64,000 bases of DNA, from positions 19,300,725 to 19,364,724 of the forward strand of contig OX419344.1 of NCBI GenBank assembly GCA_948470475.1. Reading direction: 5' to 3'. This DNA is from Galaxea fascicularis (lineage: Eukaryota; Cnidaria; Anthozoa; Scleractinia; Euphylliidae). Under the pieces are notes generated by a model. The model was not told where the DNA came from. It did no database searches and saw only the letters and a program-made list of their open reading frames with translations. Shown piece by piece: positions 1 through 64,000 of this stretch. Both the position numbers and the translations under genes were made by a program. Numbering within the stretch: the first letter of the stretch is position 1; every line of letters begins with the position of its first letter.

Positions 1-2278
1 CGGCCTCATCATGATCCTTACTAGCAGCATGTACAGTTATCATAATGATATCGATCCTAATTTATGAAACGTGAGTATAAGGCTTTTGAAATTAGGAGTG
101 GTGGAAAGTTAATTGGCATTTCATCGCGAAAAGATGAGAGACAGAAGCGGAAAGTAAGACAATACATTAAATACGATGGGCGCAGTTTAATCCTTTCAAC
201 GAGCACATCCTATATGTTTTCAATACAACTTTATTGAAAAATTAAAGATGATTAGTGAAGATTAGTCTACTGGCAAAATATTTTTCGTTATTGTAAGCAA
301 TTGCTGGGAATTTTCAAATTACAAAGCAACCCCGGGCACACCGACAGATACAACAGAGATTACTGACGCTGAAGGAACAGGGAAGCAAAGCATTATTTTA
401 ACCTAAACTCCGCGAAGTGATAATACCCGAAACCTCGTTAGGTCGTTGCTTAGCGAAATTGTATATAATACGCTATATTGAATGAAAATTGTACCACATG
501 ATGTTTCGCAAACTAGATAATCAAGCCCGCATTTCAGTCCTTAATTCCTCAAAAGACTTTCTTTCTTCGGCGAATGTAGCGCGACGACTATTCCAAACCT
601 TTCACCAATTTGTTGCCAATTTGTCTGGTAGTAGAATCTCGGGTAAGGGTAAACCATATTTCTTCTTCATAACGTATAATTCTAGGAAACATCTTGTCTC
701 AGTACAAAATGCAGCAATGCATAGATGCTGTCGGGTGTCTTAAAGTCAATATACGCCAGTATTTACTTTAAAAATGTAGTCACCTCTGCCACCATACTTA
801 AAAACATTATGTCACATAAAAACAAAACCCTTTTTTGGTCCTTCGAACGAGATCCTTTCGATTCAACTGTATTAGAGCGTACTTTCAAGGTTAGTAAGGC
901 CATGCTTTTTCTATATCGAGAACACGCCGCGTATTGAAGCATTGTTCGATTTTGCGCTTTACATATTACAAATTATTGATTCCGATTCGCTAGAAGTCAA
1001 ATCATAAAATAAAGAGATATAAAACCTGCAGTCAGACATGATGCAAATATCAGCAATGTGGCAGGCAATACTGTGGCCATGTGGCTGTTTCTTCTGGGAT
1101 GATAAGGGGCTGTCGTCAGCAACAACTCAAGTGAAAACAGAAATTAAATAAATTGAATTGCAAATTACCGTGAAATGGATTCTATGAACGGTCTATTTAC
1201 ATCTCTGTATTTGAACAGTAGGGACTCTAGCCAGGATCGGACAGATTAAAAATTCTAACCAACCACACTTGAGGGGTGTTGGGACTAATCGAGTTTCATC
1301 TCATTAAAGTTTTCGATTCACGGATAATTGTTTTGATAGGTTTCGCGTGATCGACTGTGAAGTGTTTTTGGAGCCTTGGCTACTTTTCACTCCTGAATTA
1401 TATAACAACAAGCATAGTCTGTTTATTTTGTTAAGTATGTTTGTTTGAAGATTCCAGAGTAGTTATGGAATCGTAAGGCCTACCCTGAGAACAACACCTT
1501 TTCCTGCTTAACGTTTCCAGTCACAAGTGGCGTCTACGATCTACATTCGTGGATTGGAGCCAAAACGAAAAAAATAAAACGCTTAATGTTTGAGTCTCTG
1601 CTTGAAAGCGCTGCCAAATTGATTGATTGAGAGAATATTTCACATCTTTGAAAGCAATAAAGAAGTTTACGAAATTTTAGTGTGTATATTTCTTAAAATG
1701 GAAGCTCATCGTCAGAGACAAATCTGGGGACTAGCCATACATTGGTTTCCCAGGGAAGCGTGGGTGGGTCTTGGTGCTTGAAGTGGGCAGGTGTGGATTG
1801 ATTCTATATTCAAAGGTCGACACCCTTGGGAGCAGAAGAAAGCAAGGTACATACTCAAAAGCAGGAGAAGTGTCCCTGAATAAAGCGGTTGGGTCGGGGT
1901 AGTTAATGGTTAACCAAATCAAAACTTCTATTGCTGAGAGATGCATGACGAACTTGTTCACGCCACCGTGAAGGGTGTGACATACATTTCTTGTGCGGCG
2001 CGAAACACTGTCGTTTATTCCTATGTTAATAATCTTGGATGAAAAAGCAGATAAATTTTCAACCTCTGGTAAGGTTATGTATCATTTATTGACGTACAGT
2101 GCGAGAAGTTCTTGCTTTGACAGCTGTCATCACATGTGATTAGTGTACAATATTAATCTTTATAAAATAACTAAGATAGCACACGCGCTCTGATTGGCCG
2201 AGAGGCATGTTGGCATGAGAGTATGTAAACATGGTTGTGAGACGCGTTGTAGTTTTTAGAGGAAGTTATTTTATAAAA

Positions 2279-2286
2279 GCAATAGA

Positions 2287-2327
<41 letters not shown>

Positions 2328-2389
2328 GAGGGGTTGGGAGAATTCTCGACAGTTATGCAACCCTCGACTTCGTCTCGGGTTTGCATAAC

Positions 2390-2434
<45 letters not shown>

Positions 2435-2461
2435 CAAACACAGAAAACATTTTCTATTGTT
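2279..2461. repeat. Foldback (MITE-like) element with about 90-bp arms
   Basis: The left arm (TGTTTGCATAGCCTGATATA and onward) is repeated in inverse orientation near 2420-2443, and the match extends outward into AATAGAAAAC / TTTTCTATT. Only a few bases separate the arms near 2370. This is a near-complete palindrome, typical of short non-autonomous foldback elements. No coding capacity. Confidence 0.85.
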
Positions 2462-2635
2462 TAATTTCAACCCGCTTTGGTGGACAGTCATATTCAAGTG
2501 TTTACGTTGTCGCTTAATGAAGGTTAAAACAGGCCGCACGGTGGAATACAGCCCGTAAAATTGACCAATCACAGCGCCCTACTAACTGAGAGATATAATG
2601 ATTATCATCATCATGGACGTTGTCGTTTTCGTTTT

Positions 2636-2860
2636 CTTTATTATTATTATTATTATTATTATTATCATTATCGTTATCATTATCGTTATCGTTGTCATTA
2701 TCGTTATCATTGTCATTATCATTATCGTTGTCATTATCGTTATTGTTGTCGTTATCATTATCGTTGTCATTACTATTATCGTTATCATTGTCGTTATTAT
2801 TATCAATAATTGTCATTGTCGTTATCGTTAGCGCAATCTTCGTCGTTATCGTTATCATTA
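2636..2860. repeat. ATT / CGTTATCATT microsatellite
   Basis: About 225 bp made of TTATTATT runs followed by interspersed GTTATC/GTTGTC/ATTATC hexamers. It is open in many frames simply because the unit is three or six bases, producing artificial Ser-Leu or Asn-Asp polymers. Confidence 0.97.
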
Positions 2861-4198
2861 TTAGTAATGTTAACGCGGACCTAACCAATTACTTCTTTTA
2901 CTTGGCTTGAACTTAGCTCCCAGATCAGTCTAGGTCATCGATCATAAATCAAGACTGCTCACAATTCCTCTGGAGGTCGAATTGGATACTGAGCTCTCAG
3001 CTAACTGAGAGACTGGGGAGAAACTCTCCCCAGGCACCTCAACATTTTCACCCATAGCGAAGTCTTAGTTTGGAAGCCACATTTGGCAAGCAGAGTGACA
3101 AGTTGCGGCTCGTTGTATTCACTGCTGTTCGAATCAATGCAGTTTTTGGCGAGAGAGGAAAAAACAAAAGCTTGATTTGACTTTGATGTGCAAGAGTAAG
3201 GACCTCCAGAAGATAATGGCCTTATCCAGAAAAGGTAAGGGAACGTCTTTTGATCTGAACAACAAGGTATGCTGCAGTGAAGAACTTCTTTAATTTCTGT
3301 TTAATTGTCGAGAAAGCAAATTGAGAGAAGTCCCCAAAAGCATAAGAAATAGAGCGAGACAACGCAGCTGATGGATTCATGTACTGAAGAGAAGTTAGGG
3401 AGCTTTCACTGCAACGCTACATCAGTCCTTGCCTTTGCTAATTTCTTGTTGTTGGCTCGAAGAGCAAATTGTATAACGCACGTGGGAGGCTTTGTTTCGA
3501 TCAATCTTTTTATGTCTGAGGCATTTTCGCGGTCTCTGTATCAAGTCTAAATTAGCTCGCCTCTTTGAAGCAATCTAGGGAAATTGGTCGCAGTGCATAC
3601 TGCATAGATGGAGAGAGCTCTCAATACGAGGCGGTCTTGAGTGAGCCATGATTGAATTGTAGCTCCCAAACGGGGGTGAGGTCTGGCGGATAGTAATCCA
3701 CTATCCCCAGGCTTAACGCCTCCCTTGGCCCTCATGACAGAGTAGCGACAATGGTTGCCCCAGTAAGCTGCAAAACAGTACGTATTTAAAATGAACGAAA
3801 AGAGGAAAACAACTGCAATGTTCGCGTACACAACCACCGAGATTTGGACATGGATCTCGCGAGGCTATCACACGAGTTTATCCGGCTTCATATAGACTCT
3901 TGTACTTCGGCCATCGAAGTTTTATAACCGATTTATGTGTTGTTTTTCTTATCCGGCTTCTCTTTGCCTCTTCTTTCGCGGGACATTAGTTGGCATCTCA
4001 AGCAAAACAAGTAAGAAAGGGAAATGTTTCGGTAGTCATGTCTTCACCTAAAACACGACTGTTGACAAAATACTGCCGCTATGATCTCCATCCGAGTATT
4101 TGAAATACGGTGCTCTGGCGAAGACAGAATGCATGTGATCTTTTATTCATAAAAAAGATACACTTCTCTCGCGAGGGAGTGTTCCAGAGAGAGGGAGT

Positions 4199-4262
4199 TT
4201 AAAGGTTATGGGGTAGGGGTAGGGGGAGGGGTAAGGGTTATATTGGGGGGGAGGGGTTAGGG
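4199..4262 (+). repeat. G-rich tract, possible G-quadruplex
   Basis: Many runs of three to eight G separated by TA, TTA or A (GGGGTAGGGGTAGGGGGAGG), ending in GGGGTTAGGG. The pattern meets the four-run rule for G-quadruplexes and resembles degenerate telomere repeats. It lies about 600 bp past the ATP6AP2 stop codon, so the transcript would carry the C-rich strand. Confidence 0.7.
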
Positions 4263-4837
4263 TTTGTGGTGGTTGGAGGTTAATGACGGTTCTTCAAAGC
4301 AGCATCAAGTGTCCGTCGGTTAATTGCAACCAGCATGAATCTCCCACAAATAGCCGCAGGAAAACTTCGACACTAAACAGTATGATACCCATAAAACAAT
4401 GACAATTCAAACCAACAAAGTAAATTTAATATGAAATCTTTTACATTCTCAGTAACATTTTAGAAGAATTAAGGAATTTGCCTGTCCGAAATAAACCGAG
4501 CACAAAATTGCTAAGCACTAAATTTATCAAAACTGCATAGTTCAACCTGTTGTGACTTAAGTTGAATCGACCAAACATTACGATAAACCAACCAATTTTA
4601 CCGAACAGTAATAAAACTTTCGGTCCCTCCTTTGTTTGGTCTGGAATTTTCATGCGTTCCCGACGACTCTCACACACTTTCATGAAATTTGGACCTGTTT
4701 AAAGTTTCGTGAGAGTGCACGAGAGTTGGGCTTGTTTGGCCCACGCTTTACGGTTATTGGCTCATGAATTTTGAGTCAAGACATCAATCAGTTTTAACAC
4801 GATAATTATCAACCGCTCGTCGATTGAACTCCGCGAG

Positions 4838-5038
4838 TCAATCTGCCTTGATTCGCTGCCTTGTCATGCGATAAATGATGCTATCACTCCCAGGGTCCAT
4901 GTACCACATGATCAAACAAATAACATATAATGACAAGACTAACACCACAACAAGCCACAGCCAGATGTTGAATATTATAGGATAGTCTTCGGAGTATACA
5001 GCTCCCAAGTTGACCTTTTTCAAGTCCGGTGGGTCAGC
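4838..5038 (-). CDS. ATP6AP2: ATP6AP2 last exon: membrane segment and cytoplasmic tail
   Basis: This 66-residue terminal exon begins after a long pyrimidine tract and AAG acceptor. It encodes a short juxtamembrane stretch, a 25-residue hydrophobic helix (from IIFNIWLWLVV to IMW) and a 19-residue tail containing MDPG, DSIIYRMT and Q.I. The tail is the signature of the family and is nearly the same in human, so it alone identifies the gene. The stop is TGA at 4838-4840. Confidence 0.95.
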   Translation of the reverse strand, partial: ADPPDLKKVNLGAVYSEDYPIIFNIWLWLVVVLVLSLYVICLIMWYMDPGSDSIIYRMTRQRIKAD

Positions 5039-8000
5039 CTTAAAAGGAACAATGAAAAATAAACAATAGCACGTGGTAATGGGCCATTCAGTTTTGACCT
5101 GGTTCAATTCTACGTGGTACACCAAACATCAGCTAATAAGCAAGCAAACGTAAGTCTTCTGGGAATCAGTATGACAGGTAAAAGGGCTTTCATCTCATTC
5201 TTGCGCTTGTCTCAAAAGAGGGGAATAAGCATGGGGACTAACAACCTGCATACGTTCGGTGATGACCAGTTCTCGTCCCAGAAGTCGCGATTCTTTCGGC
5301 AGCACCGAGACCTCTGGCCGGTTCCAAACCAGGAAGTCCGTGAATCATGGACTTCCGCCTCTTCTACGCAAACTCAGAAGTTTGAAACAATAGTGGTTGC
5401 CAACGGTTACAAAAATAATTTGTCATCACAGAGCGAAATAATGCAAAACTAAAGCCAACGCAAATTACTTTCGATACTCAATTGAAAACCGCTATTTATA
5501 ATGATTCGGTTCAAGGTGTTTTGTGAATACACTGAAACCTATTTGGAGAATAATACACTGTTGTGTTCCTACCTTGACACCCGCTTCACCGGAAGCTGCA
5601 CGTCGTTCCCTGTGCCTTCCACCACAGGATACCTACGCAAAAGAACAGGGCAAAGAACAACACGATCGGTACGGCAACGAACGCCAGACAAACAACAAAT
5701 TTGAGTGCATCGTCGCTCTAAGCCTCAGTTCATTTTGATTCTTAGCCATCTTAAACACTGGCTCGAACTCTAGCACGTATTTCGAACTAAGAATGCATAT
5801 TAAAAACTGAACAAAACAAGGCCAAAAAGACTTATAGTTGGAAACACAAACCCGTAAAGGAGACTGCACGGCAAGGAGCTTGTTCTGCAACGACTCACAC
5901 AAAGATTGCTTGACTGCATCCTCCTGCAATGAATAAAGCAAATTAAGACTTCCTAAATAAGTCACTTCTTAGAAATATTCTTAAACGTTCTCCTATTTAT
6001 GGTTGGGTAGATGTCACTCCACTCAGGCTAGTCCCGTCGTTACAGGATATGTTCAGGAGCTGGCAAAGTTTGCGCACATTAAGGACGGTCGAAGGATATT
6101 GTTCTTTGCTTGCTAACTTCACTCCTGCAAGCATTTTCTATTCACAGAGGTTATAACGGCAAAAGCAGCCAAGAGTTGCGCAGAAATTTTAACGTGCAGC
6201 AAGCCAAACGTAGGAAAAATGCGTCTTTACTGTTTTCCACATCGCGAGTCAATGAACAAAATGACAGAATGCAGCATCCGGAGGACAGAGGTCAAGGAAA
6301 AGATTCTTTGAATTCGGTAAAATTCGCCCATAGTTTAACGAATCTCAATTTCAACCGAGAAATTATGCGACAATCAAAGAAATTCGTTTGCATTACGTTT
6401 TTACATCACTATAGGATAGGATATGAGTAGGGTTCAGTTTAATTCACTTACCAAGTCGTGCCTAAGGGTAACAGCAGGAAGATGGTCGTGGAAGTTGTCC
6501 AGTGATTGTGCTGACAAGTAAGGCTGCATATCTTGATACACAACGTTCATCTCGTGCGGATACTTGGCATGCAGATCACTATAAAACGGAATCAAAGTAG
6601 GCCGGCAAATAAACAACACCAAGGGAAAGTAAGTTCCACGGTCATAACTTGAGTGATGGTATTTAGGATTTATTACTAACAGAAAGGCTTGAAAGCCTCT
6701 TGTAAAGCATACTTCACACCACTATATAAGGGAAATGGATCAATATCAGTACCTGGGCAAGTGCGTACCCACCCCTCCCCTAACACAACAAGTTATAATA
6801 AGCTAAGAAGTTAGTGTTAATGTTGGGTCAGGGGAGGGGTGGGGGCAGAGTTGCCCAGATACTCACTTAAGGGGTCACAGTCCATGGTTACACCCACAGA
6901 CTTTAAGGCCGCTGATTTTTTACGATAGTGAGGTCAAATTAAAACCAAGCACTGGCAAATACCACAGCTCATCCCATACAACAAATGCCCCAAGACACCA
7001 AAACAAATTTATCAAGCTTTTTTTCTCAAAGGCGAAGCTAACTATATATTATCTGTATTTGGCTATTTTTTCCACGCTTGAAAACAATCTTTCTCAAAAG
7101 CTCTTATGTGAGTGGTATTATGTGACATTTTTAGGGGCCGAGCAAATCGCAATTCAAATAAAAAAACTCGTAGCAAAATTCGCACAAGATGGGAGATCAT
7201 CGCAACTTACCCACTCCACTCCAAAGACAGCACCTCTACCAAGACATTTCCGTTGTACAGGTCAGTGAACTTCTTAACGATCTACATCAGACAACAAATG
7301 CACAGTGAATAAGACATTTTAAGTTGGCGTTACACGGAATGGAAAGGAGATGTTCCAATTAAATAGAGGCAATGTTCTGCTTTGTTATATGTCCTTTAAG
7401 TTCCTGCTTAACGACTCCCTGACCCTTTCAACCTCAATATGAGCACGTATATTCTCCACACTGCCCACCTTACATTTTCTGTGGTAATGATGAGGAGAAT
7501 TTGTTGAACAATCACGGTCTTTGTTACTTCTGATCGATATATCACTTCCTTTATTTTCAAAACCTTTATGTTTGATTGAACAATATTACTATAAGTACAA
7601 ATTAAGCACTCTTAGGGGTTAAAGGATTAAGCGGCAAATGCTAGAAAAATATTTACCTGAGGAATCATGTCTTTCAGAAGATGTGTGGCCCCCTCGACTT
7701 GCAAGGACTTGTCACCGTAACGACGACGGAGCTCCTAAAGAGAGAATAAACAAAGATAGTCAGGAATGGTGAGTGGGATTTGAACTCGGTTACATACTGA
7801 TTATACAGTGCTTTTGCGTGGTAAGCCATGGAGTACAATACTCCACGAAATACTGATATTTTCTTAGTGAAAAGTGGGACGTTCTATGGCATTTGCATGA
7901 CTATTTTATACCATGCCATAGAAAGTAAATGGGCCATACAGTCAATGGGACATAGGCCCAGTTTAGGGTGGTAAGGCTGGGTGAAATAAAGACGAATTTA

Positions 8001-11000
8001 CACAGGGTTTCCTGCATTCTGATTGGTCGTATTTTCCATGGAAAGGTTTACAAAGATGATTTCAGGACTCTTTTAAAGAAAACATCCCGTCGAAAGAAGT
8101 ATTCAAAACAAAGGGCGTGGTCTTTTTTTTGTGTCGTTCAGATCGACTCTTTTTTGCGTTCGACGAAGGAGAACGCTTCCTAATTTCGTGGGTGTCCTGT
8201 GAACGCTAGCGAAAGCTCTGAGGGTTTTTTGGGCTTTCTATCGGGCGGGCAGTTATGACGTCACATTCTCGTTGCGCAAAGGATTCTGCCTCGAGCGACA
8301 CAAAATTCTGTCTTCTTCGCGAACATCGAACATCGGGTGTTGGCGGACGTGTTGTTGAAGAATTTCGTAATCGTCTTTCTCATTTAATGTCTCAACTAAT
8401 TTCCTCCTATGTTTTTTGTATGATTTTAGCTAAATTCATTGAACTTCGAACGCACTTATTAATCTTTGATTACTTCTAGTTTAAATGTAAATACCAACCT
8501 TCAGAGAGGAGAAGCTTAAAGTGAAAATGTCTGGTACTCCATCTTGGACAAGACGAGGGTCTGAGTGAAGCTAAAGATAGACCAAATGGTATTAAGACCA
8601 GTCAACTAAGGCAGATTTCACTAACGATCCATGCACAAAAATGATCGTGTAATGATGAAAACAATCTCATTTTTACACCGTTTATTTCTCAGTTTCCGTG
8701 ACTCCTTAAAAACCTTCTTTACTCTCTTAATAACAACTGCACGATCAAATGAAGACTGATCCTCGCAGTTGTGAACGCAATTAATGGTTTTCAGGCAGAC
8801 ACAAGGAAAAAGTCGAGGCTAAAATTTTATACCAGCCCTTCAAAACACACACGACCATGGAAAATGTGTTCGTTTTCTATGCAACCTTTGTCGAAACTTT
8901 TCATAGGTTTGGAAAACAAAGATAATAACAACCTTAAAAAATTAAGAAAATATATGAAGACAAGAACACCTGAACCGAAGTTTTCTACATATTATATTGA
9001 CGAATTTTTCACGTGTTGCTTTGAGACTAAAAGAATATGGAGGTAATGGAAGATAACAAAATACTCCTTACTTTTTCCAGTATTTGAAGGATAGCATCAA
9101 TTTCAGCAAAGAGGAAAAAATCCTCCTGGAACGAAAATCAAAGTAAAACCGTAAATGAAACGTTCAACGTTACTAAGGGCCAATTTTGGAGAACTACGTT
9201 CTGAAATCAGATGGCATTTTTTTTGGTATCCGCACCTTCTTTTCCATGTTAAAGACGGCGTTTCCTTTGCCAGGGATGGAAACAGTGAATTCATTGGTGC
9301 TTGGAGCAAACTTCACGCCTGATCACAGGAAAGAAAACAGGAAACGCCATGAACAGAGTAAGTGTCGGTACTTCATACAAAGTGTAAGTCAAGCCCAATT
9401 TAGCTTTCACTCTTATGTCCTATCGGTCTTTGCTTCACCGAATTTTGCGTTCCTCTCCACCCCCAAAAAGTAAGTAAATACATTGTAAATAAAGAACGCC
9501 TGATCCAAAGTTATCTGTTTGAAGCACATCGCTGGCTACAATTTCGGTCGACTTGGTGGCGCCAAAACCAATTTCAATTTCACAAAAAGGTGCATTTTAT
9601 ACAATAGAAAGTTCGTTTTTTCCATTAAACGTCCAAACCGAAGCCATGTTCGTTAAGAATGTTTTCAGATTACACTACTTACTCTCGTTTTAGTTCGCGC
9701 CGAAAACAACAGATCCCGACATAACAGATTTAAGACTTTCCACCCACAAAGCTTCCACATAGCCCAGCAACTAATTTCTCCTTCCTGTTAAGCCAACAAA
9801 GTCCACAAGGGAACAAACAAAGCGGCCGCTGATAGATGCACTCTGCATAATTCTCCCAATTTGTTGCATTCAAAATATATGAAGATAAGTGAGGAGAATA
9901 GGTGTATTGATACTGGGGCTTAAAATGGTTACTGTAACTTCCCTTAATTTTATAAAAGGACTATTGTCTTAACGACAAAAAACAAACCATACGAAGTAGT
10001 GACATATTTGAACATACCTTTTCCGAAATCAGCTTTCTCAAACCTCTTTACAATCTAAAACGTTAAGAAAGGAAAAATAAACAAAGAAAACCAACATTGA
10101 TTGCTTCCGCCGCTATCGAAGGAAAAGGCAAAATGGCTGTATCTACGAGTTGTTTCCACGAACTGCAGCCGAAGATCAAGACTAACGGAAAATTGAGCTA
10201 CTGAGCAGTATGTTTCATCAGAGCTGTTGCGATTTTGTTTTGAACTCGTGGATGAAGCACATCAGTGGTATCATCCACATGACAGCTGCCTAGAAATCTT
10301 TCATTAAGGTATTGGTCCTCAATTTAGTTTTGTTTTCGCAACACAAGATTTAAGGCTTTGAGAAGGCTGATGGTGAACCCTTTACATTCCAATACTGACC
10401 AGCACCTAACTTCTCTTAACCATATCACTGGTCCTTCAACAATACAGGGCATGAGAATACAGGGAATGATCACCAGGGATCAGTTGAGTTAACATTTATA
10501 CAAATTCTTCCTACATGTAACATGTGAAATATGTGAAACATGTACGGAGAAAACACATATTGATATTGGAGAGTAAAGGGGTAAACAAGGTCCTTACATC
10601 TTCCTTCGCACTGGACCAGTCTATCAGTCCTTGCACTTCCCCATCAACTTGCTTAAACTTGTCCTCTGCTTGATTCCAGTACAAGGTGTGGCTGTTAGTA
10701 CCAGTGGCATGACCAGCAGCTGCCAGCTGGAAGAACAAAACGGGAGACGTTTCTCACATCAAACGCTTGCGGAGAATAAATATGGATAATTCCAAAGAGC
10801 CGTGTATGTACAGGCAAGTAAGCAATGATATCTTTTAGAGTTCAAAATCTAACTTTCGGTTGGGAAGGATATTTCAGTTTTTAAATGACAAACATATGAA
10901 ACAGACAAACAGACAACAAACAGACAAACCATGGTCTCAAATGTTTTTTTCTTTTTTTTTAGTTTTTTGGTTTTTGCACGAGTTTGACAGTTCAGTTTCG

Positions 11001-14000
11001 AAACCAAAACCTGACTGACATTGTCAAACACCCCAGCCAAGCATTTGAAAACTATACAAACATGCAATTGTGCGGAGGCTTTGCAAAGAGTTGGGGGGGG
11101 GGGGGGGTGGAGGGGGAAGAAGGTCTCAAGAAAGGTGGTAAAATGTGAACAAGAGAACTGTTATCAGGACAGACGTATCAAATGGTTATTTTTTGGTTTT
11201 CGCACGAGTTTGACAGTTCAGTTTCGAAACCAAAACCTGACTGACATTGTCAAACACCCCAGCCAAGCATTTGAAAACTATAAAAACATGCAATTGTGCG
11301 GAGGCTTTGCATTTTTCAAACTCTATACTAGGCTCTTTGCAGTTTTCAAAAAATTTCACATTTGGCGCGATATCCGACGTCTCAAATGAATGAATGAATG
11401 AATGAATGAAATGAATGAATGAATTTTATTTAAGTGTCAGAGTTAAGCTAAGTATAAGCTAATTGTGGACGCTAAAAGAACATTCCAAGTACAAAATAAA
11501 ACTGAGTTGAAATGGGAATACTACAATTGATTAAAAGCTATTCTAGAATTTGCAATCAATTTTAAAAGCAAGGAAGGTTCATAAAAATGTCAAATCTTAA
11601 ACTTTTAAGTTTACAAAATGGACCACTTCAGTAATCACCTAATTACACTAAACAAAATTCCTGCGTTTTAGAGCCGTTACATGTGGTGGACCATCAAAAG
11701 AAATGTACGGAAATTAGTAAGAAGAATTCAAATGTTAAGCTTAGGCCAAAGATCAAAATACCTTACCAGCTCACTTCCGGAAATGGAGACTGTTAAACTC
11801 TTGCCCCCAAACACAGTTGTCGCGCGTGTTGGTAGATTTTCTTGTGACACACTAGACGTTGAGAGGATCCCAGCTAAAGTTGAAGCACCTTCGGACTGAA
11901 AAATCGTAACATTCACATGTTAAGTAGCTAAAAACATAAAGGTACTTGAAATGGTGCCCTTAACGGCCAGGAAGAAAGTTGTGAACACGTTCTGTGCACT
12001 GGTGGTTTCGTCTGAGGGTCTTACATAAAGTAAAAACATTGAGGGCGTTACTGAGGGCAAGGAAACCTCGTGATAATTGTCCAGGAGGTCCCTAATTTTA
12101 AGCCAAAGCTTTAAAGTTTTCACCATAGGCAAATACATGTTTCGAAAAACCTGTCTTCTTGTGATCAAAACCGCTACATTTGCAACGCTGAACGTTTTAT
12201 ATGGTTTATGACGTTTCAAAGAAACTGCACACGGACCTTAATTGAAAACAATGGAACTATTAAAGACCTAGAACACGTAAACCAGCGCGTTCATAAGCCT
12301 TCATCACTGATCAGTGTTGCGAATATGGTTTTCTTGATACTTGCAATGTAGGTACAGAACCAGTTTTCGCCCATCTCCTCCTTTGTAATATTGAGTTTTG
12401 ACCGTAGCACAAGGGTGATTAGTCCATGCGCGGCCCTAACGTTTGCAAGGAGTTGGAGTAGGGGGGAGGGGGGAGAGGGGGAAGAAGATCTCAAGAAAGG
12501 TAGTAAAATGTGAACAAGAGAACTGTTATCAGGACAGACGTATCAAATGGTTAGTTTTTTGGTTCTCACACGAGATTGACAAATTTTCCAAAGACTTATC
12601 ACCAACTTTGTAGCCATGAAGATATCACAGACTCTCATAGTTTTCGTTTTAAGAAGACCTTGGGTGAACGGATTACAGGTAGAAGTAATGCAATCCACTT
12701 GCCTCCGTAACAGGGTATGACGCAGCCCTCCCTGGTAAGTCAAACTTGTCATCTGAAACGAAGACAAGGATAACCGCATAAAAGTCACGTGAATTTCAAT
12801 GAAAGCAGCATACGGTCAGTTGAACGAACGTTTTACGCCTGACTAATCAAAATTAAGATTAGCGATGTCATTTTCGGTGTTGAAAATCATCCAAAAGCGA
12901 TAAGCTTCAGTAATCACCATTCTTCTTCTGAAAAGAACTGTTAGACTTCAGAGGTGTGCGGTGTTTCTTTGACAACAGACGAAAACTTCGGAAGGATTCG
13001 GGCCAGGTTCGTAAGTCATCGTATGGTTCCGATACCCTTCCACGGTCTTTGAAAACAATGATCTTCTGGCAGCGTTAGGATATCTTCGAAACCATCGGTT
13101 GATTTCCGTAACATACAGTTTATTCGCTAAGCAGCTACGAAAACCACATGTGTTGTACTGGTGACTTTAATATCAGGACACGTAGGCATACTACACGGAC
13201 TTATTGCACTGCGCTTGACCAATAATTATTAGAATCCTTAATCAATCAAGTTGTAGAGATTACGAAGGAGAAAACTGCCTGGGCCTGCCAACTCAAACAG
13301 GGGTAAACATAGGTTGGGCTGGAACACCATAACACAATGATTAGCATAACCTAACGACTGACTATCATGCAAACTCGAAATCTGATTGGCTTCGTAAAGG
13401 GTATCTAATTTTCGATAAACTGCTCGAGAGCGCGTCCAGGGAAAACGACTGAACTTAAAAAAAAAAAAAACAACAACTAAAAATAAACCAGCTACAATCA
13501 AATTTCTCTGTTGAACAGATTGGTAACAGGGTTATCAGTTTTCGGTTTCGATCGACCTCGAGAGCAGGCTCGCCACTCGTTAACTACTGTCACTGATTAT
13601 CAAAAAGTACCTTTTGTAATGCCATCTACAGTTATCAACACGTTAGCTTTTGGACGGTGAAACACATCTCCAGCTAACAAGCCAGCCCAGCTCAGCTCCT
13701 AAAATGTCAATCAAAGTTATGTCAGTAAGCAACCTTGAGGTTCGTTTTTACAACAAGACAATACAATTGCTTCAACAATTTTCACTTCAAAGATGGGAAT
13801 TAAACAGAAACAAAAAAAGGTGCAATATATTATGTCTATAAAGGAAAATGCAGTGCTGAAAACAACAGTCGATCATCGGACACTCGGTCCGACCAAATTT
13901 TGAAAATGTCTAGCCAATTTCAAAAGTAAGTTGATCCCGTCATGTTTCAGTCACCATACTGAACAGTAAGGATGCACATTTTTTTCCTTTCGAACAGGGC

Positions 14001-17000
14001 TAAATAAGACGAACAACAGTAAAAGATACTCGGCATCCATTTATTACTAAATCAACAACTTATTCAACGTAACTATGCAACATGTACAATTTGAAGAGCA
14101 AATTTAAACTTGAAACAGAACTACACCGATGTTCAGGACTGCCAGGTCAAACAGTGGTATTTCCGTGTAGGTTTGTAGCTCGAACGAGCGCGATCCGTAA
14201 ACGCAAAGTTTGAAGCGAGTGAGAAAATGGAAACAAGAAGACTGGACGAAACGTATCACAAGCACATACTCGCGCGCGAGGATAACTCTTAAGTTCCTCG
14301 CGCGATCGTCGCGTTTCCCTCCGTGAATTCTAAAAGGGAATCAAACACTCGCGAAAGAAACAAACAGAAAAATATAACCACTCTTTTACAGTCCAAAATT
14401 TTCTAACCTTTGTGGAGGAAAGTCCAAGCGCGAGTGCTATAACATTGGAGATATCATCCGAGGCAATGGCACCAGCATTCGGCAGGAAAGTCACATAGCT
14501 TGGACTGTGAGCAATAATCAGTTTGGAAGCATCAGATTTCTGCTGAGAAACACCGCGAATTATCCAAATGTTCAACGCGCTACTTTAACACGGTAGATAA
14601 AAGATTATCACGGTTGATAAAGCACAGCCGTAGCTGGGCAGTGTTCACGTACATGTCATCCCGTGGTGAAATGTGTTCGTCCCGCGATGAGTTCATCCCT
14701 CGGGATGATTATTCCATTCAAACAAAATACCTTAACTGTTAAATTTCTCTGAGACTCACTTCATTTGACGGCTCAGGTCAGATGAGAACTGCCGGGGATG
14801 ATGAATTTCACCTGTTTACTTGACTACAGGTGTTAACATGATCTTGAGGGGAAATGAGTTCATCCGGATTGTGTTGTTGTGATGTTGATCCCTACACTGT
14901 TCATTCAACACAGAGATGAAATGTCACCCCGGGATCAAACGTGCAAAACATTCCACGTAAACAGTTTTTCCGGGGTGAAGAATAAGACGTTAATAACCGT
15001 TTATCACGGGACGAAAGACACCCTGGATGCCTGCTTTAATGTAGACAAAGCCTGTCTGACTTTGTTGGCACAGTTATATGCTGATAACTGCTGCCTTTGA
15101 AAATACCGTATCGGCAAGTCCGTACCCACCCCTCCCCTAACCCAACATTAACACTGACTTATTAACTTATTACAACTTGTTGAATTAAGGGAGGGAGAGG
15201 TGCGTAGTTGTCCAGCTACTGACATTGATCCAAATCACCTTGGCAACAAGAGATTAATTCGTCGCATTGACGTTGTAAAAGCCAATAAAATTCATCCTGG
15301 AATGAAAATCTCATTCGAGTTGTTATGTAAACGCAGCCTGACTAAGCAAAACAAACACTCTTTGAACCGTGGTAATGACCAGCACCTGATTTCTCCTTAC
15401 AATAAGCTGCTTATTCAGACGTGAAAGTCATAAGGGAAGGAAACGTGATCTCTACCTCGACAAATACTCCCAGCCGATATCATAACATTAAAGACAGTAC
15501 TTTGAATATTGATATTGGAAGAGCGCATAGTTTACTCAAATGACAGACTAATCAAGTGCTCTATTTTTCAAGATCTCTCAATCAGCACCAAAAAGCAGAA
15601 ATTTGTAGACTTCCGCTTTCGGAATAACGTTTCATCATAAATCAAAGTCTGTTTTTATCTTTATTCACTAAATGGTGAAAAATTGTGTTTGCTCTAGTAT
15701 ACGCTTTTAACTCCGTTGGTTTTTACATTTTCCAAACCTTTTACCAGTCTATCACCCTACAATCAAGCGTATGAAGTCGTTTTTTATTGTCAAAAGGCAA
15801 TCGGTTTGTACGTAATAACCATAATCCTTTCCCCTCCAGGAATTCAGATAAGTACGCTGCCCCTGACGCTGAAAATGTTTGTTTGGTCATTAAGTTACCA
15901 AAAACGTGTACAAAACGTGACCTCAATCTATGAAGGAACTATGAGGTTACCTTGTCATGGGTGTTCTTTGGCAGTAGAAAAGCAGTAGGCAAAAAAAGAT
16001 GTGTCAGGATTCAGTCAGAAAACCCAGCCTTCATTACAATTCAAGCATAATGAATCTGGTTTTGAGACTGGAAAAACTACGACTCACATTTAACTACTGC
16101 GCTTGCCAATTAAAGGCTACTTTCGAAATATCAAAATTCAGCTCGATAGAGCGGCCCACAGGACAAAAATAATACAAACGAATCGCAAGGAATGTGAAAG
16201 ATGATTACCATAACTTTCAATCTCCTTTCGATTTTTTTCCCTCTGGGTGTGGCTATTAAGCTGAATTTTTTATATTTCGCAGTCAAACTGTTCACATATC
16301 TACTGCACGCGTAGATTTGACTGCAAAACATAAGACGAACCTAAAGGCCGGTACAACGTAAGTTAGTAAAGGCGTGATAGAATATCAGAGTGATAATGCG
16401 TGATCCGAGAAACTGTAGACAGATAAAAGATAAAGGAATCTCTTTCTTATGTTAGGAAGAACATTTGTCTATCTTGAGCTTAACATTAAACAGCAGACGG
16501 TTCAGTTCAAAAGCTCGACTCTCTTAATCTTTACACAAGATTGGTGACGACAAAAAAAAACATCTTGGCGTTGTGCTCTTCATTGGCTTTTGTTCACACA
16601 TGCAGTTAAAGAGTTTTACTGAAATGTAAAGCAAGCGTTGCTATCAATCGTTATGACGGTCAATTTCCTCCAAAAACAGACACCAATAACAAACGGATCT
16701 CACAACTGAAGTTACAAAGATGTCCATCTCAGAAACACTGAAATAAAGTAACACTGAAACTGGAGAATGGCGAAAACCAACCATGGGCATCTGTACACGT
16801 GGCTCACAATGTTACCCGTTTTGAAAGACGAGCAGGGTACAGAATTGTCGTTCTTTGTATCTTAGTGAAGTGTCTGTCTTTCTGATAAGGAGATCACAGT
16901 GAGGATTGCCGTGTTCATCTTAATAATGGGTGGGTTTCTGTCGTCCAGAAAGGTATGACAGAGGCTCAAAGAATACTAAGGACTTATGTGTGATCAGAGC

Positions 17001-20000
17001 TGATTCAGTGCCCATTTACAAAGTATTTGTCTCACAGGGGAGAAATGAAATTGACTGAAGTAGAATAGCTTCAAAGTAGGATTTACGTTAAAAAATCCTC
17101 AAGCTTTTTTCTAACCATTTCAGTCTTGATAAGTTCCAACCTTTTGGCAGAAGAGTTTTATCAAAGAGAGAAAACCTAAGGTGCATCCTGTAGACTGTTG
17201 TCTCCGAGAAACGTTTATGACCAGGCTGTGGTAGAAACTGAATTTCTGTGTACTGTCTTAGAGTCCATTTCAGAAAGGAATGGAACACAATGAAACTGAA
17301 ATTCTGTCTGTCTTTAGAGTGGTGTGTAATGAAAGGTAGACAAGACTGTGATTGTGTGTGGATCATACACAAGTTAGATTTTAGAGAGGCTATATTATCT
17401 GTTAAAATAATGCACTAAGGGGACGAAGGTAAGAAAGAATAGGATGTTATGTAACCATCTGTGGGACCCATAATGACAGGAACTTGACTCCAAGCATTTG
17501 TTTTAGAGTGGTGTCTACTATAAAAGACAACATATGAAAGGATTGAATTGTGCAAGTCTGTGAGAATATAGTGAGTGTCTATCTCGAAGAAGTCTGTTCA
17601 AACTTAGTGTCTGATCAAAAGAGCCTCAGTATCGAAAGTTGAAATGAGAGATAAAAGCTTGATTTAAGACTGCATCAACACTATATTTGTTTCTACATGT
17701 AGCAAAGGTGGGTATCTGTTGGTGATAACATGCAGAAACGAGAGACAAGGATGGACATAGCCCATGTGTCCAAATTAAAGAGGCAAAAAAACACAAATAG
17801 AATCACTGAGTAGAGGCTTGTGATTGAAACAGATCACAAAAAAGGACCGTGACAAGGATTGGCAATTTGTATCTGCCAAAAGGATTGGAAAACAAAGTAA
17901 ATGAATTAAAATGATAGGGTCTGACTTTGATCTTTGTTAGGTGCATGCCTTTGCGAGGGGTCCGTCTGACAGAGACATCTGCCTAATGAGGTGTGTGTTT
18001 GTGTAAAGGAAGTCTCAGAAATAAATCAAACATAGCAGGATTGACACTGTAGGCAAAGGGTGAAGTGTCTACCATTGATTTCTATTCCTTGGCACTGGCC
18101 AATCAATCCAGTCAGTTTTCAGTTAGTAAGCACCAAGCTGAACACCTGCTTTTCTGCTGGTCTTTGGAAATTGTTCAAAATGGAGCAAACTATGGTTTTC
18201 ATGTGCTGCTGCGAAAGCAATGTAAATGCGTCATCAGAAAATTTATCTAAAACAGATGTCTCTCACTGATAGTGCAACAAAGAGATGTTCTATTAAAGTA
18301 CTTGGACAAATTAGCCTATATACAATGTATGATGAAGATTACTGCTCATTGCTTTCCATATTGAAAGAGATCAATTCATTGAACTGTTAGGGTGTGATAT
18401 AGCTAATTCCATCTTACATTTCAGTGCATTGTTGCATTTATGCTGTGCAGTGCAGTAAAGTGCAAGAAAGTTGTGATCCTGGTGGGAGGTGGTTATGTGT
18501 GCATGAGAGGGACAGTTTAATGCTACTTTGCTGTGCATTTGAGCAAGTTACTTATTAATTAATTACTGAACATAAAAGAGAATTGCCTGATGACAAAACT
18601 CTACCTAAGAGCAAAATGAATTTGGATGTGAAACTCTAGAATTATTTATTGCCATTGTTGGAAACTTTGAACACAAAAACTAGAAACAGGAGGGGAAATT
18701 TAGTGTTCTAAGTAAAAAAGACCCTGGAGGAAAGTCAGATAACAAATAAAGACAAACAAAAATTGTGTTGTTCAGTCAAATGCTCCCTCAATGTGTCCTC
18801 CTCATGTTCTGGCAGAAACCTAAGGCTATGTGATAACCTTTACAGCATAGGCACCATTTACTGAGAACTAATGAAGGAAGTTAAAGGTGTGTTGTACATT
18901 GGCTGCAACCTTTACTTATTTGACAGCAAATCAAAATGTACATATACTACAATGAAAATCAAACCCTTAGAAAACTATCCCGTACTAAATTGTGATTATC
19001 AAAGTGAAGCACTGCATTAACCAAACGTGTCGTTAACATACTTGTTCACCCAATGTGGTTACCGGTACTTATGTCCTTAGAGAGTGAAAGACCGGGTTAT
19101 AAAGTCAAGAGCAATCACTGATCAATTTGATACATTGTATATATAAAGATAAAACTCAAATTCCATTCTTTCAACATGATGCCTTACATGCAGCTGTTAC
19201 ACAGAGTCAACTGAACAAATGTACACCGTGTTCATTTGAGTATGTTTCTAGGTGTGTGTTTGTTTCACTTCTTGAGTGTTTTGTACCTCTGATCCATGTC
19301 ACTAATCTATTATTATATCCTGCAAATAAAGACCTTCTGGCATTTTTAACTCCAAATAGTTCTTTCTGAAGGTCTGTACCTTTTCTTATTTATTAGTTGA
19401 CACGATTTTGTATTACCAATAAGAAAACTCAAGGTACAATAAAGACGTTTTTTGTTTGACACAACAAAGGCAATCTATTTCCACATGGCGTTTCATTCAC
19501 ATACCACGAAAAATAATAGTAATGAAGATAAGAGCAACGAAAATCCCAAAGGACCATCACGTTGATAATGAATTCAGTAGAACACAGAATAAAATCCCGG
19601 TGACGGTGATCTTAATTAAATCTAATCCGTGAGAAATCATGCTATGTTTCATCCTCTACCTACGGCTAAACGATATGAAGGTAAATTGAATTAGACGTAG
19701 AATCAAGCTTGAAAGCTAATGGTGGATCGGATCGTTCATTACCTAAAAAGAAGCGAACACCGAACACAACGTTCGGAGTTGAATTGACATACCTTTTCGG
19801 CTTCTTTAATGACTAAGGTTTCTTTTGCATCACTCAGTAAACTTGATGCTGCAGTTTTAAAACAGAAAACATAACAATACTGTAAAGGACAATAATTAAA
19901 GTATCGAACGCACCCGAAGATCTCATCTTGGGAAAGGTGGAAAGGTGTCTCCTAGCTCCGCGATCGATTGATTGAACAGCCTCATTTCAGGAGAATTTTA

Positions 20001-20330
20001 GCGAAGCAATACTTTCTGGCATGGTCTAAATTATGTTTGAGATACTGCTACCACAAAAATTACAACTCGAAAACCTTCATTTACAATCTAGGTTTAGTGT
20101 AAGAAACATCCACGGGACGTAATAGATTACCGTCATGAAATAAACAAGGGAGTAGAATTTCGACGGATATTTCGTCCTAGAAAAGGCAAGTTACCTACAC
20201 TTCATATATCTGATTGATAGACATATTAAAAAGGAGTATTGTTGCAGTAAATTTCACATTTTAAGTTCACGATTTTACCTGTTGAAACCAAAAGAAGACA
20301 CAAGCATAACAGAATCTGCTTATCCGCCAT
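4838..20330 (-). CDS. ATP6AP2: ATP6AP2 (prorenin receptor / V-ATPase accessory protein 2), 15 exons
   Basis: Single-pass type I membrane protein that in animals assists V-ATPase assembly, Wnt and planar-polarity signalling and, in vertebrates, renin binding. My model, in transcript order: 20279-20330, 19793-19848, 14408-14542, 13611-13698, 12677-12752, 12052-12091, 11767-11895, 10598-10726, 9072-9125, 8499-8570, 7657-7734, 7211-7281, 6452-6578, 5852-5923, 4838-5038. Every junction has GT/AG and matching phase, giving 1,380 nt and 459 residues, against 350 in human. Residues 1-17 are a signal peptide. About 82-110 match the human segment around FHRP. About 236-326 match the C-terminal half of the ectodomain (PDIFTLSFSSL, RRYGD). 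Residues 414-438 span the membrane, followed by the diagnostic tail with MDPG and DSIIYRMT. Exons 2, 13 and 14 have no clear human counterpart, so those joins are less certain. The human furin motif RKTR was not seen. Confidence 0.9.
5586..5717 (-). other. Possible alternative terminal exon with a membrane helix
   Basis: A 43-codon frame on the minus strand carries a long hydrophobic run (KFVVCLAFVAVPIVLFFALF, then FCVGILWWK) and stops eight residues after it. An AG dinucleotide lies directly before it (5719-5718), and its phase matches the end of ATP6AP2 exon 14. Splicing to it would swap the normal tail for another membrane anchor. The pyrimidine tract is poor and no homologue is recognised, so this may be a chance frame, a pseudo-exon or a remnant of another membrane protein. 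Confidence 0.25.
6751..6862. repeat. CCCACCCCTCCCC foldback element, copy 1
   Basis: A short element with inverted ends, GGGCAAGTGCGTACCCACCC at the left and GGGTGGGGGCAGAGTTGCCC at the right. A second copy with its core inverted lies at 15112-15220. Both are in ATP6AP2 introns. Confidence 0.75.
8745..8790 (-). repeat. SINE fragment related to 49185-49440
   Basis: TCAAATGAAGACTGATCCTC followed by GCAGTTGTGAACGCAATTAA is the inverse of the 3' flank at 49350-49390 with few changes. ATP6AP2 intron 9. Confidence 0.8.
10379..10580 (+). repeat. High-copy dispersed element (GATCACCAGGGATCAGTTGA family)
   Basis: A roughly 200-bp element with ACCAGCACCTAACTTCTC near the start, GGAATGATCACCAGGGATCA in the middle and GAGAGTAAAGGGG at the end. 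Related copies in the window: about 31588-31840 (inverted), 54810-54965, 7395-7630 (inverted), 15350-15530 and 47413-47615. Similar elements are abundant in coral genomes, which supports the taxonomic guess. It ends only some 18 bp from the donor of ATP6AP2 exon 8. Confidence 0.75.
10962..11311 (+). repeat. Direct duplication of a 120-bp block around a poly-G tract
   Basis: A block beginning TTTTTGCACGAGTTTGACAG and ending GTGCGGAGGCTTTGCA occurs at about 10962-11085 and again at 11190-11311, with very few differences. Between them are 18 consecutive G (11091-11108) and a second block (11113-11185). That second block (AAGAAGGTCTCAAGAAAGGT onward) recurs at about 12480-12552, again behind a G-rich tract. 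All copies are in ATP6AP2 introns 6-7 or 5. Confidence 0.9.
11381..11425 (+). repeat. (AATG)n microsatellite
   Basis: About eleven AATG units with one slip. It follows the duplicated block of 10962-11311. Confidence 0.95.
12435..12482 (+). repeat. G-rich tract in ATP6AP2 intron 5
   Basis: Contains TAGGGGGGAGGGGGGAGAGG, meeting the four-G-run rule for a quadruplex. It precedes the B' copy of the duplicated block, just as the 18-G tract precedes block B at 11113, so the G tract was probably copied together with the block. Confidence 0.7.
15112..15220. repeat. CCCACCCCTCCCC foldback element, copy 2
   Basis: Shares the terminal GGCAAGTCCGTACCCACCCC and the AACCCAACATTAACACT core (inverted relative to 6751-6862). 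The right end is more diverged (GGGAGGGAGAGGTGCGTAGT). It lies in ATP6AP2 intron 2. Confidence 0.75.
16115..16280. repeat. Foldback element, diverged copy of the 55806 family
   Basis: Starts GGCTACTTTCGAAATATCAA and runs through GAATCGCAAGGAATGTGAAA, both also found at 55806-55976. The right arm is degraded but recognisable (CCCTCTGGGTGTGGCTATTA). Confidence 0.85.
20279..20330 (-). CDS. ATP6AP2: ATP6AP2 exon 1: start codon and signal peptide
   Basis: The exon encodes MADKQILLCLCLLLVST and leaves one base for the next exon. The core after Lys4 is almost purely Leu, Cys and Val, a typical cleaved signal peptide, as expected for this secretory-pathway protein. The start codon sits in AAGATGGCGG, a good animal initiation context that is also a YY1-like box. 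The donor is CAG|GTAAA. The start is chosen because the hydrophobic core follows at once and the next exon joins in phase. Confidence 0.85.
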
Positions 20331-20707
20331 CTTGCGATCGGTCACGAGATTTTTAGTTTGCGGGCTCAAAGTAATATCCCCTGTAGGTAGAATTAATTTT
20401 CTTCGCGTTCCAGAGTTTTGATAAATTCTTTTTAATATTAGTTATTTCAAGTTCATTTAGAGCTTTCAAAGCCAGAAAACTTCAAAAAAAAGTATTCTGC
20501 ATACGCAGAAATTTTTATGTAATTTAAAGAGGGTTTAATCTTGTTGTAAAAGATAAAATACATTGGTATCAAAATACAAATTCTCGCAAGCTTACATGAC
20601 GTCACGCCAACGGAGCAAGCGATCAAGCGAGACAGTTCTCTCACGACCTCTGATGTTGAAGTACGTTGGTCTCTCATTGATAAATCTTTGGTTTCGTAGC
20701 CTAAGCA
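20331..20707. promoter_or_regulatory. Bidirectional promoter between ATP6AP2 and BCOR
   Basis: The 377 bp between the two start codons must hold both promoters and both 5' leaders unless an upstream non-coding exon exists. It contains a perfect CRE palindrome TGACGTCA at 20597-20604. A YY1-like CCGCCATCTT at 20324-20333 overlaps the ATP6AP2 start. No TATA box is placed convincingly on either side. On the BCOR side an upstream ATG at 20653 opens a 20-codon frame that overlaps the main start out of phase and could lower translation if it is in the transcript. Confidence 0.7.
20597..20604. promoter_or_regulatory. CRE palindrome TGACGTCA in the shared promoter
   Basis: Perfect 8-bp palindromic cAMP-response element, the site bound by CREB/ATF dimers. 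It lies 104 bp before the BCOR start codon and 267 bp before the ATP6AP2 start codon. Because it is symmetric it could serve both directions. Function is inferred from sequence alone. Confidence 0.5.
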
Positions 20708-20799
20708 ATGGCTAGTGACAGCGATCGTAATCTTTGGGATGCCATTGGTTTGGCAAACAACACCGATCTCTCATCGACACAAGAAAAAGAGCAATCGCT
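20708..20799 (+). CDS. BCOR: BCOR-like exon 1, start codon
   Basis: Thirty codons plus two bases starting MASDSDRNLWDAIGLANN in the context AGCAATGGC, ending at donor CT|GTAAGG. It joins exon 2 in phase if the second AG of a tandem CAGAG acceptor is used. No known domain. The start was chosen as the first in-frame ATG whose frame runs to a strong donor. It is short, acidic and polar, like the N-termini of many disordered nuclear proteins. Confidence 0.6.
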
Positions 20800-23700
20800 G
20801 TAAGGGGAAGACTTATCGTTTACGAGCTCTCACGCTTCGATCGAGGACTTGAGCCTCGTGCCTACTTCGTGTTGAATATTCTGTTGTTTATTTCTCCAAG
20901 GTGCAACAATGGAACTCCGGAACGTGCTTTAGACAGTACAATGACTGGTACTATACAGGGAACGTCGCTCGGTCGAAAGGTAACTTAACTGTAGTGGGAA
21001 AATGGGTAGGACCTTGCTTGACCCAAACCGCCGCGCCATCGTGAGTGAGATCATGTGCTTTTGTGAATTCCATAACATTGATGCAATTGGAAGTCAGTCT
21101 TGTGTAATTTAAGTGCGATAGAATGGGTAGACTGCTCGACTACGCTTTCACGACCAGGAACACATGTCTGAACCGAAAGCGAAACTCACATCCCGTCGTG
21201 TGTCGACGTGTGTTTGTAGGTCGTAAGAAGGGTGATGTTGGTTGACATTGTATAAAACAGTGTTTAACTACTATAAATGCACTCTGTGCTTTAGTGTAGC
21301 GTGTGTCAGTCACCATATTCGCTTGTAGACATCTGTGTGTTATACACACGCCCTTCGAAGAACGATATAAAAATGCAAAAGGTACGCGTTGCAACCTTTT
21401 GACCTGAAGCCATTCTAGAGAGCATCGTTCGTGTACGGTTCGCTTTTACGATGCTCCACTGCTTCTAACGCGCCTTTTCAAGAAAATTTAATCTCTCGAG
21501 GTGTTTGTCTTCACTAGAATGACGAATAACAGTTTAAACGTAGTCAAATTAGTGACGAACTCGGACGTAAGTTGGGGAAAGTGTTCGACGTTCCCTCTAT
21601 GCCCACAGAGCTCACGAATACGAGTATTCGATAAACAGTTGTGCGCTTTATCTTCGCGTATTAATATTCATCATTGCTGTAATCAAAACTTGTATCGTCT
21701 CTCGAATACAGGGCCATTTTGTTTGTGTTTTATGACGTTTTTATTCAAGAAATCTCCCGGACGCTTCCAATGAGCTCGCTCCAGGTCTAACGCCATCTTA
21801 ACCTGCAACGTTCGATCGCGGATCGGAAATCTTTGTATTTAGTTGACCGCCAACTGATTTAATCTCTTGTTGTTTGTCGTTCAAACGATCATTCCTGTTC
21901 AGCTTAGAGAAAGGGTAATTCTCGACTTTTCCATCCTCTATCAAATTGCGTCTGGAAGTCGTACAACTCGATTCAATCAAACTCTGGCAGTATCACTCCA
22001 TATGTGCAGTGCTTACAAATCGCCTCGTTCGGCTTCCGACTCCTACCTTCATAACTGCGACTTTACGAAATGACTTCTCCGTTCAGTCGTAAGGTCCCTA
22101 TGATGAGCACTATTCTTTCATTCTCTACGGCGAGACGTTAGGTGTAAAGCCACGAAGTGAAGATCCATCGGACGTCTACCCGTCTGCCTTGAGATTTCCT
22201 ACGGTAGGGAGGCAACCCTTGGAATGGGACAAAGACTGAATTTGATCGGGAAGTGTGTTTCGATCAGATCACATTGTTAAAATAGTGTGGTCAGCAGATT
22301 TTAATGAAACAGCCTTTCGGTGAAATGCCTGTATTCCGAAAGCCTTCTTGTCTGAGATACGTAGCTTTAGATGAGTTAAAAAACTCTGTTGTCGACGGAA
22401 CGATCATGAGACTCCAGTCCCGGAATTCTAGCTTGTGGTGTCTAGGGACGCAATGAGGATTTCATATACGTTACTTGTTGTCTTTAGAGAGGCATAAACA
22501 TCGGCCCGTTGTTTTCGAGTCCTTAAGTGTTTTATACTACTTAAAATTGTGGTTCAAATGGAAGTAACGGAAGCCCTAGCCTTGAGAGATGTAGGTTTAA
22601 AAATAAACGAAAATTGTGTTTCATAGATAAACTTCCTTTACTGGGCTTTTACAGTCTTATACACTCAAACGGTTATCATAGCAGACAAATAATTCTTAAC
22701 GGTAAAACTACAGATGTAGTCTCCACTTTTCGTCCTATGTCTTCTTTCAGAGAATTATTATGTTTCGACAGATGTATTTACTCTCGATTTACATTTATAC
22801 CAAGTCCTCTGAGTTGGTCTGCTTCCCATGACAGCTAATCTAATGATTTAATGACGTTTTTCGTTCCGATTTAAGTGATCGTCTGTTAGAGGAATCTGTG
22901 TTGCTTTGTATTTAAACGCCACAATTTTTAACTCTTTAAACTCTAAGATCAAAACTGAAATCCTCATTTGTTACCTCTGTAAGAGTAATGGGGAGACATT
23001 GTTAAAATATCAAGTAAATTCACCTTGTGGGATAAATTCTCGTGACCACACTGTTTTATAATTCGTAGATATTACAAGGAGAAATTTGATGCTGATCACT
23101 CCTAGGTTTTAAAGTGTTAAACCTCTCGCTATCAAAGGTCAAAATATTACTGTGAAAGTTGTTGTGCTTTAGTAGGGTTTTGTTTATATCTCCACAAAGG
23201 CTTCAACAGTCGGTAAAACTGACTTTTAAGGGTGAAGTTTCAGCATCATGAAGAAACTTCCCGTGGTGTTGCTTATGCAATAGATAGACAGGTGTTTCTA
23301 CTTGGGCCCACTCTTATGGATTTGTATGGTCAGGTAGTTGGTGCTGACGTAAGGAAGACGTAAGCATTCTGTTTTGTTACATGCAAGTGCGTAAAACTAT
23401 TTCTTAGCCAATTTAAATTGTTGTTAATCTCGTTACTAAGGCCCCCTTCAGTTATCGGTAGTTAAACCTTTAAACTCTATGATCAAAATTTAAATTCTCA
23501 TTTGTTGTCCTACATATTTCCTGTAGAAGTAAAAGGGAGAAATTGTCAAAGTATCAAGCAAATTCATCTCAGTTGTGTGACCTGTCCTTAATTCTCGTGA
23601 TCACGCTGTTTTATAAATCGTTGATATTACAAGACAAGCATGATGCTTTTTGGATTTAAAACGTTCAATTCTCGTGACCACTCTGTTTTATAAATTGTTG

Positions 23701-26700
23701 ATATTACAAAGAGAAATTTCTGGTGATCACTTTTAGGGTTTAATTAATAGCAGAGCCCGGTAGCCCCTGCGGACTTACTTTGCCTTTGGGCGACCAGGAA
23801 ATACCGGTTTTTGCACCAAACTTTTACAGCCTTGGTTGTCTTTTGCGATCGCAAACGCGGAAGCTGAACTTGTTAGGAATGACAAAAGATAGATATCTCA
23901 AATTTATTGAAGTTAGTCTTGCCATTACCAACAATTTCAATTGCAGGACTTGCGAGCTTTAATGAGGCACGCAAAAAGGAAAAATGCTGTATGAAAACCA
24001 GATTGGGGGAAGCATGGCTCGTTGAAAAGTGTTTTGGTTAGGAAAAGCTGACATGACAGAGGCCAGTAGGCCAGTGTGTTTAAAAGTTAGTCTCGAGTCC
24101 TGGCACTTGAGAATTTATCAACGAGTAAAATAGCAAAGTAACAAAGTACTCAGTGAAGTACTGCATGGTACTGAGTTTCTATTTTCGTTGTGATACTTGA
24201 GATGACCAGGTTGGCTTTCAAGAAGACTGAAGTAGGCTTGATACGTGTTTTACTCGTTCATGTTCAAGACAAGGTGGTGACTTGGTCACTATCGTTTTTA
24301 ACGTTTTTTAGTTGATATTGATACCTCTGCTCATTTACAAATTGCTTCTGGAAAGGCGAGGTATTAAAATGAATTTAGTAGGGAAAGCGAGCCATGCCTA
24401 ATTTAAGCGGTGAGGTGATGTTGAAATGGGGAATCAGTGGCAGTTAAATCACGTGCACAACTCTTTCAATGGGGCGAGGAGAAGCAGTCTATTGGAAGGG
24501 GGTGAGGTCGGGTGGGGGGCGTGGAAAGGTGGAGGGGGGCAGTGTCAGGCGTCTATTTTGAAGTGAAGACACCATTAATCAATCAACATTTGTGGATGCA
24601 ATATGATCGTTCAGTATCAAATTTGCAGGGCTATTAGCATTGACGTAAACGGCCAGTTTTGTGCAATGTATGAAGAAAACAAAATGACGATGATTAAGCT
24701 CGATAACGAAATGTTCAAGACGGAATGATTAGCATATCACAACTTTTGGAGTTGCAAATGTACATTATCTGTAACATTGTGTATCACGGTTGGGATATTT
24801 ATGATGGAGATGCTGAGTGACTCGGGGTATTCTTGGCTATGCATTGGGACTTGCCTGCTATAAATTTCTACCAGTACCCAACTTTTCGTCATTTCTATCG
24901 GTTACCTCTCGAAATTAATGAACAGAGAGACGCTGAGAAAGATACAGTAGCTTCCATACGAGCAGTGATGGTGATTATCTATAGTTAAAAAAGTTTAAAA
25001 TTTGATGACCGTTCTTCTCTGTTCTCTGTTGGGATTACTTTTCGGAAAGGGAAGACTAAGAAGAGCATGGTCTGCGAGTGGTTTGGCCACGGGCGATCGT
25101 ACAGTACAGAAGCATTTCTTATTAATTATCATATTATCAACGATAAATATTACATTTTTGTCATTCAAATGCTGTATCTATGGTTGTAATGCCCCCTATA
25201 GTGTTATTCAGCCTTTGTCTGTCTTTTATTATCGGAATTCAATTAAATACTAGGCGCTAAATGTCATGTATCTGTGACAAACTGTAAGAGGTAAAGTAAA
25301 CATAGAGACGCAGCACCTGCCTGTCAAGGATTTATTGGTTGTTCAAAGCGACAAATTTGAATAACGGACAGAAACTGTGTGAAGGGGAAGTTTCTGACTC
25401 TAATTTGTGTGGCCCTGAGCGGATATTACACAATTGCCGGGTGAAGATCATTGCGTGACAGTTAATAACGTTTTTTAGTTGTTGAGGAAGGCCTTCCGTC
25501 GAACACTTGGGTCCGGGGTTCCCTCCCCGATAAAAGGGGCTTGAGTGCGGGCTCATCTCCTGAAGCAGAGGCTAGGATTCGAGCCTTCAGTTGTACCCTA
25601 AAGGAAGTATTAGTTCTACTTATCTTACAACCATTTAACGGGAAAAGACTAGGATACCTTTCCCGCAAATCTTTTGCATGGTTATGCATACCTTCTCCGA
25701 ATCAAGCTCAACTCAAGCTCGCCTTTTCTTTGAGAGGAAACGTATCAGAGTAATGCATGTGTAATTAATATGGCACCACACTGAAGGATTCCCAAGACTA
25801 GAGGCGCTGCGGGTACTTGAGGTGCTGTGCTTACAATGTACTTGAAATGCTTTACTTACTTGAGAGTGTATCAGACTAATCTGTGAGTGTGACTATATGG
25901 CGTATTGACATGAAGTGTAAGGCCACTTCACTTGTTCGCTCGATTCTTCGCTCCTTTGATTCCTGTTAAACAATTTTGTACATCCGCTGAGCATTGCGTA
26001 ACGTTTGGCATATACTTCGCTTATGAAATAACCTGATTTTCTCACAATGAAACTTTTCAACTAAAATCACGGTCATGTAAGCGGCCAAATGATTTACAGA
26101 AGAGTTCGGAACTTGCTTTTCATAATTTTGTGTGGGATAAATGCGGAACAGATATGTTTAGTAGACGGCTGTTACATGTGACCCAACAAAAACTTTGTCA
26201 TGCGTGGTAACGTTTTCTAACAAATAAATCGAAACGATATACCCACGAGTGGCTTATAATTCATTTTCCGTGTTTAGTGGCCCATAGCCAGTTTGATTCC
26301 CCTCAGCTCGGATACGTGAGCGGAAATGCAGAAATTATGCAAATCCACCATTTCCGCGTTACGCGCCTTCCCTACTCACAGAAATCAGTGTGCGTTCTTA
26401 TTCTTAATGGACAAGCGGGAACCAGGATATAACGTAACGAGGCGCTTGCTTATCAGGGTATTGTGTTTTGTTTCAGAGTGCTGCTGAACCAGACTTGGTA
26501 AGCATTTTGGATATGGTGAGTTGTAGCAAGTGCCCGGATGTACCTGCTGCAAATGGCAGTTATTCAGTTGAGCAAAGGTGAGGCGTAATGTTATAAAGGC
26601 CCCCGCAAACGAGGAAACGTTGCGGAAACATTGTTTCCCGAAATATTTATTGGGTGCGCAAACGAGCAGGAAGCAAAAAATTGTTTTGCTTTCTTGCTGC

Positions 26701-29700
26701 GCGAGCGAAGAAACATTTACCGAGGAAGCTAAGCAAACTGTTTCTGAAAATCTTCAGAAACATTTTTGCTTCCGCAACAAATGTTGCGTGTGCGTGCGAA
26801 CGGGGAAACCACGACAATGTTTCCTCGTTTGCGGAGGTCTTAACTTGATGACAGTATCTTCAATCGCGACATTGCTCAACTACTTTTTTCTTGCGTTTTT
26901 ATCGCGATAGTGGCGGCTAACTTTGAGTTTGAAATAACTGTGGTCAAGGCAAAGGAAATTTGTCCAGATAAACAAGGTGTTCAAGTAGTTCACACGAGTA
27001 AACTATCTCGAAGAAGAAACTAAACTTGGATGGCGTTACTGCTGTGGTTTGCTAGACGCCAGAAATCACTCAAAAGCATCATGTTTGGTTGGCCCAACTG
27101 TGTTGAGTTTCTTCAAATAACAACACCCTAAACGTTCTAATTTAGTGCCCTTGTCTTGAAATCATTTGAAATTACTGAAGTTAGTACATCGAGCCGTAGA
27201 ATCTTTGTCTGGAGCATGGCGTAGACTTTGCTATAACTCTAAAGACTCTAAGGGCTCTAAGCGTGGATTTTTGTTAGAGGTTGTTTTTTTTTTGTTAAGT
27301 TTGAATCCGTATCTACCCTTTCTTTCGTGAACACGACTAGATCATTATTTTTGCGGATTCTTTTTGGATACAGACGTGCTCCAGCTATTCGAAGTGTGCT
27401 ATATTAGCGTGACAAGTTAAAATCAAGGATCTTTTCTTCCTATTGATTACGAGGGTTAAAAACGCAATCCAAGAAATGAGATTATTATTGTTATAATTAA
27501 TAATATTAACCTAACAAACCATTTTGAGAATTACATCGTAATTTTTGCTGGAACAGCTCTTTGTTGTCACGCGTCAGTTATGTTTCGCTCGCTGGACGGC
27601 GTGACATGTTGCGTTACGCCAAACCGTCACGCTACGTGTGAATGTAGTTAAGTGCCTTACATCACGTTTTATTGACAGAAACCATAGAGAGGCCGAGGAA
27701 CACATTGCAGTAGTTGGTGAGACGTTCGTCATGTTAAAAGAAAAGACTTATTAACTTAATCCCGAGCTGGTTTTCCTTGCTTATCACTAAAGGGCAAACC
27801 GTGTTTGTTATCTATTCCGGACACAGAAGTCATTCCCTTGCGTTTCGTGTTGTTTTCAACGTTCTTGAAATCTGAATTTTAATGTGACGTGATATGAGAT
27901 TAATGACTTGGTGCGGCTTGTTAGCAAATCAAATACACGTTAATTTATTTCCATGAATATTTGCCAAGGACCTCACCTGACATTTGTTTTCACTGTTAGA
28001 ATGGTAAGTGGTTTGGAGTATGCTAACTGGGGATCGTAAAATTATTGGCTAGAAACAATCTCATGAGTTTTTGCGTCAAAGATTACCCATCTTCTTTAGT
28101 CTCTTTCTCACCGTATTATACTAATATTCTACGATCATTGCACAGCTGTTATAATCTTCGAATTTAAAACATTATTTTCGTTCATCATGGTGGGGTATAT
28201 CGCAAGTTATCTTTCAAACGTTATTTGCTTTTGAATATCGCTTTTCGGTTTTTCCCCTCAGGCAATATCAAAGAACACATGTATGACGTGACTAAAGTAA
28301 TTCATGCAGCTTGAGCGTTAATTATTCAGCTCGTCAATAATTAATTTTGTGATTTCTCAACAGCTGTCAATGTAAATAACAGCGAGCAAAAAGAGACGCC
28401 AGTTGCAAGGCAAGAACGCTCCATCTTCGAACACATCAACAATAATTTTCGACCCTCTGTCATTATTTCTCAATCTAATGGTCGCGAGAATGGTCCAAGC
28501 GAAAATGGGGTTCATAAAACCACTGGTGAGACGACTGTCTTGTCCAACCTCGATTGTTTACCCTCGGAAGGAACGAAACGAAATGTTGAAACGTCAGGTA
28601 AGTTCTTGTAGTTTCGATATTCCGCGTTCGTCTTACCTATTTCCCCACTTTCGGAGGTTTCCAAAGAATCAAATCCACAAAGTTTTAAGTGAAAGTCTGA
28701 AACTCTCAACATCTTCAATTTAAACTTGTAACATTTTAAAATTTTATATATTCGTATGTTCGTATGCTATGATATTTAGTCAGTTGTAATATCGGCGTCG
28801 CCTTGTTTGTGAGAGAGGAATCAATACAATTGGAATATTTCGGTGACAACCGCTGTTGTTTTAAAAATTCAGTGTAAATTTCGACAGAAAATACTAAAGC
28901 GCTGAAGTCTAAATTTCTAGACTACTGCTTTACATGTATAGTGTCATTTTTCAGTGAGAATACCTTATGTTTCTCTGCCACTACAGAATATATACTCGGC
29001 AAGATCTATGCTACACTTGAACTAGACGTCTAGTTGGTACTGAGTTATATCTCAAATTCGGGGAAAAAGATACGTGGAACTGTTCGTGTATAAGCAGTGA
29101 TAAATCCTGTTCAGATTAGGTTCACCTTTGGACAGCAGGAGTTTAGGTATCAACTCTGTCGAAATCAAATCAGTCCAGCTCATTTAGACTATCTGAATGC
29201 CAATTTAGGCCCTACGACTTTTCCTGCGACTGTCGTATGCTGTTTGTGTAGAGCTCCCGCTGCTCACATCAAGCCAAAGAAAAAAAAATCGTATACAACT
29301 TTCGTTATTTAACATTGCTTTCACCTGTCGCCCGGTTTTAAAACTGGCTGAAATCCCATACGATTTTGCGTGTTGCCCGGCAAGGGACGATATGTATCGT
29401 GCCCTTATCGAAAGCTTATTACGTACAACAAAGTCGTGCCCTTCAGGTGAGATGGAGAAAGGAAATTTCACCGTTCTGTGCTGACGTTTTCCTTAAGGCT
29501 ATGGACTCCGGTCGGAAACCAAAATAAACGACACACGAGCATAGCCGTGCTTTAAGGCATTATGTATAAATACGACTGATGCGTTTAGTTTAGGGCCCTA
29601 AGTTACACATATAACGACAACTACAACCTTGCTAGGAATATCTTCTTCATAGAACTTTCTCAAGCGGATGAATGGCTGCTGTATATTACCACATTTGTCT

Positions 29701-31305
29701 CAAAAGTTATACGCTTTCCTGAACAAGTGGCACCAGCAATTTCAAGCATCGTAAGACCGTTTGAGAACAGTTAAGAAATGTTGGCGCACTGCGATTTATT
29801 TTGCCATTGTGGTCAATCCCTTATACCATGATATAAGCATGTAGATCCTCCTTAGTATTCTGTATATATTTTGTATGAGGCTCTGTGGGGGGACTTTTTT
29901 CAAACATCCTGGTATATCATGCTCTTTAGTGACTTGTTTGTGTGAATATGTATGATGGACACTGATGCTTTTAGATTTCATCCATAGAGCCAAATGTTAG
30001 TATCACTTTGTTACAGCACAAAAACATCACCACAGGAAAGCACTGCTCAGTAGCTTTCATTTGAATGGTCACACTAAAGAGTTTCATCGAGAGACCTAAA
30101 CTGAGGACCATCTCGTATGGCAAAATAAGCAGCACCAAAGGAAAGAACTGTTTAGCAGCTTTCACTTCAATGGGCCATATTCGTATTCTCGGTATTGAAC
30201 TGGATCTAGCATGAAGTGGAGGCTCTTGCGGGGGAATACATTTACGTGTGAAAAGATTCCCCCGCAAGAGCCTCCACTTCATGCTAGATCCAGTTCAATA
30301 CCGAGAATACGAATATGGCCTATTGTCACACGTTCATTATACCGAACAATAGTTACTGCTCAGAACTTTTCATTTGATTGGTCACCTTGAGCCCACAATG
30401 CAGCGAACCATATTTGTCCTTTGACTTCCACTCTCAACTTGTTAACCCATAAATATATGTTATTCACCGGCCGGGAGGTCCGTATTGGGAAAAACTGTGC
30501 CCTCTGTCTCGAGTACGGCCCGAGACAGAGGGCACAGTTTTTTCCCAATACGGACCGACAAAGGCCGCTGAATAACATTTTTATTTATTTCTAAATTCTA
30601 TTTTTAGAAGGTAAGAGAAACTATCAAGAAAAATTTGGAAAAGTCATGTTTTTATTTTACACATTGTCTCATCAACGTGTCAACAAATGTACAATAAAAT
30701 GAATTGGTCAGGAATATTTTTACACTGTGTGAAGTTTCGCTTTCAAAAGTCAACAAAGTTGAACAATAACACTGCTCTATTGCAAAAAACAGTTAAGACA
30801 AATTGAAACTTCGCTCTTTCAATAGACCATTTTACAGTTGTGGCTGAGTTACCTGGCCTATGAATGGAAGCGAGGCTGAGGGTGACCTTGTTTTGATACA
30901 AACCTTTCTGTTTTTCTTATGTAAATGCAGACTAGTTAGCATTACAACAACATGATTTACATGATAAAAGCAGTGAGGTCTCTATCAAAACAAGGTCACC
31001 GGTAACCTCGCTGCCATTTATAGGCCAGGTCACTGAGCGAACAACTGTAAAATGGCCTATTCGCAACTTCACTCTGCGCTTAGCGTAGTTGGTTACCATG
31101 ACCGTGGTCAGGAGATAGGAAAATACTGCCCGCTCCCGGAACCAATCAGATTGCAGAATTCTCAGGATACCGCCCGCTCACGTTCAAAGAAATAAATAAT
31201 ACCCATTATTATTCATTCAAAATATTTCCCCGTTTCTGATTGGTTAAAACCACACACATAATTCACCATAACTAGCTGCTGTTCACCAAATTTGGAAAGA
31301 AACTT

Positions 31306-31337
<32 letters not shown>

Positions 31338-34300
31338 ACCCGCTGCAGATTATTGAGCCGATGACGTCAAAAGTGCAGCCCGCTGCAAATTATTGAACCG
31401 TTGACCGAAAAAAACTGAGGACGAAATTGAGTTATTTTATTTTAGGTCTACAAATTTTTGGAGGGTGCGAAATTGTTAAAAATAAAGCTCATTTCTCCTT
31501 TAAGAGTTTGAAAATATTTTGAGTGAATAATAAAGGAATTTTTTCCCTCCTCGACCTGCAGAATTCTTCATATCCTACTCAGCCTCATTCAATAATTGCT
31601 AAATATCAACATTTGTATTCTCCTAACACGTCTCACTTATTTTGTACGTTACATGTAGGGAGAATTTGTATAGATGTTAACTCAACTGATCCCTGGTGAC
31701 CATTTCCTGTAAATTCATGCCCTGTATGCTTGACGAAATAGTGACATGGTAAGGAGAGGATAGATCGTGGTCACCATTGGGAACTAAAGGGTCAACATAC
31801 CAATTATTCATTTGAAAGCTACTAGTCAGTACTTGTAACATGAGTCTGCAGATGGAATTATAAATATTGAATAATGAAATGAAAGCTGGTGAGAGCGTAT
31901 CATCCAGTGGCAATGTTCAAATCTGAAAATCCAAGCTGTGAAACAGCTGCTACTTGTGATAAACTATTGAACACTTTCCTTATCCAAACTGAATGTGTTT
32001 TATTTTATTTTCCTTTGCCTTTAGACAACACCGAAGGCGAGAAAAATATATTTGAACGTGTTAGGATAAACTCGTACATCGACAGCTTGGCACAACAAAC
32101 ATCATTCACTAAAGAAGGAAACGGGGGATTTCCTTTCTCCGATAAACTCCGGCAGCTAACTACAATAAACAAAGAAACCGGCAAAATGTCGACGTCGGTA
32201 CATCCTTTGAGAACAGGCTATGACGCCGTGACTTCTGGTCGTACATTTCAACAGCTTGCGCCAACGAGCGGACCGCATTCTAGACCAGCAGGAAATGTAG
32301 TTTCGGCGAGAATTGTTAATGGTCAGCTCCAGTCCCTTGGAACTCAAGTTATTGCTCCGCAAGAGGTATCTCATGTGGACGCGAACGTAATATTTCCTTC
32401 AGTTACTCCAATAAAGTATGCAAACCCAGCCTCAACGTCTTCGAATATCAATAATTCAAATCCAAATCAGGATGTTTTGCCTGGGTTTAACGCGGTGGAC
32501 GGAAACACAGTTGTTAAAAACAACGGTGTAATTGAGGCGAACTCGACAATTATTCAACCAAACGCGGTGGCAAAACTTAAACGCATAGCATCTGAGAAAC
32601 CGAGTGGAGAGCATGCGCAATCGAATTTGGTGCCAACTCACCTGGTTGGCCCTTTTATAAGTACCGGTCCTCCTCCTCCAAATTCCTACGTTGCCGCTGT
32701 CAGAACTACGCATGGCCAAGCCTTACACAATGGCTTGCAGCTATCGGCGTACCCATCACAATTACAAGCTGTACATTCACCACTTAAGAGACATACATCT
32801 CCTGCAGGATTCCAGCTGGTGCTGCCAGTGCTTACCCCACCATCTCCTGTGGTTAACCGAATAATTTTGCCACAGCCAACAGCTGTAGAGAGGAACGTTG
32901 TATCGACGGATAAACAACTCAATTTGGTTTGCGGAGAAAGACTCGTAGCGTCGCCTGATTTACCAGAGAGAGTATTCCGACCTGTCTCTCCTGCCAGGGT
33001 AGGATTTTATACCAATGCCTCTCCGCGTGTAAGTCAAGAACGTGTTCTATTTCAGGCGCGTAGTCGACATCATAGTTCGCCGTTAGGCGCTCGTCGATCC
33101 ATTTTTACTAGAAAGACTGATATTGACAGAAGGGGCTCGGTGGAGGAGGAACTCGCAGATCAGTCTTATGAATGCGCCTTGCGTGAGTCAGCAAACAGTC
33201 CCGACATTGAAAGGTATCTACGCTGTGAGTCTCCTATGACCGTTCTGAGCTCACCGAATTTCAAATCAAACACTTGTTCAGGTGAATGTTATTCTATGGA
33301 ATCATGTGATAGTCATGTTGATTCAATAGCGGTCTGTCATGGAGAATGTGAAGACATCGCCATTGCAAGTCAACCTGCAGAAAGATGCGAAGATTTTTCT
33401 ACGCCTAAATCGCCTGAAAGGATGTTTTTGGGTGAAAGTGATAAGAGTGCGGAAGCTAGCAAGCGGAAACTCAACAGTGCGATGGTGCGTCGTCTGGAGC
33501 CCAGACTCCCCTCGCCTGTGCGCGAACATAACGGAGGGGACTTGTACCGAGACCCCAGCCAGTTGACTCGCGAAGAAAGAGCGCTTCAAAGAGCCATGAT
33601 GCAGTTTAGTGAAATGGAAATGAAGGAGAAAGCCAAACAAACTAACAAGAAGGTCTCGTTTAAGAGGCGTCTTAGAAAGCGCGGCAAGGTAATGTATTAT
33701 GCCCCTTGCTGCCCTGATGATTCATGAAATAAGTCTTTACCCTGATCTGACTAGCCTCCCACGCAGTCGTATTTCAACTCCTTCCCACGAACGTCTGCTT
33801 ACCCTAAAGCAACATTCCTTTCCCGTAGCTTAGCCAATCACATTTTACCTGCTGAATTCTGGAAAGTGACATCACCCTCACAACAAGAAACAACGGACTT
33901 CAATCGAGCGGTTAGCACTGTCTGCGTGCTCTATATTGAAAATTTCACATTTAACTCACTTCCATTTGGCTGCAATCCAGGAATTCGACAAAGGGAAGAG
34001 CAATTTGCCTACTGGGTATGGTGTTTATTTATGATATTGTTAGCGGGGGGTGGGCGCGGGGGCGGGGAGTGGCGGAGCAAATTGCCTCCGCTTCATAATA
34101 AATTTCACACGCACAGAAAATATGGTGCAGTCAAGGTCACAGTCATTACAAGAAGTCCCAGTGATTTTATAGCTGGGCTGATACTTGCTCTATGTAGCCG
34201 CGGGTAGTCGGTCTAAAATGTAAGCGCTCCATGTAATCGGGCTCTTAGTGGTTGCCAATTACCCCAAAAGAGTAGAACACTGTGCACATTTGAATTTTAA

Positions 34301-37300
34301 AGCTTTGTGCTCACTAGCGACGAAAGGTGAGGAGGTGAGGACGCAAGCATAAGCACAGACACGTGCGTAGATATGATTTTCGTCTACATTTCCTCGAACC
34401 AAAACCTCTGCTTGCGCTTGTGCTTGCATTGTGCACGACCTCACTGGGACGCAAACACAAACGCAAACAGAAGAAGAACGGAAGTTTTGTATTTTATGTG
34501 TCGGCCTTGCGCTTGTGCTTATGCTTGCGTTTTGTATTTCGCTTGCGCTTGTCCTTGCGTCGCTAGTGAGGACCAGGGTTAAATGAAGTAGCAGACAATT
34601 CTTTAAGCACTTGACTCGCCACCCTGGTTGGCACTTGTTCACAGGGATGGAAAGGACATTTTGAGTCCACGGTAGAGTGAGCACCCATACCAAACCATGG
34701 TGTAATTTCCCCGCGGTATATCTTCGAAGTCATTTTGAGCGTTGTGAAAGAGTGCTAGCCCACCACCCTCGACTAGCCCTAGTTTGCCATCCTATTTCTG
34801 ATAAGTTACCAGAACGCGCATGCGTCGGAGTTGTTGACATTGTCACGAGTAGTACTGAGTCGTATCCCAAAAGTGTACAAGTGTCATAAGGCGCAAAAAT
34901 CCTCACGCCCAGCTTAGTGTTTGGAAGCAGCTTTTGACGCATTACGGCAACAAATTACAGTCGAGCCGCCCTTTACCACCACCTTTCTTAAGCGACCACT
35001 CAGCCCAAAACTAGACACTTAAATTAAGTTGTTAATTGATTGATGGATGGAAGGACGTACGTACAGAAGGCGGGCGGACTAACTGCCTGACCGGCTGCAT
35101 ACTATGGTTTATTGTTATCTTGTTTTAATTAGTGCTCTCTGGGATACGTAGTTTAGGCCTTTACGTGATTTGGACCTGGGTCTCCATCACACGAGCTTTT
35201 ATTACAAGTATGTCAGTGTTTTGATTTTCTTACTTTATTTTAGGATAAAACAAAGACGATAGTCAATGGTAACAAAAAACAGACAGGTAAATTTATCGTA
35301 GACTTTATTGATTTCATATTCTTTATAGTGCATTTAGCCTGTGTCGCTGTTTGGAGCATGAAAACGGTGGACCAGTAGCACGTGATGGCTTTCACGTTGT
35401 AATGCATGTTGTCCATGTGATCTGCCATAGGAAAAAACAGTGGAAAATAGGACAAATTGCGGAAAATCGCGAGTGATTTCCCAAGACTACATTTGATTGT
35501 TTAGACACTGAATAACGAAACAATAAAATAATTTACTGAAATAATTAGTTGATTACGGCCATTACTTGATTTCTTACGCTTTGAAGCCTTGTCTATATTT
35601 CTCTTTTGGAGATTTTTGTTCGTTTGTTCCGTGCTATATGAATGGCGTTAATATTCGGGGATTTTGCTGGTTTAAATATTTCCTTTTACTGTTTCATTGT
35701 ACTCTCCCTGCACGGAGTTTATTTTAAAGAGCTTGTTTATAATACACATTCTTTTTATTTGCAGCAACCAAAGTTTGGTTGAAAAAATTTAAACGCAAAG
35801 TAAGTATTGTATCAACTACGTACAGTTAAATATATATTTTATCAATTACATTTATGTTATTGTTACTAATTGTTCCGACCCACAATGTAAACTACTGATT
35901 CTACCAATAATTGTGCAAGCCAAGAAAGTTTATTATTTATTTATTTGCCTATTTTAAGTACAAAGTATAATGCCTGAACAAACTTCATTTTGTTCTCGAT
36001 AATTTGTTTTCTCAAATAATTCTTACGTCATGTTGCTGTACTTCAGCTATAGACCAACAAAACGGCAGGAAACTATTACCAACATCTAGAGTTTACCTTA
36101 GCTATCTCAAACGCTTTCTTCTCCTTGCTGAGCCTCAAACATTTACACGCACAATTCTCTTATCATTTTGTCTGTCCATACCTCAAAAACACAGGGTGAA
36201 TCGCTGTGTTTATGTAGGCGACACATTTCTCAGTAGCCATCTTATGTCACGCGCTGCGGAAAAAAAAAACTAGAATTCAAACTGTTCCATTTTGAAAACA
36301 AAGCAAGTTACCGAGCTGAAAACAGGCAAGCAGGTATATTTCCAATATGTCTTTTTTGTGATAAAGGTAAAAACAAAACAAAAAACTGTTTACTTTGTAA
36401 TTTCATGTTTTTGATGTCACGTACCCACCAAGAATTACAATGCGTTAAATAATAACACAGGATATCTGTTGTGGACGACGATACTCGGACAATGCTATGT
36501 ACCGTATTTTGAATATTACACACCGAGATTGTGTCAGACAACGAAGAATGATTCCTGGCTAAATTTGTGCCCAACATTTTTAAGACAACAGGTGGGTTCA
36601 ATTGCCTTGTTGACCTGTTTTGAATGTTGTCCTTTTCAGCGCCTATGGTTCTCTCAGAGACGAAGCATAACAGTGAAACAACCAGGTATTTTGATATTTA
36701 AAATACATGGCATTCATGCTGTTGCAGCTGCTCATTTTTCACTCAACGAAATTACTAATGTTATTAACAAAGCTTTTGGAGCTGAAGGAAAAGTTGTGAG
36801 CAACAGAATAAAAAGGCGCTCCTCTTCACGTCATACCCAAAAGAACTAGATTTAGATTGAGAATCAGGTTTGGAAATTGAGTTGTTCAGTTACGTTTTTG
36901 TTGTTCTGGTTTGCATTGTTTTTCAATTCCGATAGATAACGAAAAATTTGAAATTTTGCTTGGACAAAACAATTGTCTGTTTTCTTGAGCATTTGTGTCA
37001 TTCTGTTCATTGCCATTTTTCCTTAGTGCAAGACGATACGGCTGCTGTCAAAAGTGGCGTCGATCATCAAACGCTCGTCAAGAGAAAACGTTTCCATTCT
37101 CCACACGACAATGTAAGGTTTTGGGTGTTGCTTTGGTACTTGTGTTTGTGCCTGTATTACAAAGCAATATAAATGTAAATGGTGTCTGAAACAGCCTATC
37201 ATGGTTTACCTGCTTGCTTGAAAATCATGAGGCCGTGTTGTTTTTAGTTATGGTTCTTTATATCGACCAACTTGAAGAACCAACGCCTTCTGAGCATTTA

Positions 37301-37565
37301 AACTCACCCATTTTCTTTTTGTTAGTTTTATGCTTCGAACTGCCGTATTAAACACTTTTGTTTGCTCTATGAACAGGAACAGCCAGTTAAAACTAGAAGG
37401 AAGTCTACCGAGACAGGTAACTTTTGGCGATGCAATCTCGTTTTTAGTAGGTTTTATGTAGTGCTTTTTAACCTCGTTTTTAGTAGGTTTTATGTAGTTT
37501 TACGTTTTAAGCGTTGATGAAAGTAGGAATATTGATATCGGCGCTATATACGTATTATTATTATC

Positions 37566-37605
<40 letters not shown>

Positions 37606-40600
37606 GAATGGAGTTTCAACAACAGCAACAACAAAAATAGGATGCATAATTACGGTGATAATAACTGTAGTCTCCCTTATGGCCCTATGAAAAACTAAAT
37701 TAAGATCGTATATAAAATACTAATATATAAAATGACAAAAAAAGCTAAAATATTCTATAAATTCCGTAACTGTCCGCGTGAAAGTCCACATAATAAATCA
37801 AAGTAGCTTCTTTTAAATTCCTCAACCGACGAGGATGGCAACTGCGACGAGAACACCACAAAAAAATAGGTTTGAAGAGCAAAACACTTCCGTTGACTTC
37901 CGTGGAATGGCGGTTTCTTTATTCTTGGTTTTCACCCGCGTGACAAGGCGGCCATGTTAGTAGTCAATACCATACAAAGTTAACATCATTCATACAATTG
38001 TTTTCGTCGAATTTGTATAGTTATAAAGTTTAGTTCCTAGCGAAGAGACAGGCAATTGTTCTTGACCACCAACATGGCCGCCACGACGTCATATGCAAAC
38101 CAGCAATGGCCCCCACCAGTTGCTCCTAGTTGTTGAAAACGAGATGAAGCTAACCAGCGGTTGTTACAAACTTAGATTCCAGTCTGAATGCAAGTTAATG
38201 AAGATTTTTATAACTCTCTTTTACTTGCTGTTTACCTCACATTTTGCTAAAAAGTAGCTTGTAAGCGCATTTTCTGTAAGAACTATGAAAAGCTGGGTTA
38301 ACTCATAATCTTAGTCGGCGTTTTTCTGTTATCAAACACACTGAAACTCGCTCTAGCATTTAGAATCCGTTCCAAGCTGTCATGTTTGGCACATCCCCCT
38401 AGAATTACAATTATTACCAATTAATTATAATCTTACATTTAGCTATCAATACTGCTATGACAGAAAATACAAACACATCAAAACAAAATAGAAAATCTAA
38501 AAGCCTCGTTCTTTCTTTTTGCCATCTTTTTTTTTTCGTGACCAAGTTCTATCGTAAAAGTAGCTGTTTTATCATTTTTTAACCAAGTGAAAAACTTAGT
38601 TATTCCGAACAGGTGCATGCTCGCTTAACACGGTTGCGTTACCATGGCGTGTCTACTTCAGGTGTTGGCTCAAACTTGTCATTACCCGCTCATGTAATTA
38701 ATAATTCATCGTTATAATTTCTGATATAGACAAGCAAGCTGTGGCCGCCAAACCAAAGGATGTGTTTGAAACTACAGAGGTCTCACCAGATCGCAAGAGT
38801 ACGGTAATATATCTTGCACATATTTTCTTATTTCGTCTTGCTTTGGTTGAGTTTTTTGAGTTTACTTGCAATATGCAAGTTTTTCTTTTCATTCATTGCG
38901 TGAAATGCAAATCATTATCAGCTGGAGTTTTAGTCGTTTAAGGTGTCTAACGTTTGGAAATATGTCTTAACGAACACTCTTACTCTTGACAACACATAAT
39001 GTGGATAGATTGTTTGGGTATTTCCGAATGCTACGGAAACTGCTGATGTTCAGCCTTGTGTTATTGCGTGGGTGTCGTTTCTGAGATGCTGCTTAATGGA
39101 TAGCGGTTGTGAAATGTAATTATCGATTTCAAATCCATAATGAATCGATGATGCATCGACCAAGATCGGACGACGTTTGAGCTATAATCGGATGAGCGGG
39201 CGCTAACGACAAGATATTGGGTGTAAATTAAGAAATCGATCGTGAATAGACGAAAATCGGATGGGATTTCGACATACGATCAAGGGAAAGTGACAGAAAA
39301 TGTTTTGATAGTTATATTACCCCACGATGTGGGGAAAATGTGGAATTGGCATTAAATTGGCCACCCTGCTAGTGGAGCCTTTCTTGAACTCCGAAAAGAA
39401 AGACTCTGCAGTAATTGAGTCAAGTCTTTCTTATATTTTCGCTCAGACTGGAAATTAGTTCGTAATGGTTTTCAAGAGTCTCTGGGCTGTTGAAGAGAAT
39501 AGATCTGCTAGTATCGTCACATTCTTTTTCAGCCCACAAGTTGGCCTAAAAAGTTTTTTGTTACCTTAAAAACCGTCCAGAACAAGTTTTATATTTCGGG
39601 CGAGAGAGTTAGGTTTACAGACTTGCGGTTGCAATTAACAACCAGCGCGTCTGCGAAGTGGCAAAAGGAATGAGAAACTCATAGTAAGAGTGAGAGAGAA
39701 GTGAGGTGGTATTTTCTATAAGCGTAGTAAACGAATGAATAATGTAATAATTCTGTACTCTAAGACGCATACTCGGGAAAAGACGAGAACACGGTTCGCC
39801 TTGAGCTTCTTGTCTCCCACTGGTAAAACAAAATGGTGCTTTAAGGCGTGGAGAGGCCACGTCCGTTCAAGAAGCTGCACACTTTTAATTTACAGAATAT
39901 TGAAGAATATTTGTTGCAGCTTGGCTTCAGTTATCGCAAAAAAGGAAAAGCGACTTCTCGTTTTCGCAACGATTGCGGCGCCGATGCAGCCAGTTGCCTC
40001 ACTGGCGAAAAAAAAAAACTGATTAGAGGCACAAACCTTAAAAGTTTCCTTTTGTCCTTCGTCTGCCCTTTCGAGGATTTAAAACGCTTTTCTTCTCGAC
40101 TTTTGTCAAATCTTCGTCTATTAACAGAAACAACTCTGAAAGAAATCGTTGTTGGTTTTGCCATCGACAAATTTCTTTTGTGACGTAACAAACGAGGATA
40201 AGCGCGCGCAAACGACAGCCAATTAGATTCAATGTTTTAGCTTACGAGTGTAAGCGCGTAATTTTGAATTTTTCTTGAACGAAAAGGTGCCTTAAGGTGA
40301 TTCCTCAGTATTGCATTGCGCATCCCTACTGCGCACGATTTCGCGTCATTAGCACGCACAAATTAGCGCGTGCACGTACTGACAACGAAAGAATTTCCAT
40401 CAAGCTTAACTCGATAGCGAAATAAATGTTCGTTTTCTTTTAAACGAGCATGGTGACCTATATTTTTTATTGCATAATAATAGTGTACATATTATCCTCC
40501 TTTATTTCAAAAAAAACTAAAAAATTTTATCGGAAGGAAAAAAAGATATAGGTGAAAGAGTGCACGAAACCGTTGCTCTGTGATGCAAATTATGACCGCG

Positions 40601-43600
40601 AAAATAACGACTCTACCAACTCTTTACGTCCACGTCGTTTTAAATAGTGTGATGTTTCCACAAATTTTATATGATATTGTCCTATATGCTCGACACTTTC
40701 TACCTGTCAAGTTTTTTCCCGAGTATTTCTTTTAAAAACTATGTTTCGAGCTACCGCAAAATGTAACGTGGACCGATGAATAACGTGCGTGATTAGAACG
40801 AGTACACGCATAAATGGGGCAAGATTGGCCCGTCGCATCTCTTAAACGAGAATGGTGACCTATCATTTTTATTGTATTTTTCGAAACAGTGCTCGGTAGA
40901 GAACATTCAGGGAAAGTTTAAAAAAAATTCATCGGGAAGTTTTATTTCTAAGGAATCACCTTAACAAAACAAAACAGAACGTGCTTGGCGTTTAAATCGA
41001 CATCAATTCGTGGTATCCAGATGCAATTTGATGTTAACTCTAATCACAGGGCGCCCACAAGAGTTAAGGAAAGAATAAATTAATACTGATTGAATTATTG
41101 GCATTTGTCGATTGTTTCTTGTGCTTTTCTTTAGTCTACATGCACATTCAGTTTATATTTACGCGACAGCACAGTAGTCGTGCGAGGAGCCAGTTTTGTG
41201 CGCGAGCGCCTTAAGCTAATATGCTAATTAGCTATGTAAAATTGTCAATTTTATTTACATAGGGTACAGAGCTAATTAGCATAGTAAGCTCAAGACGCTC
41301 GCGTACAAAACTAGCTTCTCGCACGACTACAGTGCTGTCGCGTAAATATAAACTGAATGCGCACGTAGACTAAAGAAAACCACAAGAAACAATCAAAGTA
41401 TGCCAATAATTCAGTTTTATTAATTTATGTTTTTCTTAACTCTTGTGGGCACCTGTTCTCCAACCTCTAACAAATATCTAACTAGTGTTGAGAAAGCGCG
41501 CGTTCGGCCTCATGTGTGAACAACTTTGTAATTTTTATTTTGCTTGTTTGTAGGATAATAAAGCGGCTAACGTAAGAAGAAGTTCAAGCGATAGTAAGTT
41601 TTATTGCACGGCGCTTTTGCTTTCCTTTGAGTTGGTTTTTATTTGTATTGGCAAAACTCACAAAATAAAATTTGCTTGTTTAGCGCGCAGATGTAAGAAA
41701 ACCAAACCGGAAAACATCCCAGAAAGTACCTCATGTAAGAGATCCTCGAACACACCCGACCTTGACATGGGGAAAAAGGTGTTGAAACGAGCCAGAGTAG
41801 AGCTTGAACCACTGCAGGTGAAAAGTCAGGTTAGTTCGTGTAGTGTTCGTCTAATTTCTTTCATTTAAAGGGTAGTCTCTTTCATTGGCGATTTTTTGCT
41901 CTTTGTTCTCTTTTAAGCAGCAAAAACCTGCTTGAAAGTAGCAATGGAATTTGTTTAGTTGCGAAAAATTTAGCAGGGACATTACGACAGCTTGCGCCTT
42001 ATCAGTGTATCGTTGCCCTTCTTTACGAAAGACTGTACCGCTACCGGGTTCTGCGTCCTCTACTGTTCTCGTTTAGTGGGTGGGTTATTCGACGTCTCCT
42101 GCCAATTTGTGTATACCAGTACTAGTTATTCACTACTTTCGAGTTGTATCTGCCATTGAATATCCCACGAGTCACTTGTATTTTCTTTGCATAAACACTC
42201 GCCTAAATATGAAGAAAATACAAGTGGCGAGTGAGATATTCCATGGTATAGCATGAGAAAGCCTTGCACAACTATTTTATACCATGTCATACACAATCAA
42301 TGCGGTTCACGATGGGAGGGATCGGTGGACGCTTTCCTACATTATGATTGGCTGTATCTTCTGTAGCATGATATAAAAGACGTTATGGGATACAAAGGCA
42401 ATTAGTCGAAGTCACAACTCATTGACGCAATTATGTGATTACTGACAATGTTTTGAGAGTAACTAGTATCAACATACCAATTGCTGGTTGCGATCCAAGA
42501 AGGACTTGTTTAGTCGATCGAAAAGAGGCTTGTCCTATTCTATTTCGTTACTTAAAATTAAGAAAACTCTAACTTTTGTCATTCAAATATCTAGACTAAA
42601 TGGATTTTGATTGTAATGGCATCTAGTTTTGTTGTTATTGCTTTTTGTTACATCATTTTTACACTTTCTTTTCTTTACGCAGGAAAGTACACCGCACAAA
42701 AGTTCTGGCATTTGTAAGTTTCCATATTTAACTTTTTTGCGTTATTATAATTGCCGGTCACAATTTAGCAGCTTCCACAACATGTTACACCACTGGCTTA
42801 GAAGACAATAGAACGAACAAGAGAGCAATGCGTCTAGCTGTTACACACCCAGGCAAATGTAATAAGTAGCTTTGGAGAGCTGCTACATTACTTAGCCAAA
42901 AGGGTGCCTTTTGAGCTCAGTGTCGCCTCCGAGCGAGTAGCGATAGGGACCTGGATTCGAGTACGAGTACAAGATCAACTATTGGAAGTTCGGCTTTCAA
43001 ATTTCAAACCATTCACCTCCTCAGAGCCTTCAGTCTTCCTTACCGCTGACCAGCAGATAAGGAGTTTATACAAACAAGGTTGATCTCACCGGTGATAATC
43101 TAAAGCACGCAAAAAAAGATTTGAAAAGTCGTACTCGGACTCAAATCTACAGGTCCCTATTATTGGTTCAATTAGTCAAACAGAATTTTTTAGTTCTTTC
43201 AAGGAGTCACATAAGTTTTTTTAAACCCTGACAGCTTGCTCTTTGTCTCCATAATACAACGACTCTTTAGTATCAATAATTACTTTTTCCTCTCTTTTGT
43301 CTATATACGTCTTATGGCACCGGTTAAGAGAATTTGTTTAAGCATCGAAACATTCCACCTTTGGTGTTAAGTTTCGTCATTCCCTTGACCTGTTTTATGT
43401 CTAACAAAAAATGACATTGTTGGAAGAATTAAGATGATGCTAACTGGTAGATCTTGAAATGCTAAAAGCACCATTCTACCTGTTTCGTGTCATTAAAAAC
43501 ACCTACTTCATTTCTAGCCAAAGCAGAGAAGTCCCACCGTGTTAAGACATATATGCTTGTGACTGCATATCAAGGTTTTAGGGTAAGTTATTGAGTACTG

Positions 43601-46600
43601 AGACCGCGCTAGATAGCAACAATGATCGTCGTTCCAAATAGCCGAACGTTTAGAGCTTTAGTCTTTTCATGGTTACTTCTGTTGTGAACTGTACGTACAT
43701 GTCGTTCCACACCCTTGCAACTTAATACAGTCTTTCTTGATCGAATGTTTCTGTTGTAAGCCCACTTGGGGTAGGAAACAGCCAAAGTTCAGAACTTGCT
43801 ACCTGAAAGACGTTCATTGTTCGTCTTTTAAGATGAATATTGTCACTTCTCGGCAAGGCTACTCAGTTTGTGCGTAGAGACAAGCTCGAGTATGATGATG
43901 ATGATGATGATGATGATGGTGATACGTTTATGTGTAATTTTGTAATTATCTTAAATTGAAAGAGTATAGTGGTAAAAAAAGAGCTTCAAGTTGAAGGCTA
44001 ACGATAGATTTCGTTCTTAATGTTATATCCGTGCCTCTTCATTTACTCTTGTTTGTTTGTTTGTTTGATGTTTTAGGACTTCAAGCCAATAGTTCTCGAA
44101 TCTCGGACCCGAGGAAAATCGAAACACACAAATGAAGGTAACGTTCCGTTTAACTAGTCAGTTTAAGGATCACTATTGATTTCAGCATAGCACGTGCAGC
44201 GAGTTTATTTGACATCTGCACGCGCGCAAAATTTTACGTGACCGCGGAAATTGACCCCTACCATCCTTACATGTCGAGACTGTTAAAAGAAAGCTTTGCC
44301 CTTTGTGGGTTTTCAATCACAATTACGTCGACAATCATGGGACCTCGCATAGCAGAAACTGTCAAACTGTATCGTTGCCTATTAATTGTCTCTCTTGATG
44401 GCTTGACACTCGTTTTCTAAGACCGGCGGCATTGAGTTGGTTGGATCTTAGAGTTTGCACAAGGCAACTCGTGTGGGACGGGGGAGTGAAACCGGCTGGG
44501 ACGTGTAACCCGTTCAGTAGAGCCTTGCTCTGCTTAAGCTTGCTCTTATGCCTAACGGGTTCCCTTTAGTGAGCTTGACTTGAAGACAAGATACGCGTTC
44601 CTTCCGGTGAAATACACACGAAAACATCGGTATGAAAAGAGCTTCTTTTGACGTGGTTGTCCTCAGTTCACATTGGCTCCCACGCGACTATTCTCATGCT
44701 GTGCTTGTATTTACCTCTTAAATATAAACCGGGTTGAACAAGAAAGGTTACGATTATTTCAGAGTCGCCACAGAAGACCCCTAAAGCTTCAGAGTTCCCT
44801 TTGCTTGTGGTGGAAAGCGTGAATTCAAAACCCGTTAAGAACAGTGTTATTGCCGAAAACGAAGAAGTTCAGCATTTTGTGGAGAACTGCCTGAAGGCGC
44901 GAGGCAAATGGCAAGTCGGCAGGACTATTGAAGTGGTAAGAGTTTTGGTCACTGTTTGCGGCTTTGCGTCTTGAAAAGAAAGATTAGCAATTCCATGTTC
45001 AATTCTCTTTTAAACACTTTTGTTTATAAATTTCCTTTTCGATTGGAAATCTTATTTGTTTGTGTTTTCTTCTTCAGCCACATGAAGGAAATGATGACGA
45101 TACGCTAAAAGGTGCGACAAAACTTGTTTTGTTTTGATGAAGAGATGAGCTTGGGCTGTGCCTCTTTGATCGCTTGTTTGTTTTCTCTCTTACGACCCTT
45201 CTATTTGATTCTAGAAGCAAGGAAGTTAAATGTGAATCGTAACACTGGAGAAACCATCTTGCACAAAGCAGCCAGACTAGGTTATCATGTGAGTATGGCA
45301 TTTAACTTAGTACCCGATATTTTTTAAAGGGGGGAGAGGGGGGGGGGGGAGAGCGTTCGGGGTTGACTATTCCCTTTATTTCCAGCGCACAGAATGCCAT
45401 CTTATGTACTTGGTCGGCTGCGCACAATTCCCCCCGCCCCTACCCCCACAGCTTTATGAGCAACGCATATTTTGCGTATTTCTTGTTTACATGTTATTTT
45501 CACGCTGTTGGTTTTGCTATCAGAAGCAGAAAAAAAGGCTTGCTTTTTTATTGTTTCCCACACTAGCGATTACCGTCTTTTTCGAGTATTCTCATTCAGA
45601 AATAGTCCCACAAGAACTGGTTGTTAACATCCGTAAATTCTATTTTCCTTTTGCGTTTTGTTGCACTTCTTTTAAAGTTCATTTCCTTATTGGGTCTTGT
45701 CGTATCGTGTTTTTAGTGCCTCGTGTTGCTTCAATCTAGACGCAGGTCAACTGTCTCTTTCTGCTTCTGCCACTTAACGAAACACTTTATTGTATAAAAC
45801 AAATAGATTCCATGTTTCCGCGCGTCTGTTCACTAATACATCACAGACGACGTCAAAATGTGGTAGGAACAAAAACGTGGAATACGAGGCGATAGCCGAG
45901 TGTATCACCGTTGTTCTTACCACATTTTGACGTCTTCTGTGATCTATTACTAAACAGACGCTCGCAACATGGAATCTATTTGTTTTATACAATAAAGTGT
46001 TTCGTTAAGTGGCGCTCGACTGAGACTGCTCCAGATTAAGTTATTTTTCTACAAAGAAACGTTTTTTTTCCTTCTTCTTGCTTTTGGAATTTGGCCACAG
46101 CCTAGGCCAGACTAATCTGGTAAAATGTTCCTCCAAATTTTCAAAACTTTCCGCCATTTTAGAAAAATAGGCAGTCTATGACTGCATGTGGCTCCGACTG
46201 AATAGAAAACCAAACGGGTATTGTGTAGTTTTGAAAAAAATAACTTGGGTAACAAATAGAGTTTATTTCTGACAATTAATGTACCTAATCTGTGAAATAG
46301 ATATTTGTCCAGTATTGCGCAATATAGATGGTTACGCTTGCACTCACTCCACGCCATGACACAAAAACAGAGGGGAAAAGTTTTAAGTGATGACGTCATT
46401 CTTGCGTCTGTCCTCTAAGGACCAATCGAAATGGATGCACAATGTAGCTTATTATATAAAGCATAATAGACAATCGGTATTACTCACTAGCCTTAAGGCT
46501 TAGGGTTATGCCCACTGTCTATTACACACTACATAAAAAGGTTTGTTTTTCGGAGTTTTAGATAAAAGGTCTCAGTTCTCACTGTTTTTGACAATCTCTG

Positions 46601-47968
46601 CTGGTGCTTTAGGAAACAGTCCACCATCATATTCATCAAGGTATAGACCCCAATGCCAAGGACAATGCTGGCTGGACTCCACTTCACGAGGCGTGTTCAA
46701 GAGGCAAAGTTGGCGTGGTCAAAGTTTTGGCGAAGTATGGTGCTGATGTCAATGCGTGCTCTAATGATGGGATAAGGTGAGTCTAAAAGCCCGTTCACAC
46801 GGTGCAATTTCGGTATGGTCACACAATGTTGCCTAGAAGTTGCATGCGATTTTAAATCGTGTGACCGCACCCGCTACTAGTTGTGTTTTCCCTTTAGACG
46901 CTCTCTGATGCCACTGTAACCAAGAATTCTGTCGTGAACCATGGTTGTCGTCCATAACGTTTGCGTTTAAGTTTCCTAATCTCTTTAAGTAAAGATCGGA
47001 GAAGACTTCTGTCTCCATAAGTCGTTTGACCGTAACCTTAAAGGGGCATTGTCATGCTATTGTACCATCACTTTAAAGAGCTTAAAACTGACCAATGCAT
47101 GGTGTAGTTTTGCTGTCAAAGACTGTAGTACTGCATTGACACTATAAACTCCTGTATGCCATCAAAGATGACGAGGATGGAAATGGATTGAAATTTGAAA
47201 AAAACTTGCTGTTTTTTTATTTTCAAAGTTTCACCCTGTGCATTAAAATATTACCACAAAATTGTTATGGTAGCTCTCCCTGCTAAAATTTCATTGCAAT
47301 TCATCTTGCTGATTCTGTAGGAGCATTTTTTGCACGATAACAGGTAAAAGGCAGTTATTTTGGCAGAATTGAACCAAAAACAGCAAAAATCCCGCTGACA
47401 GTGCTCCCTTAACCCTCTGAGTCCTAGAAGTGATTGTGTGACATCTCCTTGTCAATACATTGTCAGAAGATCCAGCAGACAGGTGATAAGAATAGACAGA
47501 TTTATCAGCTAGAGGGTGTTGTCTTGAATAAGCCCATATTCTCTTAACTAACGTGCAAGGAACTGTATAAGAGCTACAAAGGAGAATTAATAATCAGATC
47601 TTGGGAGTTAAAGCGCGAAACAATAACAACGACGACAACAACAACATGACTTGCGCGTTAACTCATTCTGTCCTTTCGTACAACCACCATGATGCCCAAC
47701 TCATCTCTGAGGACTCGTTGTAGTTAATCTTTTGTGACGTCGATTTTGGTGTGTTTTGTTCCAGGCCAATTCACGATGCAGCAGAAGGTGGTCACGTGGG
47801 TGTTCTCAGAGTATTGTTATCGTATGGTGCAGACCCTCTGCTCGCAACGTATTCTGGGAACAGTGCGCTTAGTTGTACCAAAGATTCCAACACACGATAT
47901 TTCTTAGACGGTGCGTAATGTTCGTGGGGTAGATTCCTTGCAATGTGATTGCTTGATTTATAGTGTTG

Positions 47969-48002
<34 letters not shown>

Positions 48003-49228
48003 GGATCGATTAATCGAAAAAAACAAACGAGTTGAATGAGATGTTCCATCACGATAAGTTTAGTGCTTCCTGTGAAATACAAAAGGTTAGCGTCTTCCGC
48101 GCTGCAGCACGTTTACATCACGTTTCAGACTCAATTTACGCCTTGCACGTGAAGAATTAATTAACATAACCTAAAGGATTGAGCGCACTATGAGCATCCT
48201 TGATTTTTCTTGTAAATATTTTTCAGGTTTTCTTGAGGACCTTGATTTAAAGACCTCTTCGGTGTCAGCAACTGAAAGCGAGGTGATGAAACGTTAATGT
48301 GAAACTGTGATCACTGTTGCAAAAGCCTTTTTGGATAGTAGCGAAACTAACAGCCAACCTTTTTCGTTTCTTTCAGGGATGTTGGGAGTTTAGTGGATCT
48401 TGTTCCGTACTTGGTAAGCTGAAAACTATTTTTGTGCCCTTACAATGCAATATAATAGAATGCAATGCAATGCAGTGCAATGCAATACAATGTAGTATAC
48501 TTATTTACAATTAATATAATATAATAGAATGCCATGCAATGCAATACAATACAATACAATGTAGTATACTTATTTAACACCACGTCTGACACTTTGTGTA
48601 TACAAGTCAAATATAACATCTTTGTTTTAACAAATTAAAATATTTACAGTAATTACAGTCTGGTGGTAAGGTGACCTCAAGAACCCAAAGGCTTGTATTT
48701 AACGCCCCTCTCTTGATTGGATTTTTAAGTTATGTTAAAAATAAAGACCAGGTGGGTGCAAGTCTTAACATTGCCTGTAGGGGTGACGAGGGGAAGGGGG
48801 GGGGGGATCAGATTCCCAGCGGACGACGTTATCATGAACGCACAAAGTGGGTGAAAGTGCCTCACTTTTTAGTGGACATGCTTTATTTTTCTCTCCCTAG
48901 CAATAAACCTGTTCGTGAACCTGTTCTGCTTCAAAATCTATGCATATTTTTCATTCATAACCTATCCCCTTTGTTCAAACCATTTGTCTAATTTCCACTT
49001 TTATATTAATTCCACTTCTTTTAACTTAACTTAGCTTAAATTTATCCGTGTCACAGATACAAGTTACAGAGTGCTTAAGTAACATCCACGGAGTTTTCTG
49101 TTTACTTCTGAGGAATTGTACTCAAAGTGGTCGAGAGAGCAGCAAATAAATCGTAATTTCGAAAAAGGTCACTTTTTTTAATTTCAAGAATAATCCTCGC
49201 AGTTGTGAACGCTTTCATCTCTTTCTGG

Positions 49229-49259
<31 letters not shown>

Positions 49260-50613
49260 ATTAGAGCATCGCTCCAGTATCGCGAGGTCACGGGTTCAAA
49301 GCCCCGGTGAAGTCCTGAACTTGTTTCAGGCTTCTTTACGCAACCACATAAATTGCGTTCACAACTTCGAGGATCATTCTTCATTTGACTTCATGTCCGC
49401 AGTTCATATATGATTTACTTCATGTACATCATTCACATTTGTTAATTTATACGGCATGTTTCCATGTTGCGAACATCATCGTCAGTTACAAAGTGTTTGG
49501 AAAACCGATAGAACTAAAACAACAAAGCGAAACATACACAATGGCACGGCCTACTCATCGGAAAAACTGCATTAAAACGGGAAGTATCTTCTTGAGTTTA
49601 TCTCCGCCTGGAATTCATCAACTTCTAACGTCGAAATTGTCTCTCTGTTCAAAAATATTTCCTACTTTCCTTAGATGAGTCCTCGGATCACACTTCTGGT
49701 ATTTTTGAAGGAGTGCCGCTCAGTGACAGCGTCCTTCAGGGAGAGTTTGAGATGTGTGATAGGCCGCACCTCCCAACTTACAACCTTCCCGTGATGATCA
49801 GCGACGATTCAACATCCGGGTAACTAGCAACTGTTGGTTTGTAGAGGCATATGACAACATGTGAATGGCATTTGTTGGATCCCCCAATACCCCTCCTCTT
49901 TCCAACCTTTTCTTCCCCCTTTTATACCACGACGACGACTGAGCCCCTTTGTTTAAATGAAGCTAGTTCATATTTAGAGTTTCACAAGATTTTGTTGTGG
50001 AGAATAGTTTAGGTCGTGTGTCATGCAGACCAGTATACCTTGGATCTGCAGTAGAGTTTGGATAAGGCTACTTTCGTAAATGAAGGGAAGAAATGTAGAG
50101 TTCCCGCATAGAAAACTCCTAAAGGCAAGCAGAAGACCAACATGAAAATTAGCCCGCATTTTTAAAACTGGTGGGAAATGGACCGTTTCTTCCCCGTTCC
50201 CCTTTGAACGTATCACGTCTTGGCAAAGCGAATTTTTACGCCTTTCTTTTTGGCGAAAACAAAGCTAAGTTTAAAATGTCAAATATCAGATTGCAGATGG
50301 CAGCGCTTTCCTTCTAACCTCTTTTCTTTTGTTGCCTTTTTTCAGGCGACGAAATTACATTCTCCTCTCCGACCTTCTGGAACACCTTCGGATTACTAGA
50401 ACGGCTCTGTTTAAAAAAGCAAGGAAGCTTGAGATCCGCGAAATGCCCTGGTCTCAGTTCTTATGCGAAATCGTCGACAAACCCCTGTGTATGGTCCCTA
50501 AGTTTTCCCCACCGGATAGCAGTGTTCAGGAAGGGGTGGCTGAGCTAGTTGCTATCAACTACAATCTTCGCAGACTCCTTAACATAAGAGTGGAAAGCGT
50601 AAATATGACTTGA
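20708..50613 (+). CDS. BCOR: BCOR/BCORL1-like BCL6 corepressor (PRC1.1 subunit), 24 exons
   Basis: Nuclear scaffold of the non-canonical polycomb complex PRC1.1; its PUFD domain binds the RAWUL domain of PCGF1. Exons: 20708-20799, 26479-26577, 28383-28597, 32025-33688, 35244-35286, 35765-35799, 36640-36685, 37027-37112, 37377-37416, 38730-38803, 41554-41593, 41684-41829, 42683-42713, 43518-43582, 44077-44137, 44763-44935, 45078-45111, 45215-45288, 46613-46776, 47765-47910, 48227-48282, 48377-48413, 49675-49819, 50346-50613. The sum is 3,834 nt (1,277 residues plus stop), in phase at every junction. Order: a disordered N-terminal half, the SQLTREERALQRAMM motif near residues 668-685, a basic low-complexity region (691-980), ankyrin repeats (about 984-1105) and PUFD (about 1150-1270). 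Human BCOR is about 1,755 residues. I see no BCL6-binding WVVPGP-like segment. Exons 1-3 rest on splice logic only. Extra cassette exons are possible. Confidence 0.9.
20800..26478. other. BCOR intron 1 (5.7 kb)
   Basis: No gene seen on either strand. It holds three partial direct repeats (about 22935-23115, 23465-23650, 23660-23740) and a G-rich stretch near 24497-24541. A first intron this long next to a shared promoter is a plausible site for enhancers, but nothing in the sequence proves it. Confidence 0.6.
22935..23740 (+). repeat. Three diverged direct repeats in BCOR intron 1
   Basis: The unit runs TTTAAACTCTATGATCAAAA, CTCATTTGTT, GTAAAAGGGAGAAATTGTCA, AATTCTCGTGACCAC, TGTTTTATAA, GATATTACAA. 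It is seen at about 22935-23115 and 23465-23650, with its second half again at 23660-23740. This looks like a tandemly spread intronic or mobile sequence with no coding capacity. Confidence 0.8.
26600..26838. repeat. MITE-like element with GCAAACGAGGAAAC inverted ends
   Basis: Left end CCCCGCAAACGAGGAAAC near 26601 and right end GTTTCCTCGTTTGCGGAGG (26819-26837) are inverse copies. The interior repeats variants of CAAACGAG, GGAAGC and GAAACATTT. It begins about 20 bp past the donor of BCOR exon 2. Confidence 0.85.
30173..30320. repeat. Perfect 65-bp inverted repeat (hairpin) with 18-bp loop
   Basis: Arms 30173-30237 and 30256-30320 are exact reverse complements by direct reading (GGCCATATTCGTATTCTCGG and ATACGAATATGGCC at the outer ends). 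The loop is ACATTTACGTGTGAAAAG. An RNA spanning it would form a 65-bp perfect duplex. Confidence 0.97.
30459..30577. repeat. Inverted repeat with 9-bp loop
   Basis: The arm GTCCGTATTGGGAAAAACTG...CTCTGTCTCG (30478-30511) is mirrored at 30521-30555 with one extra T. Outer parts TGTTATTCA and TGAATAACA also pair across a slightly mismatched GGCC zone. Typical foldback element. Confidence 0.93.
30820..31064. repeat. MITE-like element with about 80-bp terminal inverted repeats
   Basis: The left arm (ATAGACCATTTTACAGTTGT, GGCCTATGAATGGAAGCGAG, GGTGACCTTGTTTTGATA) is matched inversely by TATCAAAACAAGGTCACC, CTCGCTGCCATTTATAGGCC and ACAACTGTAAAATGGCCTAT. The centre is about 75 bp and not coding. 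Confidence 0.93.
31312..31407 (+). repeat. 40-bp tandem repeat, each unit with a TGACGTCA
   Basis: Units start at 31312, 31352 and (partial) 31392. They read ATTGAATCAATGACGTCAAA and ATTGAGCCGATGACGTCAAA, then AGTGCA(A/G)CCCGCTGCA. The first two units each carry a perfect CRE palindrome (31322-31329 and 31362-31369); the third is cut short at TTGACCG. Confidence 0.9.
31588..31840 (-). repeat. High-copy dispersed element, inverted copy
   Basis: Reverse complement of the family at 10379-10580. It carries TCAACTGATCCCTGGTGACC and ACATGTAGGGAGAATTTG. It lies in BCOR intron 3 just before the large exon 4. Confidence 0.75.
32025..33688 (+). CDS. BCOR: BCOR-like exon 4: large disordered exon with ALQRAMM motif
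   Basis: The 1,664-nt exon begins after TTGCCTTTAG and ends at AAG|GTAATG, although the frame stays open to 33727. It encodes about 555 residues rich in Ser, Pro, Asn and Val with no folded domain. Several SP and PSP motifs look like phosphosites. Near the end it reads SQLTREERALQRAMM followed by FSEMEMKEK. Human BCOR has almost the same block (SQLSREQRALQRAMM, then FSELEMKER), in the same place relative to the ankyrin repeats. This is independent proof of orthology outside the folded domains. The last residues are a basic cluster (KRRLRKRGK). Confidence 0.9.
34309..34571. repeat. Foldback element with TCACTAGCGACG ends
   Basis: Left end CTCACTAGCGACG (from 34310) and right end CGTCGCTAGTGAG (to 34570) pair inversely. 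The inside repeats GCTTGCGCTTGTGCTT in both orientations, which makes Cys/Arg/Leu-rich open frames without meaning. Confidence 0.88.
35244..45111 (+). CDS. BCOR: BCOR-like exons 5-17: small basic linker exons
   Basis: Thirteen short exons (31-173 nt) encode the stretch between the ALQRAMM exon and the ankyrin repeats. Composition is rich in Lys, Arg, Ser and Thr with many basic clusters (KKFKRK, KRKRF, KTRRKS), suiting nuclear localisation and disorder. Introns alternate strictly between phase 0 and phase 1, so any neighbouring pair of exons can be dropped without a frameshift. The exon at 41684-41829 has a second in-frame donor at 41817. Evidence for each exon is consensus donor plus acceptor plus phase; single exons could be wrong, but the ensemble is consistent. 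Confidence 0.75.
36085..36440 (+). repeat. Dispersed repeat, copy 1 (with 59095-59455)
   Basis: Shared words with 59095-59455, in the same order: TCTCAAA, CCTCAAAAA..C, AATCG.TGTTTATGTA, ATTCAAACTG, CATTTTGAAAACAAAGCA, CCGAGCT.AAAACA..CAAGCAG and ATGTCACGT at the end. About 75-80% alike by eye. Intron 6 of BCOR. Confidence 0.8.
37549..37612 (+). repeat. (ATT)n microsatellite
   Basis: Long TATTATTATT run interrupted once by CAG. BCOR intron 9. Confidence 0.97.
40292..40964. mobile_element. 673-bp non-autonomous DNA transposon with TTAA ends
   Basis: Perfect 14-bp inverted ends TTAAGGTGATTCCT (40292-40305) and AGGAATCACCTTAA (40951-40964). If TTAA is the target duplication, the terminal repeat is GGTGATTCCT. 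Inside, a block (TAAACGAGCATGGTGACCTA then TTTTTATTG) appears at about 40441 and again at about 40842. No transposase. TTAA duplications are the hallmark of piggyBac-type elements; assignment is an inference. Confidence 0.8.
41046..41454. repeat. About 400-bp palindrome (arms near 200 bp)
   Basis: The left arm from GCCCACAAGAGTTAAGGAAA through TTAGTCTACATGC, TTTATATTTACGCGACAGCA and GAGCCAGTTTTGTGCGCGAG is mirrored by CTCGCGTACAAAACTAGCTT, TGCTGTCGCGTAAATATAAA, GCACGTAGACTAA and CTTAACTCTTGTGGGC. The centre is AT-rich (GCTAATTAGC). Arms are about 90% alike. It ends about 100 bp before BCOR exon 11. Confidence 0.93.
42150..42400. repeat. Foldback-bearing repeat shared with about 7805-8250
   Basis: Inner arms GAATATCCCACGAGTCACTT and AAGTGGCGAGTGAGATATTC pair. 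The right part (ACTATTTTATACCATG, ATGATTGGCTGTATCTTC) matches 7900-8040 (ACTATTTTATACCATGCCAT, CTGATTGGTCGTATTTTCCA), so the two loci carry related elements. Confidence 0.75.
43893..43923 (+). repeat. (GAT)n microsatellite
   Basis: About nine ATG/GAT units ending GGTGAT. BCOR intron 14. Confidence 0.95.
45215..47910 (+). CDS. BCOR: BCOR-like exons 18-20: ankyrin repeats
   Basis: Exons 45215-45288, 46613-46776 and 47765-47910 encode about 128 residues of ankyrin repeats. Recognisable units are NTGETILHKAARLGY, DNAGWTPLHEACSRGKVGVV, AKYGADVNACSNDGIRPIHD, GGHVGVLRVLLSYGADPLLA and TYSG. The human BCOR sequence has the same order, including NAGETLLQRAARLGY, DNAGYCALHEACARG and LLSYGADPTLATYSG. 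The specific ATYSG ending separates BCOR from generic ankyrin proteins. In PRC1.1 this region sits next to PUFD. Confidence 0.95.
45771..46011. repeat. Foldback element with CACTTAACGA ends
   Basis: Arms begin CACTTAACGAAACACTTTAT and end ATAAAGTGTTTCGTTAAGTG. Inner pairs include CAAATAGATTCCATG / CATGGAATCTATTTG and GACGTCAAAATGTGGTA / TACCACATTTTGACGTC. The loop is near 45880-45910. Each arm has an AATAAA/TTTATT, so a poly(A) signal is present on both strands. BCOR intron 18. Confidence 0.95.
47966..48003 (+). repeat. (GATT)n microsatellite
   Basis: About nine GATT units with one TATT. BCOR intron 20. Confidence 0.95.
48446..48577 (+). repeat. ATGCA/ATACA pentamer array with a duplicated flank
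   Basis: Runs of AATGC and AATAC pentamers in two blocks, each followed by ACAATGTAGTATACTTATTT. The whole block was therefore tandemly duplicated (period about 70 bp). BCOR intron 22. Confidence 0.9.
49185..49440 (+). mobile_element. tRNA-derived SINE
   Basis: A tRNA-like head (49242-49314) lies between inverted flanks AATCCTCGCAGTTGTGAACG (near 49192) and TGCGTTCACAACTTCGAGGA (near 49354). A fragment of the flank (TGATCCTCGCAGTTGTGAAC) also occurs inverted at about 8757-8776, showing that the unit is dispersed. BCOR intron 22. Confidence 0.75.
49242..49314 (+). other. tRNA-like sequence inside the SINE, probably not functional
   Basis: 73 nt with an A box TAGCTCAGTTGATTAGAG, a B box GGTTCAAAGCC and near-complementary ends GGCTTCA / TGAAGTC. 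The anticodon arm is damaged: the loop CCAGTAT lacks the invariant T before the anticodon AGT and the stem has a mismatch. It could still serve as an RNA polymerase III promoter. Confidence 0.65.
49675..50613 (+). CDS. BCOR: BCOR-like exons 23-24: PUFD domain
   Basis: Exons 49675-49819 and 50346-50613 encode the C-terminal PUFD (PCGF Ub-like fold discriminator) domain. Markers are LPTYNLPV (human LPCYNIQV), NYILLSDLLEHLRI (human NWLLLSDVLKKLKM) and the closing helix with ELVAINYNLRRLLN. The preceding acidic linker (exon 22 plus the start of exon 23) contains CWEFSGS and DESSDHTSG, matching human TWDFYGS and DESGYD. The stop is TGA at 50611-50613. Confidence 0.93.
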
Positions 50614-52930
50614 ATGTACCCAAGTCCTCCCTGGTAAACACGGGCTCAAGAAGTCTCAACCCCTTCTGTGTACTGTGGCGTAAAGTATAATGGTGTCTGG
50701 AAAATGAAGATGACTATATTACTTGAAGTGGGTGGTGCTAATGTAAAGAAATACAGGTTTTAATCAGTGCATCCTTGAGGGCACTTAAAGTCTCTGGTTT
50801 GGCACTGCGTCTCTCTGAAACGATTACGAGTTCTACATTAGTCTCCCTGATCGTGCAGCCTTGCTCTCGGAGTTATGCACAAAATGGGCGACATGAAGCT
50901 CTGGTAGCACTGGAATTCTAGGTGCCTTACTCAACAACCTGAGAGTCATATCTCTTCGTAGTCGCAAATGTGTGTTGCATTACCTAATGACTTCAAAACG
51001 TGTCAAGAGAGAAAGATAGAGCTTACGATGGACGTCTGTGACGTTAAGGAATGCAAGTTCTTCGTCTACTTGCTGTCGAGCCCAGTTGACAAAGAAGGGC
51101 CCACAGTGTGCGCGTGTGTCCAGAGTGTTCTGTTATCACGTTGACACCAAGACTAACTGTTTCTACCGTTCGCTTCCTTTATTGCGAGGTTCAATTCCAG
51201 TACAGCCTCGCGCTAACGAGGGGCTTTGTTCTAACATCTAGTTCGGTCACACCATGTTACTGCAGTTTCGTTCAGTGAACACTGTTTTGCTCCCAGCTCG
51301 GAGGTTACGTTTGGTTTTTGACGATTTGGTTCCAACGTCAGTCAACACTGCTTTTGTTACGTGATTTTCTTTGGGAGATGTTGTTTTTGAATGAAGACGA
51401 GAAAATCAATTGTGTCATACCGGTGACGTATCCGACTGAAGTTTGGCGGGAGAAGAGGAATTGATAATCATTTTGCCTTCCAACAATACCAAGGCGCGAT
51501 TGACCTAGAATTTATATACCAAGGAGGGGTGAATAGCTCCTATTTGATTTCAAGACCTGACACCTAATGTAACACGGCAGACATGTACCACTTGAAACTG
51601 CCGTTAAATAGCCCTTATGCGTGTTTACGTTAAACAAGCTAACTCACCACCAAGCGTCGTTTTCGAATTTCAAGCTTGTAAATTTAACCATGAACTAAAT
51701 CTTGTAGCAGCACAATTGTAAAGAATACCCACGTGTGAAACAGTATGCACGTGCAAAGCACGAGTGAGAAAAAAAAGTGCAAACGAGGCTTGGTGGTGAA
51801 CTGTGAACATCTGAGGTAATCATGCGTAAGGCCTTTAGCCTACTAACTTGTCGGACTGAGGGATTTACAGACTTAAAACTTGATAACCACCTTGTGCTTC
51901 TTAGCGAAGATTGCCACAGGAACGCTGTGTCGGATATCCTCCTTTAAATGGCCGAAAAGATTTATTTTATCTCCATTCCTTCGAGTTAAAACCACTTAAT
52001 ACAACACAAGAATCAGAGGAACAAGGGGGTTAGTTTCTAAAGAACTCATGGTGCTGCGACTTTGGAGGAGTGGTGCCTGAAAATTTGGTTTAATCAAAGG
52101 AGTTGACAATGTAGATTGGCTATCGCTCTGATGACAGCTTTTTTAATCACTTTACGGTGGCCAATTTACATTATCAACTCAGTTGATGAAACCAAATTGT
52201 CGTGAATTAAGGGAAAAGACTACGACTCGGGACTGACGTTTTAGCTATCTTCAACAGAATAGTAAACACCACTGCTTAGAAGCTTGTAATGTGAAAGCTG
52301 TAAAAGTAAAGACATTTTATCCACAGATTTGAAAACCACCTTGTCCGAATGGCAAATAGTACAATACAGTATTTTATTTGAGGGGTTTATTAGCTCTCGT
52401 CTGTTAAAATGAGAGCCTTATTTTTTCAAATTATTAAAAATTAGTTGATATTTTGAGACAAAAAGTTTGTGTGGGCCTTAATTACTTGAATGTAACGAGT
52501 AAATGGTACGGTTCGTACTGTAATAATATGGTTTCCTACTTGGGAATTTTTGGAATACTTGGAATTTTGCGGGAGTTGTCAAGGGCATAGATTTTGTGGT
52601 GGAATTTGGTTGACCTGCGTTCGATTGACACCCTGTCAGATTCACATTATTTGACCTTAACCTGAATGAATCATGTACGAACAGACATGATTACTCGTTT
52701 ATAAATACAGCCGGCAAGTTTCTTGCTAGCCTTAGTCGATCTGGTCGTCTACACCCGCGTGTGTCAAATTAATGTGGTTTCTGTTCATTGTAAGCTGTTT
52801 TCACCAGCTGCGTTTGTGGCTAACGGTGTGAAACGCGAGTTATTTTCTCAAATAGTTGTGAGCACAATGTAGTGGATTGGCTGTGAATCCATTCAAGACG
52901 CTGTTAACTCATTTTTTTGACCGATTGCTG
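50614..52930. other. Convergent intergenic region between BCOR and polycystin genes
   Basis: Both genes end here tail to tail. Minus-strand AATAAA at 52386-52391, 52373-52378 and 51961-51966 are candidate poly(A) signals for the polycystin gene. No clear AATAAA was found for BCOR on the plus strand. A complementary pair, TTTGGTTTAATCAAAGGAGT-type and CAACTCAGTTGATGAAACCA, near 52085-52195 hints at a small foldback. No gene. Confidence 0.6.
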
Positions 52931-54762
52931 TCAAATGGCTTTGTACCCACTCCTGTCGAGAGGCTTCATTTGGGTGGGCTGTGGGTTGTATCTAGTCACA
53001 GCTGTGTGCTTGCCAAGGTCTTTCCAGTGGGGGGCTCCAGGTAGTGTAAGCAAACACCGCTTACCTTTAACCTTGAATTTGGTTGTCGTTACTATCGACG
53101 ACATTGATACCATTTGTGTTTGTATCGAAAGCATGTTTGCCGCCGATATCGAGTTCTGCGCATAGGCCAATTGTCTCTGCGCGAATCTGGCGAGAAAGTC
53201 ATACGCCTCTTCCTCTTCATTATCAGCCTGGATTATATTGCCCAAACACTGGAAGAGGCGTTCTTCTCTGTGCTTTAATTCCTTCAGTTGCATTTGTAGG
53301 TCAACGATTTCAAAAGGCGTCTTTTTTAGTTTCTTTACAATGCCAATTGTTTTACCTGGAAGTAATTTGGTTGGCGTTGAATTCCTCTTTGCTGGGGATG
53401 CCTCTTCATGTTTGACTAAGCGTGCTCGTGTTGTTTGCTCACTGGTTAAGCTCTTGTCATGGTCAGCCTTGTTTTCAGATTTCTGTGTCGACGTATGAAG
53501 TCGTCTCTGTCCCACCGCGAACCTGACTTTCTTCATGCCTTTCGTTTTTCCCTGCGTTATGGCTTGACTACACGTGTCGGAAAGTTTCTCGCTCAGTTTA
53601 TCATTAGCAGATCTAGACTCGTGTCCACGGATGTGTAGCTTGTTTCGAGTGACAGAATTCTTTGCCGCGGTTAGTGCACAATTTATTGAACCGATGAACA
53701 AATTCATGAGGAGGATTGTTAGGCTTAGAAGAATTAAAACTGTAAATATTTTTCCAAAGTCGCTGTTTCCATTCAACAGCTCGTCAACAGGCTCCCTCCT
53801 GACCTTGCGGAGGATTAACTCCAGCTGAAAATAAATGGCTCTCAAAGAAGAGGAGTAATGTATCGAAACGGAACCAAAGATCAAGATCCCAAAATGGGTA
53901 AACGCCATGAAACCAACTGTAAAAATGCCCATAAAGGAGTAGAAGACCCCCTTAAAAAGTGCGAGTGTTTGAGAAAATATGGCCACCTGTTCATTGTGGC
54001 GAATGAGTCTCAACAACTTCAACGTCACAAGAAATAGCAGTATTCCTAATACACCCTTTTCAGCATCTGTCCAGGCAATCACTTCTTGGAAGTTAACGTT
54101 CGCGTAAACGTTTTGTTTTAGGCTTCTTATTGTTGAGACGGCTTCGGATGATTTCACGATATTGAACACAACAGCAAGCAAAGAGAAAACAACTTGAAGA
54201 ATTTCCACAAAGTTCCAAATGGAGCTGAAAAATCGCGAGCGTTGCTTATAAACAGTGTAAAATATTCTTACCACATAAAGTAGCGTTAATATGATGAATA
54301 ACAGGACACAAACCAAATACAATTTGTGCAGGCCGGTTTCCTTGGAATGCACTGATATTGTGTTAATCCTGTGGAACGATGCCTTGAACCCAGATGGTCG
54401 GAGTTCGTAGAAATAGGTCGCTACTATCAGCAAGTTGGTGGGAGGATTGAACGCAAAGTACTCAAAAATCACAGCCCGAGATTGAAGATCTAGCCATTTA
54501 TGATTCTGCAGTGTTTCGATTATGCTCAGACTTGAATTCTTGTCATAACCGAGATCAGCCACAAATCCACCTCCTGGATAAAGATGGAATTGTCCCCACT
54601 TTGGTACAGTGTCGGTTTCTGCTGGCGTCTGATACCACCATGGTTTCCGCGGACATAAATGGTTTTTCTCGTTGTAAGATCTAAAGTCTTCAGTTTTCTT
54701 CGAATATGCGTGGTGGCAGATTTGGAAAGTTGACTTCATGAAATCTGAAACGTCACATGGCT
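52931..54762 (-). CDS. Polycystin-1-like last exon: TOP domain, TM7-TM11, coiled coil
   Basis: One 1,832-nt exon encodes about 610 residues. It completes the TOP domain (WGQFHLYPGGGFVADLG, YFAFNPPTNLL), then gives five helices (LYLVCVLLFIILTLLYVV; IWNFVEILQVVFSLLAVVF; LGILLFLVTLKLLRLIRH; FYSFMGIFTVGFMAFTHFG; IFTVLILLSLTILLMNLFIG). The S4-like LKLLRLIRHNEQV carries spaced basic residues. Between the last two helices is YFQLELILRKV, without the Leu-Gly-Asp filter of polycystin-2, as in many PKD1-type subunits. The roughly 220-residue tail is basic and Ser/Thr-rich and contains a heptad-like stretch (VDLQMQLKELKHREERLFQC). Confidence 0.93.
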
Positions 54763-57700
54763 CTGAAATAAAGATGGGGAACCGTTTACGTCACAATAGT
54801 GACCATCATCTAAATCTCCTTACCATATGACCAGTTCATCAAGCATTCAAGACATGAGAAAACAGGAAATGATCACCAGGGATCAGTTAAGTTAACGTTT
54901 ATTCAAATTCTCCCAACATGTAACATGAAATATTTGAGAACTTTAATGAGATTATACATGTTGAGTTTACACGCAGAAGTTGTCTTAAGTGACGTCTGAG
55001 GCCCCTGCGGGTTTCATTCCTACGGCCTTCCTGGTTTCTAGGCTTCGATTCCCGCTTAGCGCTCATCGTTCAGACCAGTTTTCCTGAACAATTTGACTTG
55101 AGTCCAAATCACTCTTTTGTTCCCTTTACGTGGATTCCTGGTCGCGATCGCATTCGTATGACCTAAGTTTTCGTAGAGATTGCGGAGTTTCAGCAACAAC
55201 GACTGCGACAGCAACGAAAACGTCATTTCAAAGTATAATTTCTCTTTCTCTTTGGCAATTATTCCAATTTGTTTAACGTGTAAAATGCTGGCGAACTGTC
55301 CTAGATCTAAATAACTATAAACGGCGTCGAACTAAGAAAACGAAATAACATTTACAGTCATGCCCTCACGTTATCGATAAAACCTCAAATTGGGTCATTT
55401 GACGTTGTTGTTATGCAAACGACGACGCAGAAATGTACAAAAATGTAAAATGTAAAATCGTGCAGAGCGATTGGTTTTACTCATGGATGTTTATAGAAGC
55501 GTCCTTGATGCCAGCAAAGCTCCTTATTATTTCATAAGACTGGTTTTCTTTATCAAAAGTCGAGAACGCGTGAGGTTGTGCATTGGCAAGTTAGCGCGTA
55601 CTAGCCGGCATTCTAGGCACCTTCTCCCAATATTATAGGCCGAGAACATCCAGCATTGTTGAGTCCAACACGTTAGATGAGTTTGAACACCGTGAAGGGT
55701 ATTGTTGCGAGTTTTTTGTCTTGTTGAGTGTTGAACTTTTGCTAACCACACCCAACGCGGTTTTGAAACGAACGCAACAATGTTGACTGTTGTCGGCAAG
55801 CAATGGGCTACTTTCGAAATATCAAAATTCAGCTTGATAGCAAGGCCCAGAGGACAAAAGCAGTAGAAACGAATCGCAAGGAATGTGAAAAGATGATTAA
55901 CATAACTTTCATTTTCATTTGTTTTTGTCCTCTGGGCCTCGCTATCAAGCTGACGTTTGATAGTTCGAAAGTAGCCTATTTTGAGAGTGTTTTCACGGAC
56001 CTATTCCCTGTTAACTCGCAAGAAATAAATATGTTTCTGTCTTGAGTTAAAAACAAATACTCGCACATTTTTCACTCAAACTCACTAGCTACCACATAAC
56101 CTCCTTGGACTAGTTAATACCACCCCACCCCCCTACGTTACCCGTGTTATTTTAACCAATCACCGCTTCCGTTAGAACCGACACTTACCTACATTACTGC
56201 ATCCAATTCAGATTATTAGGGCAGGGCAGAGTAGTAGAATTTTCATTGTTATGCTGCACCTCTATGGCACACGCGAAGATACTAAGATATGGGCGAAAAT
56301 AATTTCCGCGCATGCGAAGAAGTGCAGCAGGATGGAGATTTCCGTCGCTGAGGGGAAGTGGGTGGGACAAAAAGGGGGCTCTGTAGCGACCTCTCGGGAG
56401 AATGAACGCATAACAGGGCGATAACAAGTGTGGAGGTCGAATAAATACTCTGCCCAATACCCATGGGTATTACGATGGTCTCTAGAGAAAAAGCGTGCTA
56501 ATTTATGCATCGCGCTCCTGGCGCGGCCATTTCGGCGCAATCATATCAATGAAAATAGTGTCAAGGATGGGTAATGCTCTTGCTGAATGCCTACACTTCA
56601 AAGGTATGTTATCTCAAAATAGGGCAGATTTACTTACCTGGTTTAACCCTTAGTTGTCTAATCCGCGGCATTCCAATAAGAATAGAGCATTTGTCACCAA
56701 TGTATAAACTTGGTTGATCTTGATGTCCATTGTACCACGTTCCAGAGTAAACGTGCGGGACACAGACATTCCGCAACCATTGCCAATACAGCGTGTTATT
56801 AGAAACCTATAAAACATCGACCATGTGTACAGATTTGTTCAGCTCTTTTTATAATAACGGTGTTGATGATGATGACGGTGGTGATGACGATGGTGATGAT
56901 GATGACGGTGTTGATGATGATGATGATGATGATGATGATGTGAAAGTGTTGAATAGATATACATCGTTTACATGTTTCTTTATCAGTGTGGGTTATCTGC
57001 TCTGGCTTACTGTCCATTGCATTGTCAACTTTCGAAAAAATTACCCGCAAACGTCAATAGGACGCCGCGAAAAGAGACACAAACTACCAAACCATTTAAG
57101 TTATTTTGTCTTCCTAAATTTAGGCTTCCATTGTTTTTTTTCAACCTCATGCGCATGCCAATAACAGCCTCAGGTTACTCAAGTGGTAAATTGCAAGTGT
57201 GTCTGTTTATTGTTAATTGACAGTTGATGACGTTAACCGTATTAATCAAATCTGTTGTCTTGCATGTAGAGTGTTTTCACATGACGTCACGGCGGCCATG
57301 TTGGGGTCCCAAATTAAACCTCTGGGAATTACATTCTATTTTTATGCAAATACTGTAGCTTGTTTGTTTCAGTAAACCAATGTGGCTGAGTGTCACATGA
57401 GTGAAAACACTATATTGTGGAAGGTGCATGGCCGACCGCGTCCGACTAAGGCTTACCTCATTAAATCGTGATAAGCCATCATGGACCGACTTTCTCATCC
57501 AATAGCGGTGATCATTTATGTTTCCAAAGCACACCACCATCAAATTGGTAACATACACACAGTACACAAGTAGCTCTAGGTAAAAACGCGATATGTTGAG
57601 TTTCTTTGTGAGACGATTTCGCATTCTCTCTTCTTCAGTCGTTTTCATATTCCATAACGTTTTTTTGTGGAATTTCTGGCACGTTTCCTCAAGGCCAGCA

Positions 57701-60700
57701 CGCCGAACGCACATCTTTCTCTTCCTTCTGACAACGACTACAAGAAACATAGAGGCGAGTAAAACTCTTACAGGCTCCGTAAAGCTAACATCATGAATGA
57801 ATGATATAAACATCGAGGAAAGCCATTGTTCCGCTTTGCTTTTTTCCCAGACTATGCTGTAAAAGATAGTGAATGTTGTTGAGATGGTGCATGTTAACAA
57901 ACATAGAAACCACGCGAGGTAAACGGGCCATTTCCGCACAGTGTTGGTTGGTCGACCAGGTTGTGTCGAGGTCCCTTTTTTGAACAAAAATACGATTAAG
58001 ATGTTTACTGGGGCAAATATAAGAGCACTTTGGATTCCTACAATGACCTGCCTCCAAGAAAATTTCAGGAGCCCTACTTGTATGACTTGCGCGGATTTAG
58101 GGTGAAGTTTGTAAAACATTGCATTGGCAAGCATGGCCGACAACAAAATACAAAGGCAACACGAAGCTCGCTGTGCTCTTGAAAATCTCTCCCTTGCTGG
58201 CTTCAGAAAAACAGACACCCATATGTGATTTTGTGTGAGCCCTTTTAGCCATTCGCTCAGCACCTCCTTGTTGAAGTTTTCTTCATTTGTTGAGGTTTCC
58301 AAGAGCCGCTCTGTTCTTCCATCTCCTCGCTCAAGAGCCAACCATTTGTTATTTGAAAATGTCCATGAATTCAGTGTTTGTTTGTCCAAAATGACTACGT
58401 CTTCCAGAAACCACGAAGGGGTTTTACCTGAGTTATCATGTCCGATTCGAACTTCACGTATGTTACCCAGGGGCTTTTCCCACGTTAAAAGAAACACTTC
58501 CGTGCTAGCTCGAGAAAACAACGTGCCAACCAGCTCGTTTGTGCTATTTAGACATAACTTTCCCGTACTTTCGTCTGAACCGTATATCTCCATGGCAACC
58601 CGTGCTGTCGTACCCGCGTGAATCCATATTCCCGTTGTTATGCTTATTTCATATTCGTATGTGCCTCTTGACGACATGGGAACTTGTATTGAGTGAAAGG
58701 TCTAAAAATCAGAAATTGTTAGTTATTTACCATCTTGACTTTCGTCCAGTTTATCTAATCTGGAATTTTTACCCAATTAAGCTTAGCTGATCAATTCGGA
58801 ATGAATTTGAACAGAATGGTCATGGGAATCAAGGACAGAATCACACAATATGAATTTGCTTGATTTGTTAACAATTTCTCCCCACTATTTCAATTCTTGG
58901 GTTTCAGTAACGTGGAAGTCACGCAAGTTAAAAACTAAAATCACCAAACATTCAAATTGAGATATTGTAGAAGGGTAATAAATAAACAAAATCCCAAGTC
59001 TCAGGGCTGTGCGACATTCCGTACTCGAGTTGTTCGGCAAAATGTACCACTCAAAATTACAGATCGAGTTTAGCATGGACGCGCCATGATGGAGTCCCTC
59101 TGAGGGGCTCCAATATGGCGACCGGAAACGAGAGAAAACATCTGGAATTTACTTGTGCTATCTCAAAGACTTTCCTCTTTTGGAAGCATTCACCATAGAC
59201 GCTTCTCTTGCGATGTTGGCTTTTCAGACCTCAAAAAACGCTGAATCGATGTTTTTATGTATGTGACATGCTTGTGAGCAGACATCTTTCTGTCACGCAC
59301 AGTGAGAAAGTCTAAAATTCAAACTGCTCTATTTTCAAAACAAAGCACGCTTCCGAGCTAAAAACATGCAAGCAGATATGTTGAAAATGGAAAAATCTCT
59401 TTACTTTTGAATTTTAGTTTTTTTATGACGTCACGTGAAAACCAAGAATAGAAAATGTGTAGGGGCAACAAAAGATAATTTAAATTTTCTTCTTAGGATT
59501 TTTTATAACTTTGCGGAAAGATGAAACTTGGTATGCTGATTGTAATTTAATACTAAAAATCGGGGGTCACCGAACTCGTTTTTGAGTTACAGGCAAACAA
59601 AGCTAACTGTAAGGGTGTTTCTAAGAGGCTGTAGTGTTGCTGTCGTAACCTTATTCGCGAAAAAGGATCACAAGTTGTTGAGAAATGATTGACAAATGTT
59701 TTCATAGCATATCAAGGAAACAACCCACAAATTGTGGTACTACCAATCCATCAAAGAATTGGCGTTTAAAAATAACGAAATCATTTTGAGCCACCTTAAG
59801 AGGCAAAAGGCTAAAGAAACGCTAGTTTTTTGGGGCAACCCCAGGTGGAAGCGTCCTCAATATATGAGATAACTGACTTGGGAATGATCAGCTTTGGCCA
59901 CTTCAATAAAAGTAAAAACAAGCACCAAATTCCTCTCAACTCACTCTCTCAGCAGCGTCCTTTCTATCAGCTCGCTGGACAAAAACGATCACGATAAAGT
60001 AAACCAAAAAGGTTACTGCCACAGTCCAAATGACCGCCTCTGTTGTGCTAAATCTTTCACGGATTTTGTCAAACTCGATTAGATTTGGTTTCTCTAAAAG
60101 GCTGCCTCCGAATGACGTCAAGTGGTTGCATGAACAGTCGAGGGATCCATTGGCAGTTGCAGATAGAACCTAAAAGAAATTACAGGGTCATGAGTGACAT
60201 TCAGTGCATACTACACATGGTTGTTTTAAGAATGTTTCCTAGAATAGTGGAATAGTTCAGTGCCACCATGGTGTTACCGGACGACGGGTTGACCACCTGT
60301 GTCCAAAGCCTCTACCGGTCATGGAAACCCCTTAGAAGGCTTCAATGCGCCAACAGGCGCGGAAAGTGGATGTACATATACACACGATGTTACCGACAAA
60401 AATATAATAAGGGCCAATCGCTGTCAGTTCCTACATGTAAATTTAAAGAACAGAGCTATTAGGAAGGGGAAGAACAAAACAAACTAACAGAGGACCTGAG
60501 GTCGTTAACGTCCTTGAATGAGTTCAGAGCTAAAATACGCCAAATTTCTTTCGAACATCAATGCAATTGTTACTTATGTAAATAATAGCTTTAATGTACT
60601 GTATATAATATACGATTTTATTAATTATTTTTTTCCCTCTTTTTCTTTCTCGGAGAAATTAGCTATACAGCTACTCTTGTAAATCCGAGGTGAAATAAAG

Positions 60701-61811
60701 GTGATGTATGTATGTATGTAAGGGGATACTGAATGTTAATTGATATTGTTTTTAGAACTACTTCTTGGTTTTGTAACGCTAATTCCTCAGACATCAGTCC
60801 CATATTTTAATGTGCTGGGTTATTGATTCTTACCTTACATCCTTTGGTTGTCCACTTGTCACTCTCGTCTGACCAATAAACACAACTTCCCAAGGCCACT
60901 CGCATAGTATAGTTGTGATCAGTTCGTGGATCGTACGTAGGAAAGTCAATTTCCTTTTCACCTAACAATGGAGCATGAGGAGGACTTTTTACCTCAACAC
61001 AGGATCTCTTTTGACTTTCCTGAGCAAAATGTGACTCTTCCTGCCCTTGTTTAGGTCTTATCAAGCTGTTCTGACTCCGCACTTCGACGTAATACTTTCC
61101 AGGTTTCTGGGCAAACATTGCAATTGGAGCCTCTCTAGTTGAAAAGCAAACTCTTTCCCATCCGTTACTTTGATGTGCTCTTCTCCAAACGCAGCTCTCG
61201 TTATTGGATACTGTGCCGTTAAGATCATGTTCCTCGATAGTTGGTCGACGGCCAAATTTCACGAAAATTACTAAGGTTACAGTTGCGTTAACTGGAGTAA
61301 TTTCAAGTTGTAACAGGGTATTTTCATAATCCACGTTTATCTCATGAAAACGCGAGGTGTGGTTGCTTGTGAAAAAGTTTTGGTTCTTCTGATCACGCGT
61401 AGCGCTGTTTAACGGAATTTTTATCCAGACGTCGCTTGAGAGTCTCGATACGTCAATACTGTTGCGTTTATCGCCTTTTAACTCAAGCGTTAACACCGCA
61501 GAATGGACTTCTCTGCTTGTGCTGTCCCAGGTAAAAGGATTAAATGACATGGACCACATCTGCAACAAAGTAACCAGACGCGTTTTAGAGTATTTTTCGC
61601 TCTATCGATAAAGTATGGTAAGTCATGTTTACCTAATTTGACTTTTGGCGAATTTCGCGGATTTTTGGGCATCAGTCCGTGAAAGGGGAATTTCATTAGT
61701 TAACAGAAAGAGTGGGAGAGGGGGATGGTAAAAGTTCATGAAATCCGATTTCATTAACTTTTACTATCCCCCTCTCCCACTCGGTGCGGGTGTACCCGTA
61801 GTAGTAGTAGT

Positions 61812-61858
<47 letters not shown>

Positions 61859-63384
61859 TAGTAGTAGTAGTTGTTGTTGTTGTTGTTGTAGTAGAATTTT
61901 TCCTAAAGATATAAAAGTGTTAAAATGATGGCATTTTACCTGTGTATCGATGAATGTATTATTGTTAACCTTGGAATACAGCATGTTAAAGTTAGCTGGC
62001 AAAACGAACTCTCCGTCATCAATTTTGATCCGCAAGCCAACTAGTTTGGTAGGAGTGTGACGCTGAAGAGCGAGAGTGGTTTCACTCGTCCGGATTATGA
62101 CCGCGTCTTCGTCTGGGAGACTTATGTTGAGTACTGCCTGGCTTACATTCCTGAGTATTTGTATGGACCGCCTAACCACATGTTTACCCTAAAAATACCA
62201 AGAGACGACTTAAATACAGTAGTATCCTGAAAACATTTCGCTACTTTAAGGGCACTATTGAAAGGTTTTTTTGCCGCCAGGTTTTTTCGGTCCCGCGTTT
62301 AGCGTCGAATTCTGATTGGCTCATTGCGCTGTTTGCATTTTATGTGACTGGCCTGGAAACCCAATTGAAAATCACTGTGAAGTCATTTCACCTGCAATAT
62401 GATGAGTTAAAATTGCGTTACATTTTATAGGATCAAAGTAGAATAATTCAGTCAGTCTTAGGGGTTAGGAAACTACTTTACCTGTGTAATGTCATGCAAT
62501 TTTCCAGAAGCTAACGTGGCTCCAGCTTTTAGCATGTTGTTTAAGCACGATACCAGGTTTTCTGCAGACTTCTTTATCAGCGGTATATCGGTGAGTTTCT
62601 TTGTTTGAGCCTTTGATATCAGGAGTGACGTCATGGAGTCCACTTTAGAGACTGATAAATTCTACATCAGAGAGAGGCAGAATCAGGAAAAATGAAGACA
62701 GCCTGGAAGTGTGGAAGTCTAGTAAATTTATCACCCAGTTTTACTTTTTCAAAGTAGATACTTATGCTTTCAGTTAATTTTATCCAATCACTAACTACTA
62801 AAATAAACTGTTCAAATTATGCAGAATTTAAAATATTAATTAAATAAGTGGCTATTTTCTCTTCATACAATGGATGTAACGGTCATCTTTAGATGTTCTG
62901 TTCTAATAGTCGTTAATTTGATTGGTTTAATTGCTAAAAAGACTATTGATTCGTTTGGTTTGGTCGGTGCTTGCAAGGGCGAATCGTTTCCCTGAGGAAT
63001 GATTGTTCTTAGAAGCAAAGCGTCTCGAAAATTTTCAAGAAAAAAATTTTTGTAAACACAAAGACGCAATAGATCCTTGTGGAAGTAAGGGTTCATCTTT
63101 GCAGTAACTGAATTTTAATTTTTCTGGTCCACAATTTGTGATGAAGTTTGGTACTGGTCAGCCGATAAGTTGTAACTCTGTTGTAGCGCTTAGCCACGTT
63201 GTTTCACCAGTCGTTGCAGTAGCACGCAAACAATGGTTTAAGTTCGAGCACTACCCACCAGGCTCGTGACAGACAGCGTTTCCTCATCGTTTGTGGCGAG
63301 CGCAATGACCGAAGAAACTTGCAGGAGGTCCATTATGTCTTTCACTTGTAACAAAGCAAACTTTTGCACGATGAATTCAGAAAC
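52931..63384 (-). CDS. Polycystin-1-family protein, C-terminal 1,583 residues (5' end outside window)
   Basis: Large multi-pass receptor-channel protein of the PKD1 group, acting in cilia or plasma membrane, usually with a polycystin-2 partner. Exons in transcript order: 63259-63384, 62482-62661, 61940-62188, 60834-61559, 59945-60169, 57457-58701, 56638-56806, 52931-54762. All introns are phase 0 except the last (phase 1). Order: a GAIN domain with GPS motif (CVYW, W..KGC, then CSCNHLTSFGG, predicted cleavage L^T), TM1, a PLAT/LH2 domain, TM2-TM6, the extracellular TOP domain (PRIRQLRV), TM7-TM11 and a cytoplasmic coiled coil. More upstream exons (REJ, PKD or lectin domains) are expected beyond 64000. 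Which PKD1 or PKD1L paralogue it is cannot be told from this part. Confidence 0.93.
54810..54965 (+). repeat. High-copy dispersed element, truncated copy
   Basis: Contains AGGAAATGATCACCAGGGAT and GTTAACGTTTATTCAAATTC, matching the copy at 10379-10580. It sits directly upstream (in transcript sense) of the last polycystin exon, about 50 bp from its acceptor. Confidence 0.75.
55806..55976. repeat. Foldback element with TIR GGCTACTTTCGAA
   Basis: Left end GGCTACTTTCGAA (55806-55818) and right end TTCGAAAGTAGCC (55964-55976) are perfect inverse copies. The arms continue for about 60 bp (GCCCAGAGGACAAAA / TTTTTGTCCTCTGGGC). It lies in the last polycystin intron. Confidence 0.92.
56638..56806 (-). 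CDS. Polycystin-1-like exon: start of TOP domain
   Basis: 56 residues plus one base, opening VSNNTLYWQWLRNVC and closing with IGMPRIRQLRVKP. The RIRQLRV element is found at the start of the extracellular polycystin (TOP) domain after S1 in PKD1 and PKD2 proteins. Acceptor TTTTATAG, donor CCAG|GTAAGT. Confidence 0.9.
56857..56942 (+). repeat. (GAT/GAC)n microsatellite
   Basis: GATGATGATGACGGTGGTGA-type run of about 28 triplets. It begins roughly 50 bp upstream, in transcript sense, of the acceptor for the polycystin TOP exon (56806). Confidence 0.95.
57270..57411. repeat. MITE with AGTGTTTTCAC inverted ends
   Basis: Left AGTGTTTTCACATGACGTCA (57270-57289) and right TGTCACATGAGTGAAAACACT (57391-57411) are inverse ends. 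It also contains CGGCGGCCATGTTGG, a YY1-like box frequent in such elements. It lies in the polycystin intron next to the exon ending at 57457. Confidence 0.9.
57457..58701 (-). CDS. Polycystin-1-like exon: PLAT domain and TM2-TM6
   Basis: 415 residues. The first 110 or so are a PLAT/LH2 domain (YEISITTGIWIHAGTTARV, RIGHDNSGKTPSWFLEDV, NKWLALERGDGRTER), a cytosolic lipid- or protein-binding beta sandwich. Five hydrophobic helices follow: one near ASCCLCILLSAMLANAM, one near FAPVNILIVFLF, two in the YLAWFLCLLTCTI and FTEPVRVLLASMFL area, and one near YLELLVYCVYVTNLMVV. The sequence between the third and fourth (WEKSKAEQWL.S) is typical of the PKD1 group. Confidence 0.93.
58702..59944. other. 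Polycystin intron between GPS/TM1 and PLAT exons
   Basis: 1.2 kb. Most of it is the dispersed repeat at 59095-59455. The remainder is AT-rich with no supported coding sequence. Confidence 0.6.
59095..59455 (+). repeat. Dispersed repeat, copy 2 (with 36085-36440)
   Basis: Same element as 36085-36440, here in a polycystin intron and ending in ATGACGTCACGTGAAAACCA. The end resembles the terminus of the 57270-57411 element, so the two may belong to one superfamily with GTTTTCACxTGACGTCA ends. Confidence 0.8.
59945..60169 (-). CDS. Polycystin-1-like exon: GPS cleavage site and TM1
   Basis: 75 residues starting VLSATANGSLDCSCNHLTSF. The HLT triplet is the canonical autoproteolysis site of GAIN domains and all its key residues are present. 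About 25 residues later comes TM1 (AVIWTVAVTFLVYFIVIVFV), then a short charged linker (QRADRKDAAER) into the PLAT domain. Confidence 0.93.
60170..60833. other. Polycystin intron splitting the GPS motif
   Basis: 664 bp. It contains a small (ATGT)n run near 60706-60722 and otherwise nothing recognisable. It separates the two halves of the GPS. Confidence 0.6.
60834..61559 (-). CDS. Polycystin-1-like exon: GAIN domain, first half of GPS
   Basis: 242 residues in a phase 0-0 exon. The N-terminal part is beta-rich with several N-glycosylation sequons (NHT, NAT, NGT, NES). The exon ends in CVYWSDESDKWTTKGCK, the first Cys-Trp-Trp-Cys half of a GPS. The rest of the GPS is on the next exon, so an intron interrupts the motif between the conserved Cys and the cleavage site. 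Confidence 0.9.
61711..61781. repeat. Hairpin next to a CAG tract
   Basis: AGTGGGAGAGGGGGATGGTA and AGTAAAAGTTAATG-type inverse (TACTATCCCCCTCTCCCACT) pair over about 30 bp with a short AT loop (GAAATCCGATTTC). Polycystin intron, 15 bp before the trinucleotide tract. Confidence 0.9.
61796..61890 (+). repeat. Compound trinucleotide repeat GTA / (CAG)10 / GTA / GTT
   Basis: Four or so GTA, ten CAG (61814-61843), about nine TAG, then about seven TTG. In the polycystin transcript the CAG block would be read as CUG. It lies 50 bp past the donor of the exon ending at 61940. Confidence 0.95.
62482..63384 (-). CDS. Polycystin-1-like exons preceding the GAIN core
   Basis: Two phase-0 exons, 63259-63384 (42 residues, VSEFIVQKFALLQVKDIMDL onward) and 62482-62661 (60 residues, NLSVSKVDSMTSLLISKAQ onward). 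They are helical and polar, as expected for the helical subdomain of the GAIN region, where human PKD1 has similar runs. The third exon, 61940-62188, continues with GKHVVRRSIQILRNVSQAVL. Weak family signal alone, but all three join in frame to the GPS exons. Confidence 0.8.
62662..63258. other. Polycystin intron, no further feature
   Basis: 597 bp between two phase-0 exons. The minus frame at 62863-63096 (77 codons) has no acceptor or donor that fits and no homology. I see nothing else in it. Confidence 0.6.
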
Positions 63385-64000
63385 CTGCGGAAATTTATGA
63401 CAAATTCATAGAAAATAAGAAATTTTGAGCTCACCACGTTTTATTGATTGGCTGATTGGTTGATCGATTTGTTGATTGATTGATTTATTGATTGTATGAA
63501 GGAAGGGTATTTCTGGTCATCTACGTGTTTAGATGTTGGTCAGCTTGTTCAGCTTGACCCTCTCATAAAAGGGGCGATCGTTTAAGGTTATTTTATGAGG
63601 TTGGCGTCCATTTATTAAATTGGTAGAAAGGCTACAAAGAGGTTAATTTGTTAGTATTGTTCGCTGGCGCCTTTAAAACAAACCTAAGTGCCACTATTTC
63701 AAGAGAGATCAGTAAAGGCTAGTTCAAACGTCGAACTTCACATGTGCCGAATCTAATATAGATGAGGGAAAACAATAGATTTTCCTTATTTGCATTACAT
63801 TCGGTACATAAGGAGTTCGACGTTTGAACAGCGCCTAACTGATCATGATACCCGCATAAATGGTTTGTTACCTACTGCCGTTTGGGGTCCATGTTTAGGC
63901 ATTTCTACGTTTTATCAGTCATTGTGACAATTACTGTTTCTGTGGCTGTAACAGTTATCATTGTCACCGATACTTCCAGTCATTGCCATTATGATTGTTA
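63385..64000. other. Right edge: polycystin intron
   Basis: No exon was found; the upstream polycystin exons are outside. It contains a GATT-rich run (63440-63497) and a small MITE (63723-63828). Confidence 0.6.
63723..63828. repeat. Small MITE with TTCAAACGTCGAACT ends
   Basis: TTCAAACGTCGAACT (63723-63737) and AGTTCGACGTTTGAA (63814-63828) are perfect inverse copies. Imperfect pairing continues inward (ACATGTGCCGAA / TTCGGTACAT). 106 bp in all. Confidence 0.92.

Follow-up and report, generated by a model that had tools for sequence, protein, structure and literature searches.

Gene pairs that share a bidirectional promoter are common, and we know of no claim that most such pairs are conserved between phyla. 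Conserved ancestral microsyntenic pairs (Irimia et al. 2012; see PMC5429095, main text) are unrelated neighbours, one of them a developmental regulator, for which shared cis-regulation since early animals has been proposed. Such ancient combinations of a regulator with an unrelated neighbour form a documented class, and in a sponge 43 of the 60 unambiguous pairs carried enhancer-like signatures (PMC5429095, main text). Genomic regulatory blocks are defined, in the main texts of PMC5585340 and PMC8851819, by clustered conserved non-coding elements together with long-range enhancers; they span hundreds of kilobases and hold a regulatory target gene together with unrelated bystanders. Among cnidarians, microsynteny is reported to be poor in sea anemones, which also show no clear TADs and lack CTCF, and two-gene microsyntenies in cnidarians are not fewer than in bilaterian clades (PMC10719294, main text).

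Here we analysed a window of 64,000 nucleotides from the coral Galaxea fascicularis (the whole stretch of DNA, in which all positions below are counted), located on a contig of 26.0 Mb in a genome of 416.6 Mb. In this window ATP6AP2 and BCOR lie head to head with 377 bp between their start codons. Like the ancestral microsyntenic pairs, the two genes are unrelated neighbours and one of them is a developmental regulator; unlike for those pairs, the adjacency beyond this genome is taken from the human gene order. On human Xp11.4, BCOR (minus) and ATP6AP2 (plus) are divergent neighbours with a gap of about 0.4 Mb between them. The coral locus also resembles a regulatory block, in that a regulator (BCOR) stands beside a broadly expressed and unrelated gene (ATP6AP2), which fits a target and its bystander, although 377 bp is far from the hundreds of kilobases in the blocks described in the main texts of PMC5585340 and PMC8851819. 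The arrangement on opposite strands, with under 1 kb between the start codons, is that of a bidirectional-promoter gene pair.

Two complete genes in divergent orientation

Exons were placed by aligning the proteins of relatives to the window, after which phase-consistent splice sites were chosen. A preliminary description of the same DNA had named the genes as ATP6AP2 (minus) and BCOR (plus), and Pfam, PDB and the relatives agreed with both identities. Both genes could be modelled as complete on opposite strands, in the divergent orientation proposed earlier, and the limits given for the pair, 4838 and 50613, each proved to be the final base of a stop codon. The DNA had also been regarded as cnidarian, in line with the closest named relatives of both proteins among the matches listed, which were stony corals.

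ATP6AP2 (renin receptor, or V-ATPase accessory protein 2; 4838-20330, minus) was assembled from splice sites, Pfam, PDB and the relatives P0001-P0004 as a gene of 17 coding exons, with 497 codons and a stop, reading from the start at 20330 to the stop at 4838 without a single internal stop in the 497-aa model. Fifteen of the 16 introns are GT-AG, and intron 5 (12702-11896, minus) is best read as GC-AG (GAG/GCAAGT), a reading that preserves the frame of the relatives. When translated minus-strand stretches were scanned with Pfam, PF07850 was found at the 3' end and pieces of RENR_N upstream; in the assembled protein both RENR_N (E=2e-52) and Renin_r (E=1.4e-28) were recovered. The last exon (4838-5038) encodes the transmembrane segment, the C-terminus and the stop (PF07850, E=1.4e-26), so that the N-terminal domain and the C-terminal transmembrane segment of the renin receptor family are found within one gene. 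A PDB search with a partial model retrieved the renin receptor (E=1.2e-31), and a protein search gave 12 relatives, including P0001 from Montipora capricornis and P0002-P0004. Minus-strand frames at 5.6-6.6 kb, considered as a nested gene, are exons of ATP6AP2 itself. A closer paralogue elsewhere in the genome, which the preliminary description had named as an argument against its interpretation, was absent for ATP6AP2: in a search of the host genome, where the best candidates alone were scored, 12 of 12 matches were exons of this one locus and no second copy was seen.

BCOR (20708-50613, plus) was modelled from exon alignments, splice sites and relatives, and comprises 21 modelled coding exons, with 1233 codons and a stop, from the start at 20708 to the stop at 50613; the exon borders are approximate for exons 4, 8-11 and 13-14. 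The 1233-aa model has zero internal stops and aligns end to end with the relative P0014 at 61% identity. Exon 5, the large exon (32025-33688), contains the motif DPSQLTREERALQRAMMQFSEMEMKEK, which is conserved also in chicken BCOR (Gallus P0070, 67.5% identity over 40 residues), and P0013 is 98% identical over this exon. Ankyrin repeats are encoded by exons at 45215-45288, 46613-46776 and 47765-47910 (Pfam and alignment), and the last exon (50346-50613) holds the PUFD (PCGF1-binding) domain and the stop. On the unspliced plus-strand stretch PUFD scored below the cut-off (E=0.075), with ankyrin repeats found alongside, and in the joined C-terminal 296 aa it exceeded the curated cut-off (E=3.2e-9) together with Ank_2 (7.1e-22). 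Ankyrin repeats followed by a C-terminal PUFD is the domain order of the BCOR/BCORL1 family.

The search with the BCOR protein gave 458 relatives, the best 120 of which included P0013, P0014, P0015 (Oculina patagonica) and P0017 (Stylophora pistillata), and vertebrate BCL-6 corepressors stood lower among the matches listed. Pfam did not find PF15808 in the large exon, in P0014 or in P0015, and the large exon is without any Pfam family. Among the matches listed, PF15808 was carried by vertebrate BCOR and missing from the named cnidarian proteins, and it was therefore not taken as defining for BCOR; because of its absence, the coral gene is assigned to the wider BCOR/BCORL1 family. With the BCOR C-terminus as query, the best 60 of 368 PDB matches contained ankyrin and designed-ankyrin proteins and no BCOR among them. 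Relatives of BCOR were confirmed for 0 of 23 pattern matches in viral contigs and 0 of 313 in prokaryote genomes.

The first exons and the distance between the start codons

The short distance between the genes depends on their first exons, which showed an initial mismatch of phase, both for ATP6AP2 (exon 1 versus the exon at 14542) and for BCOR (exon 1 versus the exon at 32025). The mismatches were resolved by extra exons found through the relatives, in ATP6AP2 at 19848-19793 and in BCOR at 20901-20979, 26477-26577 and about 28383-28597, and with the phases mended in this way spurious first exons could be ruled out for both genes.

ATP6AP2 exon 1 (20279-20330, minus; start codon 20330-20328) encodes MADKQILLCLCLLLVST and was placed by alignment with the N-terminus of Montipora capricornis P0001, where the counterpart is MAEKEIIHFLCLFFISTA; its donor is CAG/GTAAAA, phase 1. 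Exon 2 (19793-19848), aligned with P0001, links it in phase with the exon at 14542. The Blast E-values against P0001, 0.37 for exon 1 and 0.13 for exon 2, are weak alone, and the two exons were accepted for their position, order and splice phase relative to this single relative rather than for their E-values. When hydrophobic first exons were sought under a relaxed donor rule, the start at 20330 was one of 14 candidates; a strict donor rule gave none. BCOR exon 1 (20708-20799, plus), including the start codon, was placed by alignment with the N-termini of P0014 and P0015 and has the donor CT/GTAAGG, phase 2. Its peptide, MASDSDRNLWDAIGLANNTDLSSTQEKEQSL, corresponds to MANERDRNVWDVIALPTNADLTSTQPREQSL in P0014 and MAEETVRNVWDVIGLPNNADRAPIQEREQSL in P0015, and exons 1 and 2 (the latter at 20901-20979) matched the N-termini of these proteins with E=1.8e-8 (P0014) and E=1.9e-9 (P0015). 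With first exons backed by relatives, the 377 bp reported earlier is exact (20331-20707).

The interval contains both 5' leaders, and its 377 bp is a distance from start codon to start codon. It has a GC content of 0.36 and a CpG observed/expected ratio of 1.32, and no repeat of it was found elsewhere within the window. From its length we infer that the interval holds a bidirectional promoter. It contains a single TGACGTCA, a CRE-type palindrome, at 20597. This motif is also present at 8256, 31322, 31362, 46391, 57282, 59426, 60113 and 62626, two of the sites being 40 bp apart in similar sequence. Nine occurrences in the window compare with 1.11 expected, and nine was reached by 0 of 100 shuffles; the copy in the interval is therefore uninformative as a special signal.

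Surroundings of the pair

The flanks were examined for 50 kb on either side, where 2 of 10 stretches were partly N, and 10 of the 32 reading frames of at least 130 codons were scanned with Pfam. Six of the ten had a family match. In the left flank these were two matches to dynamin-type GTPases, a piece of a kinase and a Ly6-type match below the cut-off; in the right flank, a ZP-N domain and a GPCR. Within the window, downstream of BCOR and convergent with it, lies a polycystin-1-like gene (52931-62188, minus) with matches to PKD_channel (5.3e-29), Polycystin_dom (2e-28) and PLAT (6.7e-14).

The human genes beyond ATP6AP2 on Xp11.4 are CXorf38, MED14 and USP9X. None of the coral flanking genes identified, in the ten scanned frames and the polycystin gene, is known as a human Xp11.4 neighbour, and the conserved unit, if real, thus looks like two genes and not like a block.

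Possible age of the adjacency

The preliminary description had interpreted the locus as a gene pair kept together from cnidarians to human, and had put forward shared cis-regulation and a compact ancestral arrangement, both of which we treat as hypotheses. Its gene pair, orientation and spacing stand, and the retained adjacency comes down to one genome and the human order; we regard the interpretation overall as plausible. In a genome with scrambled gene order on the same chromosome, the chance of the two genes being immediate divergent neighbours would be of order one in a thousand, a rough figure that combines the fraction of the genome on this contig (26.0/416.6 Mb) with an assumed 30,000 genes. 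Chance adjacency is accordingly unlikely, and inherited adjacency is our best reading; since many windows were read at the first stage, the figure is suggestive and not decisive. Our main reading, to which we give a probability of about 0.5, is that BCOR and ATP6AP2 are an ancient pair, divergent neighbours in the cnidarian-bilaterian ancestor, and that in the coral both are driven by one bidirectional promoter interval. The documented class of ancient pairs and the two-gene microsyntenies of cnidarians speak for this reading; against it weigh the poor microsynteny, unclear TADs and missing CTCF reported for sea anemones, the uncorrelated expression in human regulatory blocks, and the identified flanking genes, which are not known as human neighbours. 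BCOR-ATP6AP2 would then be an ancient microsyntenic pair, either a new one or one that Irimia et al. (2012) already list. No literature joining BCOR, ATP6AP2 and synteny was found in our search, and neither gene is named in the main texts of PMC8851819, PMC10719294, PMC5429095 and PMC5585340.

The pair may also be old without being held by any functional constraint, as one ancestral pair among thousands that by luck was left unbroken, with the short spacing an ordinary compact divergent arrangement. This is a possibility that we take seriously, although we hold it to be doubtful. The motifs sought in and around the interval were unremarkable, as seen for TGACGTCA, and with no known human neighbours among the identified flanking genes nothing points to a protected block beyond the pair, both of which sit well with neighbours that merely persisted. 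However, a head-to-head spacing of 377 bp should be hard to split without damage to a promoter, and ancient pairs are enriched in enhancer signatures (PMC5429095, main text), which argues for a constraint of some kind.

A coincidence, in which corals and vertebrates each brought the two genes together on their own or a recent rearrangement did so in the coral lineage, appears unlikely to us. The comparison includes a single cnidarian, and with many windows read the human order should now and then be matched by chance, but immediate adjacency in the same divergent orientation should arise only about once in a thousand, even if the chromosome itself is conserved. It is more improbable still, and hardly to be expected, that the human order differs from the one given here or that other protein-coding genes intervene, which would leave an ordinary compact divergent pair in the coral; the missing literature on the two gene names and synteny would be in keeping with such an error, but the preliminary description gives the same order and strands for Xp11.4.

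A possible mechanism of retention

In our preferred reading of an inherited pair, BCOR and ATP6AP2 would already have stood side by side and divergent before cnidarians and bilaterians separated. In the coral, one short interval would drive both genes as a bidirectional promoter. The pair may persist since breakage would harm the input that BCOR receives from a promoter or enhancer, ATP6AP2 being a presumed broadly expressed bystander. For human one would have to assume a regulatory block whose target is BCOR and whose bystander is ATP6AP2: if the gap is indeed 0.4 Mb, a 377-bp promoter cannot hold the genes together there, and two different constraints are needed. The two kinds of constraint make different predictions. 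In human regulatory blocks the expression of bystander and target is uncorrelated (PMC8851819, main text), so that co-expression of the two genes is predicted by the shared-promoter model and not by the block model.

It is conceivable, but rather improbable, that the 377-bp interval descends from one bidirectional promoter of the cnidarian-bilaterian ancestor, through which V-ATPase assembly remains tied to a Polycomb corepressor in cnidarians, and that in vertebrates the pair was pulled apart and kept as a long-range regulatory block, the constraint having shifted from promoter sharing to distant enhancers.

Should the adjacency hold across phyla, the pair would illustrate two ways of keeping neighbours, by a shared interval of 377 bp in the coral and across a gap of about 0.4 Mb in human. 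The coral pair comes from a group in which clear TADs and CTCF are reported to be missing (PMC10719294, main text). BCOR and ATP6AP2 are both implicated in human X-linked disorders, and a shared regulatory history, if true, would bear on the reading of Xp11.4 rearrangements.

Additional observations at the locus

In the left flank, pieces of dynamin-type GTPases and kinases follow each other and are partly repeated, which suggests a small local gene family. In P0001 from Montipora capricornis, residues 36-125 are repeated at 293-382 and the C-terminal transmembrane part is missing; the repeat is either an exon duplication or a fault of the gene model or assembly. Finally, within the long intron 2 of ATP6AP2 (17001-19000) the CpG observed/expected ratio falls to 0.07-0.35, compared with 0.7 to 1.2 in most neighbouring windows, and this resembles what gene-body methylation would leave.
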